A model generated the notes under the pieces. That model searched no databases and was not told the DNA's origin. It saw only the letters and a program-made list of their open reading frames with translations. Both the position numbers and the translations under genes were made by a program. A DNA stretch of 64,000 nucleotides from Fistulifera solaris (lineage: Eukaryota > Bacillariophyta > Bacillariophyceae > Naviculales > Stauroneidaceae): the NCBI GenBank assembly GCA_030295235.1, contig AP026134.1:1116001-1180000 (forward strand), written 5' to 3'. Position 1 is the first letter of the stretch, and each line of letters starts with the position of its first letter. Positions 1-64,000 of the stretch are shown piece by piece.

Positions 1-1124
1 TGACGCGGTGCTGATTGGCTTTCTCCCTGGACCTAGTGCCGCGCGAGCCGTCGTCGATATCGTCACCGGTCGCGTAAACCCAAGTGGACGTCTTCCAATC
101 ACCTACCCATCATTTGACGACGGAGGTGGTGTACCTTACTTCCGTGCTGTGTCAGATCAGTGCACGTTAGGAGAAGGTCTCTTGCCGCATTGGCAGTATG
201 GACCATGTGAAGTTCAGTGGCCGTTTGGTCACGGACTGAGCTTTACGGAGTTCGAGTACAGTCAATTTCGTGCAACTGGTGGAATCGATAGGGATCTCAA
301 CCTCTCCATTATCGTCAAGAATAGTGGAGACAGAGCTGGCGCGGAAACTGTGATGTTCTTTACGTTTGATGACTTCCGTCCAACCACACCCGAATATAAG
401 AGATTGCGAGCATTTGAAAAGGTATTTCTGCACCCCGGTGAGGAAAACAACTGTCGAGCTGACCGTTCCGTTGGACAGTCTACGATTCGTTGGATCTAGC
501 GATGATAGTCATTATGTGATTGACCCTTCAATGACTTCCTGGGTTGGCGTGGGACACGACACAGACTGTCGGTATGCGAGAGAAAAAGATAGCGAACTTT
601 GTATTCATCTCGTGGCACAAAACCCCCGTGCAACCTACAGTGGTGCATGCGAAGCTGCCTGCAATGTTTGGCGTGAAAGCAACTGTTCCATCGTCTTTGG
701 TATGGTGGCGGATCGATGCGTTGACATGTGCTTTGACGACGGACGCTATCTCTCAAAAGAAGACGGTGGTGATCACGAAGGTTGGGGTTGGAACTACGTA
801 AAGTGCATAGAATCTGTCGTTTACGGCTTTCAGGAGTCCGGATCAAAGGACCAATGCTGGCAGATGACATCTTTGTGCCGCGATATTTTTCATACCAGTA
901 GCTTGTACGAGTCTGGATCAAGCTGGAGACATGATCGATCGTCATTTCAACAACAAGGCGTACCCGAAGCCAACTATGTTGCTTTGGTAATTGGATTGGT
1001 TGCCAGTGCTGTCGTGTTTGTCTTGATGCGTGGAGGTTGGGGCAGTTTTAAAAGGCAACGGCGAGAACCCGGGAACGCAGAGTTGGAATTTATGGCAGTT
1101 AATACCCAAGAAGTGCCTGCCTAG
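1..1124 (+). CDS. GH3 beta-glucosidase, 3' part, membrane-anchored (frame break)
   Basis: This is the C-terminal part of a glycoside hydrolase family 3 enzyme; the gene enters from the left edge. Visible GH3 C-domain marks are NPSGRLPITYP and WPFGHGLSFTEFEYS, followed by a fibronectin-III-like domain (HPGE ... VELTVPLDSLRFVG). The reading frame changes near position 443 (ggtgaggaaaac). Dropping one base there, or adding two A, joins FLHPGE to TTVELTVPLD, so I annotate one gene. After the Fn3 part comes a Cys-rich stretch of about 130 residues and a single membrane helix (YVALVIGLVASAVVFVLM, near 975-1030) with a short basic tail, so the enzyme is probably anchored with its catalytic part outside the cytosol. 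GH3 enzymes release glucose from beta-glucans; in a diatom chrysolaminarin oligomers are a likely substrate (inference). The active-site half lies outside the window. Confidence 0.8.
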
Positions 1125-1437
1125 GAAGGAAAGATGTTATGTACAAGTAGATCGATATTTATTGTAAGGTCTTAGCAACAATACAGTGGTCAGGCGTCCT
1201 CAAGCAACATTTGTCTCGAAAGCGTATACTAGCTTGTAGTGCATCTGGAGAAGCAATGAGAAGTATCGCATCGTCACCAGCACTTCTTGTATCAACGACT
1301 AAACAGAAGCTTTTTTGTGACCATCTCTCAAACGAATTCGAATGACCTAATCGGTAGTTGCCATCATTCTGTACAATATTGTGTTGCAATTGCTCGGCAT
1401 TGTATGGCGGGACAGCGATAAAGAAGAATGAAACTTA
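1125..1437. other. Intergenic, convergent gene ends
   Basis: The spacer lies between the 3' ends of the GH3 gene and the Nudix/eIF2B-like gene. I see no coding signal or repeat; it should hold both polyadenylation regions. Confidence 0.5.
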
Positions 1438-2739
1438 TCACTGTGCTTTCTCGCACGGGGGCGGTGGGAGCAATATTTCATTGAACAAGGATCTCGGAAT
1501 CTGTTCAAAAATAGGTTCAAGCGGAGGTGGAAATACATCGTCCCAAATCTTCCAGCGATCGGAACAGCAATAAGCAGGGCATTTCCCCTGTGCTGCCTTT
1601 ACCAGATCGGATGTTCCTATCTTGTTTACAATATACTCGCTCGTAACGCAATCACAGCCCACCAACACCAACTGAATGTTGCCATTTTTGACGCTTTCTA
1701 ACATTTTAGAATCTGAGAGACATTTAGATCTTTCCAAGTCTCCCGCCATCAGGATACCTTCGTCTCCTGGAGTACTCCGACTACAAACGACTTGAACACA
1801 ATAGTGTATTTGTTGAATGCGTTTCAGAGTCGCTAACAAGGTTGAGGAGCGACTGAACACGCCAATTACAAAGGACTCCCCATTGTATTGTTGTATTTGC
1901 TCAGAGATCCGACGCACGGCGAGTTCCACCGCTCGATTAGCTTCTCTATCCAGCGACGTCTGTATTTCAGCCAACATCGCTGATAGTTCTTGATCGGACG
2001 AATCCTCAAGTCTTTGCAACGTATTTGTGATGGGTACCATGCTGGGTCGCATCATTTTCATGATAGACGGCGAACCCCCTTGTTGGACAACTTGCAACGC
2101 CCGTTTCGCAAGAGTCGCTGCACCATTGATTCGATCATTGGCCCAGTCTCTTACATTCTCTGGCACTTTTTGCACGTACTTTCCATTCGTGGAATGATGG
2201 AACGCAATCACCAAAGCGGGTACCGTGGGGGCTAACGTTTCCAATTCGTCCAGAGTGATCCACTTCATTTCATCGTGTTCGGTCCCCCTTAGTTCCAGCG
2301 ATTGGTAGACTGAAGCAGGGACCTCTGCAACAAACGGGTACACGCGAATAATGTCACCAGATTGAATGCGAGCTGAAGTGCCGGAATGACCATCCGAATG
2401 TGATGGCTCGGAGGAAATTGGCCGACTATTTCCGGTGTTGCTATCTTTGTGACGCCTGGTGTAAGGCACATCAACATAGAGGCCTTGTCGAAAGGGAAGC
2501 ATGGAGATCGATTCATTCGTCTCGGATAGAATGGTGAGTAGATTCGTCTCTTCTTCCAGTTCACGATGTGCCGTTTCTATAGGTGTCTCATTCGGTTCGA
2601 GAGATCCTGAAACGGCAGCCCAATGACCTGGGAAAGTAGGCATTGTGCTTCGTCGATGAAATACTGCGACTTTTCTTTCTTCGAAAAGAAAGAAACAGCT
2701 TATCACACGACGAATCATGGTGGGTGTGGAAATGATCAT
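1438..2739 (-). CDS. Nudix hydrolase fused to eIF2B-alpha-like (IF-2B) domain
   Basis: The protein is about 433 residues if it starts at the ATG ending at 2739 (MIISTPTMIRR); the next in-frame ATG is at 2718. The N-terminal 150 residues form a Nudix domain with the box GSLEPNETPIETAHRELEEE. The usual Gly near the end of the box is Asn (ETNL). The C-terminal half, from about residue 215, looks like the Rossmann-type part of eIF2B alpha/beta/delta and ribose-1,5-bisphosphate isomerase relatives: FVIGVFSRSSTLLATLKRI, then VQLVLVGCDCV and NKIGTSDLVKAA. Nudix enzymes cleave nucleoside diphosphates linked to another group; the second domain suggests phospho-sugar or nucleotide binding. I have a faint memory of similar fusions in archaea but cannot confirm it. 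No leader is obvious, so it is probably cytosolic. The specific substrate is unknown. Confidence 0.8.
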   Translation of the reverse strand: MIISTPTMIRRVISCFFLFEERKVAVFHRRSTMPTFPGHWAAVSGSLEPNETPIETAHRELEEETNLLTILSETNESISMLPFRQGLYVDVPYTRRHKDSNTGNSRPISSEPSHSDGHSGTSARIQSGDIIRVYPFVAEVPASVYQSLELRGTEHDEMKWITLDELETLAPTVPALVIAFHHSTNGKYVQKVPENVRDWANDRINGAATLAKRALQVVQQGGSPSIMKMMRPSMVPITNTLQRLEDSSDQELSAMLAEIQTSLDREANRAVELAVRRISEQIQQYNGESFVIGVFSRSSTLLATLKRIQQIHYCVQVVCSRSTPGDEGILMAGDLERSKCLSDSKMLESVKNGNIQLVLVGCDCVTSEYIVNKIGTSDLVKAAQGKCPAYCCSDRWKIWDDVFPPPLEPIFEQIPRSLFNEILLPPPPCEKAQ

Positions 2740-3159
2740 AGAAGGAAAATACTGTTTTGAGCGCCCGAGACAAGCTGCTATATACAGAACTGCATTTACT
2801 GTCACCTTGCATCTACGGAAGTTATCAATTGTTGGTTAACGAGTCGATCGAATAGTTCAGTTCGCATTCTCTTGTCATGCGCGGAGATAAGCGCGATGAT
2901 AGTGTTTGGCAAAACGCGGCGAAAAAACGCCGAGCTTCTCGGCCACTGTCACTATGTCCATTGGGGTTCAGGCTATCTAGAGCTAGCTAAGGCTAAGGAT
3001 AGTGTCAGATTACTTGTGCAGTATCCGGTACAAATTAGCTCTCGAGTATCACGCGAAAAAGAAGGCTGGCTGTACCGTTACAATCACAGAAAGGAATTCG
3101 GAACAATACTGGTAATCAAAAGTGAAAATTTATGAATAATACATACCACAAGCATCAAA
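2740..3159. other. Intergenic, Nudix-gene promoter side
   Basis: No convincing gene. An 87-codon plus-strand open frame (2872-3135) has no recognisable motif and no coding-like composition. Confidence 0.4.
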
Positions 3160-4071
3160 CTACGCATCACTGAGCCGTCGAACGCGTTCAATCTCTGTTC
3201 CAATTTTCGATCGAAAGGCCGGGTCATGGTTCAGCCAGTCTTGCAAACAACGAAGCGCATCGTCCATTTGATCTAAAGACGTATGTGCGTCTGCCTGGAT
3301 ACGCCATGCCCGACGACTTACTTGAATTGTCGTAGGCATGGTTAAGGCTTGCTTGGCATCCGTAAGAGCATCCTGATATCTTCCAGAATCGAGAGAAAAT
3401 TCCGATCGCATCACGAGTGCTCTTGCCAGAACTGATGAGCCACCTTTTGGTTCCAGCGTTCGAATCACCGAATTGAATGCATTTACTTTTTCCTCTGCGG
3501 AAGTGGCTAAAAGCATAAGCATTGTGAGAGAAATGTAGTAGATCCAGAGCGTCCTCCACTTCTTGGGGAAAATAGAAAATTCGAGGCAGCTCCCTTGACG
3601 TCTCTTTTGGCTACAAATAGCACCAATCAGGCTATGGTGTAATAGCACTGACGGCGACTCTAATATTGCAGCCGTATTACGTGGTGAGCACGATTTTTTA
3701 CAACGTACCTTGATTAGTTTTCTCCAGTACTGCGATAGCTGCCAAATTTTGCACCGGAATGGCAATGCTTAGACTTTCTAGTGCTGCGGCAGCCTGGATG
3801 TGATCGTTGACACGATGGAGAATATCGGACGACTTCACAATCTGCATATTCGGCCCTTTGTTGCATTTCGAAAGACACCCAGTGCTTCCAACCTCCACCT
3901 CCGATGTCAGATCCTGTAAAATTTGCGGTAGATTGTAAAAGAGGACGATGTCTTACTACCAAAATTGCGACAGCAATCTTTGTTTTGACATACTTGGATC
4001 TTTACGGTAAGCGACGAAGCCAATGGAAAATTGAGCAAGATCAGCACGTAACACACGCCCCTTCTCATCAT
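3160..4071 (-). CDS. Secreted/ER thioredoxin-like [2Fe-2S] ferredoxin with TPR tail (spliced, frame break)
   Basis: The gene starts with ATG ATG at 4071 and a signal peptide (MMRRGVCYVLILLNFPLASS). A thioredoxin-like [2Fe-2S] ferredoxin domain follows: VCQNKDCCRNFGS at 3993-3955, then VEVGSTGCLSKCNKGPN at 3900-3850, matching the four-cysteine pattern of that fold. Between the two motifs the frame shifts; one extra T in the T4 run (plus-strand A run 3937-3940) restores it. An intron of about 202 nt with donor AAG|GTACGT runs 3708-3507. The second exon holds TPR-like helices (LARALVMRSEFSLDSGRYQD, then RRAWRIQADAHTSLDQMDDA) and ends RVRRLSDA. An alternative 80-nt intron (GTATGT at 3993 to TTTTACAG at 3914) would be in frame but would remove the first cysteine motif. 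A role in plastid redox or protein-complex assembly is inference. Confidence 0.65.
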
Positions 4072-4982
4072 AGTTGCACATTATATCGGATATGGAAACC
4101 CTCTACAAATGTACGGTCATACGATTGTCAATTGCTTCACATCGTCGATGTTCGTTGCAACAACTAAGGCAAAAAAATAGAACGACAGAAAAAATGGGAT
4201 TGTGCTCGTGTGTTTTGTGGATGGAGAAGCAAGTGGGAGAACGAAGAACGGACGGATTGTCAACAGTAAGATACTTAAGAGACGCCACACAACACACAAT
4301 CACTCAGCTTTTCTGTGTACGTGAAGGCACTATACGCCCAGACGTTCTGTGAACCTCTAAACCTTACTCAGCCAGATTTTCTTTGGACGTGCAAATGATC
4401 TCGCCCAGTACTGGTAAAGGATCAACGAGGCCGCGACTGAATTTCAGTCACGTAAAAAACGTATAATTAATTTAAAATGCACTGCTCCCTTTGTTATTGC
4501 TTCGTTTCGATTTTAATCAATATCGAATACTGATTGCTGGTACAAATACGTTATGGTGGCGAAGTTTGTGAGGTATTTGGTGGCAACCCTTCCCGAAAAT
4601 GGTGAGGTGAAATTTTGAAACGTATTGATAAATTTTCTACGGGGCCTACGTGAAATGCACGTAGACATTCGAAGCGTTGCATCTCTGCTTTCCTACGTTT
4701 TTGAATTCCATTCGACATCAGTTATTGTCAATAAGGGCAAGTAAAATATGTTCGACAAAGTAACCGTGGCAGGGTGGGCGATTTCAATTGTACATAGTAG
4801 CTTTCATTATTTCATCTTATGAATATTGTAATTTCTATTATTTGATCTATCACTTTCGGAACAATATACTCCAAATAAAAAAATGCGGCACGCTTAATTC
4901 GCGTCGACCAAACTCCAAGTCCCGTTCTCTTGAATCAGCTTCGGCGTTACTCGCAAGAACTCTTCCTCGTCCTGAATCACGC
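4072..4982. other. Intergenic with one hairpin-repeat copy
   Basis: Several short open frames lack any family feature. A copy of the dispersed GACTG/CAGTC hairpin lies at 4432-4452. From 4480 the DNA is AT-rich and looks non-coding. Confidence 0.45.
4432..4452. repeat. Dispersed hairpin element, copy 1
   Basis: The sequence cgcgactgaatttcagtcac(g) forms a stem of CGCGACTGA with TCAGTCACG around a short loop. It belongs to the same family as copies at 16.56 kb and 48.5-49.0 kb. Confidence 0.6.
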
Positions 4983-6371
4983 TCATGGTATTACGAGACA
5001 GCATGCTATTAATACGCTCCGTAATATTGATTTCGTCTTCGATACCGGCGTTGTACTCCTTTGCTGTCCCAAAATGTCCTTGCGAATCGAGTCACACAAA
5101 ATGCTGAGACGCAATGATCCTTGGAAGGGATCTTCAATCGTATAACCGATTTGATACACTCCGAACAATACCCACGCGATGGCAGCGACCACCGGAGCAG
5201 TCATTAAACCCATGTCTTTGATTAGCGCAAACGGTAAAGTAAAAAGCCACAGTGTCAAGCTGCGCAAAGAGTGTCGTGCGTAATTGAGTGGAACCGATGT
5301 CTGGTGAATGCGCTCGCACTGCCCCACGGCGTTGGTCAGCTTTTCAATTTGGGAAAGAAAGCTCAAACGCTCACGACTCGTGTAATTGGGTCCGTATGGA
5401 ACTTTCATGATCTGACGTCCCAAAAAATCGCAGACCCACAACGGGCGATTCGAAGCTTTGGCAACTTCCGGTAGATGCTGGGGCGGCAGTAAACTCCAAG
5501 GCATGTCTCGTTTATCAACATAGCATGGCCGTGAAGGCGGAACTTGCTGCAGTTTATCGCCTTCGAATCTAGAATCTACGGCGAACAGAGACTTTTCACT
5601 GAGCAACAACCGATGATCTGCATCAATCGGGCTTTCATTACACAAACAGCCTGGTCGAATGTGGTGTCTGAGGAGGTAGGGAAACGAGGCAGTGGCCTGA
5701 ATGATGCGATTCACGCGCTCTTTGCCAATCTCTGGTGCATAAAGATACACCATTCGACTCAGATTTCGACTAACAGAAAGAATATTTTCCCAAATCTTTC
5801 TTCCTTCCTGTAAAATTACAAGCAAAGAAGTATGAGCCCGAGATTCGTGCGTAAAACGCGTCTACGAATCGCATCGGTGACTTACACTGAAGCGCTGGTA
5901 GGCACTGTTCGTACGAAAAACCAGTAATAATCCCAACGCAGACACTAACAGTGAATGTGCCGTACCGGGAATGGACATCTTCATTGCCATAGCTTGTGAG
6001 GCGGGGCCACTCATGGCCAAAAAACGATGAACGAGGGATACTACCAGAGACCAGCCTGCTACCGCCAGAACCGGAAATCGAATTTCTCGCAAAATGACCG
6101 ATTGCGGCAGCGAAAGAACATTGTATAAAAAGTCGGATGCGCTGTGTCGATTGTTGATGTGATGTATATCGGCATAAGTGGGATTGGAGCCAAACAAAGG
6201 CCCCCTCGCCGTAATTTGAGTGGGATACAAAGACGGCGCAAATTTTGCAACAGCGGGTGATTTCGCTTTACTTTGCTGCAGTGTAAAAGCTACTGCGCTC
6301 GGTAATGTCTGCTGTAGTAAAACTACGAATGATATTATTGAAATTCTCATGGTCGCTGTTATGTGATTCAT
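4983..6371 (-). CDS. Plastid-targeted bestrophin-like anion channel
   Basis: Two exons, 6371-5886 and 5807-4983, are joined over a 78-nt intron (donor AGT|GTAAGT, acceptor TTTTACAG). The join gives FRTNSAYQRFS-EGRKIWENILS, the conserved bestrophin/UPF0187 segment (FRTNSAYxRxxEGRK..W). The protein is about 436 residues. The leader MRISIISFVVLLQQTLPSAVAF is a signal peptide ending in A-F, the diatom plastid junction. Membrane helices appear at VLAVAGWSLVVSLVHRFL, AHSLLVSALGLLLVF and, near the C-terminus, LTLWLFTLPFALI and TAPVVAAIAWVLFGVYQIG. The C-terminal EDPF motif (YTIEDPFQGSLRL) is a further family mark. Bestrophins pass chloride or bicarbonate; thylakoid members in green algae serve the carbon-concentrating mechanism. 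A similar role here is inference. Confidence 0.88.
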
Positions 6372-7049
6372 TTATTTCAAAAGGTTGTGATGGATGCAAG
6401 ATTCCTGAGATGGAAAAGTGACTTGGGCAGGGATCGGTGAATTTTGTTGCGACCAACGGCACTTGGGCGCGGAGTCGACCAGAAAATGAGAATGGGCTTA
6501 TTAGCGAAATAGATTCTATAGTCCAAACAGTGGAGAAGTGGCCGAACGCGCGAGCGAATCTTCTCGACCGCTACGCTTTAAAGCTCATTCTTTGGCGTTC
6601 GTATACATAGGATTTTTATGTAGAGAACAAAGTGATGGGACGAGATAAAGTTCGCCGCAAACCGTCTGGTCCTGTGAGAGGATGACGTCGATTCCCACGG
6701 CAAATTTTGGTGGAGTCCCTTTACGACACCCGTAGTATTTCTATGAGGATTAACAGGCGACGCAAGGAACATTCAATGGATGACGACATCAAAGACTTTG
6801 TTCGTGTTTCTAATCGTGGGCTTTCGCAACGTAAATCCCCAGTCGCGCCATCGCCAAATGCTTGGGCACTCCGCGGAAGTTTCATAGCTCTAACCTTAAT
6901 GATTTCGATTAAATGTGAACCTCAACTTTTTTGTAGCAACTTCGATACCAGTACCTGGTAGAAGCTGCATAAAAAAATCACGCTGAGCCGATAGGCGAGA
7001 TAGACTAGTCATACTTTCCATTACTTTATCGAAGAAAACACTTTTAACT
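6372..7049. other. Divergent promoter region, bestrophin / GGPP synthase
   Basis: The spacer separates two divergently transcribed genes. I see no tRNA, repeat or supported ORF. An 84-codon frame at 6707-6961 starts with GTG and shows no family feature. Confidence 0.4.
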
Positions 7050-8030
7050 ATGCAACGCCACGAGTATGACGAGTCATTATTAGAATCATTCCGCTACATT
7101 CAAGGGATACCCGGGAAAGATGTCCGCGGCAAACTCATTGACTGCTTTCAGCTCTGGTTTCACGCCCCCGACGACATAGTGCAAGCCGTCAAATCCATTA
7201 TATCGGATTTGCACAATGCCAGTTTGTTAGTCGACGACATTGAGGATCGTTCCGTATTACGCCGAGGAGTTCCGGTCGCACATTCGGTGTTTGGTGTTCC
7301 CGTCGTCATCAATACCGCCAATTACATGTACTTTAGCGCGCTCGAACAATGTCACGCCTTGCAATGTCCCGAAAGTATGAATGTCTTTGTTTCCGAGCTT
7401 CTGAATTTACACAGAGGACAAGGTCGTGATATACAGTGGCGTGAAGATCAGAAATGCCCCACGCAAGAACAATATATGCAAATGATTTTGGACAAAACGG
7501 GAGGCCTGTTTCGATTGGCGGTGGGAATGTTACAACCCTTGGCGACCTCACAAGAAGCGGCGACGGCGGATTACGTACCATTGATCAATGATTTGTCTAT
7601 CTATTTTCAAATACGTGATGATTTATTGAACTTGGTGGATACTGATACCTTTCATTTGAAGAGTTTTGCGGAAGATTTGACCGAAGGCAAATTCAGTTAC
7701 CCCGTGGTGCACAATCTACAAATGATCGAACAACGAATGAATGAAACAAAGCAACGCGATACAAGAATACTTTCAATCTTGATGCAACGAACGAATGATG
7801 TTGAAGTAAAACGTTACGCTATAGAAATTATGCGACAAGAGGGTAGTCTTCTGCACACTCGGGAAATGTGTCGAGAGTATCTTGTGAAAAGTCTAGCAGG
7901 GATTGAGAAGCTGGGTGGAAATCCAGGATTGGTCAAACTGATCGGTATGTTGGATCAGAAACTGGTGGAACTCGATGAAAAAGGTGTGTTGTTGCCCGAT
8001 CGACCTGCAAAAGCTGTAACAATAAATTAG
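7050..8030 (+). CDS. Geranylgeranyl diphosphate synthase, type III-like
   Basis: This single-exon protein of 326 residues is a trans-prenyl diphosphate synthase. The first aspartate-rich motif is LLVDDIEDRSVLRRG (DDIED near residue 62), with the following RR. The second motif is FQIRDDLLNL (Asp near residue 190). GKFSYPVVHNL after it is also conserved. The length and the compact form without a leader match the cytosolic eukaryotic GGPP synthases of fungi and animals rather than the plastid bacterial-type enzyme. It would add isopentenyl diphosphate to farnesyl diphosphate to make C20 GGPP for protein prenylation and related lipids. The residues five and four before the first motif are Ala and Ser (HNASLLVDDIED), so no bulky aromatic shortens the product. 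Chain length is still inferred, not proven. Confidence 0.9.
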   Translation: MQRHEYDESLLESFRYIQGIPGKDVRGKLIDCFQLWFHAPDDIVQAVKSIISDLHNASLLVDDIEDRSVLRRGVPVAHSVFGVPVVINTANYMYFSALEQCHALQCPESMNVFVSELLNLHRGQGRDIQWREDQKCPTQEQYMQMILDKTGGLFRLAVGMLQPLATSQEAATADYVPLINDLSIYFQIRDDLLNLVDTDTFHLKSFAEDLTEGKFSYPVVHNLQMIEQRMNETKQRDTRILSILMQRTNDVEVKRYAIEIMRQEGSLLHTREMCREYLVKSLAGIEKLGGNPGLVKLIGMLDQKLVELDEKGVLLPDRPAKAVTIN

Positions 8031-8049
8031 AGTTTCAATATCTCTGTGT

Positions 8050-8489
8050 TCAAATATCATTGTGGGCCAGAATTTCTAGTCGTAGTTTGGATGAATTCGT
8101 TGTATTTGATACCTCTTGCGTAGATGATGATGATGATGAAGTCTTCTTGCTTGCTGTTGCGGTTGCTGTTGAGATGGGATTGAATTGTGTTTCATCTACT
8201 ACCAAACGCCATTTACTTTGATATCGATTCGAATGATCCAATCGTCCCGTGAGACGAACTGGCGGACCCTGAGGAAGGTCCCGATTCTTATAGCTACTCA
8301 CAACCGCTTCACCAAAGCTTTGTAAAATACGTTCACATACATGTTCATCGAATTTTGTTGGTTCATCTTTTGCATTTCTTGTAAAACCTCGAGTAACGTT
8401 GTCGCCATGACACCTTGACACGACAAATCGGTGGCGATGGTTTCCGGTACCTCGGGAAGTCCGTTCCAGAGTTCCGATTTTGATTCCAT
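8050..8489 (-). CDS. TFIIA small subunit (gamma)-like protein (frame break)
   Basis: Two overlapping frames make one gene. It starts at the ATG ending at 8489 (MESKSELWNGLPEVPET), runs through ATTLLEVLQEMQKMNQQ, then must change frame at the A4 run (plus-strand T run 8353-8356). One more A gives QQKFDEHVCERILQSFGEAV. The order is a helix pair (TLLEVLQEM and ERILQSFGEAV) followed by a beta part (VRLTGRLDHSNRYQSKW, RLVVDETQF). This resembles TFIIA-gamma, whose helices end in QFD..I..AL and whose barrel reads G.L.tYRFCD.VWTF. The usual N-terminal Y..ST motif is missing. TFIIA stabilises TBP on promoters. A Ser-rich tail (SSSSSST) precedes the C-terminus. A divergent unrelated protein remains possible. 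Confidence 0.5.
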
Positions 8490-8499
8490 TTCTTTTCAA

Positions 8500-9097
8500 T
8501 TAGTTACTTATATAATAAAAGAATGGAAGTATTGAATGGATATTATTAGGAAGTATTGAATGGATATTATTAGGATATTCATGCCTTATTATTGTTGCTT
8601 TTGTTGTGTATTCGTGCGGTGTCGTTCTTTTCCAGCTACCCGGTAACTTTGGGTTCAGGTTTGAAGCTGAAGCGGCGAAAAAAAGATCGCGCGAAGTTGC
8701 GCGCGGCCCGCACCTCATCTGTGTCTGACAGCGACTAGATACTATTTTCCTGACACTTACAGAGGACGATGATGGATGACAGATTCGAAAGTTGGGTGTC
8801 CCGTCATCCGAATGCATTTGGATCGCAATGGTTTTCATGCACTAAACAAAAACCCTTCCGACTGTCCTGTTTCACTCTACCAGGTACACCTACGTCCTAC
8901 ATACGTCCCTTTCTGCCACGTGCACTTTTTGTCGTCGGCATGTTTCGTCCTTTTTGTTGTTTCTTCCTCGTCCACCACGGCCAGAGAAGCTTGTTGCATC
9001 AGCCAAGATTTTTATGCCCTTTCCTCATCGCGTACACTTTGCTACCGTCCTCATTGATTACAATCATTCGTCTCTGTAGCTACCATCTTATTGAACC
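8500..9097. other. Divergent promoter region upstream of delta-6 desaturase
   Basis: It holds a perfect two-copy 24-bp tandem repeat (8525-8572) and, toward the desaturase, a pyrimidine-rich leader. A CACGTG hexamer sits near 8920. No gene is supported. Confidence 0.4.
8525..8572. repeat. 24-bp direct repeat, two copies
   Basis: The unit ggaagtattgaatggatatt(atta) occurs twice back to back without a mismatch, just upstream of the TFIIA-like gene start. Confidence 0.8.
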
Positions 9098-10525
9098 ATG
9101 GGTAAAGGAGGAGACGCTAGTGCTGCTAACAAGGCCAACAAAATCAGTTGGAGTCAAGTGAAGGAGCATTGCACTCCCGACGATGCTTGGGTCGTTTATC
9201 AGAACAAAGTATACGATGTCTCCAATTGGCATGAACATCCCGGAGGCGCCGTCATCTTTACGCACGCGGGTGACGATATGACGGATATCTTTGCGGCATT
9301 TCATGCGCCGGGTTCGCAGAATTTGATGCAAAAGTTTTACATAGGTGACTTGATTCCGGGTTCGAATCAGAACAAGACGGAACACCAAATCGCTTTTGAG
9401 AAAGGATATCGAGATTTGCGTTCGAAACTCATCTTGATGGGCATGTTTAAATCGAATGGATGGTTCTATGTCTACAAATGTGTTTCCAACATGATGTTGT
9501 GGGCGACAGCCGTCGCTATGGTCTACTATTCCGAGTCAGTAGCGGTGCACATGGCTTCGGCTGTTCTACTCGGTCTCTTCTTTCAGCAGTGCGGATGGTT
9601 AGCGCACGATTTCTTGCATCATCAAGTCTTCCGTCAACGCAAGTACGGTGATCTGGGTGGAATCTACTGGGGAAACTTGATGCAAGGATACTCGGTGCAA
9701 TGGTGGAAAAACAAGCACAATGGACATCATGCCGTCCCCAACTTGCACAACTCGACGGCTCTTAGTCAAGATGGTGACCCGGATATTGATACCATGCCTC
9801 TCTTGGCGTGGAGCTTGAAACAAGCGCAGTCCTACCGCGAGCTACAAGCCGATGGAAAAGATTCCGCGTCGGTTAAGTTCTTGATCCGTTACCAGGCCTA
9901 CTTTTACTTTCCGATCCTCTTGTTGGCTCGTCTTTCGTGGTTGAACGAATCCTTCAAGACCGCTTTTGGTCTTGGGGCTGCTAGTGAGAATGCTGCTTTG
10001 GAACTCAAAGCCAAGGGTCTGCAATACCCCATCCTCGAAAAAGCCGGCATCCTTTTGCATTACGCTTGGATGTTTGTTGTATCTAGTGGCTTTGGTCGAT
10101 TCCCGGTATGGTATGCTACCACTTACTTTTTGGTAGCGACTGCGTCCTGTGGTTTCCTTTTGGCCATTGTGTTTGGTCTCGGACACAATGGCATGGCGAC
10201 GTACGATGCCGATGCGCGACCGGACTTTTGGAAACTCCAGGTCACCACCACTCGTAACATTACGGGTGGACATGGATTTCCTCAGGCGTTTGTCGATTGG
10301 TTTTGTGGTGGTCTGCAATACCAAGTTGACCATCACTTATTCCCCTCGCTTCCCCGTCACAACTTGGCCAAGACCCACGCCTTGGTCCGATCCTTCTGCA
10401 AAGAGTGGAATGTTCATTATCACGAAGCTGATCTGGTTGACGGAACTATCGAAGTGCTTCAACATTTGAGCAAAGTCTCCAATGACTTTCTCTTGGACTT
10501 TGTGAAGGATGGTCCCACTATGTAA
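9098..10525 (+). CDS. Delta-6 fatty acid desaturase (cytochrome b5 front-end type)
   Basis: The 475-residue, intron-free protein has an N-terminal cytochrome b5 domain (WHEHPGG near residue 47, then FAAFHAPGS) and a front-end desaturase domain. The three histidine boxes are HDFLHH (residue 170), HNGHH (207) and QVDHH (409); the Gln in the last box marks front-end enzymes. Four hydrophobic segments place it in the ER membrane with the di-iron site facing the cytosol. By recall it matches the P. tricornutum delta-6 desaturase over its full length with many substitutions, so I read it as the ortholog in a related species. It would introduce the delta-6 double bond into 18:2 or 18:3 on the way to EPA. 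Delta-5 or delta-8 activity cannot be fully excluded from sequence. Confidence 0.93.
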   Translation: MGKGGDASAANKANKISWSQVKEHCTPDDAWVVYQNKVYDVSNWHEHPGGAVIFTHAGDDMTDIFAAFHAPGSQNLMQKFYIGDLIPGSNQNKTEHQIAFEKGYRDLRSKLILMGMFKSNGWFYVYKCVSNMMLWATAVAMVYYSESVAVHMASAVLLGLFFQQCGWLAHDFLHHQVFRQRKYGDLGGIYWGNLMQGYSVQWWKNKHNGHHAVPNLHNSTALSQDGDPDIDTMPLLAWSLKQAQSYRELQADGKDSASVKFLIRYQAYFYFPILLLARLSWLNESFKTAFGLGAASENAALELKAKGLQYPILEKAGILLHYAWMFVVSSGFGRFPVWYATTYFLVATASCGFLLAIVFGLGHNGMATYDADARPDFWKLQVTTTRNITGGHGFPQAFVDWFCGGLQYQVDHHLFPSLPRHNLAKTHALVRSFCKEWNVHYHEADLVDGTIEVLQHLSKVSNDFLLDFVKDGPTM

Positions 10526-12043
10526 AGACTCTTAATGATTAAGAATAAGATTATGCTTCAATGAACCACCTAGTTCCATGAACAAAGGATACAACATGTT
10601 TTGCTACTTAATTAGTAACTTACTGAAACAGATACGCTGTTGCGAAATTGGCTAAGGATGTATAGAAATGTAAACACCAAGCATCGAAAGTTATGCTGAA
10701 CGAAGTCACAACTCATTCCTGTTTCGACGAAGTCCTTGATAATAAAGAAACATGGCTAGAATTTATTAACGTAGTAACGCATATCTCGACCTTTACATAT
10801 GAATCCAATGAGCAGGCTACCTCGTAGTTCTACTTGCAGAATAAAGACGGTTACAAGAAATTATCTGCTCGGATCGTTCTTTACTGTTTCGACATTGACT
10901 ATAGAATCGGAGTCTAACCTTGGTACGACTGATTTTAGTCATGAATCACTGGCTATATTCGATTCTTTAGTCCTCTTACATTTACATGCGTCAGCCGCAA
11001 CAAATCCTTTCAATCGCTTATTTTCAAAGCTTCCACTATCATGTAGCTATGTTGGCAATGCGATCCTTGACTATTGATGTCCCAAATTTGCTCGGGTCGT
11101 TCCCTTTGTGTATCGACAACCAGTAACACCGGTACCGGTACCGGTATCGTGCAAGCAGGGTTCGTCGTCTCGGCGTTTCCATTATCTGTACCAGGTATCG
11201 GTACCGTAAGGGAGTTTGTCCACACCATCACGAAACACCACCTCTATCAGTATTTCTGTCAGTTTCGGAAGAACGTATACACAGATTTTCTGCGGACTTG
11301 AAGAAACTAGATGCACAGAGGCCCTTGTTTCGAGACCATGTTCACGAAGTTTCTTGTCAGCATTGCTATTTTCAGCTACCGTTTTAGACTATAACTATTT
11401 GTACTGTTTATGTTGGCAATGCGTCCCTCGACCGTTTAAGTCGCAAAAGTTTCCAGATCATGAACGTTTCATGTGGAGAAAAGGCGTTCGTCGCCATGCG
11501 CTTCTGTATTGTGATTCGTGATACAATTTAAAACAAATCATGCGAAATTCCTTGCTCCTCCAATCAGCCTTGTAGAAATCCTACGACATGGTACGTACAA
11601 ACGCAAGACCAGGCAGGCGCGACATGTCCATTCAAACAGAAACTAGCGGTTGATATTTTTCAAATGGTTATATATATATACGTAATTCAACAAAAGGATA
11701 TAGGTCACATCAACTGATTTTGCTTTAGTAAAGGGTACTTCTGTCAATAAGTAAAAAACTTGCTCGCATCGGTCGGGCGCATTCTGTCATCCATTTGAAA
11801 TCACAATATCGGGTCTACTTGTCTTGTGGCATTCGACGGCGTTAAAATCTTCCACCTTCATCCTTCATCGTCTTGATTTCTGCTTGCGTAACAATAGAAA
11901 AGGCTTGGATAAGCGACGCACGTAAACTGTTGCTGTGTTAACTAGTTTGTTGTGTTAAAAGGGCGCACCATTGTACGGTTTGCGACGCTGTTTCTCCTTC
12001 TCTGTCAATTCCTTAGCCTAGCAAGGACTGCCCGCTTTGTGCT
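10526..12043. other. Long intergenic region
   Basis: About 1.5 kb without a supported gene. It contains short palindromic GGTACC-rich stretches near 11130-11215 and a (TA) run at 11670-11680. The part just before 12044 is the likely promoter and leader of the MYB gene. Confidence 0.4.
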
Positions 12044-14603
12044 ATGATGAGTGAACCAAACGATGAGAACAACAAGAACCAAAGCGCACCATTAAAGCCT
12101 GAAGCAGTAGCATCTACAAATACAGCAGGAACAGTAGAAGTAAGCAAAGAGACCGTCAACGCGGAGGTGCCAGTGAAAAGACGAAACCGAGAAAGAGCAA
12201 TGCGAAGAAGAATGCCGCGGAGAAACGAAACAAAAGGCAACCAACCGAGGCTATCCTCCAGGAATGCCTCATCATGGTATGAAGTATCATCATCCACCCC
12301 CTTACATGTCGATGGCGCCCTACGGTATGCACGGCCCACCGCCTCCGTACGGCAAAGGACCTCCTGGAAACGCTTACAAAGGAGCTCCTTACCCTCCGCC
12401 GCCTCACTACCCCCATGGCCACATGACGTCGTATCCTCCTCCTGGAGCTTACAAATATCCTCCCCCGCCCCACTACATGCACGGCGGTCCACCGAACTAT
12501 CATTATCCGTATCCTGGAGTTGGGGGAGTGCCCGGTGCACCCGCCAACACCGCTGCAAATACAACCAAAGCGAAGGGTGGCAAGAAAAAGAAGAATTCAG
12601 CTGCTGCAGCTCTTCCTCCGAGTGCACCCGCTCATGCGCATCCTCATGTTCTTGCTCCTACGATGAAGGCTCTTCCGAGTATACATGATTCACGTGGCAT
12701 GGGGGCTCTGGCGCAAGTTGGAAGTACACCCAGTGGGGCATCGGATCCACCGTCGGCCATGAACACGCCCGTTCACAAATGGACCAAGGAGGAAGAAAGT
12801 ACAATCAAAAAGTTTGTTGAGGAAAAAGGAGAAGATGACTGGAATCAGCTAGCGGAACAGATGCCCAATCGTACACCCAATGAAATCAAAGATCGGTATT
12901 ACAAAATGACAAGAGGTGCTTCATCGGTAAAAGGGGCTTGGACGGAAGACGAAGACGCCAAAGTTATGGAGCTGGTGGGTAAACACGGAGCCCGCAAGTG
13001 GTCTGTCATTGCTAGCCATCTCCCAGGCCGTGTCGGTAAACAGTGTCGCGAGCGCTGGCACAACCATCTGAACCCTGAAATCAGCAAAGAAGCGTGGACA
13101 TTGGAAGAAGATCGAACCATTCTTGAGTGTCATATTCGTGTTGGGAATCGCTGGGCTGAAATGGCTAAGCTGCTTCCTGGAAGGTATGTATTTATTCATT
13201 GTGTTGAACGTCAAAAGTATTGAAACAGCACTGGCACTCATTCGAAATCACACATCAGGACCGACAATGCCATCAAAAATCATTGGAACTCTTCCATGAG
13301 AAGAAAAATTGAAAAGTACTTGGCCAAGATTCGGGGCTGCGAGCCAGATGACATCGAGCCCGCGGAAGACGGAAGATACGAGTTCTACGGAGACTTTGAA
13401 GGTGTGTTAGCCGCTGTCCGTGGAAGCGAGCCTCCAAGTACAGAGGGAAAGAAAAAGATTAGTTCGACCGAACGACGTGCGGCAATTGTAAAGAAGGGAA
13501 ACAACAATGGTCTGCCTCTGCCGTATTATCACTACACGCCGTACATGCCTCCTCCCGGAATGTATCCGCATCATCCGATGATGGGTCACATTCTTCATAA
13601 CCGAAGCCATCCGTTCACTCCTTGGGCAAATCCAGCAGACAGAGATACTCGGCCAACCACATCCCCTGCTGCTCGTACAGGTTCGGGCGTTGGTACCCCT
13701 ATCCCGGCTCTTGACGACTCAGTCCCTTATGACGAAGGCAACTTGACGACGGTAAAGAAAACTGTGTTCGATTATACTTTCGGCTCTCCTCAGCCACGCA
13801 GTTCCAGTCCTGTTCCCATGAGTATACAAGGAATGACACCACCTTTGTCGTGCTTAAAAGACATTTTTGCTACGCCGGGTCCGCTGGAGCTTCTCAGACG
13901 ATCGCCAGATGCCGGGATGAGTTTGAACAAATCTCTTTTCACTGACGGTTCGTCATCGCTGACCCCATTTGCGAAGACACCAGGGCCAAAAGACCAGTCT
14001 CCTATGAAGCCCATTCGCATCAGTATGACTGGTGAGAATGATAATAGCTCGCTCATACTGAACATGCGACTTGGAGGACAGGTCGGTATCTCTCCACTTC
14101 AAAAGCGTTCTAGTCAGCGCTTCGTCTTCAGTGACGAAGGAACATTCGAGAAAGAAAGAACCGCAGAGTTCGTCGATTCCGATAAGCAAATGATGCCTCC
14201 ACCTACTTCTGCTCGCCCAAAGGAGATTCTCTCTTCCCGAAAATCTAGTCACAACGAAGACATGTTCAGTATGTCACTAGACTCTTCCGAACAGACCCCA
14301 AGACCTATTTCACAGACTTTGTCGCCAAAACTGACTGGTTCGATCACCAAAAGTAACCGCGTCAAGCATCTGGCCGCCACGCCTTCGACTGCTGCAACTG
14401 TCGAACAATCGTTTTGGAGCGACCAGATTGATATGAGTCCTGTTCCGACGCTTAGTCCTTTTCAAACTCCTTCCGTTGGTATTAAAACGGAGCACGACGC
14501 AATTGTATCGCATGGTGAATCTACGAAAAAAGTACGACCGTGTGATTCTGTAGACGCGTCCCACCCGTCCAAACGAAGAAAAGAGGATCTTTCTAACCAA
14601 TAA
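12044..14603 (+). CDS. Three-repeat MYB (MYB3R-like) transcription factor (frame breaks)
   Basis: Three SANT/MYB repeats are present in order: KWTKEEESTIKKFVEEKG, GAWTEDEDAKVMELVGKHG and EAWTLEEDRTILECHIRVG, each with its C-terminal W or Y. A 75-nt intron (13184-13258, donor AAG|GTATGT) interrupts repeat 3 so that LLPGR joins TDNAIKNHWNSSMRRK. The N-terminus is Pro/Tyr/His-rich and low in complexity. The start at 12044 (MMSEPNDENN) is out of frame with the main body. Either one more A in each of the runs 12176-12179 and 12232-12235 restores a basic linker, or one base fewer near 12176 restores an acidic one. The C-terminal 400 residues are mostly disordered, with SCLKDIFATPGPLELLRRSP as a possible conserved patch. 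MYB3R proteins bind mitosis-specific promoter elements; that role here is inference. Confidence 0.87.
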
Positions 14604-14705
14604 ATTGAATCGCACTATAAATTCACTATTTTAAAAGAAACAGATTTGTTTTGTATTTCTATTCACACCAGGTATCGCTCTTGAACTGATTGACCCAAAT
14701 GCACT

Positions 14706-16199
14706 CTAGTGCAGGGTAATGAGCAATGCGATAACTGCACCAGAATAATAGATGCTCCACATCGATAGACCGCCGGAGGATGTCTGGGGCTCAGCTACTG
14801 TCGCTCCGGCTGGCGGTTGTGCGACCGGCTGACTGGCGGGGTTTTCTGCAACAGGCGCATCGACGGGGGCCTCCGCGACGGGAGCTGCGACTGGCGATCC
14901 TGCTACTGGGCTATGAACGGGTAAATCGAAGTCCTCTTGAAGACACTCAAAGTTGTATGGTAGAATGGAATGCTTGCCTTCGGCCGTGCATTGACCCGGC
15001 TCTCCTTCATCGTGGGTAAAGACATTACGAAACCATCGACCACCTGGAAGAGGTGATGTCGTTCCCACCACAGAGCAAAAGTCCTGAACAACGTCGTAGT
15101 AGCTCGCGTAACGTTCTTCGTACCAGGCATTCGGTCCTGCACCAAGATAGTCAAAGACTTGTTCGTTCTGAACCGCCTTCATAACCGATAGTTCCGTTTC
15201 AAATTCTGCGAACGTTGCTTCCCAGTTTGGCGCTGGGAAAATCCAGTGATCCGCGTCTTTGCCGAATTCGACCAGTTCCGCGACGTTCATATACTTAGTA
15301 CCGCAGGCTTCGACGGAATAGGAGAGGGATCCGTCGTCGTCTGAGAGAATATCTGCGGAACACGAGGAAGCAAATTCGCAGTAATAGTTGGGGCATTTGG
15401 CAACGCTCCATCCCAGACAATAATCACTGTAGTATGCCCAGAGAACTGTAGGAGGGTTGGGTAGATCTGCCTCAATACGACCAGCATTCTCGGCCACACA
15501 CTGGTAACGATCTGCCGCTGCTTCAACGGCTTCGTTCGCCACAGATTCTAAATTAAAGAACGTGCTGTAGAACTTGACCCACTCGAAAATGCCCGCGTTG
15601 GTGAGTTCGGCGTAAAAGCTAACCTTGACGTAGGTATCAACGCCCGGGATTTCAGTTTGAAACGGACTGACAAAGGCAACGGACACATTATTTAAGATTT
15701 CCATGACTTGGTCCGCGGATGTAGGCTGGTTCTGCAACAAGTCCGGACTCGTATCATCTTCCGTTCGATCAACCAAAACTACATTGCCTGCGGTGACCTC
15801 ATCTCTAAAACAAGGCGATGAAATGAATTGTGGGTCCGTCAAGAAGACTTTGATAGCTTCGACTTGGTCCAACTGCTCGAGCATGGGTATGTGAACGACT
15901 TCATCAATCGCGACGTGCGGAGCAATCGGTATCTGGATCACTTCGTCGTACAAATCTGTTTCTTCTGGAGGTGTTGTACCGCATTGATAGAGCAGATAAG
16001 ACGAGTTGGAGTCAAGGTTACGAAGGATTTTGTACGTGTTGTGATAGGACACGGACCAAAGTGCAGAATCCTCCGCCGTTACCTTGTCCGGAAAGTAATC
16101 CACATCGGTCTCGACTGTCGTAAGACATTCCGTGGGATTCTGAGCTTTGACTGATGTAGCGACAGTGGCAACAACTAGAGCAACAATGAGCAATTTCAT
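14706..16199 (-). CDS. Secreted GPI-anchored, binding-protein-like protein
   Basis: The protein has about 497 residues. It starts at 16199 with the signal peptide MKLLIVALVVATVATSVKAQ, ahead of a Cys-containing ectodomain. The tail repeats PVA units (HSPVAGSPVAAPVAEAPVDA) and ends with SSGG plus a hydrophobic stretch (IYYSGAVIALLITLH), the pattern of a GPI-attachment signal. The ectodomain parts IPMLEQLDQVEAIKVFLTDP and VSFYAELTNAGIFEWVKFYS resemble the lobes of periplasmic siderophore- or metal-chelate-binding proteins (FepB/BtuF/TroA fold), a class expanded on diatom surfaces. I base this on pattern, not on a specific motif. It may capture an iron complex or cobalamin at the cell surface. 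A frustule-associated structural role is the main alternative. Confidence 0.65.
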   Translation of the reverse strand: MKLLIVALVVATVATSVKAQNPTECLTTVETDVDYFPDKVTAEDSALWSVSYHNTYKILRNLDSNSSYLLYQCGTTPPEETDLYDEVIQIPIAPHVAIDEVVHIPMLEQLDQVEAIKVFLTDPQFISSPCFRDEVTAGNVVLVDRTEDDTSPDLLQNQPTSADQVMEILNNVSVAFVSPFQTEIPGVDTYVKVSFYAELTNAGIFEWVKFYSTFFNLESVANEAVEAAADRYQCVAENAGRIEADLPNPPTVLWAYYSDYCLGWSVAKCPNYYCEFASSCSADILSDDDGSLSYSVEACGTKYMNVAELVEFGKDADHWIFPAPNWEATFAEFETELSVMKAVQNEQVFDYLGAGPNAWYEERYASYYDVVQDFCSVVGTTSPLPGGRWFRNVFTHDEGEPGQCTAEGKHSILPYNFECLQEDFDLPVHSPVAGSPVAAPVAEAPVDAPVAENPASQPVAQPPAGATVAEPQTSSGGLSMWSIYYSGAVIALLITLH

Positions 16200-16860
16200 G
16201 ATGACTGTTCGCAAGAAAGATATAGAGGAATCTCAATTTGTGGGCCCTTCATTCTTTGTGATCGGATATCGGATCGGCGGAAAAACGAAAGATACAGGTT
16301 TACTTGTTGTTTGTTTGGTTCTGCGAAAGTCGTCCTCTTCGAGAACGTGCTCCGCTCACCTGCGTCAGGACGTCGTCGGTCGAGGGTGCTGGTTTGTAAT
16401 TAATAAGACATCATTGTGAAGTGGATACGTAGTAAGACTAGGTTCTTGACGCTTACAGAGACTTTACATATACGGAGTAATAAAAAACTTTTTAGTTGAA
16501 AAGCATATTTCGGCTGTTTAAGCTCTCTAGGAAAGCAATGGAAGGATATTTCGTCAATTAGCTCGTGACTGAAATGCAGTCGCGTCGAAAGGTTCGTCGC
16601 CTACACATCAGTTTGATACCGTAGTTACCTTAAGGAGCGGTAATCAAACTTGTTTCGTGAATACCTCCTAATAAAATAAAAGCAACGTGTGGTACCGTAT
16701 ACTTTGTACCGAAGATTGTCTCATTGACCGCGCACCCATTGAGGTCGATCGTACCAGCTACTTGTACAAGTACTTGTATTGCAAAGCAACAAGCACGAGG
16801 GTAGTACGTGTAATCGATGATTCTCTCGATTATTCGCAAACCGACACAAATACCAGTAGT
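16200..16860. other. Divergent promoter region with one hairpin-repeat copy
   Basis: It separates the binding-protein-like gene from the FAD monooxygenase. A GACTG/CAGTC hairpin lies at 16564-16584. The monooxygenase frame is open back to 16687, but its Rossmann start supports the ATG at 16861. Confidence 0.4.
16564..16584. repeat. Dispersed hairpin element, copy 2
   Basis: The sequence cgtgactgaaatgcagtcgc(g) pairs CGTGACTG with CAGTCGCG, one mismatch, around an AAATG loop. It is followed by ggttcgtcgcc. Confidence 0.65.
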
Positions 16861-18562
16861 ATGCGAGAAAAGGCACGCAAACGATCTGCCGAATCATCCC
16901 CAAGCATTGCAATAATTGGTTCCGGTTTAGCCGCTTTGTCGACGGCCATCTTTTGTGAGCAAGCCGGATACTCGGTGGATTTGTTTGAGCGTGATAACTA
17001 TCTGGGAAGCCGTTCCGAAGGCTACGGATTAACGTTGAAATACGATCCACGGGGTATTTTAGCTCAATTGGGAGTTCTAGAAGATGTTTGTGATGCGGAT
17101 TGCCCTTCGCGATCGCATTATTTGTTGCGTCACGATGGAGTCGTTTTAGGTTATTTTGGGAATGCGTTTTCCGGTGACAACCGTGGTTGGGGACAGAGAG
17201 GAAACTTGAGATTACCGAGACAGAAATTACGAACGATGTTAATTGACAAACTACAAGATTCTAAAATTCATTGGGGACATGAGCTTGTTGCGATGAAGAA
17301 GCAAGGTGACGGCATGGAATTGACGTTTTCGAACGGGAAAATTGTGAAAACGGATTGGGTGATTGGTGCAGATGGTATCAATTCAAAAGTTGTTCGGTGT
17401 GTATTACCCGATACGTCACCACCGCGTCCTTTAGGAGTTCATTTGACTTTGGGACTGACAGAACCGTCGAACGATGTGATCGATCCCTCACTGCTTTTCG
17501 AGAGGGGATTCTACACTTTGAAACCAGGACATCGTCTTTTGTCATGCCCTATAGCAGTCCTGATGCAATCGACCAGACAAGGCCTGTTCGATATATGTGG
17601 CAACTAACGGTGAACAGCAATCAAACAGAACGAAAGGCTCAACAGCAGGCATTAAACGAAGCCCATGCGATTTGCAAGGACTGGCATCGACCCGTGCCGC
17701 AACTCATACAATCCACACCGCCTAATTCGGTGTGGTCTTCTCCTTGTTTGATCGAGATCCCAACGAACTATATGAGAGCTTTCTTAAGTTACACGTCCGC
17801 AACCAAGAACATCCAACGCCTGTACTTCTCGTCGGTGATGCGCTACACGCCATGTCTTGCTTCAAAGGACAAGGTGCTCATCAGGCTCTCCTTGACGGAA
17901 GATGCGTAGCGAAATGGTTGTTTGCGCAAGCGTCAAGAAAAGGCAAATTACAATCATGTTGGCGTGAACTTGTCCAGCGGTCCGCTCCCATTGTGCAGGA
18001 CAGTCGAAAAGCGGCAATGGAATGGCACGAGGAATCGATTGTTGAAAACGGGGGCCATTCGTTGGCTGGCTGCTCCAATAGCAGCACGCTATTAGCGGAA
18101 TTAGATCGTCAAAATATACGTGCTGGAAACGTTGTCGATTTGGATATGGCGGTTGGACAAGTGAAGTTGCACATGGATAAGCTCTCCGATATACGTCAGG
18201 ATTGTGAAGCGGACAAATCATTGTCTTCTCCGGTCCCAACACAATGGTGCAACGATGTTTGGACTGCCATAAAGAAGTCCGACTTGTTTACTTTACGAGA
18301 ACTATCGTGGAAAGCGAAAAATTGCCGATGGATGCAATGTTTGATCGATGATGATGGATGCACGTGTCTTCACGTTGCTGCAGCGCATGATACAAAGGGG
18401 ACTGTCGTACAATGGCTTGTTCGTGAAGCTGGATGCTCATTGCGATTACGGAACAAAATGGGAGAGCTGCCCATAGATTGTGCTGCAGAAGAGACCACTA
18501 GCTTGATCATGCAAAGGTTGGACGAACATGCCTCGGGTCAAACGGATTGGTCACGACAATGA
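16861..18562 (+). CDS. FAD-dependent monooxygenase with ankyrin C-terminus (two frame breaks)
   Basis: The FAD Rossmann fold starts at residue 14 (IAIIGSGLAALSTAIFCEQ, GxGxxA, then VDLFERD). Then come the NAD(P)H/FAD motif VIGADGINSKVVR and the second FAD motif VGDALHAMSCFKGQGAHQAL, all typical of class A flavin hydroxylases. Two frame changes are needed. One more T in the run 17537-17540 joins GHRL to FVMPYSSPDAIDQ. One more base within 17733-17749 joins PNSVWSSP to FDRDPNELYESF. The C-terminal 90 residues contain ankyrin-like helices (GCTCLHVAAAHDTKGTVVQW, then NKMGELPIDCAAEE). The substrate is unknown; ubiquinone-type and small aromatic hydroxylation are both possible. The ankyrin tail on such an enzyme is unusual. 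If the breaks are real, it is a pseudogene. Confidence 0.75.
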
Positions 18563-18831
18563 CAGTACCCCCAGCCACCTGTCGTGCACGCATACGTTAG
18601 AGCTGTGTTTACAAAGGGTTACATGATTGTAAAATTAAGAAGTACTATGCTATTTTAAAAAATATTCTAGGCAGGTGTTATGGATAAGTGAGCCAAATGG
18701 ATCTCTTAACCATTTGCTCGATTGAATGATGCGAGTGCGGTGGTCAAAAGTTACGACAGAATGCAGGCAAGCGACCATAATACGGCAGAAATGGAGCTGT
18801 AAATATCATGCTTAGCAAGGCAGGCAGTCTT

Positions 18832-21091
18832 TCAAATGTTATTGCCTGTAACCAAAGATATACCCGGCTTCGATGGTTCATCTTTCCGCCTCGAGGAGTT
18901 AATCAGGTGTTTTGATTCAAGAGGTTTTTTCTCCCAATTAACCTTCCAGTTAAGATACAGCATAAGGAAGAACGACATGATTGAGAGAATTGCAAACATG
19001 AAGCCCGGAAGCGCTATGTTGGGTATCGCACGGAATGGTGATAATGGGGCATTCAACTCGTAAGCGCTTGGAAAAGTGTCTTTCATATCCTGAGACATGC
19101 AGTGTGGACCAGTAAATCCCTCCTCGCATACGCAGACAGATCCCATAAATGACTCCAGACCAAAAAGACCACCGTGAGCGACCTCTGAAGAGCATTTTCC
19201 TCCCCCATGAACTTCCATTACTGATTCCAATCGACGCCCTGCCTTGGTAGATAAATCAGATGATAAAGACTTTTCAAAGGCTGCAGTAAAGTTCTTCCTC
19301 ACAACATTGCCACCGCAGTCTGCATCCGATGTACAAGTACCACCTCCTCGTGGGACTTTTCGAAGGGGTCGGGTATCCTCAAACGAAAACGGGGGATTTC
19401 GCATGTAATGGTAATAGTGGCCTTCAATCCATTCTTTCGTAGGGTATTCTGGTGGGTCACAACCGAGTGTATGGGGTTGCCCAACGTGAGCAGCATCATC
19501 GCTACTCTGGTAAAGCCGTATGTGGTCGATGTACATGGCAGTCTTACCCGACTCGAGCATTTGACAGTATCCAGGGTAGAACGAACACGCACACTGCGGA
19601 TTAGCGCAGTCAAAACAATCTTTCGGGCACCATTCAGGGCGATCATATGGAAAGCCCCATGTTGAAGAAACAGCGACATTCATGATGAAATAAGAAGGCT
19701 CGATGGGAATTTGTGATCCAGTGAGTTCTTCCAGCGACTTGTCTTCGATGCCAAATGCGTGTACCCATTCTTCCCCTTTCCCGTCCCCTTCCACGTAAAT
19801 TGTTCCATTTTCATTTTCAATTTTATGAGATTTAACAAACCAATCGAGTCGGCCACCTCTGCCGGGTTGCCACTCTAGTCGAAATGTGTGCGGTTTCTCA
19901 AAATGAGCCGGCGTAAGCTCGTGCACTACACCGACTGCATCAGCTTGAAAAGCTTGTTTTTTGGTGCGACTAACAGGTTCATTCGGTTTCGTTTCTGCCA
20001 TGTAAGTTCCGTAAAAGAATGGGTTGATGGAGGTATTACCAGCATACATGAGTCCATCATACCACGTGTCGGCGAGAAATTCCGTGTGCCCGTTCTTCGA
20101 TAGCACATTTTTGCGCTTCGGCAGAGCTCCCGATTGGGGACGATTCTTTGTTACTCCGGGTGCAACCTATTGTTTCGGGTAAGTAATTGTTACTTAGCTG
20201 CGGAAAGAATTCTCACAAACAAGACTTACCTGAAGAGTCATATCGCAGTATGGGTAAGAAACACCGGGCTTTGTACCAGGAATAGGACCATCGGATGAGC
20301 CGGTCATCACTTCCACAATATCAATTTCTGTTGCACCTCTTCCTTGCTTCGGATGCATACCGTAATGGTTCTGCGCATTACACGCCGAAATAGTCTGAGC
20401 TTGCTGCAATTCCCGGTCGCATTTGTTGTAACTCCACGGCCACAGATTGTTCGTACTTGGTTCATAGGTTGCTCGTCCTAAATTTCCCAACATCCAAATA
20501 GCAGGCCACAACCCCCCAATGTACGCTTCCCCGGGAAAAATGACATCGACCTCAACGATTCCCCCCTGTGAAGCAAAACTTTTCCCAGCTTTGTACCATG
20601 CCCGAAGTAAAATTCTTGATTTCATGTTTCCATTCCTTTTGATGTGATCATAGCGATTCCATTCGGTTCTCTCTAGATAAGTAGCAATCCGAAGAAAGCC
20701 ATTTTTTGTCGTGACAGCTGATGAATTGTAAAATTGCATCGATCCACCTCCAGCAGAACTAGCATCATCATCGGATTTGTCGAGTGCTGTCCACAATGGA
20801 TCGTGGCCATCTTTGAAGGTGCGGTTCTCTACATTAAATTCGTCCGACATGACCTTTGGTGAAGCAAATAATGAATGAGATAGGTTAGCGGTGGTGTTGT
20901 GCTTTACAACTGGAGAAGAAGAAAGAGAAACGTACCAAATGATACGTCGTTCCGTCGATGAGAGACGTAGTTGTTCGCTTATCGAGAGGCGTTTCTATAT
21001 CGATAAAACTACCCGATGATATACGAATAATCGCTAGGGTCACCATTAATGAACCCATCGTAGCATGGCTAATCGAGAGAAACATTCTCAT
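18832..21091 (-). CDS. KRE6/SKN1-type beta-1,6-transglycosylase (GH16-related)
   Basis: Three exons (21091-20936, 20853-20230, 20166-18832) give about 704 residues. The introns are 82 and 63 nt with donors TTG|GTACGT and CAG|GTAAGT. The joins read TYHL-VMSDEFNVENRTF and MTLQ-VAPGVTKN, both in frame. The catalytic ExDxxE motif is GATEIDIVEVM, as in SKN1/KRE6. GLWPAIWMLGNLGRATYEP and PEWCPKDCF are further family marks. An N-terminal hydrophobic segment (TMGSLMVTLAIIRI) is a signal or anchor. An EGF-like patch (CVCEEGFTGPHC) and a C-terminal membrane helix (ALPGFMFAILSIMSFFLMLY) close the protein. In diatoms such proteins are thought to add beta-1,6 branches to chrysolaminarin at the vacuole membrane, so I infer that role here. 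Confidence 0.9.
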
Positions 21092-22498
21092 GCTTTTCTG
21101 ATAACACAACCGAAGTTATATGGCGGCGAAACGTGTTTCTTACGTTCAGCTAAAAGGATTTTCGATTGCGATCTCCTCTTTGCGTGACGAGAACGCTAGA
21201 TTCGATACATTCAAAGAAAAACAATGAAATGAGTCTTCGGTTCAACGAAGAATTGTAGCACCGAAAAGTGTTTTATCTTTCTCTTCTTGAATTGCAAAAC
21301 GACGACGCACTATTTTGCCTGTTGCTATTGACTATTGAAGTCAAAACAACAAAGTTTTGTTCTACGTCACACAGAGAACGACACCAAGTGGCAAGCGGCA
21401 CCAACGCACAACAAACGGACGACATTGACCGTATTGCATGCGTTGCTTGCATGTTTTCGTTTGAACGATAACCTTATACGGAATTACAGGCTAACTAATA
21501 TCATTACTTAGTGCGTCGCCATTATTTGCACTCTGCACTATGAAGTGTGGTCGCATCTTAATTTTTCTTTTGACATTCGACTGAAATTTCCATTTTTCGT
21601 TTCATTTTGTCAAATATATACCAATCTCCAATCTGGCACTTCGCTGTGAGGAGGCTCTGGTTCTAGTTCTAGCTCTAGCGCCAGGTGCTGGTAGAAGTAG
21701 AGGGCAAGCTTGATGAGTGTCGGTCTCCAGAATTTCTGGACCAATCACCAATCTACAGATTTAACATGGTCCAGAATTTCTGGACCAATATACAGATTTG
21801 CTCTATGAGTAAATACACCGTTTCCAGAAATTCTGGATCTACCCAAAGTTTATGTATGACCAACAAATACACCATTTCGAAGAATTTTTGGAAAATCCCA
21901 GCATTTCTATATTACCAAATACATCGAGTCCAGAATCTGTGAACATACACAGAATTCCTGTATGATATTTAACATGGTCCAGAATTTCTGGACCAACATA
22001 CAGATTTGCTCTATGAGTAAATACACCGTTTCCAGAAATTCTGGATCTACCCAAAGTTTATGTATGACCAACAAATACACCATTTCCGAGAATTTTTGGA
22101 GAATCATAGCATTTCTGTATTACCAAATACATCGAGTCCGGAATCTGTGAACATACACAGAATTCCTGTATGATATATTTAACATGGTCCAGAATTTCCG
22201 GACCAACATACAGGTTTGCTCTATGAATACACCTCCTCCAGAATTTCTTGATTGCAGTCTAGACAGGAATTCTTTAGGATAAAATACACCGTCTCCAGAG
22301 TTTTTATGGATAGTTTTGGTTCTGTCATAGGGATAGGACATAGACTAAGTATGATAAACTCTCAGCTAATGTTTTTATTATACGACGAAATGCCGTTGTA
22401 CTGGTAATCGTAGAAAGTCGCAACAGTTCTTGTTTATGTCAGCTACATATAAACATCAAAGTAGCACTTTTATTGCTTTCTTAAAAGTTATGAACATA
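21092..22498. other. Intergenic region with tandem-repeat block
   Basis: It is AT-rich and non-coding. The right part, 21763-22310, is a 208-bp tandem repeat. No gene is supported. Confidence 0.5.
21763..22310. repeat. 208-bp tandem repeat, about 2.6 copies, with palindromes
   Basis: Units begin with aacatggtccagaatttc at 21763, 21971 and 22181, giving periods of 208 and 210 bp; the third unit is cut short. Each unit opens with GGTCCAGAA-T-TTCTGGACC, a perfect palindrome around one base. About 45 bp later it carries tccagaaattctgga, the reverse complement of that core. Copies one and two differ at few positions, so the duplication is fairly recent. Confidence 0.85.
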
Positions 22499-23617
22499 TC
22501 ATTTTGACCAAATAATGGGTACTAGAGGATGATCCCAGTCTGGCGTACCCCGAGGAACTTGAGATATCCAGTCCTGATAGCTCCAGACATCTTCCGCATC
22601 ACCTTCGTCAGTTCGTACTCGTACCGGAGCTCTGGCGTCAACGTAGGTAATGGCTATTGCCAAGCGATTGTGTTTGCCGGTGTTGGCATTGGCGCAATGC
22701 AGCGTCCAACCCGAATGTGCCGTCATGTCGCCCAAATCAAGTGGCATATAGTCGACAAAAGAATCCACACCATTATAATCGCGTTCGTATCTCTCTTCCA
22801 ATCGATTCCACGGTGAATCGGGATTCTTTGCACTCTCTTTGTAGGAATTCCAATAAGGGAGTGCAAAGTCGGAGTGTGACTTACTGCAGAAGACCAGGGC
22901 GGTTCCGTCCGCTGGAACGGCTTGCAATGGTATCCAAAACGTAATCAAGTGACTTGTATCAAACGGTGCCATACGCGCATCGACGTGCCATGGAGTCGGT
23001 CCGTCACCTGGTCGCTTCCAGAACAAGGCATCTTGGTAGAGTCGAACCGCAGGCACGTCCAGCAACACAGCGGCCGATTCGGCAAGAAGCTCGGCGATCT
23101 TTCGCACGTTAGGCAAATCGCGGTTGATGTGAAAGTATTGAAGAAATGGCAGGGAATTTGGTATACCTAAACGCCTCAGTTCCTTTTGACAAGCCTCAAT
23201 TGATGTACAGGATGCGGCAAGTGACGGCGAATCAGCGGCCACTTCTACTTTTTGTTGCCAGGCAAGTAATTCTCGCTTTTTGCAGTATTTGACAATCTCC
23301 ATCCTGAGTTCCTTTAACACATTTGCATCGAGTGTATTCCGTATAGCTGTGTGTCCATTGCGAGCATAGCTTAACTGTTCTGAAATACTGGGTAGTTTGG
23401 GACGTGAAGTCCGCAAAGATGGTGATTTTGGCCTTTGTTTGTTGCTGTTTCTGTGGAGCGGTTTTGGCGTCGCATTCGCAGACCTCGACTTTGTTGAGTG
23501 TAAAGACGATGCTCTCCTGTGTAGCCGTATATTGTCAGCGCTTGTCTTTGGGTTAAGATGGAAGGAAGAAGCTTGGAAGAGATGCACTAACAGTATTAGG
23601 GTGGTAATCATTCTCAT
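22499..23617 (-). CDS. Phytanoyl-CoA dioxygenase (PhyH) family oxygenase, probably plastid-targeted
   Basis: The protein has 372 residues from the ATG at 23617 and no intron. The leader MRMITTLILLVHLFQASSFH is a signal peptide with an S-F junction, the diatom plastid pattern. A basic, Ser-rich linker of 60 residues follows. The dioxygenase core has the iron motif PWHVDARMAPFD (HxD), the strand LITFWIPLQAVPADGTALVF and the distal His in DMTAHSGWTLHCANAN, followed by RLAIAITYVDA, whose Arg would bind 2-oxoglutarate. The layout fits non-heme Fe(II)/2-oxoglutarate oxygenases of the PhyH type. The substrate cannot be told from sequence. Its promoter side overlaps a T-rich stretch at 23649-23660. 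Confidence 0.85.
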   Translation of the reverse strand: MRMITTLILLVHLFQASSFHLNPKTSADNIRLHRRASSLHSTKSRSANATPKPLHRNSNKQRPKSPSLRTSRPKLPSISEQLSYARNGHTAIRNTLDANVLKELRMEIVKYCKKRELLAWQQKVEVAADSPSLAASCTSIEACQKELRRLGIPNSLPFLQYFHINRDLPNVRKIAELLAESAAVLLDVPAVRLYQDALFWKRPGDGPTPWHVDARMAPFDTSHLITFWIPLQAVPADGTALVFCSKSHSDFALPYWNSYKESAKNPDSPWNRLEERYERDYNGVDSFVDYMPLDLGDMTAHSGWTLHCANANTGKHNRLAIAITYVDARAPVRVRTDEGDAEDVWSYQDWISQVPRGTPDWDHPLVPIIWSK

Positions 23618-23970
23618 GATTGGCTACAGCAATAAAATTGTGTCGTTTTTTTTTTTTTGCGTTGTTGCTTCGTCGCTGGTGCGGTGTTGATCGTTGATGC
23701 CGAGGTCCGTGATCCGTGGTTGTGTGAGGCCGGCCAGACGGATGCTGAGCTTGACTATAGTAGACATGATCATATAGTATCACAGTGTAAGCAACCTTTT
23801 GTCTTGTACGGAGTATCTTTTTCACATCATTATTTATTTTTTTTTGTTTTTCTGACACCGGCCTTCCCATAAACCAAAATGGAATGAATGGATCTTCATC
23901 GTCATCAACGACCATTAAACGCGCTGCACTTACTATTCAAATCGCCTACTAGTAATATACAAGAAAGAAC
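23618..23970. other. Divergent promoter region between two dioxygenase-like genes
   Basis: It holds poly-T runs (23649-23660, 23828-23836). A 120-codon minus-strand frame (23553-23915) is low in complexity and overlaps the PhyH gene start; I do not support it as a gene. Confidence 0.4.
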
Positions 23971-24993
23971 ATGATTGAGTCGGGTTATCGTAGTGGAAAT
24001 CACATTATCGAAAGCAGAAACGATGTTAATGAGAAAGATCCTGTGGATCTTGTAACAATAGCCGTCGGACAGTTATTGTGGAATCTGCTTCTTGATCGGA
24101 AGCTTTCTACAAGTGGAAATGTAAATTGGCTTATCCTCAAGCGAGAGTATCCTTTGCTGTCTTCAGTTACACCACAAAAGCTAACAGAATTATTGATGGT
24201 TATTCGATCGATTGTCATTCTCGACGAAGAAATAGATGATAGAGTTGAGCAAGTGTTGGCGGATTACAATGGCGAAGTACTTGACGTTCGTCGCAATCTG
24301 ACGGATGAATTGTATCGATTGAGTCCTGCCCGTTTTCATGCGCACGTTGCTGATTTCAATGATAACCTTTCGTACTGTATGCAAACGACGCGAGGTTTCC
24401 CAGCAAATCCGAAAATGCTCACTGCAGATGAATGGGAACAAGAGATAGCTCGCTTTGAGAAAGCTGTGAAAGAGAAACTTGACTCTTGTCACATTCAAGT
24501 GCAGTCATCCTTTCTTAGAACAGTCAAGACGGTGGCTCAGCCGGCACATGTCGATTACTCCTGGAAAGTACTCAGTGAAAGGGCCGACGAACTGTGGCTT
24601 GCATTTTTCCCTCTCACCACCCAAGGCATGATCCTGCAACTTTGGCCGCCCCACAGATCACAAGGCTTGCTTGTATTTATACCACTGGGAAAGATGCTAC
24701 TCGTTCCTTCCGATACGATTCATGGTGGAGGTTTCCGTACTTTCTCTATTCAAAAACAGGGAAGTCACGGGGCACAAATTACGCAGACCGATGAGTGCGA
24801 CAAGGAAAATGTGTACGTTGGAAACATGCGATACCATCTTTACATTGCTACACATGGCAAATCGCTTCCGAAATTCGCTCAGAATGTATATACAGTCAAA
24901 GGCGATAAGCGTAGGGAATTGTCTCAGGTCTGCACCAATGCTCCTGGAGTCAATGAGAAAAATTCGTTGCTCATGAGGACTCTCTTTGAATGA
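23971..24993 (+). CDS. Orphan protein with double-stranded beta-helix (2OG/cupin-like) core
   Basis: It has 340 residues and no intron. I do not recognise a named family. The C-terminal half reads as a dioxygenase-like barrel: QPAHVDYSW gives a possible HxD iron motif near residue 193. ELWLAFFPLTTQGMILQLWP and GLLVFIPLGKMLLVPSD are consecutive beta strands. TIHGGGFRTFSI gives the distal His, and NMRYHLYIATHG is a closing strand with Arg. The N-terminal 150 residues are helical with two acidic patches. No leader is visible. The arrangement fits Fe(II)/2-oxoglutarate enzymes better than plain cupins, but the assignment is inference. It is transcribed away from the PhyH gene across a 353-bp spacer. 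Confidence 0.6.
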   Translation: MIESGYRSGNHIIESRNDVNEKDPVDLVTIAVGQLLWNLLLDRKLSTSGNVNWLILKREYPLLSSVTPQKLTELLMVIRSIVILDEEIDDRVEQVLADYNGEVLDVRRNLTDELYRLSPARFHAHVADFNDNLSYCMQTTRGFPANPKMLTADEWEQEIARFEKAVKEKLDSCHIQVQSSFLRTVKTVAQPAHVDYSWKVLSERADELWLAFFPLTTQGMILQLWPPHRSQGLLVFIPLGKMLLVPSDTIHGGGFRTFSIQKQGSHGAQITQTDECDKENVYVGNMRYHLYIATHGKSLPKFAQNVYTVKGDKRRELSQVCTNAPGVNEKNSLLMRTLFE

Positions 24994-25156
24994 GCGCTGA
25001 AGCAGTTAAGGACTTATATGACACTTTGACTGTCGTCGTCGTCGTCGTCGTCTTCGAGATTTGAAAGCATGGAAATGAGGACTAGTATTCGATAAAACGT
25101 GAAGGAATTGTTAACCAATGCATTGCCTCTTCGCTCAAAGATCAATTGTAAAGATG

Positions 25157-26006
25157 CTACGATGCTGCTCGTGTACATTGTTCTAAAATAATTTGAGTGG
25201 CTTCCACAATCGATGGACACACTCGTGTAGACCCTTCTTTCAATTTTCCTTCGTCACCGGCAAGGTACTTGCCCGTTTGTACTAATATTGCAGCTCCCAT
25301 ACCAGCATCAATAGCGCCTTGGATATCCTGCAAAGCATCGTCTCCAATCATACACGTCTCACTGAGGGGAATATCATCCACCGCAGTACTTTCAAAAAAA
25401 GCCCGACTTGGCTTGCCCATAACAACTGCGGAAATATTCGTAGTTGATTCGAGCGCTGTAACGAATGGACCAGGTCCTAAACTGAGTTCACCATCGACAT
25501 CGCGTAAATAGTTGGCTCGATGAATCGCGATGAGAGGACTTGGTTTCTTGGTATCGTGATCATCGTTGCGTAGTATCCGAAACGCCGAATTCAAGTGTTC
25601 ATAATTCAATTTAGAAGGAGCTAATCCAACAACAACGCAATCATGAGGGAGGATCGAGTGGCACATGGCCCACAAAGTCACGAACATCTTCCATGATGCA
25701 AAACGGCCGCAGGTTGTTTCTTTGAAGATAATTGCGTGTCGCCAAAACGCTGGTAATGAGATGTTCCGGCTCTACAGAGAATCCCATTGATGTCAATTGG
25801 TTTAAGAGCTCTTCCGATGACGACTTGGAAGTGTTGGTAAGAAACCGCACTTGAAGATTCGGATGAGATTGCAATTGTTGCACCGCTGCGAGGGCTCCCG
25901 GGATGGGCTTATCGCCAATATGGAGTGTCCCCGACAAATCCAGCAGAACAGCTCGGATACCAGTACTTCCTTGCTTGGGAAGTATGTTTGCTGAAGACGA
26001 AGTCAT
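25157..26006 (-). CDS. HAD-family phosphatase, HDHD2-like (frame break)
   Basis: The gene runs from the ATG at 26006 to a stop at 25157, about 282 residues once joined. Motif I is LLDLSGTLHIGDKPIPGA. The DxSGTLH variant instead of DxDGT is specific to HDHD2/LHPP-type enzymes. Motif II is FLTNTSKSS. The C-terminal motif is CMIGDDALQDIQGAIDAGM with QTGKYL after it. The frame changes at the CCC run (plus-strand GGG 25647-25649). One C fewer joins GHVPLDPP to HDCVVVGLAPSKLNYEHLN, which is the expected cap-domain sequence. HDHD2 relatives act on small phosphorylated compounds; the physiological substrate is unclear. No targeting leader is seen. Confidence 0.85.
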
Positions 26007-26332
26007 TTTTGCTCTATCAGGTATTTCTTAAAGGGGGCAGTTATCTATTTCAACGCGGCGCCCTTTCGCTTGTCGCAGAAATAATAATAACGAAAACGTA
26101 TCTTTTCTCGAGTCCCAGAAAAGCATGCATTATTCATTCACGTTTTCGACGTAATTGTCTGTCCCTCGTCGAGCCAACTGAAAACCAATCAAAACATCCA
26201 CCACGCGCGCCCATCACTCATCACATCAAAGAAAAAAAGAATCAGCACAACAAATAATAATAATAGTCAATCAAGTAATCATAGTTCCCTTCCGTTTGAC
26301 ATCACCGAAGCAGAAGATCGAGTAGTCCCGAC
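26007..26332. other. Divergent promoter region, HDHD2-like / S1-like genes
   Basis: No gene. An A-rich stretch with a short AAT run precedes the S1-like gene start. Confidence 0.4.
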
Positions 26333-28399
26333 ATGATAGCTGCGATTTTGTTTGTACTGCCCTATTTCACTATTCCGACGCACGGATTTGCCGTTGCTCC
26401 ATTCCAAGTGTGTTCTAAAAACAATTCGCTGATCTGTGCTGCTGTGAAACCCTCGTTTGTTCCGGAATATCGGGTCGAGGAAGAAGACGGGCAAGATAAG
26501 ACGATCGCTGAAGTGAGTAGTGTTGAGAATGACGCCCCAGCAAAACAACCAGCATCCAAGTCGAACGCAGAGTCGTGCAACGTCAAACCCATGTTTGCTG
26601 CCATGGAACCAGGGACTGTTGTTCAAATTCAAGTAGGCGATGTCAGTTTGGCTCGCAAGGCTTGGAAGAAACGCCGACGTTCCGGTTCACCGTTGTTGGT
26701 TCCTTGCAGTGTGTTGAAAGTCGACCGACAGTCCACGGTGCGATGGAACTTAATCTACTTGTTGGAAAAGTTCGGATCGAAACATGCGGCAGGGACTCGT
26801 ATCTCTCTGATTGAGTTAACGCGTCGCCACCGAAAGCATTTGCAGTCTTCTTTGACTCATCAAGCGACGGTCATGGGACACGAGACGGCCGGGGATCTTG
26901 TGCAGGCCTTGTTTCATAAGCAAGTGCAGGAATCGTATGGCGTCAAGTTGAACGTGGAAGATGACATGTTGTGGTTGGAAGCTCCAATTTCAAAGTTTCG
27001 TGCACAAAAGCGTGCGAATGGGGCGGCTGTTCTTCAATTTGAAGACGATATGGAAGACACGTTGTGTCACACCGGAATGGTACGCAATCGACGAATGGAT
27101 GAGACCGGCGATGCGAATAACAACAGCACGGCTTATCGATTGCAGCCGTTATCGGCAGCACTTCGCATCAACCAAGATGATGTAGATTCTGGGACAATCA
27201 AGAATGGAAGCTTTCATGCGGCAGTGGTGTTTGATTACGACAAGGAAGGAGATGCCGGATCGCCTTTATTGACTCTTTCGTTGAATCCTTCTCGTAATCA
27301 AGTGAGAGAGCGCCTCAAAATTGTGGATCGCTCACAGCAATTGATTCAGAATCCCAAACATTTACTGCATACTTTGGTTGTTGGACAAGGACCATTGCGC
27401 GGTAAAGTTCTTCGGTTTTTCAAAGGGGGAGCAATCATTGACTGCGGCGTTGGTCGCAAAGTGAATAGCAGAGGAAGTGCTCACCAGGTGGTTCGTGTAG
27501 AAGGTATTCTTCGCTTTAAAGACGCATTTGTTTCCGATGGCTCTGCTAGTAACTTTGAAGGGAGACAGCTAGGTGACAACGAGGATGACGACAGTGAAGA
27601 CGAGGAGGATGGAGAATGGGATGATCTGCTTACGATTGAAGATTTTGACGGAATGGACGAGGATGAAAGTGACCAAGACAACGCTTACGACGACTGTAGT
27701 GAGGATTACGATGGTCCGTCAGCGGAGCTTGGCAAAGTTTTCAAGCAGCTCGAAGAAGATGAAGACTTTGCTGATAGCGAAGACATCACCCACTTATTTG
27801 AAACACGCGCGGATGGGTCGATTGTTTATCAGGACCCAGAAAGTGGGGATGAGAAGCTTATTCCTGTGGACGATGAAGATGATGAAGGAGATGATGATGA
27901 AGAAGCTGCGTTCAAGGTAATCAGACGCAGCACTCAGCGTACAAAGAGAAGTGTACAGCAAATTTGGCCAGTGACTTCTAGTTTGCGTAGATCTGTTCGA
28001 CTATACATCGGAGACGAAATTGACGTTTACGTGAAATCCATCTCAAAACAATCTAGTCAGCTGTTGTTAACGATGGATTCTAGTATCCAGGGACGGAAAG
28101 CCAAAGACCTTAAGGACGAAGACAAAGTTCAAAAGAAGCTTACTCGATTAGCGAAACAAATAGGCGGCTTGCATAACATTGATAAGCTGCGCGGCCAAGA
28201 GCACTACGGTGTTGTCAAAGCAACATCGAATGCTGGTGACTGGTTGTATGTACAGCCGGATGTCGAGGGTCTTCCTGTCGGCGTTGCCTCTGTTTTGAGT
28301 GATCATGAGTTGCACGAGGGGGACAAGGTGCGAATACGAATTGAAGGCGTCGATGAAAATCGCGGTCAGCTAGCGATGCTGATACTGAATAAAATATAG
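26333..28399 (+). CDS. Plastid-targeted S1-like RNA-binding protein, acidic
   Basis: The 688-residue protein begins with the hydrophobic leader MIAAILFVLPYFTIPTHGFA; the G-F-A junction fits plastid import. Two stretches look like S1/OB-fold barrels: near residues 350-400 (PLRGKVLRFFKGGAIIDCGV, then VEGILRFKDAF) and near 555-590 (LYIGDEIDVYVKSISKQSSQ followed by LLLTMDSS). A third candidate is the C-terminal GDKVRIRIEGVDENRGQLAM. Between them is a strongly acidic region with runs of D and E. The N-terminal half contains ARKAWKKRRRSGSPLLVPCS, a basic patch. S1 proteins in plastids act in translation or RNA processing. The exact family is not recognised. Confidence 0.7.
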   Translation: MIAAILFVLPYFTIPTHGFAVAPFQVCSKNNSLICAAVKPSFVPEYRVEEEDGQDKTIAEVSSVENDAPAKQPASKSNAESCNVKPMFAAMEPGTVVQIQVGDVSLARKAWKKRRRSGSPLLVPCSVLKVDRQSTVRWNLIYLLEKFGSKHAAGTRISLIELTRRHRKHLQSSLTHQATVMGHETAGDLVQALFHKQVQESYGVKLNVEDDMLWLEAPISKFRAQKRANGAAVLQFEDDMEDTLCHTGMVRNRRMDETGDANNNSTAYRLQPLSAALRINQDDVDSGTIKNGSFHAAVVFDYDKEGDAGSPLLTLSLNPSRNQVRERLKIVDRSQQLIQNPKHLLHTLVVGQGPLRGKVLRFFKGGAIIDCGVGRKVNSRGSAHQVVRVEGILRFKDAFVSDGSASNFEGRQLGDNEDDDSEDEEDGEWDDLLTIEDFDGMDEDESDQDNAYDDCSEDYDGPSAELGKVFKQLEEDEDFADSEDITHLFETRADGSIVYQDPESGDEKLIPVDDEDDEGDDDEEAAFKVIRRSTQRTKRSVQQIWPVTSSLRRSVRLYIGDEIDVYVKSISKQSSQLLLTMDSSIQGRKAKDLKDEDKVQKKLTRLAKQIGGLHNIDKLRGQEHYGVVKATSNAGDWLYVQPDVEGLPVGVASVLSDHELHEGDKVRIRIEGVDENRGQLAMLILNKI

Positions 28400-28533
28400 G
28401 ACAAAAATAGTTCTGCTCTTATCAACATGTTTAACTGTATTGGCGATAAATTGCAGAAACGAGACCATAGAACGTTTGGTGCCGTAAGAGAAAGAATTGG
28501 TTTCGCAGACCATGTTGCTAAGCACATAGGCCC

Positions 28534-29621
28534 TTAATTCCCCCCACCATACCGTCTACGAGTAGTAGCAGTCGGATTATTGGAAGAATGTGCAGCAGAT
28601 GCAGAAGCAACCTCGTACCGTGCCGGAATTTGGTCGTTGTAAGCCATCCCTGCTGTTTCCTTTCGGGCACCTGGCCCACCGGGGCGCTGCTGATTGTTTC
28701 GTTTCACCGGCTTTTTCGACCTTTGACTGGGATCATCCTCATCCCAGATCTGTCCGAGTAATATGGATAGCAAGGTGCCGATGACACCGAATACGACCAT
28801 GACGATTCCTTGCCACGACGGGGACCGACTTTCCTTGATGAGGACCTTTTGCCGCCTGCGTTTCGTGTAAGATGTGACTTTCTGAATCATTGTTCGAACT
28901 CGTCTTCGCGTTTGAAAGTTTCCAAAATGAGACATTGTCAAACGATATTGGCCTTCTTGGTCTTTCACGGGTGTCAAGAACTCCAGCAGCGGATTCAGAG
29001 ATACAGCTGGAATATCGGCACTATTTGGAGAATTCTTTTCATCAGCCATTGCATTCTTGTCTTGAAAATAAACCGCGTACGAAATATAGTATCCTTCTTG
29101 ATCAGGGCCTTTGTATGTATTTGCATTCGTCTTGCTTTTTCTTTTTTTCCTTTGTTGTTGCGCGTATGATCATCTGTCGAAACTTTGTCGTCCGACACGA
29201 ACGATCCATCCTTTAACGTTCGGACGGGAAGCGCTTGAATGACTTGACTACGCGACACTGTCAATTTGGTTTGCTTTTTCCATCCAATTGGCTGTACGGA
29301 GATTAAACACTCTGTACTGAGGCAATTTACCTGTATATGAGCATTTCCATAACGGATAGCTCTGTAACCCATGTACGTCAAGAAAAGAAAGAATAACGTC
29401 GCCTGTGTCGTTCGTCGAAAGACAACACTCGAGCGTTGCCATGCTTGAACAATTGGGGGAGCCATTTGAATACCCGCCGCTGACCCATCGTTTGCTCCTT
29501 TGCTAAAAAGCCGTCCGACTCGATCAAACAAGCCTTGCTTACGACTTGTGCTATACGCATAAGGCCCGTTCGAAGAGCCAGTCGTAGGTAAAAAATCTTG
29601 ATTTCGCTTCTTGGCGAACAT
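28534..29621 (-). CDS. Orphan two-TM membrane protein (frame break)
   Basis: I do not recognise the family. It begins at MFAKKRNQDFLPTTG (29621) or at an ATG at 29681. The first membrane segment is ATLFFLFLTYMGYRAI. A central region (TKLTVSRSQVIQALPVRTLK) precedes a frame change near 29082-29084. One more T there joins KKDTIF to YAVYFQDKNAMADEKNS, and the new frame continues without a stop. The second half has a patterned stretch (LLEFLTPVKDQEGQYRLTMS), a very basic segment (RRRVRTMIQKVTSYTKRRRQ) and a second membrane helix (GIVMVVFGVIGTLLSILLGQ). The tail is Gly/Arg/Asn-rich and disordered. Two separate genes are possible but less likely, because the downstream frame stays open upstream of its first ATG. 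Confidence 0.55.
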
Positions 29622-30890
29622 GGTCTCAGATGTTACTTTCGCTCGTAATCGACAGGCTATCCAGTAAACGAAACAATGCATTCAAATTCAATGACAACTT
29701 TGCAGCGTTACGCAAGGCGCAAGCGCGCAAGGGTGATGAACGCATGAGCTTTTGTCATTTTCAGCATTTTCAGACCAACAAGAGATTCCTAATTCCAAGT
29801 TCATGGACGTCCGTAGGTCGTACGTCGTTAGTAGTCGTGAAGAGTAAAGAGTGAAGAATGAAGAAGCATCAAAACGAGAACTTCAAACGGTCAGACTTGT
29901 GGTTTTGTGGACAAGGGACAAATAAATAAATAACTCCACAGTAGAATGTACTATCCATGTTTGGCTAGGCTTTCAGCTTTCAGGCTTTCGGAATTTACGG
30001 AAACGCAACACCACAAGTTAGAGTGGAACACTGTCTATCTGTTTTTCCAACTAGATGAGTTTTGTAGCTCAATAATCGTAAGATCTCCATGCGTGAGTTG
30101 AAAGTTGAAGATGAAAGAGGCAATCAATCACACTTGCTTTTCTACATCCCTCTATTGATTAGACACAAGGAACTGTCCACACCCGTGACTCATGACCCGC
30201 AAATCATCTTCCGAAGCGATACTGCAAACCACCCAAGACAGGCAATTGTCCACTGAGGGCTCGGACAATGAGACGACCGAACGGACCCAAGACCCAAGAC
30301 GAATTGCAATTATGTGTGTCTCGCTTTGCCGGTTTTCATCCTTCCGGATGGTCGGAATCGAATTCCACTCACAACATCTGCAAGCCAAAGACATCGATCG
30401 TTTCACAGCTCACAGCATCAACTTTCTCATTCGATGTGAATGACGACTACAAATTGACCGTGAAATGCTGATCGGCATGATTAGTGATTTTGAAACGCCT
30501 TTTGTCGGGTACCGGTAATCGAGCAGAATGAGGCATCGATAAACGGCGACTTTTTCTTCTAAAACACGTAAGGCGAAAAAATGATGCTTTTCTTGTGCTT
30601 TGCGAGATGATTGCGTGAGAAAAACAAGTGTGAGATCACTATCGGGCTGCGATGACTGACAAGGTGTAACCTTGAGAGATCGACTATGCGTTCGCTTTTT
30701 GTTGGTGTCTCTTTTGAGCCATCAACATTCGATGGGTTTATTCTAAAGATGCAAGTTGGAAGAAATGATGTTTATTTGTGATTATCGAAGACTAGCGTGA
30801 CAAAAAAGAAATTATGTGATCGCTGTTGGGCTAAGATGATGACTAACAAGTTGTAACCTTCACGGATCTTGGCTTCTGTAGCGACACCGA
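29622..30890. other. Intergenic with a decayed copy of the HMG gene end
   Basis: No gene is supported in 1.27 kb. Between 30616 and 30725 lies a degenerate copy of the sequence that covers the 3' end of the HMG-box gene. Confidence 0.45.
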
Positions 30891-30927
30891 TTATGAGTTC
30901 ATTTCTTGTTGACGTTTCTTCTGAGCC
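30616..30927. repeat. Degenerate direct duplication over the HMG gene 3' end
   Basis: Copy one (30616-30720) and copy two (30796-30927) share blocks such as GATCxCTxTxGGGCT, GAxGACTxACAAG and TGTAACCTT, then GTTGxxGTxTCTTxTGAGCC. Copy two includes the stop and last codons of the HMG gene. Confidence 0.65.
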
Positions 30928-32144
30928 GCCTTGCGCTTTCTATTAAACTCGGTAATAGCCTTTCGGTACTGCTTCTTTCCTTCGTCGGCGCGCTGGTTGT
31001 ACGCCGCAAGTCTCTCTGGATCGATCGTCTTCCATCGCTCAGCAATAGTCTTCGCCATGTCTTCAAAACCGATCTTTCCGTGGGGCTCCTTTCTGCGATT
31101 GCGCTTGACGCCGTCGGACGTGTGATGCTCATTTTCGGCAGCCTGTTCCTGGACAATGTTTGCTCGTTCTTCTTTGAAAAACAAGTTGTAAGCTGTGAGT
31201 GGTCGTTTCGGTCTTGCAATGGAGGGCAAGTCGTCGGGTTCATCAGACGGCTTGGTCAAGAGAATGCCGCGACTTTCAATCTGGTTGTCCTGGGGATAAA
31301 TTAAGAACGGCGGTTTCAGTTCTTTCGTCGCGCTTTGAGAGGCACCTCTTGCGAAAATGTCGTCATTGAACGATACAGGTTGACCTTGACGCTCAGTGAC
31401 TCCCTTCACGAGACCCGAGATGTTTCTATGCAACAATCTTTGGAAGGAAAGATCACCGGCTCCTTGCTCGTTTGGTATATTGTAGGAAGTCGCCATTTGT
31501 TCCGCGAATTCGCCCATAAAATTGTTACCTGCGAGACCGTACGTGTTGTTCATTGCCATCCCTTGCGCAAGTCCTGAGTTTTGTCCCTGGTTCGTTTGAG
31601 TTGCCATCCAAAGTGGGTTAATTTGGTTAAAGGTTTGCTGAGCCAGAAACATGTTTTGTTGCTGCTCCGCTGCGGCCAAGTTGCCATAAAACAAGTTCTG
31701 TTGCTGAAACTGAGTCGTGAGCGGTGTCATGCCGACGCTGTTTTTCTGCGTCTGATCGAAAGCCATCCCCATAACAGTGGGTGCATTCACGTATCCTAAA
31801 CTAAAGTTTTGTACGGCAGATTGAAATTGGCTACTCATCTGCGGTTGAAAAGCGTTTGCGGCTCTCTGTCGTTGCATCTCTTGGAAGGCCTGCATAGTTC
31901 CTTGATTGTAAAGCTGCAAGCTGTTATCATTTGGCTGCGTGAGCTGTCGACCCTCTTCGAGCTGACGATGCGTGTTGTCAAACTGTCGCCCATCGTTTGT
32001 GAATCCACCTGTTTCGTCACCGTACTGATAATCGACATCATCGAAGTTATATTGTGAGGAAGCCATATGGTTTATATCAGTGCTGTCGGAAAAAGGATTG
32101 AATATCTGCTGCCCTAAATATGTTTCTGAGACGACACTTGCCAT
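30891..32144 (-). CDS. HMG-box protein with Gln/Asn-rich N-terminus
   Basis: It has about 417 residues from the ATG at 32144 (MASVVSETYLGQQIFN). The N-terminal 250 residues are rich in Gln, Asn and Met, for example QEMQRQRAANAFQPQMSSQF, and probably disordered. The HMG box lies near residues 310-400. It begins KRPLTAYNLFFKEERANIV, has an insert of about 20 residues (GVKRNRRKEPHGK), and continues GFEDMAKTIAERWKTIDPER with the conserved W. AAYNQRADEGKKQYRKA closes the third helix. The C-terminus is basic (RKRKAAQKKRQQ). Such proteins bend DNA in chromatin or act as transcription factors. HMG-box families are expanded in diatoms; no specific target can be named. Confidence 0.88.
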   Translation of the reverse strand: MASVVSETYLGQQIFNPFSDSTDINHMASSQYNFDDVDYQYGDETGGFTNDGRQFDNTHRQLEEGRQLTQPNDNSLQLYNQGTMQAFQEMQRQRAANAFQPQMSSQFQSAVQNFSLGYVNAPTVMGMAFDQTQKNSVGMTPLTTQFQQQNLFYGNLAAAEQQQNMFLAQQTFNQINPLWMATQTNQGQNSGLAQGMAMNNTYGLAGNNFMGEFAEQMATSYNIPNEQGAGDLSFQRLLHRNISGLVKGVTERQGQPVSFNDDIFARGASQSATKELKPPFLIYPQDNQIESRGILLTKPSDEPDDLPSIARPKRPLTAYNLFFKEERANIVQEQAAENEHHTSDGVKRNRRKEPHGKIGFEDMAKTIAERWKTIDPERLAAYNQRADEGKKQYRKAITEFNRKRKAAQKKRQQEMNS

Positions 32145-34016
32145 TGTGGGTTTCACCGGGAGTTTGGAGGTTGTCTTGACTCGAGCGTCCCTGTTTCTCT
32201 CGCGTAACTTTTACGATACGTAAGAGACAGTGACAAGAACTAAACGAAAGACACACGCTTTTTTGTGAGGGTTTGCTTCGAGTTTTTGGAACTCGTTGCT
32301 GTGAGTTTCAATTGCATCGTCGAGGCGTTCTGGCGAGGTAATCGTTGTGCTGGCGGCGTGGTTGCTATCGTTACCTCGTATAGATCTCCATGCTCTCTGA
32401 GCAATGTTGGTCGGTTTTTTGGGTGATATGATTGCAACTTACAGGGGTGTGGATAACGAACACAGTAAATAAGTTCCATTACTGAGCAAATCGGAATTTG
32501 ACGTGTCGTAGTCTACATTTGCTTTAAGAGTTGTATCAAAAAATGGACTATATAAAGCTATTTGTGTCCCTATTTCACTTTTTACGAAATCGCTACATTT
32601 TATTTTCAACCGGGTTTCAACAAGAATCCAACGTCTAACGGTTTAAAAGCAAATACTCCGATACTTTTGTCGTGATAGAAGTGGGGCAACTGTCGCTCGC
32701 CGTTTTCTCGAAGGCCCATCTTCTTCCCTTAATTCAGTCCTGCTTCAAACACACTAACCTATTTCTACTTTAACCTTTTGACATGAAAGGAGAGAAGAAG
32801 ACATTTACATTCCGCACCAGCTCTCGACATCATAGCTTATAAGGCCTTCAGCTGACGTGACTCGCTCTGTTTGCAATGACGAGTTAGCAGGACATAACGC
32901 TGAAGAGAATTGTATCACTCCAAGAGAAAAGATGAAGACTCTGACTCTATACTCAGAGAGAGGCTGAGTCACAGAGTGGAAAGTGGTGATAGTAATAATA
33001 TCTACAGCCCATAGCGTATCAGTATACAGTATCCGTGTGCCGTGTGCGTGTGCCGTGTGCCATTACTTATGAAACTTACCGTGTAAAGTGTATACTGTAT
33101 ACGTAAACCCTCTCTCTTTCCTGAAAGAGACAAAATACCTTTGTACCTGTGCGATAGACTGATAGCCTGCTCACTAGCTATTATCTTGAGAGAGGTAATT
33201 CTAGGGAGACGTTTCCTAGCTAGTCTTTAGAAAAATCCGAAGAGGTCGTTTTGTCACTTGTCGCCTTTAAACAAAAGGATAAAGGTGTTTTGTTGTGTGT
33301 TTGGTACCAATAGGTCTAATGTGCGGGTTGAACGAATAAAAAATAATAAAACCCTATTCATTCATAAGTCACAACCGATTAGAGACTGAAGCTAAGTCAT
33401 GATCTAGCAGTAAAGGAGAAGGATTGAGGATGCATGGCAGGTGTAAGCAGAGCATTTTATTAGTCATAGACTTTGCTTTTCCCTAAGCCGTGATTGATTG
33501 TTGGTAATGCGGTTGTCATCCTAGCTAGGGCATTGTCATGAGAGGCGTAATTTGTTTCTGTGTTTTGAATTCGTCGCCATCCGCTAATTACATAATGCTT
33601 GCAATAGAAAAGACTGGAACGATAGCTCGGAGGGAAGGTTGGCTGACGAGTTTGATCTCAGAACCGACACTCATGACTAGGCTAACTAATACGTCGGAGT
33701 GGGGAACTAGAACTAGAGTGGCCAGTCATCCGCCTCGAATTAGGGAAACGACAATCAAATGCTTTGCTTATTTTATATTTGTAGATTGGTACACTTCAAG
33801 AGAAACGCCTTAACATCTACAAGAAATATATCGTTTTCGACGTAATCAGAGAGATCAGCATAGTGTCGAGAATGCAGACAATTATCATTTGTTCAGTTCG
33901 AGTTCAAATTGATTCTTCCTCACGCATTGTATGCTCCAAGCAAGCCTCATAGACGTAGCATTTTTGTCTACAAGAAGTGAAGCATCAATACTCTCTCATA
34001 ATCCATATCTTTCTTT
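32145..34016. other. Long intergenic region
   Basis: Nearly 1.9 kb without a supported gene. It holds a short GTGTGC-rich direct repeat near 33032-33061 and several AT-rich stretches. A 91-codon frame at 33538-33813 shows no family features. Confidence 0.4.
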
Positions 34017-35479
34017 TCAGGCGCTCTTCTTTCCTTGATGGAGCGTACCCTGCTCGTGACGCATTTTCCGCAGCGCAGTTGAGCTCATTCCCTGGGCTTC
34101 TGTTCTCCTTGTACATAATAACTTCATGGGAGGTAAACCTAATTTTTCCTGTCGGTACTTATTCATTTGATAGCCTGTTTGGAGAGTTTCATGCGACAGG
34201 ACTAAAGCATCGAATATGTTAACTTTTGGATCATCCGAACAGGGAGGACCGAACGGATCCGACAACGTGACGATCTGCACACGATTCATCATTCCTGGAG
34301 CTAACCTATGCAGGAAGCGACGCACACCTTCGCGGCGTTCTTCCAGAGACGGCATATACTCGGCAAATCGCTTTTTTGTGAGCATTTCGTCAGCTGTCAC
34401 ACCGATTAGTAAGCGTCCAGTCAGAGGGTTGACAGATGAGACCGCAAGCGTCAACAATTTACGGTGGCCAAAGTGCAAGCCGTCAAACGTTCCTCCGACG
34501 CAGACGGAATCAAAAAGCAGTTGTTGATTCAATGGGATCCGCGCACCGCTAAGTAGAACTCCACTACTTGTTTGTTTTCCATCCATATCACATTCTTCCT
34601 CCTCATCGCAAATAGTCCCGCTTTGTATTCCCTGTTTCTCTCGCAAAGCTCTCCAAAGGGGGAGACGATTGGATATCGTCTGGATCGTCGTCCACAAAGA
34701 TGACTGCCTCTTCCTCGAGCATTTTGGGAAATTCATCCACCGGAATAATCTTTATAGGCGGTAGGTGGCGCTGTTTACGCTCGCTGTTTATCGCTCGTGC
34801 ATGAGCCTCGAGTCCCCCTACCCCTTCCTGCGTCTGAAACATTTTACCACGTCCCGTTGCGCCCTCGGAAACCCAACCAGTGAGGGTATCATGGGAACAT
34901 ATCGCATCTAAATCCGGCTGAATCTCTAACCATGACTCTGGTGCAGTATTGGGCAGATTTTGCGGATAAACAACGACGTCCGGCAGTTTCGCTCGGGGGC
35001 TTTCGTCGTACATAACGCAGTCCCAGGTTTGCGAGTAAATCTCTCCCACATATCGACGAAGACGAGCAAGTGATGGCGGTCGCTCACTCTCGCAACGTAG
35101 AACGATCGACAGTTTGTCTGTCTTCGGTAAGACAGCATTGATTATTTTCTCATTGGCAATACGGTCAAGGCTGGTGTAAGGCATCGCCAGAATGGCAATC
35201 CCGTGCTTAAAGGGTTTCTTCGATAATCCGTTGGCATCACTGCCCGCAGATTTTTCTGAATTTTCATACAGTGTAGCGCCAAGAATTCGGCAAGAAGGTT
35301 TCGTTTGCAGCCTCTCGTGAATCTGATCATTTGTCTTCGCTGAACGCACTTGTATCCACGCAGTTACGGCCGAGGCATGAAAAGAACAGTTGTTAAGCCA
35401 AGTAAATGTTTCATTGTCAAAGGTTATCGGATAAATTTCCGTCGATCTTCCCGCTATTTAGCTTGCAATAATTGCTCAT
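34017..35479 (-). CDS. Phosphopantetheine adenylyltransferase, eukaryotic COASY-like (frame breaks)
   Basis: The C-terminal 180 residues form the nucleotidyltransferase: SVCVGGTFDGLHFGHRKLLT carries the HxGH motif, then LLIGVTADEML and EGVRRFLHRLAP, and GMSSTALRK near the end holds the ISSTxLR-type motif. It transfers AMP from ATP to 4'-phosphopantetheine in coenzyme A synthesis. The N-terminal 260 residues (HGIAILAMPYTSLDRIANEK) recall the poorly conserved N-domain of COASY. No dephospho-CoA kinase domain follows. Two frame changes occur. One C fewer in the C5 run (plus 34658-34662) joins DDIQSSP to LWRALREKQGIQ. One G fewer (plus CCC 35450-35452) links an ATG at 35479 (MSNYCKLNSG) to RSTEIYPITFDNETF. 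The second break and hence the start are less certain. Confidence 0.82.
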
Positions 35480-35768
35480 AAATTTGGGCGTGTTATGATT
35501 GTGTTGTTGTTATGGTTTGTTTCAAGATATTGCTTGATGCTGCCCATCGTTGTCATCGTGTTGTTGAAGCGTCGAGTTGATCGCGTCACCTTCGTTTTGC
35601 TGGGAGAGAAGTACTGTCAACACCAACAAGGATATTAATTGGTACCACTACGATACAAACACGTGAATAGAGAAATAATTTAAGTAAAAAGGCCATCATC
35701 TCGATGAAGACACGTGCTTGTGACTAATTTACTACGATGCAACCATTTTCAGTCCTCGAGGAGTCCTT

Positions 35769-37698
35769 TCAAATACCAAGCTCTTTCAGCTGTTTCAGGA
35801 TCTCGTCTTCACTCTGGATCTTCTTCTTCTGGGCATCGTTGAGAGACGAAGGGTCTTTTGCTTTCAAATCATCAATCTGCTTCAGTAACTTCTTTAGTTT
35901 CCGTGTCAGTTTCTCTGGATCGAGCTGTTCCTGTGACTCATCAGCTTGAACGGCACTTTGAATAGCAGCCACCGCCTGCTCCTCCGATTGCTTCTTGATC
36001 TTTGCTTTCTCGCGACGCTGCGCGGATTTGCTCTTCGTAGAAGGCGCTAAGCCTACTACAGTAGGTGTAGCCCTCTTGATAGCATCCATTCTAGTAACCT
36101 TCGCGGCGCCCTGCATAGTTCCTTCTTTCTCTTTGCGCAAGCGTTCCGCTAAACTTGTTCCGCCGCCGACGCGGTTCCTCGCAGAAGGTGGGACATATTT
36201 CCCCGATGAAGATGCAAATACGGGAGCTGAAGAGTGCTGATTGATAACTACTTTGTCTGGTGGAGGTGTGTGAGGACGATCAGGATACTGGGTCAAAGGC
36301 GCGGGTACAAAAGTAGCTTCGAGGAGCTTGTCGGGCTCATACTGACTCTTCGACCATGGTAAATTATCCACCAGTTGCTCTCCCGCATAAGTGTAGATAC
36401 GAACACGATTTTCTACGTTCATTCGCGGAGTACATGTGCTTGCGGCGAACAGGCGGCTATCAGGAGACCATCCGTATCCTGTCGTCGTCTCTGCTTTTAA
36501 ATTCCCATTGGCGTTCAACTGAGCAGTGTTGGTGGCACCTGCGCTGATCAGCTTTCCTTTGTTACGATCCCACAGACCCATACCTCCAGCAAGATTTCCG
36601 AAACCCGCCAAGCATAAGAAGCGACCGTGTGGAGACCAGCTCACAGTGTTTCTGTGGGCGTGTCCGAATTTGAAGAGAGGCTCACCAGTCAAACCGTTGT
36701 GAAGCGTGGCCATTGATGGCATGCGGCCTGCGACAACAGCAAAGCAATGAGGTGGCTTTGACGGGTTTGGCATCCATCCAACATCTAACACAGGTCCTTC
36801 CTGATCCAAGGGAACCGTCACAACTTCTTTGTTCGCGAAATTCAATAAAAATAACTGCGACGAACCGTAGTAAGACTGTCCTGACACATCGACAGCGGTC
36901 TGTAGAACAATCAAAGCAGCATCATTGGTGGGATTCCATAACGTTTTCATTTCTTCCGCTTGAAACAAGGATTTCAATAACAGCGCTGGATATTGACCCC
37001 CACCACTATTCGTTTTCCCTGGAGTGTACGCATGCAAACTTGCCCGTCCTGGTTTGTTCTTTGTAGCTGGTACAAACGACGTGAAGTAATAGAGTGCCAT
37101 GTTTTGCAAAGGTTTTGTCTGAGGAAGGCTAAGAATTGTAATACCTTCGACTTTCAGTACATCTTGGTACCTCGCTTCCCCTCCATTTGCTTCTAGAATG
37201 CTTGCGGCAGAATACACGAGCACTTGATTGGCAGTTGTCATCGCCATGGCACACCTTTCATCTGCCGTCCATTGCACGTTAGGCCAAGCGTCCCGACGCA
37301 AGTTTTTCAAAGCCCATCCAGCTAAAAGCTTTCCATCTGCTGCATTCCAGCATTGTAGATTGAGAGGACAAGTTTCTGCGTTAAATCGTTGCCAAGTCAA
37401 CAAATAGGTACCAGAAGGCGACATATGAAGCATTTGTACACCGACAGTATTTGGCAAGCAGAAAGCCTGTTTCTGGTCGGCCAGCGTGTACTTTGTAATT
37501 CCTTTTCCTGTAATGTGAATGTACGCAGCGGAACCGTCAGGAGCACATTGATGCAATGACGTCAAGCCTTTGACGAGAAAAGGATCCTCAAGCTGCGGCG
37601 GCGTGGCATCTCCAGGACGTTCCGGTACAGTGTATAGTTCAACTCCTGCTTTCGATCTTATCAGAATCCGACAAGGGGGGATTGCTGGAAGTCGACAT
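35769..37698 (-). CDS. eIF2A: Eukaryotic translation initiation factor 2A (frame break at start)
   Basis: About 642 residues. A seven-to-nine-bladed beta-propeller fills the first 440 residues (NLQCWNAADGKLL, WNPTNDAALIVLQTAVDVSG, VSWSPHGRFLCLAGFGNLAG, TGYGWSPDSRLFAASTCTPR). GKYVPPSARNR and a Lys/Glu-rich coiled tail follow (RREKAKIKKQSEEQAVAAIQ, then KLTRKLKKLLKQIDDLKAKD). This order is that of eIF2A, which delivers initiator tRNA or acts on non-AUG starts. The true start is the ATG at 37698 (MSTSSNPP). A run of six C (plus 37675-37680) puts it out of frame; five would give NPPCRILIRSKAGVELYTV, the expected first blade. It is a good example of the window-wide frame problem. Confidence 0.92.
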
Positions 37699-37899
37699 TT
37701 CTTTTTAACGAGGACACTAATACGGTCACTTCAATACTGGCGTCCAAAAAGTCTTGAAATTGCCGTAACCCACAATTTCTCTACCTCTTTTCAGCGATTG
37801 AAAGCGTTCGAAGCAATTGGTTAGAGAAAGACGAAGGGAGATGCGACGTGCAAACACAGGACACAATGCATTTGAACTTGTTTGTCGTCAATGGTGAGA

Positions 37900-38325
37900 T
37901 TATACATTGGGGATTGGGGGTGGTGGTGCGCGGAGCCAGAGTACAGAGGAAAAACGTGTTACAATCCAGTATACAGTACGCGGTACGTGATTCAGATAAT
38001 CGTCACGTGCAGGTCTGAGTAATTTTGTCATGGAAATCAGTCCCGCTTCTTGAAATTTGAACGGCCACAAAGTCAGGCAGCCGGACGAACAGCAAACCAA
38101 CTGAAAACCCGATCCCGAACCTAGAATGAAATCCATTTCAACAGTGAACGGATGAAAAGGAACGCATAGTAAAGTCCAAATCGAATCCGATGGATCAATC
38201 GTGAGAGGTGTCTTTGCGAAGTTATCGGGTACCAGGTAGACAAACAGTTCGGCTCTCTGCTTCGTTCTGAGTGCGCGACGTGCTCGGTTCGGTGGCGTCT
38301 TTTTCTTGACGCCATAATCCGCCAT
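37900..38325 (-). CDS. Small orphan protein
   Basis: A 141-residue frame from ATG at 38325 (MADYGVKKKTPPNRARRALR). The first 25 residues are basic. The middle (DSIWTLLCVPFHPFTVEMDF, then GFQLVCCSSGCLTLWPFKFQ) has alternating hydrophobic residues like beta strands. I do not recognise it. The C-terminal 40 residues look less coding-like, so a frame error may hide the true end. It lies between divergently placed genes with its own promoter space. Confidence 0.4.
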   Translation of the reverse strand: MADYGVKKKTPPNRARRALRTKQRAELFVYLVPDNFAKTPLTIDPSDSIWTLLCVPFHPFTVEMDFILGSGSGFQLVCCSSGCLTLWPFKFQEAGLISMTKLLRPARDDYLNHVPRTVYWIVTRFSSVLWLRAPPPPIPNV

Positions 38326-38611
38326 CGACTAACTATTCGATCAACTTTTGAAGTTCATTGTGAACTGCTGCCCACCACTACAACGATAACTAACGAAGAA
38401 TGTTTTAATAAATTATGACTTTAAAAGAATTATGAAGCTACATAAACTGAAAGTAAAAAATCCATTTCCAAGATTCGAATCATAAGATTTGCGTTCAGCT
38501 TGGTGAATCACAATTCGTTTCATTTATTGTCTCGTCCGATATCGGTGACGCATACAAACGGACCTTCACAGGTTTAGCGTGTCAAAGAACGAAATCATCG
38601 AGGCTCGTCAA

Positions 38612-38920
38612 TCACAAAATTCCTCTTTGCGGTTCTGTTTTTTCAAAGGCTTCGCCATCGTTGCTTAGTGAGCAGGTAGATTGTGATAGTTGCATATTAT
38701 GGATCGAATCGGACCGATTGACATATTCCAAAAGTAAACGCCGTTTCGCTCGGCGTAGACGTCTTGCCAAATCAATCTGGTTATGGTGGAGCACTTGCCG
38801 TTGAGGATCGACAAGGTAGCAGTTGTGTCGGCTTTGTAGTTTTGCCACCACATCTTCGTTCTGAAGGGCAGTATGAGAAAGTTGATGAGCTGATTTACTG
38901 GTAGCTGTGGGTCGTTTCAT
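38612..38920 (-). CDS. Small orphan protein, possible
   Basis: A 102-residue frame from ATG at 38920 (MKRPTATSKSAHQLSHTALQ). It contains an Arg-rich helix-like stretch (DLARRLRRAKRRLLLEYVNR). No family is recognised. Length and composition make it a weak candidate. Confidence 0.3.
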   Translation of the reverse strand: MKRPTATSKSAHQLSHTALQNEDVVAKLQSRHNCYLVDPQRQVLHHNQIDLARRLRRAKRRLLLEYVNRSDSIHNMQLSQSTCSLSNDGEAFEKTEPQRGIL

Positions 38921-39526
38921 GTTGATTAATAAGAAGAGTGAATGAAATGAATGGCAAGATTAAAAAGTGAAAAGGAAAAAAATTGGTGAAGCGCAATCTT
39001 GCATTGTGTGATGAGTGTTGAGTAATGAGTGATGATTGAAGAAAGCGACTTCTCAAATTCGATGATGATTCGCACTCACAACACGAGTGTCTTCATCAGT
39101 CACTCTAACAAAGTGTACTCCGTGAAGGCTTGTTTTTGCACGCTGAGAAGTCGATCGAATTCCGAAGAACAAGAACGTCGCTTTGATGTTGTGAATGAAA
39201 TTCTTAAGCTATTTACGGACTATGATCTGATCTCTTGTATTGACGGATGAAAGAGGTGCTAAGCTATCGCCTACAAACGTTATAAGACGAAATGCAATCT
39301 ATTGGTGGAAATAGATACCAAATAAGTGTATGCACTTTTGAATGCTAATTTGAAAGGGATCGATTGGTTTCCTTAAGGGCATGCCATCGTTTAAAACAGT
39401 GAAGTACCCGTTATCATGCAGGAATTTCGTATCATCGCATCGAGGATCTAACTTTACCACGTTAAGCTCCAAAATGAAGTTATTTAAATGAGGTATTAGC
39501 ACTTAGACATTTGACATGGCCAAAGT
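38921..39526. other. Intergenic
   Basis: No supported gene; only short frames without motif. Confidence 0.4.
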
Positions 39527-40611
39527 TCATTCTTCAATAGAGTACGACTCCTTTAACTGAATTCGAAATGATAAAATTTGGCGTAATACATCGTTTCTTT
39601 CTTCAGAGTTTTCATTGAGTAGCTTTAGCATAGTTCGGTCGTCCTCTAAGGAGGTGGTCCAGTCAGATGGATTCGCTAAACAATCGTCTCCGCCTTTCTT
39701 GAGCATAAACCGATCCAGTTGATTTCCCGGAGCAACGAACCCGTAATTTAATAGTAGCTCGACAGATGAGGCGACTCCGGAGCCGTATCCAATTGTGATT
39801 TCGGTCCCTTTTGGAATGGGTCTCGTACTCGTCAGACAGAAAAAAGCTTCGTCTTTCTCGGGGTCCAGAAGCGTCAGCTTTGCATTTGGCTTTGAGCTAT
39901 GGTTTGCTATATCGATGAAAGGGACCATAACAGGAAGGACTCTGGTTGCTGCTTTTGTGATCACCTGTCCTCGGTCATCGTACGCTGTTTCTTGGTTGTC
40001 GTCTGCGATCGGAATCAGAAAAGCACGAGACGTCACGAGCCAAGTGGCGAGCTTCAAGTCGTCCAACGGAATGATTTCTCTTCGGGCCAACTCTTCAATC
40101 TGATCACGGCGCTTTTTCGCTTGTTTGACCAGGCGGGGGAACTCTAGCAGATCAATTTCGCTATCCGACCAAAGGTTAGGTGTTGTGCTACTTTCTATTA
40201 CGCGAGATGGAAGACTTTGCAGGTAGTCCTTCCACCATTCGTCGGATTTCGTGTAGTATTGTCGATAAAAACTGAGACCATACTCTGCAACATTGTCTTC
40301 ATCCGACGATGCGACCTTTTGTGGATCCAATAGGGCGAGAGCAATATCCGACGGGATTTTGCAGATCAAAGCATCACTCTTTCCGAAAGATTTCGCTGCA
40401 AATAAACCTCGTTGACCGTTCGAATCGATACCAATATCGACGTTCTGAATGTTAGCCTTCTTAAACTTCAAAAGTTTGTTAGTGCATCCTCAGTCACTGT
40501 GTACGATGCAGTCCTCTTTGTTGTGCCAAAGCCTTTCGCTTGCGAACTGAAAGCAAAACAGCTTTCAGCTACCAAGAAAGTTACTGAGATCAACGACTGT
40601 GTCACTCTCAT
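39527..40611 (-). CDS. Plastid-targeted SET-domain lysine methyltransferase (frame break)
   Basis: About 360 residues. The ATG at 40611 opens MRVTQSLISVTFLVAESCFA followed by F-S-S, a signal peptide with the A-F plastid junction. The frame breaks at a T4 run (plus A run 40470-40473). One more T turns LTNF-stop into LTNF-LKFKKANIQNVDIG and joins the SET domain. That domain has the split form of the Rubisco large-subunit methyltransferase group: RGLFAAKSFGKSDAL at the start, VPFIDIANHSSKPNAKLTLL with the core NHS, and GTEITIGYGSGVASSVELLL with the Tyr, followed by LNYGFVAPGNQLDR. Plastid members methylate Rubisco, aldolase or other stromal proteins. The substrate here is unknown. Confidence 0.85.
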
Positions 40612-41178
40612 ATTTGGCTTATGTTAGCTTTCGTTGAAGATTGATTATCACCTTGTCAATCAATAGAACAGAGTACACAAGGTAGAAAAGCCATCAACGA
40701 TCGAACGCGATGAGAGATGGGCGGCAGAAAATATAATGAGATGATGACGATGGAACGTCATCGTCTGTTCCTCTGTCGTAATGTTAACGTTCCTAAAATA
40801 GTATGACCCAAAGTGTTGTCTTGACTCACCATGGCCCATGGGCCCCATCGGTTAATGTGACCACACCATTTTTCAGATCTTTTGTGCTTTAATGCTACTC
40901 CGTATCATTTATTATCAGCGCTAATATCGCGTGCCAACAAACGATATCCGACTTCGAATGGACCACAATACGTCAAAAATGTAGAAGATGCAACGCTTCG
41001 AATATCTACGTAGACGACTGAGAGGGCACCCGGATCGTGTCCATGATTAAAATTATTTAGTCGTGAGTTATAGCCCCGCACTATATTATTGTCTTCCGAC
41101 TTCCGATGCGATTGAAGGCATTTTTTGATCATGACAACAAGCTGCAGTTGTGTTCTATTTTTTTATTGACAAAATATT
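40612..41178. other. Divergent promoter region, SET / DEAD-box genes
   Basis: No gene is supported. Short frames on both strands lack motifs. Confidence 0.4.
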
Positions 41179-42939
41179 ATGGGATGGTTTGATGACGATG
41201 ATGACGATGAAACGGAAGACGTGAAAACGAAACCTGTCGACACGGCGATTGATAGTGAAGAAGACCCACTGGACGCGTACATGCTATCACTGCAGCCAGA
41301 ACCGAAAAATGCTTCTTCCGTAAATGATCGACTCGACCTTGTAAACGAAGAAGAGGCTACCGACCACTGGGAAGCAGTATCAAAGAATTATCTTGAATCA
41401 TCGGAAAGAACAACTTTGTATCAGCAATCAAACGAAGGTCGCGTTGCAAGGGATTCGTTGAACACGAAATTCACAAAGGCACGTGAAAACGTGTTCGCAT
41501 TAGAGCCGAGCAAAAAGCCTCCCCGAGACCCCACACAGAGCGTATCACTTTTGGCAAATTGGACGAAGAACTCCTCTACGGGAAAGAGTTGGCGCGATGA
41601 ATATCACGTCAAACTTAGACAGATTCACACTCGCCAAGAAAATCCATGTCTCTATGATCCAGTCCGATTATTTGAAGAGCTACGAGAAACACTTCCGGAA
41701 AATCTGTTGGCTTCCATTTTACAACAATTTACGCAACCTACTCCGGTTCAATCGCAGTCGCTACCGTATTTGCTGAGCGGAGACGATTTATTGGTGACTG
41801 CCAGCACCGGTGTTGGAAAAACGGTTGCTTTTCTGATTCCTGCTTTGGTATGTCTTGCCCATCAGCAGCCGCTAGCCAGCGACGAAACAGGGCCGCTTGT
41901 ACTTATCATTGCGCCTACACGCGAGCTGGCCACCCAGATTCAACGTGTCGCCAAGTCATTGTCTCCCAACACAAAAAGTCGTGCGATAATTGGAGGTATC
42001 GGCAAATATTTGTTGCGACAAGAGCTCAAGAAGACGGGAGGAGTCGAATTAGTAGTCGCAACGCCTGGTCGATTGCTAGATGTCGTATCGGATACGAAGG
42101 GCCTGAGCCTGGACCGTGTGGTCTTTACAGTTTTGGACGAGGCGGATAAGCTGTTACAAATGGGTTTTGAAGCTCAAGTGAGACAAATTCTTTCCAACGT
42201 ACGAGGTCAGATATGCATGTTCTCTGCTACTTTTTCGAGACGGATGGAACAAGTAGCACAGGAATGGTTGCTGCCCTCTGCTGTGCGTATTGAAGTCGGC
42301 AGAACGGGGCAGTCAACGCAGCACGTGGTCCAGCATTGCATGATATTACCGGATGAAGCGGCGAAAGAGGCTTTTGTGCTCGAATTGTTACCGACGCTTG
42401 TACAGGTAGGTCGAACGCTTATTTTCGTCGCCACAAAGGATGGCTGCGAGGCCCTTGCGCGGCAATTGTCCAAAGGGAACGTTGCAGTCGACACTTTGCA
42501 CGGTGACAAGCATCAAACGAACAGAAATTCAGCTCTTCGGGCTTTTACGAAAGATGAAATCAGAGTTCTGGTGGCTACGGACGTGGCATCACGCGGGTTG
42601 GACATTCCACATGTTGCGACTGTCGTTCAGTTTGATCCAGCGAAGAATTTGGATGCGCATGTTCATCGAGTAGGGCGTGCCGGGAGATTGTCGGAAGAGG
42701 AGCAGGCGACGGGAACTTGCTACACTTTATTAACTCCCAAAGACTCGAATATTGCTGGAGTTATTTGTGCGTCATGGGAACGTGAAGGTCGACCCGTTCC
42801 GGCCGATTTGAAGGCGCTGTCGCAAAATGGTCGACGGATCAATCCTCCTATACAACAAACAAAGGCATCAAGACAAGCTGGTCTAGGATGGAAGAAAGAT
42901 GACGTTGCACCACCGCTGAAAAGAAGCAGATGGTCGTAG
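41179..42939 (+). CDS. DEAD-box RNA helicase, DDX42/PRP5-like
   Basis: A 586-residue, single-exon helicase. The N-terminus (MGWFDDDDDDETED, then EEDPLDAYM) is like the acidic leader of DDX42/DDX46-type splicing helicases. Motifs in order: Q motif FTQPTPVQSQSLPYLLSG, motif I ASTGVGKT (near residue 208, Val where Ser is usual), Ia PTRELATQI, GG, TPGRLLD, motif II DEAD (VLDEADKLLQMGFEAQV, near residue 320), motif III SAT (MFSATFSRRM), motif V ATDVASRGLD and motif VI HRVGRAGRLS (Ala where Thr is usual). GLGWKKDD and a KRSRWS tail end it. It probably remodels RNA-protein complexes in the spliceosome; assignment to DDX42 rather than another member is moderate. Confidence 0.9.
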   Translation: MGWFDDDDDDETEDVKTKPVDTAIDSEEDPLDAYMLSLQPEPKNASSVNDRLDLVNEEEATDHWEAVSKNYLESSERTTLYQQSNEGRVARDSLNTKFTKARENVFALEPSKKPPRDPTQSVSLLANWTKNSSTGKSWRDEYHVKLRQIHTRQENPCLYDPVRLFEELRETLPENLLASILQQFTQPTPVQSQSLPYLLSGDDLLVTASTGVGKTVAFLIPALVCLAHQQPLASDETGPLVLIIAPTRELATQIQRVAKSLSPNTKSRAIIGGIGKYLLRQELKKTGGVELVVATPGRLLDVVSDTKGLSLDRVVFTVLDEADKLLQMGFEAQVRQILSNVRGQICMFSATFSRRMEQVAQEWLLPSAVRIEVGRTGQSTQHVVQHCMILPDEAAKEAFVLELLPTLVQVGRTLIFVATKDGCEALARQLSKGNVAVDTLHGDKHQTNRNSALRAFTKDEIRVLVATDVASRGLDIPHVATVVQFDPAKNLDAHVHRVGRAGRLSEEEQATGTCYTLLTPKDSNIAGVICASWEREGRPVPADLKALSQNGRRINPPIQQTKASRQAGLGWKKDDVAPPLKRSRWS

Positions 42940-43103
42940 CATTGACAAAGTCATTGGTCGCTTCTGTGTTAAATCGACTTCACTAAATAAATGAAATGTA
43001 TACTACCCCGTATTGCTTAACTGTCTAAATCGCCGTTCTGCGTTTTGCCTAATTGGATAATAAGCGTGAGTCGAGACTATTGTCAGACAATGACATCCTT
43101 TTC

Positions 43104-44236
43104 CTAAACCTCTTCTTTGTTTCGAGGAGCAATGTCTGGCAAGAAACTGTTAGCTAGCAAATCCCCGGAAGACTGAGGTAGTAAGCTACTCGCGTTAATT
43201 GAGGCCTGTGTTGATGCGGGTGGTAGAGCAAAATTTCGACCGGATGCAATCCCTTGAAGCAAATGTGCTGCACCATGTACACTTTGCATACCAGGAGAGA
43301 TTTCGTTTCGCGCCCCCAGCACAAATCCGTGGCTTGGTCTGTTCTGCGGCTCTCCTATTACGGGAGCGTTGAATTGCAGCGGTTCGGTGGAAGATTTTAT
43401 AGGCGGAACGACTGTCAGTGCACCTGATGCAAATGTATTTGTCCCTAAAGTCGGTGCAGGATCGATGGAAGGCATTTCGTAAAAATTAGGCTCGGAGCTA
43501 GCATCGGCCGGTTGCTTGTGACCTGTGCCTTTTACTTTCTGGCGGGTCATCCGTTGACAGAGTCCTATCCTACCTCGCAGAAACATTTCGTGATAGTACG
43601 CTCCGGCGTCGGGTCCTTGTGTAATGCGTCGAAAGCCATACAAGTTGAGCTGCCTTTGAAAACTCGTGAGCTTCGACTGCTTAAAGAACATTGGCATTAT
43701 CTCTGCAGTGAACTCCTTTGGCTTCTGCACTAAAAATGCTCTTCCGTGTTCAAGCCAAAAGACAATACGCCGACTATCTTCCTCGACTGCTTCCAACATT
43801 TCATGCAGCTTTTCTGGAAATGGTTGCGTGACACCCCCGTTTTCTTCCGAACGTATCCGATGGCATCCGGTATGTTACTATAGTCGTGGTAGATGTGTGG
43901 TACGCCCCGCTTGGATCCGGACGAAAAGCTTCTTTGATCTGACTTATCGCAGCTATTATCCAAGTGCCAATCGGTGTGTCCCTCCAGTTGACGAGCATGG
44001 ACGCTCCATCCACTTGGTGGCGTGACCAAAGGCGACGGAGGAAGTCGTGACCGCCTTTCATCGGAGCTACTACCGACAGATAATGCAGGTTTTGGGGAAT
44101 AAAAATTGGTGCGATTGGAAGTATTCAAACCGACGTGACCGTTAGATTGTCCGGCATACTCCAAAATAGAAGACATTTCAGCGTCCTGCTGTGATGGAAA
44201 GGCTTGCGCGGATGACGAAGCAGAGGAAGCCGACAT
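43104..44236 (-). CDS. Heat shock factor-type transcription factor (frame break)
   Basis: About 378 residues. A Ser-rich N-terminus (MSASSASSSAQAFPSQQDAE) precedes the HSF DNA-binding domain. This runs VRKKTG, then (after a frame change) VTQPFPEKLHEMLEAVEEDS, IVFWLEHGRAFLVQKPKEF, and FFKQSKLTSFQRQLNLYGF, the signature recognition helix. The frame changes in a G5 run (plus C run 43834-43838); a sixth G restores TGGVTQPFPEKL. The domain ends with GAYYHEMFLRGR. The C-terminal half is disordered. HSF genes are the largest transcription-factor family in diatoms. No heptad-repeat oligomerisation region is obvious. Confidence 0.9.
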
Positions 44237-44924
44237 GCTGCGCTCTAATCGAAAGTTTCAACGATTGCTTAGAAGAGTTTTTTGTAATGAGTGAAATCGC
44301 TTTCGGAAGATCCCTCCGTATCGACCATGAAAGGTTTTTGATGGGCTTAGCTGTCTGATGTTCCGGTGGCTCTCGCCTGAGTATAAGAAGAACTCAAATA
44401 TATGATGAAATGAGAACAATGGGCTTTATCTTTTGTCCATGGCCGTGCGAACCCTGCAGTTTGTCTTGGTGGGTTCCGAAGTTTTTGCTTCGAAAGTTGT
44501 CAAATTATTTTGATGGCTTCACGCGTCACGGTTCTCATTCTGGATCATGAGGAAATTCGCGGTACGGTACCCGACACTCTCTAGCGATTCGTGTACAAAG
44601 TAAGGTTACAATCTACAATCTGTTTTGCACCTTTCTGCTCCTACATCTGCTCCAATTCCTCCTTCTGTACAAAATGATGTCATTCTGGTTTCTACCTTCC
44701 ATAGTTTAGTGCGACTTTGTACGCCTGTACGACATTGGCGAATCTTCTGAAATAATGTTCCAGTACGTACAAAGTAGTACTTGATACCTGGTATCGCCTC
44801 ACGCATCTCGCGAAAAAGGATGAATGAATGAACACAAACGCCATGATGCGAATGAGTCAACGTATTGGCTGACCTTGCGGAATATCATCGAGAACCACAG
44901 CCATTTGGACCAACATATGAAAGC
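44237..44924. other. Divergent promoter region, HSF / GH16 genes
   Basis: No gene seen. The stretch 44700-44800 has several GTAC-containing repeats without clear order. Confidence 0.4.
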
Positions 44925-46527
44925 ATGTCTTTTCAAAAGGAAACACTAGTTCCTCTGGTCGACGATAGTGATCATGATGCAAAGAATCTTTACCCCAGCG
45001 ACGACGATTTTGACGATGAAGGCCTCGCTGATATGATGCCAGAACAGCGCTTTGAAGCGCGTATGGCAGAACGATTATCGGTTCGTTTATTAGCGATTTC
45101 AGATGACGACGAGGGAGGGGTATCACAGAGAACTGCGGAAATCTCTTCGTTTGCTGCGTGTGAGTTCTTCTGGTGACTTAGAGTCGAAGCCATCTGCTAC
45201 TGCGTTATTTGTTGACAAGGACTTTGATTTCATAACACTAGCACGTCGACACCTCTGGATAATGATATTGATTGCTGTTGTTGGGTTGTTTATCGTGGGG
45301 AGTGTTCTATGGTGGGGCGTTCGGTTACTAGGTCCTCCATATCAACCAGCAGGGCCGTATGAATTGATTGAACGACAAGAAGGTGAAGATTTCTTCCAGT
45401 ACTATACGTTCTATGAGGGAAAGGATTCGGCTGGCTCGGATGGGTATAATATGTATGTGAATATGCAGAAAGCGAAGGATATCGGTATTGTCAATGTCAC
45501 AATGGAAAGCGACGAGTTGGATGTCTATCAATTTGGGGGTGAGACGGATGTACAGAAAGGAAACAAGGACGAGCCCTTCGTGTACATGCTATCGGCGCCC
45601 ACGCCGGAGGGTCCACGAGACTCGATCCGACTAGAAGGAATCCGGCGTTTCAATCGTGGTCTCTTCATGTAAGTGTCGTACCGAGTAGGCTAGCCTATGT
45701 CGATGGCCTCAATCTCACTTTGGTTATCTCTCTCAAGAATCGATGTACGACACATGCCTACAGGATGTGGAGTTTGGCCGGCTTTTGGTTGACCGATGAA
45801 GCAAATTGGCCGGTGAACGGTGAAATAGATATTGTTGAAGGTGTAAATTATCAATCAGAAGCAAAGACGGCGCTGCATTCGACGAAGGGGTGCTCGATGA
45901 CAGATATTCCATTAGGAGTGATGACAGGCACGTGGGATACTGCACAGGGGATTCCTGATGCAAAGACAGGCATTCCTGATATGACTCTTCGATACGCACG
46001 TAACTGTTTCGTTTATGATCAACATCAATGGCTGAATCAGGGATGTGTCGCTGTCGACCAACAAGGCGGAACACTAGGCGGGCCGCTGAATGAAAAAGGC
46101 GGAGGAGTATATGCACTAGAATGGGACCCTATCAATCGCCACATACGTAGCTGGGTTTTTACTCCTCACAGCACTGTTCCAGAAAACCTTGTACAAGCTA
46201 TTCGAACCGCCAGTCTTCCCCCCTGAAGACCGGATAGATCCAGATCCTTCTTTGTGGCCTATTCCGTACGCATATTACGCAATTGGGGATGAAACTGACT
46301 GTCCATCTTCTCATTTCCGTCACATGAGATTGGTGTTTAACACTGCTTTTTGTGGGAGCGTCGCAGGAAACCGATACCAAATGGACTGTCCGAAACAGGC
46401 CAAGGATTTTCCAACTTGCAATGCGTGGGTAAAGAGCGATCCAGACGAAATGAAAGATGCGTATTGGAAAGTTCGTGGTGTTTACGTTTATGAGCGGAGA
46501 TGGGAACGAAGGCTGACAAACTATTAG
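44925..46527 (+). CDS. GH16 beta-1,3-glucanase-like type II membrane protein (three frame breaks)
   Basis: Start at the ATG at 44925 (MSFQKETLVPLVDDSDHDAK), acidic cytosolic part, then a membrane helix (LWIMILIAVVGLFIVGSVLW) and a luminal or extracellular GH16 domain. The domain has FFQYYTFYEGKDSAGSDG, then after a 69-nt intron (45669-45737, donor AT|GTAAGT) VRHMPTGCGVWPAFWLTDEA and the catalytic motif GEIDIVEGVN. TALHSTKGCSM and WDPINRHIRSWVF follow. Three breaks: G run 45117-45120 (one too many), T run 45783-45786 (one too few, restoring WPAFWLTDE), C run 46218-46223 (one too many, restoring SLPPEDRIDPD). The family cleaves beta-1,3-glucans. In a diatom it may act on chrysolaminarin or cell-surface callose; this is inference. 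Confidence 0.85.
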
Positions 46528-47065
46528 CAGACCTTTGCTATATCCGGATGTGCCTGGCTCGCCGATGTAAAAATGTAGCCCCCTAAGGTTATCATGGTGT
46601 CAACGTATCGGGATTATAGACGTATTGATGTAAGCAGTGAACTAGTTGCAAATTAACTTGTGACGGGACCAACCGTCCCCACCTTACATCTCGCCACGTG
46701 CAGCAGGGACGACACTAAAGCATTTAATCCGTTTCATCTTGGGTAAAACACAACGTCAGTGTGCTTTGCCGTAAGGTTAACTAGGAGCAGTGTTTGGTCT
46801 TACGCAAGCCTTGCTTGAAATGTGATTGATACGATGATTGTTACGAATGGCGCGCCATGGTGTCGGATCTTCGAAAGAAAATTTTTACGGAAAATGCAGT
46901 ATAAATTTTACATACGCATGTCTCGTACAAAATTTTACGCGATGCAAAAACTCATAGCGATGTGGCCGATTATTTTCAAAGCAATCATGATCATAAGTTT
47001 GTCGACCTTGACTTCTACTGCAAATTCTGAAAGCTTCACTTTTCATTTCCCATCAACCTTTTACC
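46528..47065. other. Intergenic upstream of the acidic protein gene
   Basis: No gene seen; AT-rich towards 47000. Confidence 0.4.
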
Positions 47066-47521
47066 ATGGCCGTCGAGAACTGTGATACCGAGAAACCAGT
47101 GACGGAAACCGTTGTTGAAGCTGTCGCTGAAGAATGCGCCGGAACGCCCAACGGTGCGGTCGACGCCCCCAGCGATGAAAATGTTGGTATGAAAAAACGT
47201 CCCAGCCCTGCCGCAACCGGCGAAGACAAGTACGAAAGTCCTATGAAGAAAGTTTCCGTCGCGATCGTTGCAGAGGAATCCCGTGAGGCCGCTGGAGACG
47301 ACGCGCTCGAAAGCACGACCAGTCCCGTCGAGGAAGCAGCGGAGGAAGAGCCTACTGGCGAAGTGATTGTCGAGGGAGAGAAGCCAAGCGAAGAGGCTGA
47401 GGCAAGCGAGGAGGCTGACAAAGCTTCGAAGGCCGAAGTTCCAGTGGTCACGTCGGTTGGAGATGATGTCGTGAAAGCTGTCGAGGTGTCGCCGCAGCTT
47501 CAGGATGTTGAAGCCGAATGA
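47066..47521 (+). CDS. Small acidic, probably disordered protein
   Basis: A 151-residue frame from an ATG in good context (accATGgcc). Composition is dominated by Glu, Ala, Val and Ser, with runs such as EEAAEEEPTGEVIVEGEKPS and EEAEASEEADKASKAE. One basic patch (GMKKRPSPAATGEDKYESPM, then KKVSVAIVAEE) recalls a bipartite nuclear signal and contains possible SP phosphosites. I do not recognise it. Codon use and the clean start and stop make it a real gene more likely than not. Confidence 0.65.
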   Translation: MAVENCDTEKPVTETVVEAVAEECAGTPNGAVDAPSDENVGMKKRPSPAATGEDKYESPMKKVSVAIVAEESREAAGDDALESTTSPVEEAAEEEPTGEVIVEGEKPSEEAEASEEADKASKAEVPVVTSVGDDVVKAVEVSPQLQDVEAE

Positions 47522-49053
47522 TTACAGATAGAGTTAGAGTCCTTGAGTTGAAACTGAATAGATCGTGACTGCGATGTTTTATCGGTATTCCAGCAATCGG
47601 ACTTCTTGGGCAACAGAGAAAATCTATAATTCCAAAATTATTGATCTCGGTAGTATTGTGATTCCTTTTCGTTCGAATGCATCATCTTTCACTATTCAAA
47701 AACACTTGTTGCAACTACGTGTCGAACTTATTTGAACGTCGTGCCTTGTGCCTTAAATCCGCTTCAGATGAAGTGAAAATTGCCCCGTCCCATGTCCTAA
47801 GTAGTCTTTCATACATATTTCGTCGCCACTAAAGCACTTATACTCGACGTCGTCCTTTCCCTGGCGTCAAAACGACTTGATTGATCGTTTGCTATTGGGG
47901 TAGGTAAATCATTCGATTTTAAGAGACTTTTGGTCAGAGAGCTCCAATTTCGTAGAACAATAGACGTGACGCAACTTCGATAATCTTCTAGAACGGTCGG
48001 TCTGTGTAGTCGCTTTCCTTTGTGAACAGGCAGTAGATCGCCGCTACCTCGCTAAGATTGCTTGCTTAACTTTTGATTTGACTGGCTGTACGAGCGCCTG
48101 CCGTGTGGAGAATAAGCTGTTCGCCGCGTTGCAGCCAATAACCCTCTCTCGCGCGCAAAAAAACTATCTCTTCCACTATTCGACGTTTTTTACTGAGCCT
48201 TCCGTTCCGCCATTCCGATAAAATAGCGCCAGTATATTTTTCACGCATATTAGTCCGTTTTAAATCTTTCTCATCGAGTATTTGCACATCATTATTCTTT
48301 TCGTGCAAGGAGGTATGCAAATGAGGGTTTTGCGCGTTTTGGGTTATCACAATCATCTTGTGCAAAAGGGTTAGAAGTAACGATGATGCTATACGCGGCT
48401 GAGCGTTGAGCCTGCGTTGAGCATGATTGCTAGAATTGGTTGAAAAGAAAATTGCAAAAGGCAGCTGTAACTAAATATAAGTTTGTTAAAAAGAAAGGAG
48501 GTTAGGTAGTCTAGTGGTCAACTGCTGGTCTACTGTATTGATTCATGACTAAAATGCAGTCGTGGAAAAGTTGATACAACACTTTGGGGCTGTAGTGAAT
48601 ACGGAAGACCACGATCCCTAAGGCATTCGTGTGCGTACACTGAAAATGCTGCTACTATGAGTGAGAACTGATGAAGTAACAAACGTAACGTCAATAGGTT
48701 TGCAGAACAACCGAACGTTAGGTGGCAATCTGGTGATTCATGACTGATATGCAGTCGTGGCGAAGTACAGTCTACACTTTGGGTCTATAGTGAATAAGGA
48801 AGTAAACCATCCCTAAGGGCGTTTCGAAGTAAAGAATCCATGCTTGCATTGCATAATAGCTGCTTAAGAAACGAAATGCTGAATAAAGAACTGCAGCTCA
48901 ACAAGCTTGCACAACATGCGAAGTTTGAGTAGCTGTCGGGCTCAAAAGAATACTGATTCACGACTGAAATGCAGTCGTGGCAAAGTTTGGAAGAAGTCCG
49001 CATGACGAACGGACAGCAACACCACTTAGCATGCATGCATGCCATGCAAATGA
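47522..49053. other. Intergenic; right third holds hairpin repeats
   Basis: Up to 48480 I see no gene; a 99-codon minus-strand frame (48066-48365) is unsupported. From about 48500 to 49000 there are three decayed repeat units, each with a GACTG/CAGTC hairpin. Confidence 0.45.
48500..48990. repeat. Three decayed repeat units with hairpins (copies 3-5)
   Basis: Hairpins lie at 48544-48564, 48739-48759 and 48959-48979; the last, cacgactgaaatgcagtcgt(g), is a perfect 8-bp stem with an AAATG loop. Units one and two also share an ACACTTTGGG block, then a TAGTGAATA block and CCCTAAGG. Spacing is 195 and 220 bp. Confidence 0.75.
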
Positions 49054-50933
49054 ATGATGGAAGTTGAAGATACAGAAGAGATTTATGATTATGATGATTT
49101 CCTTGATGACGATCTAATTGAAGAATTTGTATCCGACCCTGAATTAATGCTTTTGGTTGATGCACGAAATGCATTTAATGAAATCAGCCGACTTTCACTT
49201 CTCTGGACTGTCCGCCATCTTTGGCCACAAGGATCTCGATTTGCATTCAATTGCTATCGCCATGCTTCAACTCTCTTCATTCGGAAACAAAATGAATTTG
49301 CCATGACGATCCAATGCAGAGAAGGAGTTGCTCAAGGAGACCCCTTGAGCATGATCCTTTATGGACTAGCTCTTGCTCCAATTACCCAAACCATTCGCAC
49401 CGAAGTCGATGACATTGTATCACCTTTCTACGCCGACGATGCAGCATTTGCAGGTAAAGCGTCCAGTATTGACAAGGCAATGCAAATTCTTATGCAACTT
49501 GGTCCAGATCGCGGTTACTTCCCAGAACCCGAAAAGAGTATTGTTGTATGCCGTAAATCCGACGAACAAAGCTGCAAGCTCATTCTCGAGAAATATGGGT
49601 TTCAGTACACACGCGGACATCGATACTTGGGAGGATTTATTGGCTCATCAGTCGAACGCGACAAGTGGGTTACGGCAAAAATCAATGAATGGGTAAGCAC
49701 TCTGACGACACTTTCCGAAGTCGCCAAAAGATACCCCCAAGCCGCCTATTCAGGATTTTGTCGGTCACTCCAAATGGAATGGCAATACGTCCAACGAGTC
49801 ATTCCTGGAATATCTCATCTCTTTGCACCCCTTGAGAAATGCATCCAGAAGAAATTCCTCCCGGCACTACTTGGCGAAGATCAGCCGATCACGGGTGACT
49901 TGCGGGAAATTCTCTCTCTCAGCACAAAGGCAGCGGGGATTGGCATTTGGAACCCGGTAAAGACATGCGAACACAACTTCTCTACCTCACAAGACATCAC
50001 GAAACTCATCTCAAACAGTTTATACAGCAACACAGAATTAAACGTTGGAGAGCATCTTTCACATGCCACAGTAGAGAAAAACAGTGCCGCAAAAATCCGA
50101 TTTCAAAACGAAATTCAAACGCTTGACGAAATCTGTATTGGAAGACCAGATGAAAGGCGAAGACTTCTTCGAGCAAAATCGACAGGAATTTGGCTCTCGG
50201 TGCGTCCACAGACATTCACGGACACCGAACTCTCAAAAGACGAATTCCGTGACAGTCTACGAATTAGCTCAGGACTCCCAATTCTTGATCTCCCCAAGAA
50301 GTGTGATGGATGCAATAAACCGTTTACAGTCGAACATGCACAACAATGCAAAAACGGTGGACTTGTTATCCAGAGACACGACGATCTGAAAAGCGGAATT
50401 CATGTCTCTTTGCACGCAAGCCTTTGGACCCAAATCTGTTCGCTGATGAGCCTACCATTCACACATTTGGCAACAGCAACAACAGTACACAGGTTCAAGA
50501 GCTTCGAGGAGATGTTTCGGCCTATGGCTTTTGGAATGAGAGACGAACGACCATTTTCGATGTCCGAGTTACTGATACCGACGCACCGTCATACAGAAAC
50601 CGTGACCCGATTAAGGTTCTGGCTTCTCAAGAGCGTGAAAAGCGTAGCATGTACGGACCCCCTTGCCACGAACGCAGACGAGACTTCACTCCCCTGGTCT
50701 TTTCCATTGACGGAATGATGGGACAACAGGCTATTTCAGCATCGAGACAGCTTGCAAGAAAACTTCAGCGGAAGTGGAACAAGCCATACTCCGAGATCTG
50801 TGGCTTCATCCGGGCGCGCATGAGTCTTTCCCTGGTCAGGTCAGTTAGTATGCTTCTGCGAAATCCAAGAGAAGGAATGCCAAAACGGAATCCCCCTCAT
50901 TGGGAAACGGGCTCGGGACTGGCCCTCTACTAG
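49054..50933 (+). mobile_element. 5'-truncated non-LTR (LINE-type) reverse transcriptase, frame broken
   Basis: The frame starts with an unrelated acidic leader (MMEVEDTEEIYDYDDFLDDD) and enters the reverse transcriptase within motif A (LLVDARNAFNEISR). GVAQGDPLSMILYGLAL is motif B, FYADDAAFAG is motif C with the catalytic YADD, and GHRYLGGFIGSS follows. Earlier fingers motifs and any endonuclease are absent, as expected of 5' truncation. After CDGCNKPFTVEHAQQCKNGG, a CCHC-like Cys/His patch, the frame changes near 50410-50440 to the C-terminal conserved block ELRGDVSAYGFWNERRTTIF, DVRVTDTDAPSYRNRDP and TPLVFSIDGMMGQQA, ending at 50933. Similar RTs are common in stramenopile genomes. The copy looks inactive. 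Confidence 0.85.
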
Positions 50934-51280
50934 CGCACTAAGGCTAGGGAGTTAGAACCAAAGCTTACTCATTGAAGTGTCAGACTGAAATATATGTGAA
51001 TGAAAAGTGGAAAATTCAGTCGAATGTCAAGATTAGATTCTGACGATTAAAAAATTAGGAATAAAATATATATCTTGAATGCTGTACCGGTACCTGGGAA
51101 CGTCGTTAAAATTCTTCTTCGTCGTAGACGCTACGTAGAATCTTGTACTTGGAGGCAGAATTTTAACGTCCTTCCCTGGTATGCTGTCCGTGAATCCGTG
51201 AACGTTTATACCACCAGGTACCAGTACAAGTAATCAAAAGAAGTGAATTCATCATAAATTCATAATCAAGACCTCTGCCA
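50934..51280. other. Intergenic with MITE-like nested inverted repeat
   Basis: The spacer upstream of the EMC5 gene contains the nested inverted repeat at 51084-51227. No other feature is seen. Confidence 0.5.
51084..51227. repeat. Nested inverted repeat, possible MITE remnant
   Basis: Outer arms gtaccggtacctgg (51084-51097) and ccaggtaccagtac (51214-51227) pair with one mismatch. Inner arms cgttaaaatt (51104-51113) and aattttaacg (51159-51168) pair perfectly. A degenerate relative of the inner part lies at 62855-62940. Confidence 0.65.
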
Positions 51281-51607
51281 ATGGCGATTTCTACTCTTCT
51301 CCTTTTCGTTGGTTCCGTGCTTGTGCTCCATGCAGCGTACAGCTGTTTGCATTACCGAGAACTGGTTACAGATCTTGAAGAATCTGGGCAAATAGCCCCC
51401 GATTTGTTTGCTTCTACACCTTCGCTCCCAATAGATGTCGTGGTGGAGCTCATTGTTGCGTTCGTCTTGATTTTAGGCGCTGAATTGACAAGAAAAGGAA
51501 GTGGTCTCCAACCTGTCACGTCACGAGCAAAATCGAAGCCATTGATGGCTCCTTGTTACGTATCTCGCGATTTCGATATCTACACAACTCGAGGGAGCGC
51601 GCTTTGA
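51281..51607 (+). CDS. ER membrane protein complex subunit 5 (EMC5/MMGT-like)
   Basis: A 108-residue protein with two membrane helices: ISTLLLFVGSVLVLHAAYSC at the N-terminus and SLPIDVVVELIVAFVLILGA in the middle. The pairing of HAAYSCLHYRELV with LPIDVVVELIVAFVLILGAE and a C-terminal F-x-x-Y-x-x-RG pattern (RDFDIYTTRGSAL) is that of EMC5. EMC inserts tail-anchored and multi-pass proteins into the ER membrane. Length matches the family (about 105-130 residues). No frame problem is seen. Confidence 0.85.
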   Translation: MAISTLLLFVGSVLVLHAAYSCLHYRELVTDLEESGQIAPDLFASTPSLPIDVVVELIVAFVLILGAELTRKGSGLQPVTSRAKSKPLMAPCYVSRDFDIYTTRGSAL

Positions 51608-51816
51608 TGGAAAGATAGAAACAAGCTCACCAAGTTATTGAGCTGACTAATAAATAGTGAGAATCGCGCTGCAATGAATTTATCTCCAGTTGGCAAGACA
51701 TATAATCTCCTAGTGCGTCATTTGCTTAATCTGACTTTTTCTGATATTGAATAGAAGCTCTATTGCATGGCACTCTAGCAAACATAGCTCTATAATTTAC
51801 GAAGTGGAACTTAAAT

Positions 51817-52778
51817 TCAAAGAAGAAAAAATGCCAAAGCATGGAGGCAATCGTAGGCTGCTTGTTGCTCTGGTGTGAGAAAACCTGTAGGATGGTCCTT
51901 GACAAAAGTGTTTTTCACAGGTAGGATGGGTGGATCATGATGCTGTGGCGTTGGATTCAGGAAATCATCGGCTTCATCTGTCAAAGCCTCTGGCATAAGA
52001 AATTCCCAAAGTGCTTCATCAGTTATTGAGACGCACGACGAACACACTGAATTATCATAGTCGCCGTAATGCTTGTCCTCGTGGATCGTTTCCAAACCTG
52101 TCTGCAAGGCGAATTGTAGATGCCGATGCGAGTTTCGATCTGACGCATGCTGCCATTGGAGTTCTGAGACGACTGCTTTTGAGGTTTGCTCGTTACACGT
52201 TTGGGCAAGTTTCGGCGGTACAGGAATGCTATCCTCGTCGTCCTCAATCCAGCACTCCTCCTTCATTTCGTCAGCTTTATCGTCAAACATACTGGAGTGG
52301 AACATCGATTGATGTATATCACTACCAGACTCGTTCACTGGGGAAGGGACAAAGAAAAAGAAGCTGTCGACGGCGTTCGCTCCACTGTCCTTTTGGTCGT
52401 CGGAGGCTGCATCCCACGGGGCTCGATTGATACCAAAATTGCTTTCCCAAAGATCTTGACTCATTTCCATGGAGTCGTCTTCGACTTCACTGAGGCTGGG
52501 TGTCGTCGAGCAAGATGACGCTGGTGATAGAGGAAACCATTTTTCAACTTGGGTGAGGGTGATGGTGATACTTGACCTGAAGAATCTTGGGGTGGAAGTA
52601 CAAAGTTTGTATCCTTCAGAGATGCAGAATTCAATCCGGTTTGAATAACCAGTGATTCTTTTCCGAATGGGAGATGAAAGCTTTGTCGATTCGCACAATT
52701 CTCGTCGTCGAGTTCAATAGAAGTAGGTTTCATCATCTCTGTGTATGTGCACATTGTTTTTGGCATACTTCCAAACAT
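51817..52778 (-). CDS. Orphan disordered protein (frame break)
   Basis: About 320 residues from ATG at 52778 (MFGSMPKTMCTYTEMMKPTS). The frame changes at an A5 run (plus T run 52540-52544); one more A joins SPSPSPKLK to KWFPLSPASSCSTTPSLSEV. The chain is rich in Ser, Asp, Glu and Pro, with acidic patches (ECWIEDDEDSIPVPPKLAQT). It ends in a short ordered-looking segment (TGFLTPEQQAAYDCLHALAF). I do not recognise it; a regulatory role is only a guess. The tail pattern could serve as a search seed. Confidence 0.5.
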
Positions 52779-53473
52779 GATTGATCGCTCCGCAAGCAGG
52801 TAAGGTCAAAGTTTCGCGTATCAGACTATTATCAGACTAAAAGATGTAAGTACTGCGTTGTAATTATTCAAGCAGTGCTTCGTTATGTTGCTTTGTGTTC
52901 CCTTTCAACGATGAATGATGCAAGTTACCAGGTACAATCAATGGAAGAGATGTCGTTTCCCGGCCGGCGTGCTTGTTTGAATGTAAGCCGCATGGCAGTA
53001 TCAGGCGGACAGTTTTTTCAATAATCGTGATAACTAGGCGTTAAATGGCGGTGGCTGTCCACTCTTACAGACAAAGACATTGCCAACGGACAGGTCCTTG
53101 ACAATGTCGGATGTCGGACAGTTCTCCGCATTTTATTATGAAGTGGTTCACGAATACAGAGGACTGAGGACTCCTCGAGGCGCATACAACCAAGCGGTTC
53201 ATCGCATCGTTTATTACGATGACCATGAAGGACGACGAGTGAGACAAATAATTTGTTGTTGATGCTGCTTTGATCTTAAATGGCTGCGTTAGGTGACACA
53301 TTATTATTCTACTTTTTCGTTATTCTCGGTAATTTGCTAAGTACCGGAAATAAAATTGATCGAACGCCGTTGTTATCATCTCTTTGAGTGAATTTAAAAA
53401 AAGCGACACAACTTGCTTTGGCTCGATATGAAATTTGGCCCCATTGGTCGGCAACGGAGAGTAAAGATTCATC
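52779..53473. other. Divergent promoter region, orphan / TMEM131-like genes
   Basis: No gene is supported. A GAxAATGTCGGATGTCGGACA stretch near 53100 is only a short local repeat. Confidence 0.4.
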
Positions 53474-56400
53474 ATGGCTCACTCCTTAACGTGGATCACT
53501 TCGTGGCTATGTTTCATTCTACTTTGCACGCGACTATTTCAACAACAATGCTATTGCGTTGCGCAACATGATGGCCTGCTTTCTCAGATGCAATGGACGG
53601 ATATGGATAATCACAAGCGGCTGCGGGTTAGTCTACGGAACAGTCAACTGCAAGAAGCAGAAGCAGCGCAAGTTTCTTTCGCTCAACTTGAGTTACACAA
53701 CATTCATCCCACCGAAAGCACAATAATTTATTCTGTATCGACCACCATGGAAGAGACTTCATGGGCAGATCCTTCAACAGGGAAAAAGCGCTACTGGTTG
53801 AGTGCTTCGGAAGAGAACGACACAGAGAACGATCTGCACACAATCATGTCGGAAGAAAATAAAGAATATCGTCGGCAAATGCACGTCAGTCAAATACCGG
53901 GGAACTTTTTGCAATTGGGACCGGATCAAGTCGCCGTCTTAGCCTTGAGTTTCTTTCCGCGATATCCAGCCAATCATGAAACGCACAACGTGCAGCAGGT
54001 GCCTTCATTTTATAAAGATGATCCACCGACATATCAAAGTAAATACGAACACGCAGACTGGAATGACTGGGTTCAATCTACCAGGAGTCGACGAAATAAT
54101 GCCTTGTCCGATACTTTTCACAGGAAAGCATCTTATCAAGTCAAGACGACGTTAGTGATTGAAACAAACACAGAAACACTGAGGATACCAATCAGCGGGA
54201 CGAGCGTCTTACAGAATAAATATGGCATACCAAGCATGATTATGCTCGGCAATAAAGTTGAAGAGGAAGCTCCGCAGCAGGAGCAAGTTCTCAATCAACC
54301 TGAGGATGCCTTTGTCGTGAGTCGAATTCATCCTCAGCGAGGAGGAATGAGCTACACCGAGCAGGACAATCTCACGAAGAGATCAGATTGCTTTGATGTT
54401 TATATTAGACACCCATACCATTCAAGAAGATGGAGCGACCGCTGGTACAGTGAAGAGCCAGATATTGATCCTCCGGTGGACAATCTTGAGGTAAAGGAAG
54501 TATCTGTAACTAGACCCGACTTGGTTGGTTTGCGATGGAATCGCGAAAAAGGGGTTTCAGCCGACAATAGAGCGGTTTTACGCAAAAGTATTAGTCGATG
54601 GAGTGACGGTAGACCTTTGACTGTTCCTCCCGATAACATGCCTCATTATTTTGTGACGGTATGTGCGCTTACTGATGATGGTTTTAGTAGTGATAGATCG
54701 GCAATTTTTGAGTCCGGCGACGAGCTGATCGACTCCTTTTCAAACCAGCCTGGGAGTATGGGATTTTTGCAAATAAGGACGTCGCACGATAACTTATTGG
54801 TTGCCTTAGAGGAAGAGAGGATGGTGGCAAGTGAGGATGCTTCAATTCAAGATAGTAAGAAAGGCGATAATCTTAATCAATCGAGAAGCGGGCAAGAAGT
54901 TGAATCAAGTCTTTTGAAGGCGACTGCGGCTAGTCAGAATATACTGCGTGCACTGCCTGAAAGCCTGCAGCACGTGTTTGTATTGGCACGCGATGGACAT
55001 GTCAACGCAGCTAATGAGACGTTCAGATTTGGTATAAAGAATGAAAATCATGATGGCATCAGAATTCTTCGTGCATCTATTGTCACGACGTCTTGCTTTG
55101 ATGGAATAACAATTCGTTTGAAAGAGTTCAATCCCACCTTGTCTGAAATGATTTCAGGGCTGACTGTCGTTTCTGACGCTCTATCATTTGAGTGCTCCGT
55201 GGACTGGGATATCTTGCTTCGAAATTCACCTTCGGCTGATTTTTCGGTCGAAGGGTCTATTATTATCCGAGCTACTGTTATAAACCGATCAAAGCAGGGA
55301 ACGCAGTACGATACAGACACTTTTCGCAACTCTGTCCTTCTTGAGATACCGTGGGGTATTCGTTTCGTAACTGGGAACGTCATTCTTGCAACTGAGAAAA
55401 AAATCCGCTGGTTTTTTGAATCTGGGACGTCAAATAAGTAATCGGTTCCGTACTGTGAAAGGGGTCTTCTTTCCTTTTGATCTTCGCTCGATTGCTGCAT
55501 TGGATCAATCGACCCTCATCGTGGAAAACTTGGTGGTGTTATCTGACATGGGAAATATAATTCGTTTGAACGAGGTTCGTGTATCTGATGAACTAGAGAG
55601 TTCGCAACAGGGTACTCCGCGTACCGTATCGCACTGTTCCCGGCTCGAGGCAAAATTATCCAACGAAGTACCTTCTAGGGAGGACGGAAGACTAGGTCTG
55701 ATCACTTTAACTTATCGTTTGCTCAACGAAGTTGACTGGCAAAGTTCAGAGGAGGGGCATGGTCATTTGCCGACATGGTGTTATCTCAGCTTTACGACTA
55801 TGCCTAGCACAGGCCAACATATAACACCCGTTGTCATATACAGTGGTTCCATCGACGTCACTGGAAGTCCCTCCGTCACGACCGCGGGGCGTGAAACCAA
55901 ATTAAAGGTAGAGCTTCAAGATCAACACTGGAATCATGCCGTTGGGGTGGATAGCATTGTTGACTGGCTGAATACTGCTCAAGTTGGATCGGCATTTTCG
56001 GCGCTAGTCGACGGTCCAAGAAGTATAAGAGACGCTCCGAAATGGGGGAAGAATGATTTGAAGCGATATTTTTACAATCTTAATGGAAACATCGGCAGGC
56101 GGCCCTATTCCAGACTGGTACCAGTGTTGTTGAACGTAGGGGCAATTCTGCAGAGTGATGTTGAATCTGTGCCGCTGTATTTGACAAATCACAATCCAAT
56201 TCCAGTCACTGTCTCCATTGATGTGAGTGAAGTGGAGGGGTTGGCCATCATGTTGGGGCAAGATCAATCGACTGGAAGCGGTGATGGCAATCATCCCCTA
56301 GACTATTTGCCAAACAAATTCTCGAAAACAGAAAGCGTTGTCGACGAAAATAAGATTTTGAGTGGGACATTCGCTGGGCATCCTATAGATGGACTGCGCC

Positions 56401-59400
56401 AATTTCTGCTTAGGGACGTCGCCGTCAACAAGTACTTTAGTCAGTTCGCATTTCGAGACGCAGCTTCGTTGAGCAAATATGCCATTTCACGATCGTCTTT
56501 CTTAAGGAGCTTATTCAAAGATAGCGCTTACGAAACATTTCATCGCAAGGGAGCGAATTTCAACCGAGAAGATGGAGGTTGTGGAACCAGCGACTTCCCT
56601 GAGACGTATGGTCCTTTTTCTCGCACCATAAACGGAGGTGGTGTTGTTCTTGGTCCGATCGTTTTATCCGAAGATGGTAGAAAAGTACGGAGAACGAGAG
56701 TTTGTCGCGGAGCTGTCGAGAATAGTGTCACGATTTCCCCTGGTGGATATGTGAGATTTGATGTCTTCGTCCGATCCCCTCCCGCTGCAGTGCTCGAACA
56801 AGACATAACTAGATTCTTGTCCACTGGTTTGCTGCTTTCGACCGACCATGGGCAAATCATACCAATTCTAGCAAATTTTGAAGCGTTGCAGGGCAAGTTA
56901 GACGTCTCACATATTCCCTCGCCAATCATTAACTCTGAATCTCGCGAGGGAATTATTCATGTCCCAATTGGATTATTTAGTAAGCCATCATCGGCAACCG
57001 GAGAATCAAAGCCAGTTTATATCCCACCAAGTGCTAAAGACGATGGACTGTTTGTGGCTCAAGTTGCTATTTTATCCAGGAATGTCAGCGATGTTAATAG
57101 AGTGTCGCTTTTTATGCGATCATCTTTTTCTCACGATATCAAAGTGCGACGCATTGCAAGCTGTAATCCTTGGTTTAAAGTTGAGCTGTCAGACACCACG
57201 GAGGAGCTTCTTCCGACTTTTGATCCGTTCTTGGGCGTAAATATTGGAGCTGTCAGCAGTAATGCCATGTGCAACAGTTCGACCGACATAACTGGTGAAG
57301 CACCATTTCCATCGTTTTTCCGTTGTGTGACGAGTTGGTTACTTCAAAGGGCTGAGCTGCAACCGAGGGGCTGCGGCCCGCTTCCGCTTATTGATGGTCG
57401 ACTCAACTTCAAATCCGACGTTCCCGCAGACATTGCTTTGGATAAGGTGGTTCGAATTTTAGAGAAAGCAATTGTTGCCTTCGAGCAGAGAGACGCAGAT
57501 ACAAAAAGCGATCTCTATAATGTCGAAACGGACAAATTTGACTCTCCCCGCTACCCCGCCAAGAATCGATCAGGTGATGGAATCGTGTCGCCTGGCATTT
57601 TACGCTCGGCAGCTCAAACGTCGGAAGCCTGGAAAACGATTTCTGATCTAGGATTGCAAGTCATTGCTACGAGTCTTCGAGCAATAATCGAATACAATGG
57701 GACATCCGGGGTTCAATTTCCCTCGTTAGCGATAAAGTACAAGAAGATAACCCGGTTTTCTCGGTGGTAATTCGAAATGTGACAGTTCTATCAACGTTGG
57801 AAATACCACGACTTGTCGATTTTCCTTCGGCACGCTATAAATTTCCGTTCTTCTCGCGTGGTGATAATTATCATCCTTCTACCCTAAATTTCCCAGCAAC
57901 ATTAGTGGGCTCACTTACTTCAATAAACATCCCTCTTCACAATCCTACGGCAGTCCCAGTCCGTGTTAGACTGACGGTTCCTCCATTCGCCAGAGGTTCT
58001 TCTTTGAAGAATCGGGAAGGACCTTTCGCGGATGCGGCCGTGAAGAAGTTTATCGGTCAGTGGCGACCGCCTTACATTCAAAGCAGCTTAGTAGATAAAA
58101 TGAGCACAACAGAAGAAGGAAACCGATTTTGGTGGGGACCGGATAAAGCTTATTTTCAAGCAGATTCGAATGGAGATATAACAAGATCACACCAAAACGT
58201 TACAATAAAAGCCGGATCGGGAGCCAAATTTACTCTTATTGATCCATCAGTCATGTTCAATATTGCCTTCTTAGCGGGCTGCGGAAGGAGGTGCGGGCTT
58301 CTTGAAGATGGTAGTAAACAGAAAAGAGCTCCATTTGTTCATGGCTTGGTTGGTTTGATACCTATGAGCCCGATCGGTGCTTCTGCTGCCGCCGGTCACT
58401 TTTTACTCGGGCGAGGGCCTACATTGTCAAAGGACAATAAGAATAGGTTGGGAGACGGTTTTGAATCAGGGGGGTCTATGATGCTCAATGGGCGCGGGCC
58501 CTCTGCATTTGCCATTGCCAAGGAAGGGCTTAATGAGATCATAATACCGCCTTTTGGCAAAGCGGAGCTGGGTCCTATATTTTTCCGCCCCCCTGGGCGT
58601 TCTACCAGATTTGGTTGTGCTGCACAATTGGGGCGTTCGCCTCATGACCACTGTGAACAAGCGACCTTTGAATCATTGGTGTTTCTCGAAAACTCGCTAT
58701 CTGGAATTGAAAGAATTGTATTAACCGGGAAATCTATGTGGACAAAACTAGAGTTTGTGGACCCTGATCCTATGCCCAACGAAGATGACTTCGGCGATAT
58801 CGTATTTCGACACGGGAAACCGAGCTTGATGTTCTCTGGCTCAGCATCAGTCACTGAAGGCTACCCACGCCCCGTAGTGAAACACCTTTTTCTTCATAAC
58901 TTTGGCGACTTACCAGTCAATCTGACTAAGATGTCGATTATCCACGATGAATTGTTTTCATCACACTCTGTCTTGTGCAGCACCGGAGGTTTCGATTTGC
59001 TTACTAGTTTTCGGAGGGATGCTCCCCATGCAATACTCTTACCTGGTGGCAATTTTTCTTTGTCCATTCAGCACCGACCGGCTTGCAACAAAAGAACGGA
59101 TTTTGTGACACTTTCAATTGAGTACTCATACAGAGAGATGGAGAACAACGACGCTGTGTTCACAGCTTCAAAGCTTCCATTTCAGAGACATAGTGTGAAT
59201 CTCACAATCGGTTATGATATGTTGGACTGGGAATTTCGATCATGCAAACCTCTCAGGACGAGTTGGTCTACGGAGAACTGGTGCACCGAAAGTTATAACT
59301 CAACGACCTCAACAAACAACGTCGTGGACGAGAATCATGCTGTTCTGTCGACGCTATGTTTCGTGTTACTGAAGTTGTTTGCCATAACCATTGTATTGAA

Positions 59401-61212
59401 GCAAATGTTTGGGCGATCCGTGGCTCGACGTACACAGACCATCATTTTTCATCATTTTTTGAAACGCGGCCAAAGGGGGGAATCCATGCTGAATCTCGCA
59501 TTGGCCCACGAGATGGGCAAAGACTGGTTTGCCGCTTTTAGATGTTTGGCGCGAGTTGAGCCGTCCTTGCTAGATCTACAAACACTTGGACGAGAACAAA
59601 CACGGCAGATTATCCTACATCGATATCGCATGATGAAAATTCAACCACCTCAGTTTTTCACTGGAGCTGGGATCTTCATTAGAGAGATGCATGGTACTAT
59701 CAAGCAACCGGGTTCGATGCGTACTCTTGGTGATGGTCTGTTTGGAAACTTTGTACCCTCGAAAACTCGAATTTACGGGCGCTTTCCCTGTCAACTCGGA
59801 TGGCGAACGGCTACCGCGAGAGGTATTATTCAAAGCACCACGGTAAATCCTACGCTGCACGCGCTAGAAACAATTAGCCTATACGAGCGTCGTATCGCTC
59901 AGCATGCATCAACCGATGACAGCCAGGGTGATCAATCCTTTGATGCAAGCGAAAGTAGCGACATTAGTATTACGTTCAGTAATGGTGCTGAAACTATGGA
60001 TGCGTCGTCGGATAAAGCAGATTCTTCAAACCCTAAAGGTAACGCAGGATTAACGCCTTCCTCTGCAGAGTTAAAACCTCTTTCAAGCGTCGCTTCAGTG
60101 GACAAGACGCGCAAGGCATTTGAGGACGAGCACGAGGAAACGGAGCAGTTTGAAATACCCACCAAGGTGAAATCAGATCTAAGCTCTACTATACCACCCT
60201 ACCAGCAAAGCAAAGTTTTAAACACAGCGCAGAAGAAAATTGAGAGAGCACCTAAGTGGTCCGCAGAGAAGAATATTGTCCAGCTATCGAAGAGACCGAC
60301 GGCTAAAGATTCACGAGAACCGACCGAAGATGTCAAATTGATCATTGTTAAAGACTCTAACCACAGTAAAATCTCAAAACATCAAAGATCTAATGAGAGT
60401 CGCAAAAACCAGCCCCCCAGAACAACACGGGAAAATCAGGTTCGGGACGCTCATCTGAGACAGACGTAGCTTCGGAGACGAAACGAACACATCTCGTCAA
60501 TAAGGTTCAGACCCAAACAAACCCTTGGAAATTGTCGACGTCTATAGAGGGCGGAGAACGCGACAAAGAAATCCCTCAAAATATTCGCCCTCCACCAGGA
60601 TTAGCACCTCCACCAGGTTTCAGCGGTCACACTCCTTCGGAAATGACTGTCGTTGCAAACCCGGACTCCCACTATCACCGACTCTTGAGGGAGGCAGCTG
60701 AAGCGAGTTCGTCTTACAGCCAGCATTTCAATCATACCGAATTGCCGAGTCCGAATGCATTCACGGCTGAACATCCGCCACTTCCAAATTCCCCACCCGA
60801 TCGAAATGACAGCCATTTTCTCACCCACGCTCATGCTCATCGCGCGACGGAAAGTTTTCACATTCCTGAAAGCACGGAATTCGATGTTATGGCGTTTTTG
60901 GACGACATTTTGAATGAAGGTAGTAAGGCGAATAATGGCGTTGCAGATACAAAGGAAAGTGAACCAGAAGGTATCCTTCGCGACGATGAGCCCGCATTCT
61001 CGCCAAACCCTTGGGCGACATCTGATATTTATCAATCTCGCGCTGCTGCGTATGGAATTCTAATTGAAGATGAAAGCACTCGCGGAACAGAGTCGAGTGA
61101 TCTCCCTTTGCTCACACCCGAAGCTATTCTCTCTTCTGCCGTTAGCAACGAAGACGATGAAAGCGTATCTAACGCTGCTGCTTTTTTCTCAGACTTCGGA
61201 GAACAAGGGTAA
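53474..61212 (+). CDS. TMEM131-like giant type I membrane protein (three frame breaks)
   Basis: One gene of about 2,580 codons. It starts with a signal peptide (TWITSWLCFILLCTRLFQQQ). Repeated ASPM/SPD-2/Hydin- or Ig-like beta domains fill the lumenal part, for example AQVSFAQLELHNIHPTESTI, ETLRIPISGTSVLQNKYG and LTSINIPLHNPTAVPVRVRL. A membrane helix lies near 59338-59410 (VLSTLCFVLLKLFAITIVL). A 600-residue disordered cytosolic tail with PPPGLAPPPGF follows. This order fits TMEM131, an ER protein involved in secretory cargo handling. Three frame changes: A7 run 55397-55403 or the nearby T6 run (one too many), near 57745 (one too few, joining IKYKK to DNPVFSVVIRN), and A run 60432-60435 (one too few, joining RTTRE to SGSGRSSETDV). 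Downstream frames stay open across each join. Family assignment is moderate. Confidence 0.75.
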
Positions 61213-61495
61213 TGAGCAAGGCTATTTTCTACGGCATCTGCGTTAACCATAGAACAACGTCTTGCTATCAACAGTGAATAGATTAGTGAGGGGTTTAAAT
61301 TTTCCTGCTAAGTTCGTAGATAATGCGATAGCCGAAACGATTGATATCGAAAACCAAAACGTTTAGCGCTCTCTTTTTATTTGAAAAGCAGTTATTACCT
61401 TTAAAAGTATAATTTAATTGAGAAAACTTGATGAGCGGCTACGGGAGGGCCAGGCGAAAAAGGGTCCAAACCCACAAAAATGAGAATTAATAAAA

Positions 61496-61959
61496 TCACC
61501 CGTTCAACTGTGATTGCAGGCTTTTACCAAGGACAAGTGCTTCTACAAAGGCGGTTTCGATGACTTTATCGGATACCGTCTCGTCTACTTTTCCGGCTGC
61601 CTCAAAGATCTCATCAATTTCGACGGTGCTCAGAGAGTCCGTCGCCCCAATGTTGGCGAGCAGACGAGACAAAACAGACCGACTAATTCTTCCATTATGC
61701 TTGACACCAGCGGCGCGGATCATTTCCTTGAAAAAACGAGAGGGCAGACACTGACCGTAGCTGATGATATAACGTGAGACTCCGATGATGACCGAAATCA
61801 ACAAAATACTACTTTTCATTCAACTCACTTTTTCTCGCGGTATTGTGTCAAGACAAGACGGAGTTTGTCGACTGAAGGCGCTACTTGAAGAGGCTGCACG
61901 ACAGTTGAAAACCGAGCTAAAGCATTTGTCTGGATGAGAGAGCAGCGAATAGCAAACAT
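61496..61959 (-). CDS. Small mitochondrial protein with EF-hand-like helices
   Basis: Two exons, 61959-61828 and 61760-61496, with a 67-nt intron (donor AA|GTGAGT, acceptor ATCATCAG). The join reads LTQYREK-N-YGQCLPSRFF. The result has about 131 residues. MFAIRCSLIQTNALARFSTV is a likely mitochondrial presequence. The rest is helical: FFKEMIRAAGVKHNGRISRS and LLANIGATDSLSTVEIDEIF recall a paired EF-hand fold, but without intact calcium-binding loops. I do not recognise the family. An alternative is an unspliced 107-residue protein starting at 61819, which would have a signal-peptide-like start (MKSSILLISVIIGVSRYIIS); splicing is favoured because both exons look coding. Confidence 0.55.
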
Positions 61960-63153
61960 GGTGACCTTTCTCAGAGGCTCAAAGAAACGTAACAGAAACT
62001 CGCAGAAGCCACTCGATACTCCCAGCGCTTCTAAAAACACCCACAATCAAGAAGAATTTCCTTTTTTTTGTGAGAGGGTGTTCCTGGTAACAACCGCAAT
62101 GATAAAATCAGTGTTCTTTCAAGATAACGATCGACGTGTTGCGTGTTTATCGAGCTGATTAGTCATCGTCGCGAGATGACGTAATCAAACGTGCGCGAAA
62201 GAATATGGTGCGGTGCATGAACCGTGAACGAATTTCCAGTCTTGCGATTTCTCGTTTCTTGTGACCAAAAGCAAAGAAAGATAGCAGGTAAACGATAAAC
62301 ACCAACGAAAAGCTTCATTACAACATTCCTCAACATAATCTTTCTAGAGAGACCACAAGCAAGAATCAGCATTAATTGGAACACCACACATGAAAAAGAC
62401 AACAAACGGAATGGCAATTGTCTACGTCTGTGTCGCGCCCGCATGGAAATTTACCGATAGAGGAAAACCCGGATATTGTCTAGGTCGGCATAATTTCTTT
62501 CGTCATGTTTGACTGCCATGCCATAAAATCCTAAATAAACATCAATTATGCGCACTACTAAACGATGCTCACCATCGATTCGAATCAAAACGTAGAAACG
62601 AGCGAAGATACAACGCTACGAAAGTCAACGTGAAATTCATGTAGCCAGGATTTTATCGAAGTAGGTACAGGTAGCTTCAAGAACTTTTAAAATTCAACTT
62701 CATTCATTCTCGGCTACGAAAGCGACAACATTAATTGTAACATCCCTCATCATGTCTGCATAGAGACCATGAGCAACAACAGACATTAATTAAAACACCA
62801 AACATGAAAAAGACAACAGTCCATGTTGCGAATGTCCACATGCATCCAATCTGAAACGTCGTTAAAATTATGCGTTGTCGTGGAAACTACTGTACGTTGA
62901 ATCTTGTACAAGTAGTGGAGGCAAAATTGTAGCATCCTTTCTCTATCCCTATCATGAAATTAATGAATCATCATCATAGCGTAGACTACATTTTGTATAT
63001 GGTTTGATAGAAAATGAAATGCTAGAATCAGTGAGGTTGCCATCCATGTGTTGCACGTCGGTGAATGCTTTGCTGTCGCATGGTTCGCTTTCATGGCAAT
63101 ACCGCGTTGCTTGCTGAAGAACGTTTTTAAAGGTAAAGGTTTATTTAAACGTC
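61960..63153. other. Intergenic with direct repeats
   Basis: No gene is supported in 1.2 kb. It holds a duplicated block of roughly 110 bp (62316-62430 and 62730-62845) and a relative of the 51.1-kb inverted repeat at 62855-62940. Confidence 0.45.
62316..62845. repeat. Direct repeat pair, about 110 bp each
   Basis: Copies at 62316-62430 and 62730-62845 share GTAACAT/CAACAT-CCTCA, AGAGACCA, AGCAxxAAxCAGxATTAATT and a perfect cacatgaaaaagacaaca-like block. Spacing is about 415 bp. Confidence 0.65.
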
Positions 63154-64000
63154 TCAGGTTTCTCGATTAAGTTCCGATACTTCGTGAATCCATGCCGGGG
63201 CAACAGTCTGCTGCACAACTTCATCGTTCGCCCATTTTCTCGTTACTGTCAAGGGGCTCAAAATCTCTTCCGGTGTACTTGCATGTGGTGGCGCAGTCAG
63301 CCATTGCAAGATTCCTGGCATATGACCCGCTCCGACAATAGCAACGACTGTCGATTCGCGTCTTGTGAATTGCAAAGCTCGGACTGTTTGTACTAGCTTT
63401 GCAGCCAACCACGCATCTCGTTCTTCGATGATAGTGGTGTAAAGTGTGGGAAAGTGCCGCCTCAACTCAAGAAAGGACTCTGTCAAAACGTCCGTTTCAT
63501 CCCGCAAAATGCTCCTGAGCCACTCGCGCAGCTCCTCAGGGTCTGGTTTTCGAAACGACGACCAAAGCAAGCCCAACATCACTTTAACTTTACCAAACCA
63601 GGACAGTGATTCCCAAGCACGGACCAGTGTCAGCGAAAGAGGTCGGTCACCCAGAATCAAATGACAGTTCGGCTTTTCAAGCCAATACTGGTGCGCACGC
63701 CGGAATTCTCCTCCCAACTCTACACCCAAATCATTGGCATAGTCTTCCTGTACACTCGTCAGTAAGACGGTGCACATGGACTGCAATCGAGTCGAGTTGC
63801 TCGACTGTTGATTCATTTTGATCTTTTCCCAAAACGACGCATTGGTCTCATTTTGCAGCGATTCTGAGCTTCCTTCTAACAAAGGTACTCGCGCATCACA
63901 TAACTCTACCAAAATACAGTCTGGATTCACCGCATCGAGAAGAATAGCAGTCTCGGCGCTACTATCATTGGAGACGTGAGCCGTCCCTAGCAAGTAAATG
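63154..64000 (-). CDS. TraB/PrgY domain protein, 3' part
   Basis: The gene continues beyond the right edge; at least 282 residues are visible. It opens with the family motif IYLLGTAHVS and then VNPDCILVELCDARVP. EDYANDLGVELGGEFRRAHQ and CHLILGDRPLSLTLVRAWES carry the GxE and GDR motifs typical of TraB-domain proteins. HFPTLYTTIIEERDAWLA with ERDxxLA and VVAIVGAGHMPGI with GxGH are the other two family marks. The domain is thought to be related to membrane metalloproteases; eukaryotic TRABD sits on mitochondria or ER-mitochondria contacts. The C-terminal part after residue 250 lacks the usual membrane helices. The true start is outside the window. Confidence 0.85.
   Translation of the reverse strand, partial: IYLLGTAHVSNDSSAETAILLDAVNPDCILVELCDARVPLLEGSSESLQNETNASFWEKIKMNQQSSNSTRLQSMCTVLLTSVQEDYANDLGVELGGEFRRAHQYWLEKPNCHLILGDRPLSLTLVRAWESLSWFGKVKVMLGLLWSSFRKPDPEELREWLRSILRDETDVLTESFLELRRHFPTLYTTIIEERDAWLAAKLVQTVRALQFTRRESTVVAIVGAGHMPGILQWLTAPPHASTPEEILSPLTVTRKWANDEVVQQTVAPAWIHEVSELNRET

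Follow-up and report, generated by a model that had tools for sequence, protein, structure and literature searches.

Frame breaks in duplicated genes of a 64-kb stretch of the Fistulifera solaris genome probably reflect consensus errors in a nanopore assembly

A 64,000-bp stretch of the genome of the diatom Fistulifera solaris, referred to here as the window, carries a series of genes that change reading frame at one or more places, and the question it raises is whether these breaks exist in the cell or only in the assembled sequence. The window covers positions 1116001–1180000 of contig C14, which is 1,355,535 bp long, in a genome of 51.7 Mb and 61 contigs. A published table entry for the F. 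solaris assembly gives 62 sequences, 52 Mb and an N50 of 1,355,535 (PMC12159174), and the reference list of the same paper cites the assembly as Fsolaris_ONT_v03, GCA_030295235.1; it is this name, and only the name, that points to a nanopore origin. The original prediction preferred consensus error to decay on the ground that single-copy essential genes were hit. That premise was wrong, because F. solaris is described as an allodiploid (PMC13276009). In a genome search, a 2-kb probe from the window found a second location on contig C13 at 87% identity, and two guide targets from PMC13276009 matched exactly two contigs each. The region C13:1170001–1270000 proved to be the colinear homoeologue of most of the window, in eleven blocks of approximately 82–90% identity; the stretch from 48080 to 51257, which contains a LINE, had no counterpart on C13. 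Since the genes are duplicated on C13, the argument from essential genes fails, and comparison of the homoeologues is a better test of error.

We aligned the homoeologous blocks and applied a model of codon periodicity both to the alignment and to the individual copies. Each site was judged by eye in all three forward frames of the two homoeologues, or of the window only in the case of the LINE, and frames were also read by eye around further gaps that the model had flagged. All 22 frame changes named in the original prediction were borne out by three-frame translation; four had to be moved, from 35450 to about 35379/35380, from 57745 to about 57709/57710, from 60432 to about 60403/60404 and from 8353–8356 to about 8367/8368. 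Two sites were added, a break at 5059 in a bestrophin gene and a compensating partner at about 3983 in a TPR gene. Two positions flagged by the first model, 5812 and 5837, were rejected as breaks, both lying inside a GT-AG intron. The result was 23 gene breaks, together with two one-base differences in the LINE. The automatic per-copy model by itself found only 13 shifts in the window; the list of 23 rests on the frames read by eye. With 40.9 kb called coding by the first model, the 23 curated breaks correspond to roughly one break for every 1.8 kb of such sequence. A base was missing at 15 of them and extra at six, and two were ambiguous in sign.

In the first part of the window, where positions are window coordinates and strands are in parentheses, the GH3-type gene had an A run one base too long at 443–447 (+), with the Pfam domain Glyco_hydro_3_C on the upstream piece; the C13 copy was open across this site and broken instead at 754. 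The TPR-containing gene showed opposite one-base shifts within 3937–3986 (−), a loss at 3940 and a gain at about 3983, and C13 was open there. One base was missing from the bestrophin gene at 5059–5062 (−; Pfam Bestrophin_2) and one from the TFIIA-like gene, so named in the original prediction, at 8367–8371 (−), both open in C13. A cytochrome b5-fatty acid desaturase gene (9098–10525) was intact and highly conserved between homoeologues (pN 0.002, pS 0.247). Two A runs in the MYB gene (Pfam Myb_DNA-binding), at 12176–12179 and 12232–12235 (both +), were one base short, and C13 was identical at both. The FAD monooxygenase gene (Pfam FAD_binding_3) had a T run one short at 17537–17540 (+), identical in C13, and a second site at 17741–17743 (+) where one base was missing and C13 was open. 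At 25647–25649 (−) the HDHD2-like HAD gene had one base extra or two missing, identically in C13, and its two Pfam halves lay in different frames. The two-TM orphan had a run one short in both copies at 29142–29148 (−), and C13 was also short in the adjoining run at 29136.

Farther along, the PPAT-like cytidylyltransferase gene (Pfam CTP_transf_like) had a run one too long at 34658–34662 (−) and a missing base near its start at 35378–35384 (−); C13 was open at both. The start of the eIF2A gene (Pfam eIF2A) had a run one too long at 37675–37680 (−), where C13 was open, the C13 copy being broken at 36026. The SET-domain gene at 40470–40473 (−; Pfam SET) and the HSF gene at 43834–43838 (−; Pfam HSF_DNA-bind) each had a run one short, identical in C13. 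In the gene that the original prediction called GH16 there were three sites: one G extra at 45111–45119 (+) and a T run one short at 45783–45786 (+), both open in C13, and a C run either one too long or two too short at 46218–46223 (+), identical in C13. An orphan gene lacked one base beside a run of five at 52539–52544 (−) and was open in C13. The gene predicted to be TMEM131-like also had three sites, namely an A run one too long at 55397–55403 (+), near which C13 had a different excess base, a missing base at 57708–57713 (+) and another at about 60404–60408 (+), C13 being open at the last two. Pfam supported the names originally proposed for the GH3, HAD/HDHD2, cytidylyltransferase, HSF, eIF2A, SET, FAD-binding monooxygenase and MYB genes. 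There was no hit in the pieces scanned from the TFIIA-like, GH16 (short pieces), TMEM131-like and two-TM genes, and the TPR hits fell below the cut-off.

Comparison of the two homoeologues divided the window breaks into two classes. Fifteen of the 23 were absent from C13, which read straight through at 14 of them and carried the other, nearby excess base at 55397. The remaining eight (12176, 12232, 17537, 25647, 29142, 40470, 43834 and 46218) were common to both copies. Conversely, the aligned genes contained 16 events confined to C13, a count that includes gaps opposite 2683 and 2779. These two gaps, of one base and two bases respectively, lie close to a gene's start and jointly keep the frame; they could be either error or a real compensated change.

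The LINE reverse-transcriptase copy (50389–50447, +; RVT_1 below cut-off) was compared with other copies in the genome. The frame change placed at about 50415 was not a single change in an A run; relative to most of the matched copies there were two separate one-base differences, at 50389–50392 and at about 50446. Copies were matched through exact flanking sequence; of these, 12 of 15 had the opposite state at the first place and 7 of 11 at the second, and the state of the window was common to two and three other copies, respectively. Real variation is therefore possible at the LINE, as other copies share the state of the window. At least 42 places in the genome matched a 1-kb piece of the element, with 40 of the 104 candidates scored. 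Among the matches listed, 12 covered the whole piece, 11 of them, the window included, at 98–100% identity; the family therefore looks recently active, judging by this similarity.

The original prediction had placed the breaks at homopolymers, and this was correct for most sites. Twenty of the 23 gene breaks touched a run of at least four bases or the base adjoining one. When the same intervals, with their widths (up to 26 bases) kept, were placed at random in coding sequence 10,000 times, the mean was 3.8 and the highest count 11. At some sites, such as 3940 and 52540, a single base was missing next to a run, and gains were seen as well as losses. Between homoeologues, the proportion of coding A/T runs that differed by one base was 0/12812 at length 1, 0/3531 at length 2, 4/1149 at length 3, 9/278 at length 4, 2/73 at length 5, 1/15 at length 6 and 0/1 at length 7; that is, 0% at lengths 1 and 2, 0.35% at length 3 and about 3% at lengths 4 and 5. 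A/T runs of 6, 7 and 8 were rarer than predicted by an order-2 Markov model (155, 36 and 7 observed vs 218, 74 and 24 predicted), but runs of 10 were commoner (5 vs 1.8) and so were G/C runs of 5 (131 vs 84), and we set run-length depletion aside as weak proof of error. In 264 kb from three contig pairs, the ratio of five-base to four-base A runs was 0.23–0.24 after C, 0.28–0.49 after G and 0.28–0.37 after T. The low ratio after C would fit a context-dependent loss of bases; it could instead reflect codons.

Indels between homoeologues were recounted with a gap-blind model in three sampled contig pairs, whose alignments comprised 63.8 kb of coding columns and 27.2 kb of non-coding columns, with 44 gaps at mixed boundaries set aside. 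Coding sequence held 39 one-base indels, 26 of a multiple of three and one other; non-coding sequence held 134 one-base, 62 two-base, 102 of a multiple of three and 137 other. Frame-breaking indels were thus of one base in 39 of 40 cases in coding sequence and in 134 of 333 in non-coding sequence (Fisher p 1.8e-13), with at least two of the 39 (5812 and 5837) sitting in an intron and the sole longer coding gap, of 7 bases at window position 16850, lying just upstream of an ATG common to both copies. This recount supersedes one made with a model that penalized gaps by length, which gave 45 one-base, 1 two-base and 16 of a multiple of three in coding sequence, and 140, 63 and 106, with 138 other, in non-coding sequence.

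Sequences printed independently of the assembly, the kind of check that the original prediction called for, allowed a direct comparison at loci elsewhere in the genome, outside the window, dde and glycerol kinase among them. The printed values, T6 and 1827 bp, were taken as stated; their basis is an older assembly together with bench work. Exact matches on the expected homoeologues existed for all 16 distinct primers from PMC13276009 and for eight of the nine distinct gRNA sequences with their PAMs; the exception was gDDE2. Its target is printed in that paper with T6 for both dde homoeologues. The assembly had T5 in both, with frame changes at the run in both. The same source reports that editing with gDDE1 and gDDE2 led to large deletions in both dde genes (PMC13276009). 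The diadinoxanthin de-epoxidase genes, which are genome-editing targets (C7:1176992 and C8:1053874), were each out of frame at more than one place. For glycerol kinase, GK1 and GK2 are both given as 1827 bp (PMC4308894); in the assembly, on C5 and C6, they measured 1828 bp each from matching start to matching stop, and the frame was lost at a different place in each. Among published runs of at least five bases, four could be checked, and two of them (A5 and G6 on C38) agreed with the assembly. By the per-copy model the apt homoeologues had no break in either copy. In two gene pairs, dde and GK, independent sequence from the same strain therefore disagreed with the assembly at the breaks. With a base lost in dde and a base gained in GK, errors of the assembly go in both directions and can be alike in both homoeologues. 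Likeness in the two copies, therefore, does not make a break real.

A rival reading is decay: since the hybrid origin, real indels might have been turning many genes into pseudogenes, in one homoeologue or in both. An allodiploid has a spare copy of its genes, so that loss is allowed, and the 15 window breaks confined to one copy are of the kind that such loss would leave. By an automatic count, 25 of 53 genes in the three sampled contig pairs had lost the frame in one copy or both, and 13 of 53 in both, the latter figure counting against decay. With the automatic model, dN/dS was 0.113 where either copy or both were broken (25 genes) and 0.109 in the 28 unbroken genes, which are alike despite a dS of about 0.30; the model misses some breaks, so that a few broken genes, for example SET and the orphan at 52540, were counted as unbroken. 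In the 13 genes broken in both copies the value was 0.142, a point in favor of decay. Across six copies there were three flagged in-frame stops. One was in an intron, one resulted from a pair of shifts in C13 and one was a real substitution, at C13:1189606 in the C13 TPR gene, opposite approximately window position 3350; none was a stop by substitution in the window's own genes. An intron was considered for C13:1189606 and rejected, since C14 reads through the same columns. This stop suggests that some true decay exists, and the C13 copy of the TPR gene may, from its sequence, be a true pseudogene. As a general matter, however, we found neither relaxed selection nor stops by substitution, nor were the lengths of coding indels like those in non-coding DNA, and the published GK and dde genes were without the breaks. 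We therefore rejected decay of duplicates as the general cause, though not for every gene, and consider it very unlikely to account for the breaks.

The eight shared sites raise the different possibility that the DNA is right and that the ribosome or polymerase slips there, for the same frame change occurs at the same run in both copies. The dde break is also common to both copies, yet the printed sequence gives another run length in both; at this, the only shared site with a printed sequence, the DNA as published does not carry the out-of-frame run. Moreover, the eight sites lie in unrelated genes and comprise sense-strand runs of all four bases, and by eye we saw no motif that they had in common. 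Conserved frameshifting as the explanation of the shared sites is, in our judgment, scarcely credible, and even a single real conserved site hidden among sequencing errors (46218, where TGA follows the C run, might be an example) seems extremely improbable. Nor do unrecognized short introns or gene boundaries offer more than the faintest prospect of replacing the breaks. Short GT-AG introns do occur in the window, and one accounts for 5812 and 5837; at the 14 sites where C13 reads straight through, however, an intron or boundary would be out of place, and at the eight shared sites both frames stay open as far as the run, so that a change of one base would be enough to explain each.

We conclude that the breaks are almost certainly consensus errors of the Oxford Nanopore assembly of F. 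solaris. The preference for error over decay in the original prediction was upheld by the indel spectrum, by dN/dS and by the published dde and GK sequences, the last of which are from genes outside the window; we infer the same cause at each window site, and the reading of runs by nanopore as that cause. On this explanation the assembly would drop single bases, or more rarely add them, within runs that are mostly four to seven bases long or next to such runs; the errors would arise independently in the two homoeologous chromosomes, some of them alike in both because error would depend on the local sequence; and the genes in the living cell would be mostly intact. Among the observations that run counter to it are the eight breaks identical in both homoeologues, which would not be expected from random error alone, and the six gains among the 21 window breaks of clear sign.

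The affected assembly is the reference for an oil-producing diatom that is used in genome editing, so claims of gene loss, subgenome bias and guide design that are drawn from it need checking. Split genes would also inflate gene counts. An annotation on this assembly is tabulated with 26,808 entries in the first column, which we take to be genes (PMC12159174), as compared with 20,455 in the older annotation, made up of 2 × 9007 pairs and 2441 singles (PMC5935921); the annotation methods differ between the two. Among the papers listed for Fistulifera with frameshifts, or with ONT and homopolymers, none reports the problem in its title or in the opening of its abstract. In an allodiploid assembly, comparison of homoeologues offers a route, without reads, to distinguishing consensus error from decay.

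Three known systems resemble what we observed. Subgenome fractionation after hybridization produces pseudogenes among duplicate genes, one copy often being out of frame. The genes in the window are likewise duplicated and often out of frame in one copy; unlike fractionation pseudogenes, they showed no relaxed selection overall, a single nonsense substitution in all copies examined and the wrong indel spectrum. Programmed ribosomal frameshifting, too, involves a change of frame at a run, and at eight sites this was found in both homoeologues; here, in contrast, no common motif was apparent by eye and the printed dde run length differs from that in the assembly. The closest likeness is to the homopolymer errors of Oxford Nanopore consensus sequences, in which indels in homopolymers cause frameshifts (PMC9453082): there, as here, one-base indels at or beside runs interrupt otherwise sound genes. 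The present case differs in that gains accompany losses and some sites are alike in both homoeologues, and in that the two homoeologues make it possible to separate error from decay without reads. The window breaks are most likely an ordinary assembly artefact of this kind, and a misleading one for gene annotation.
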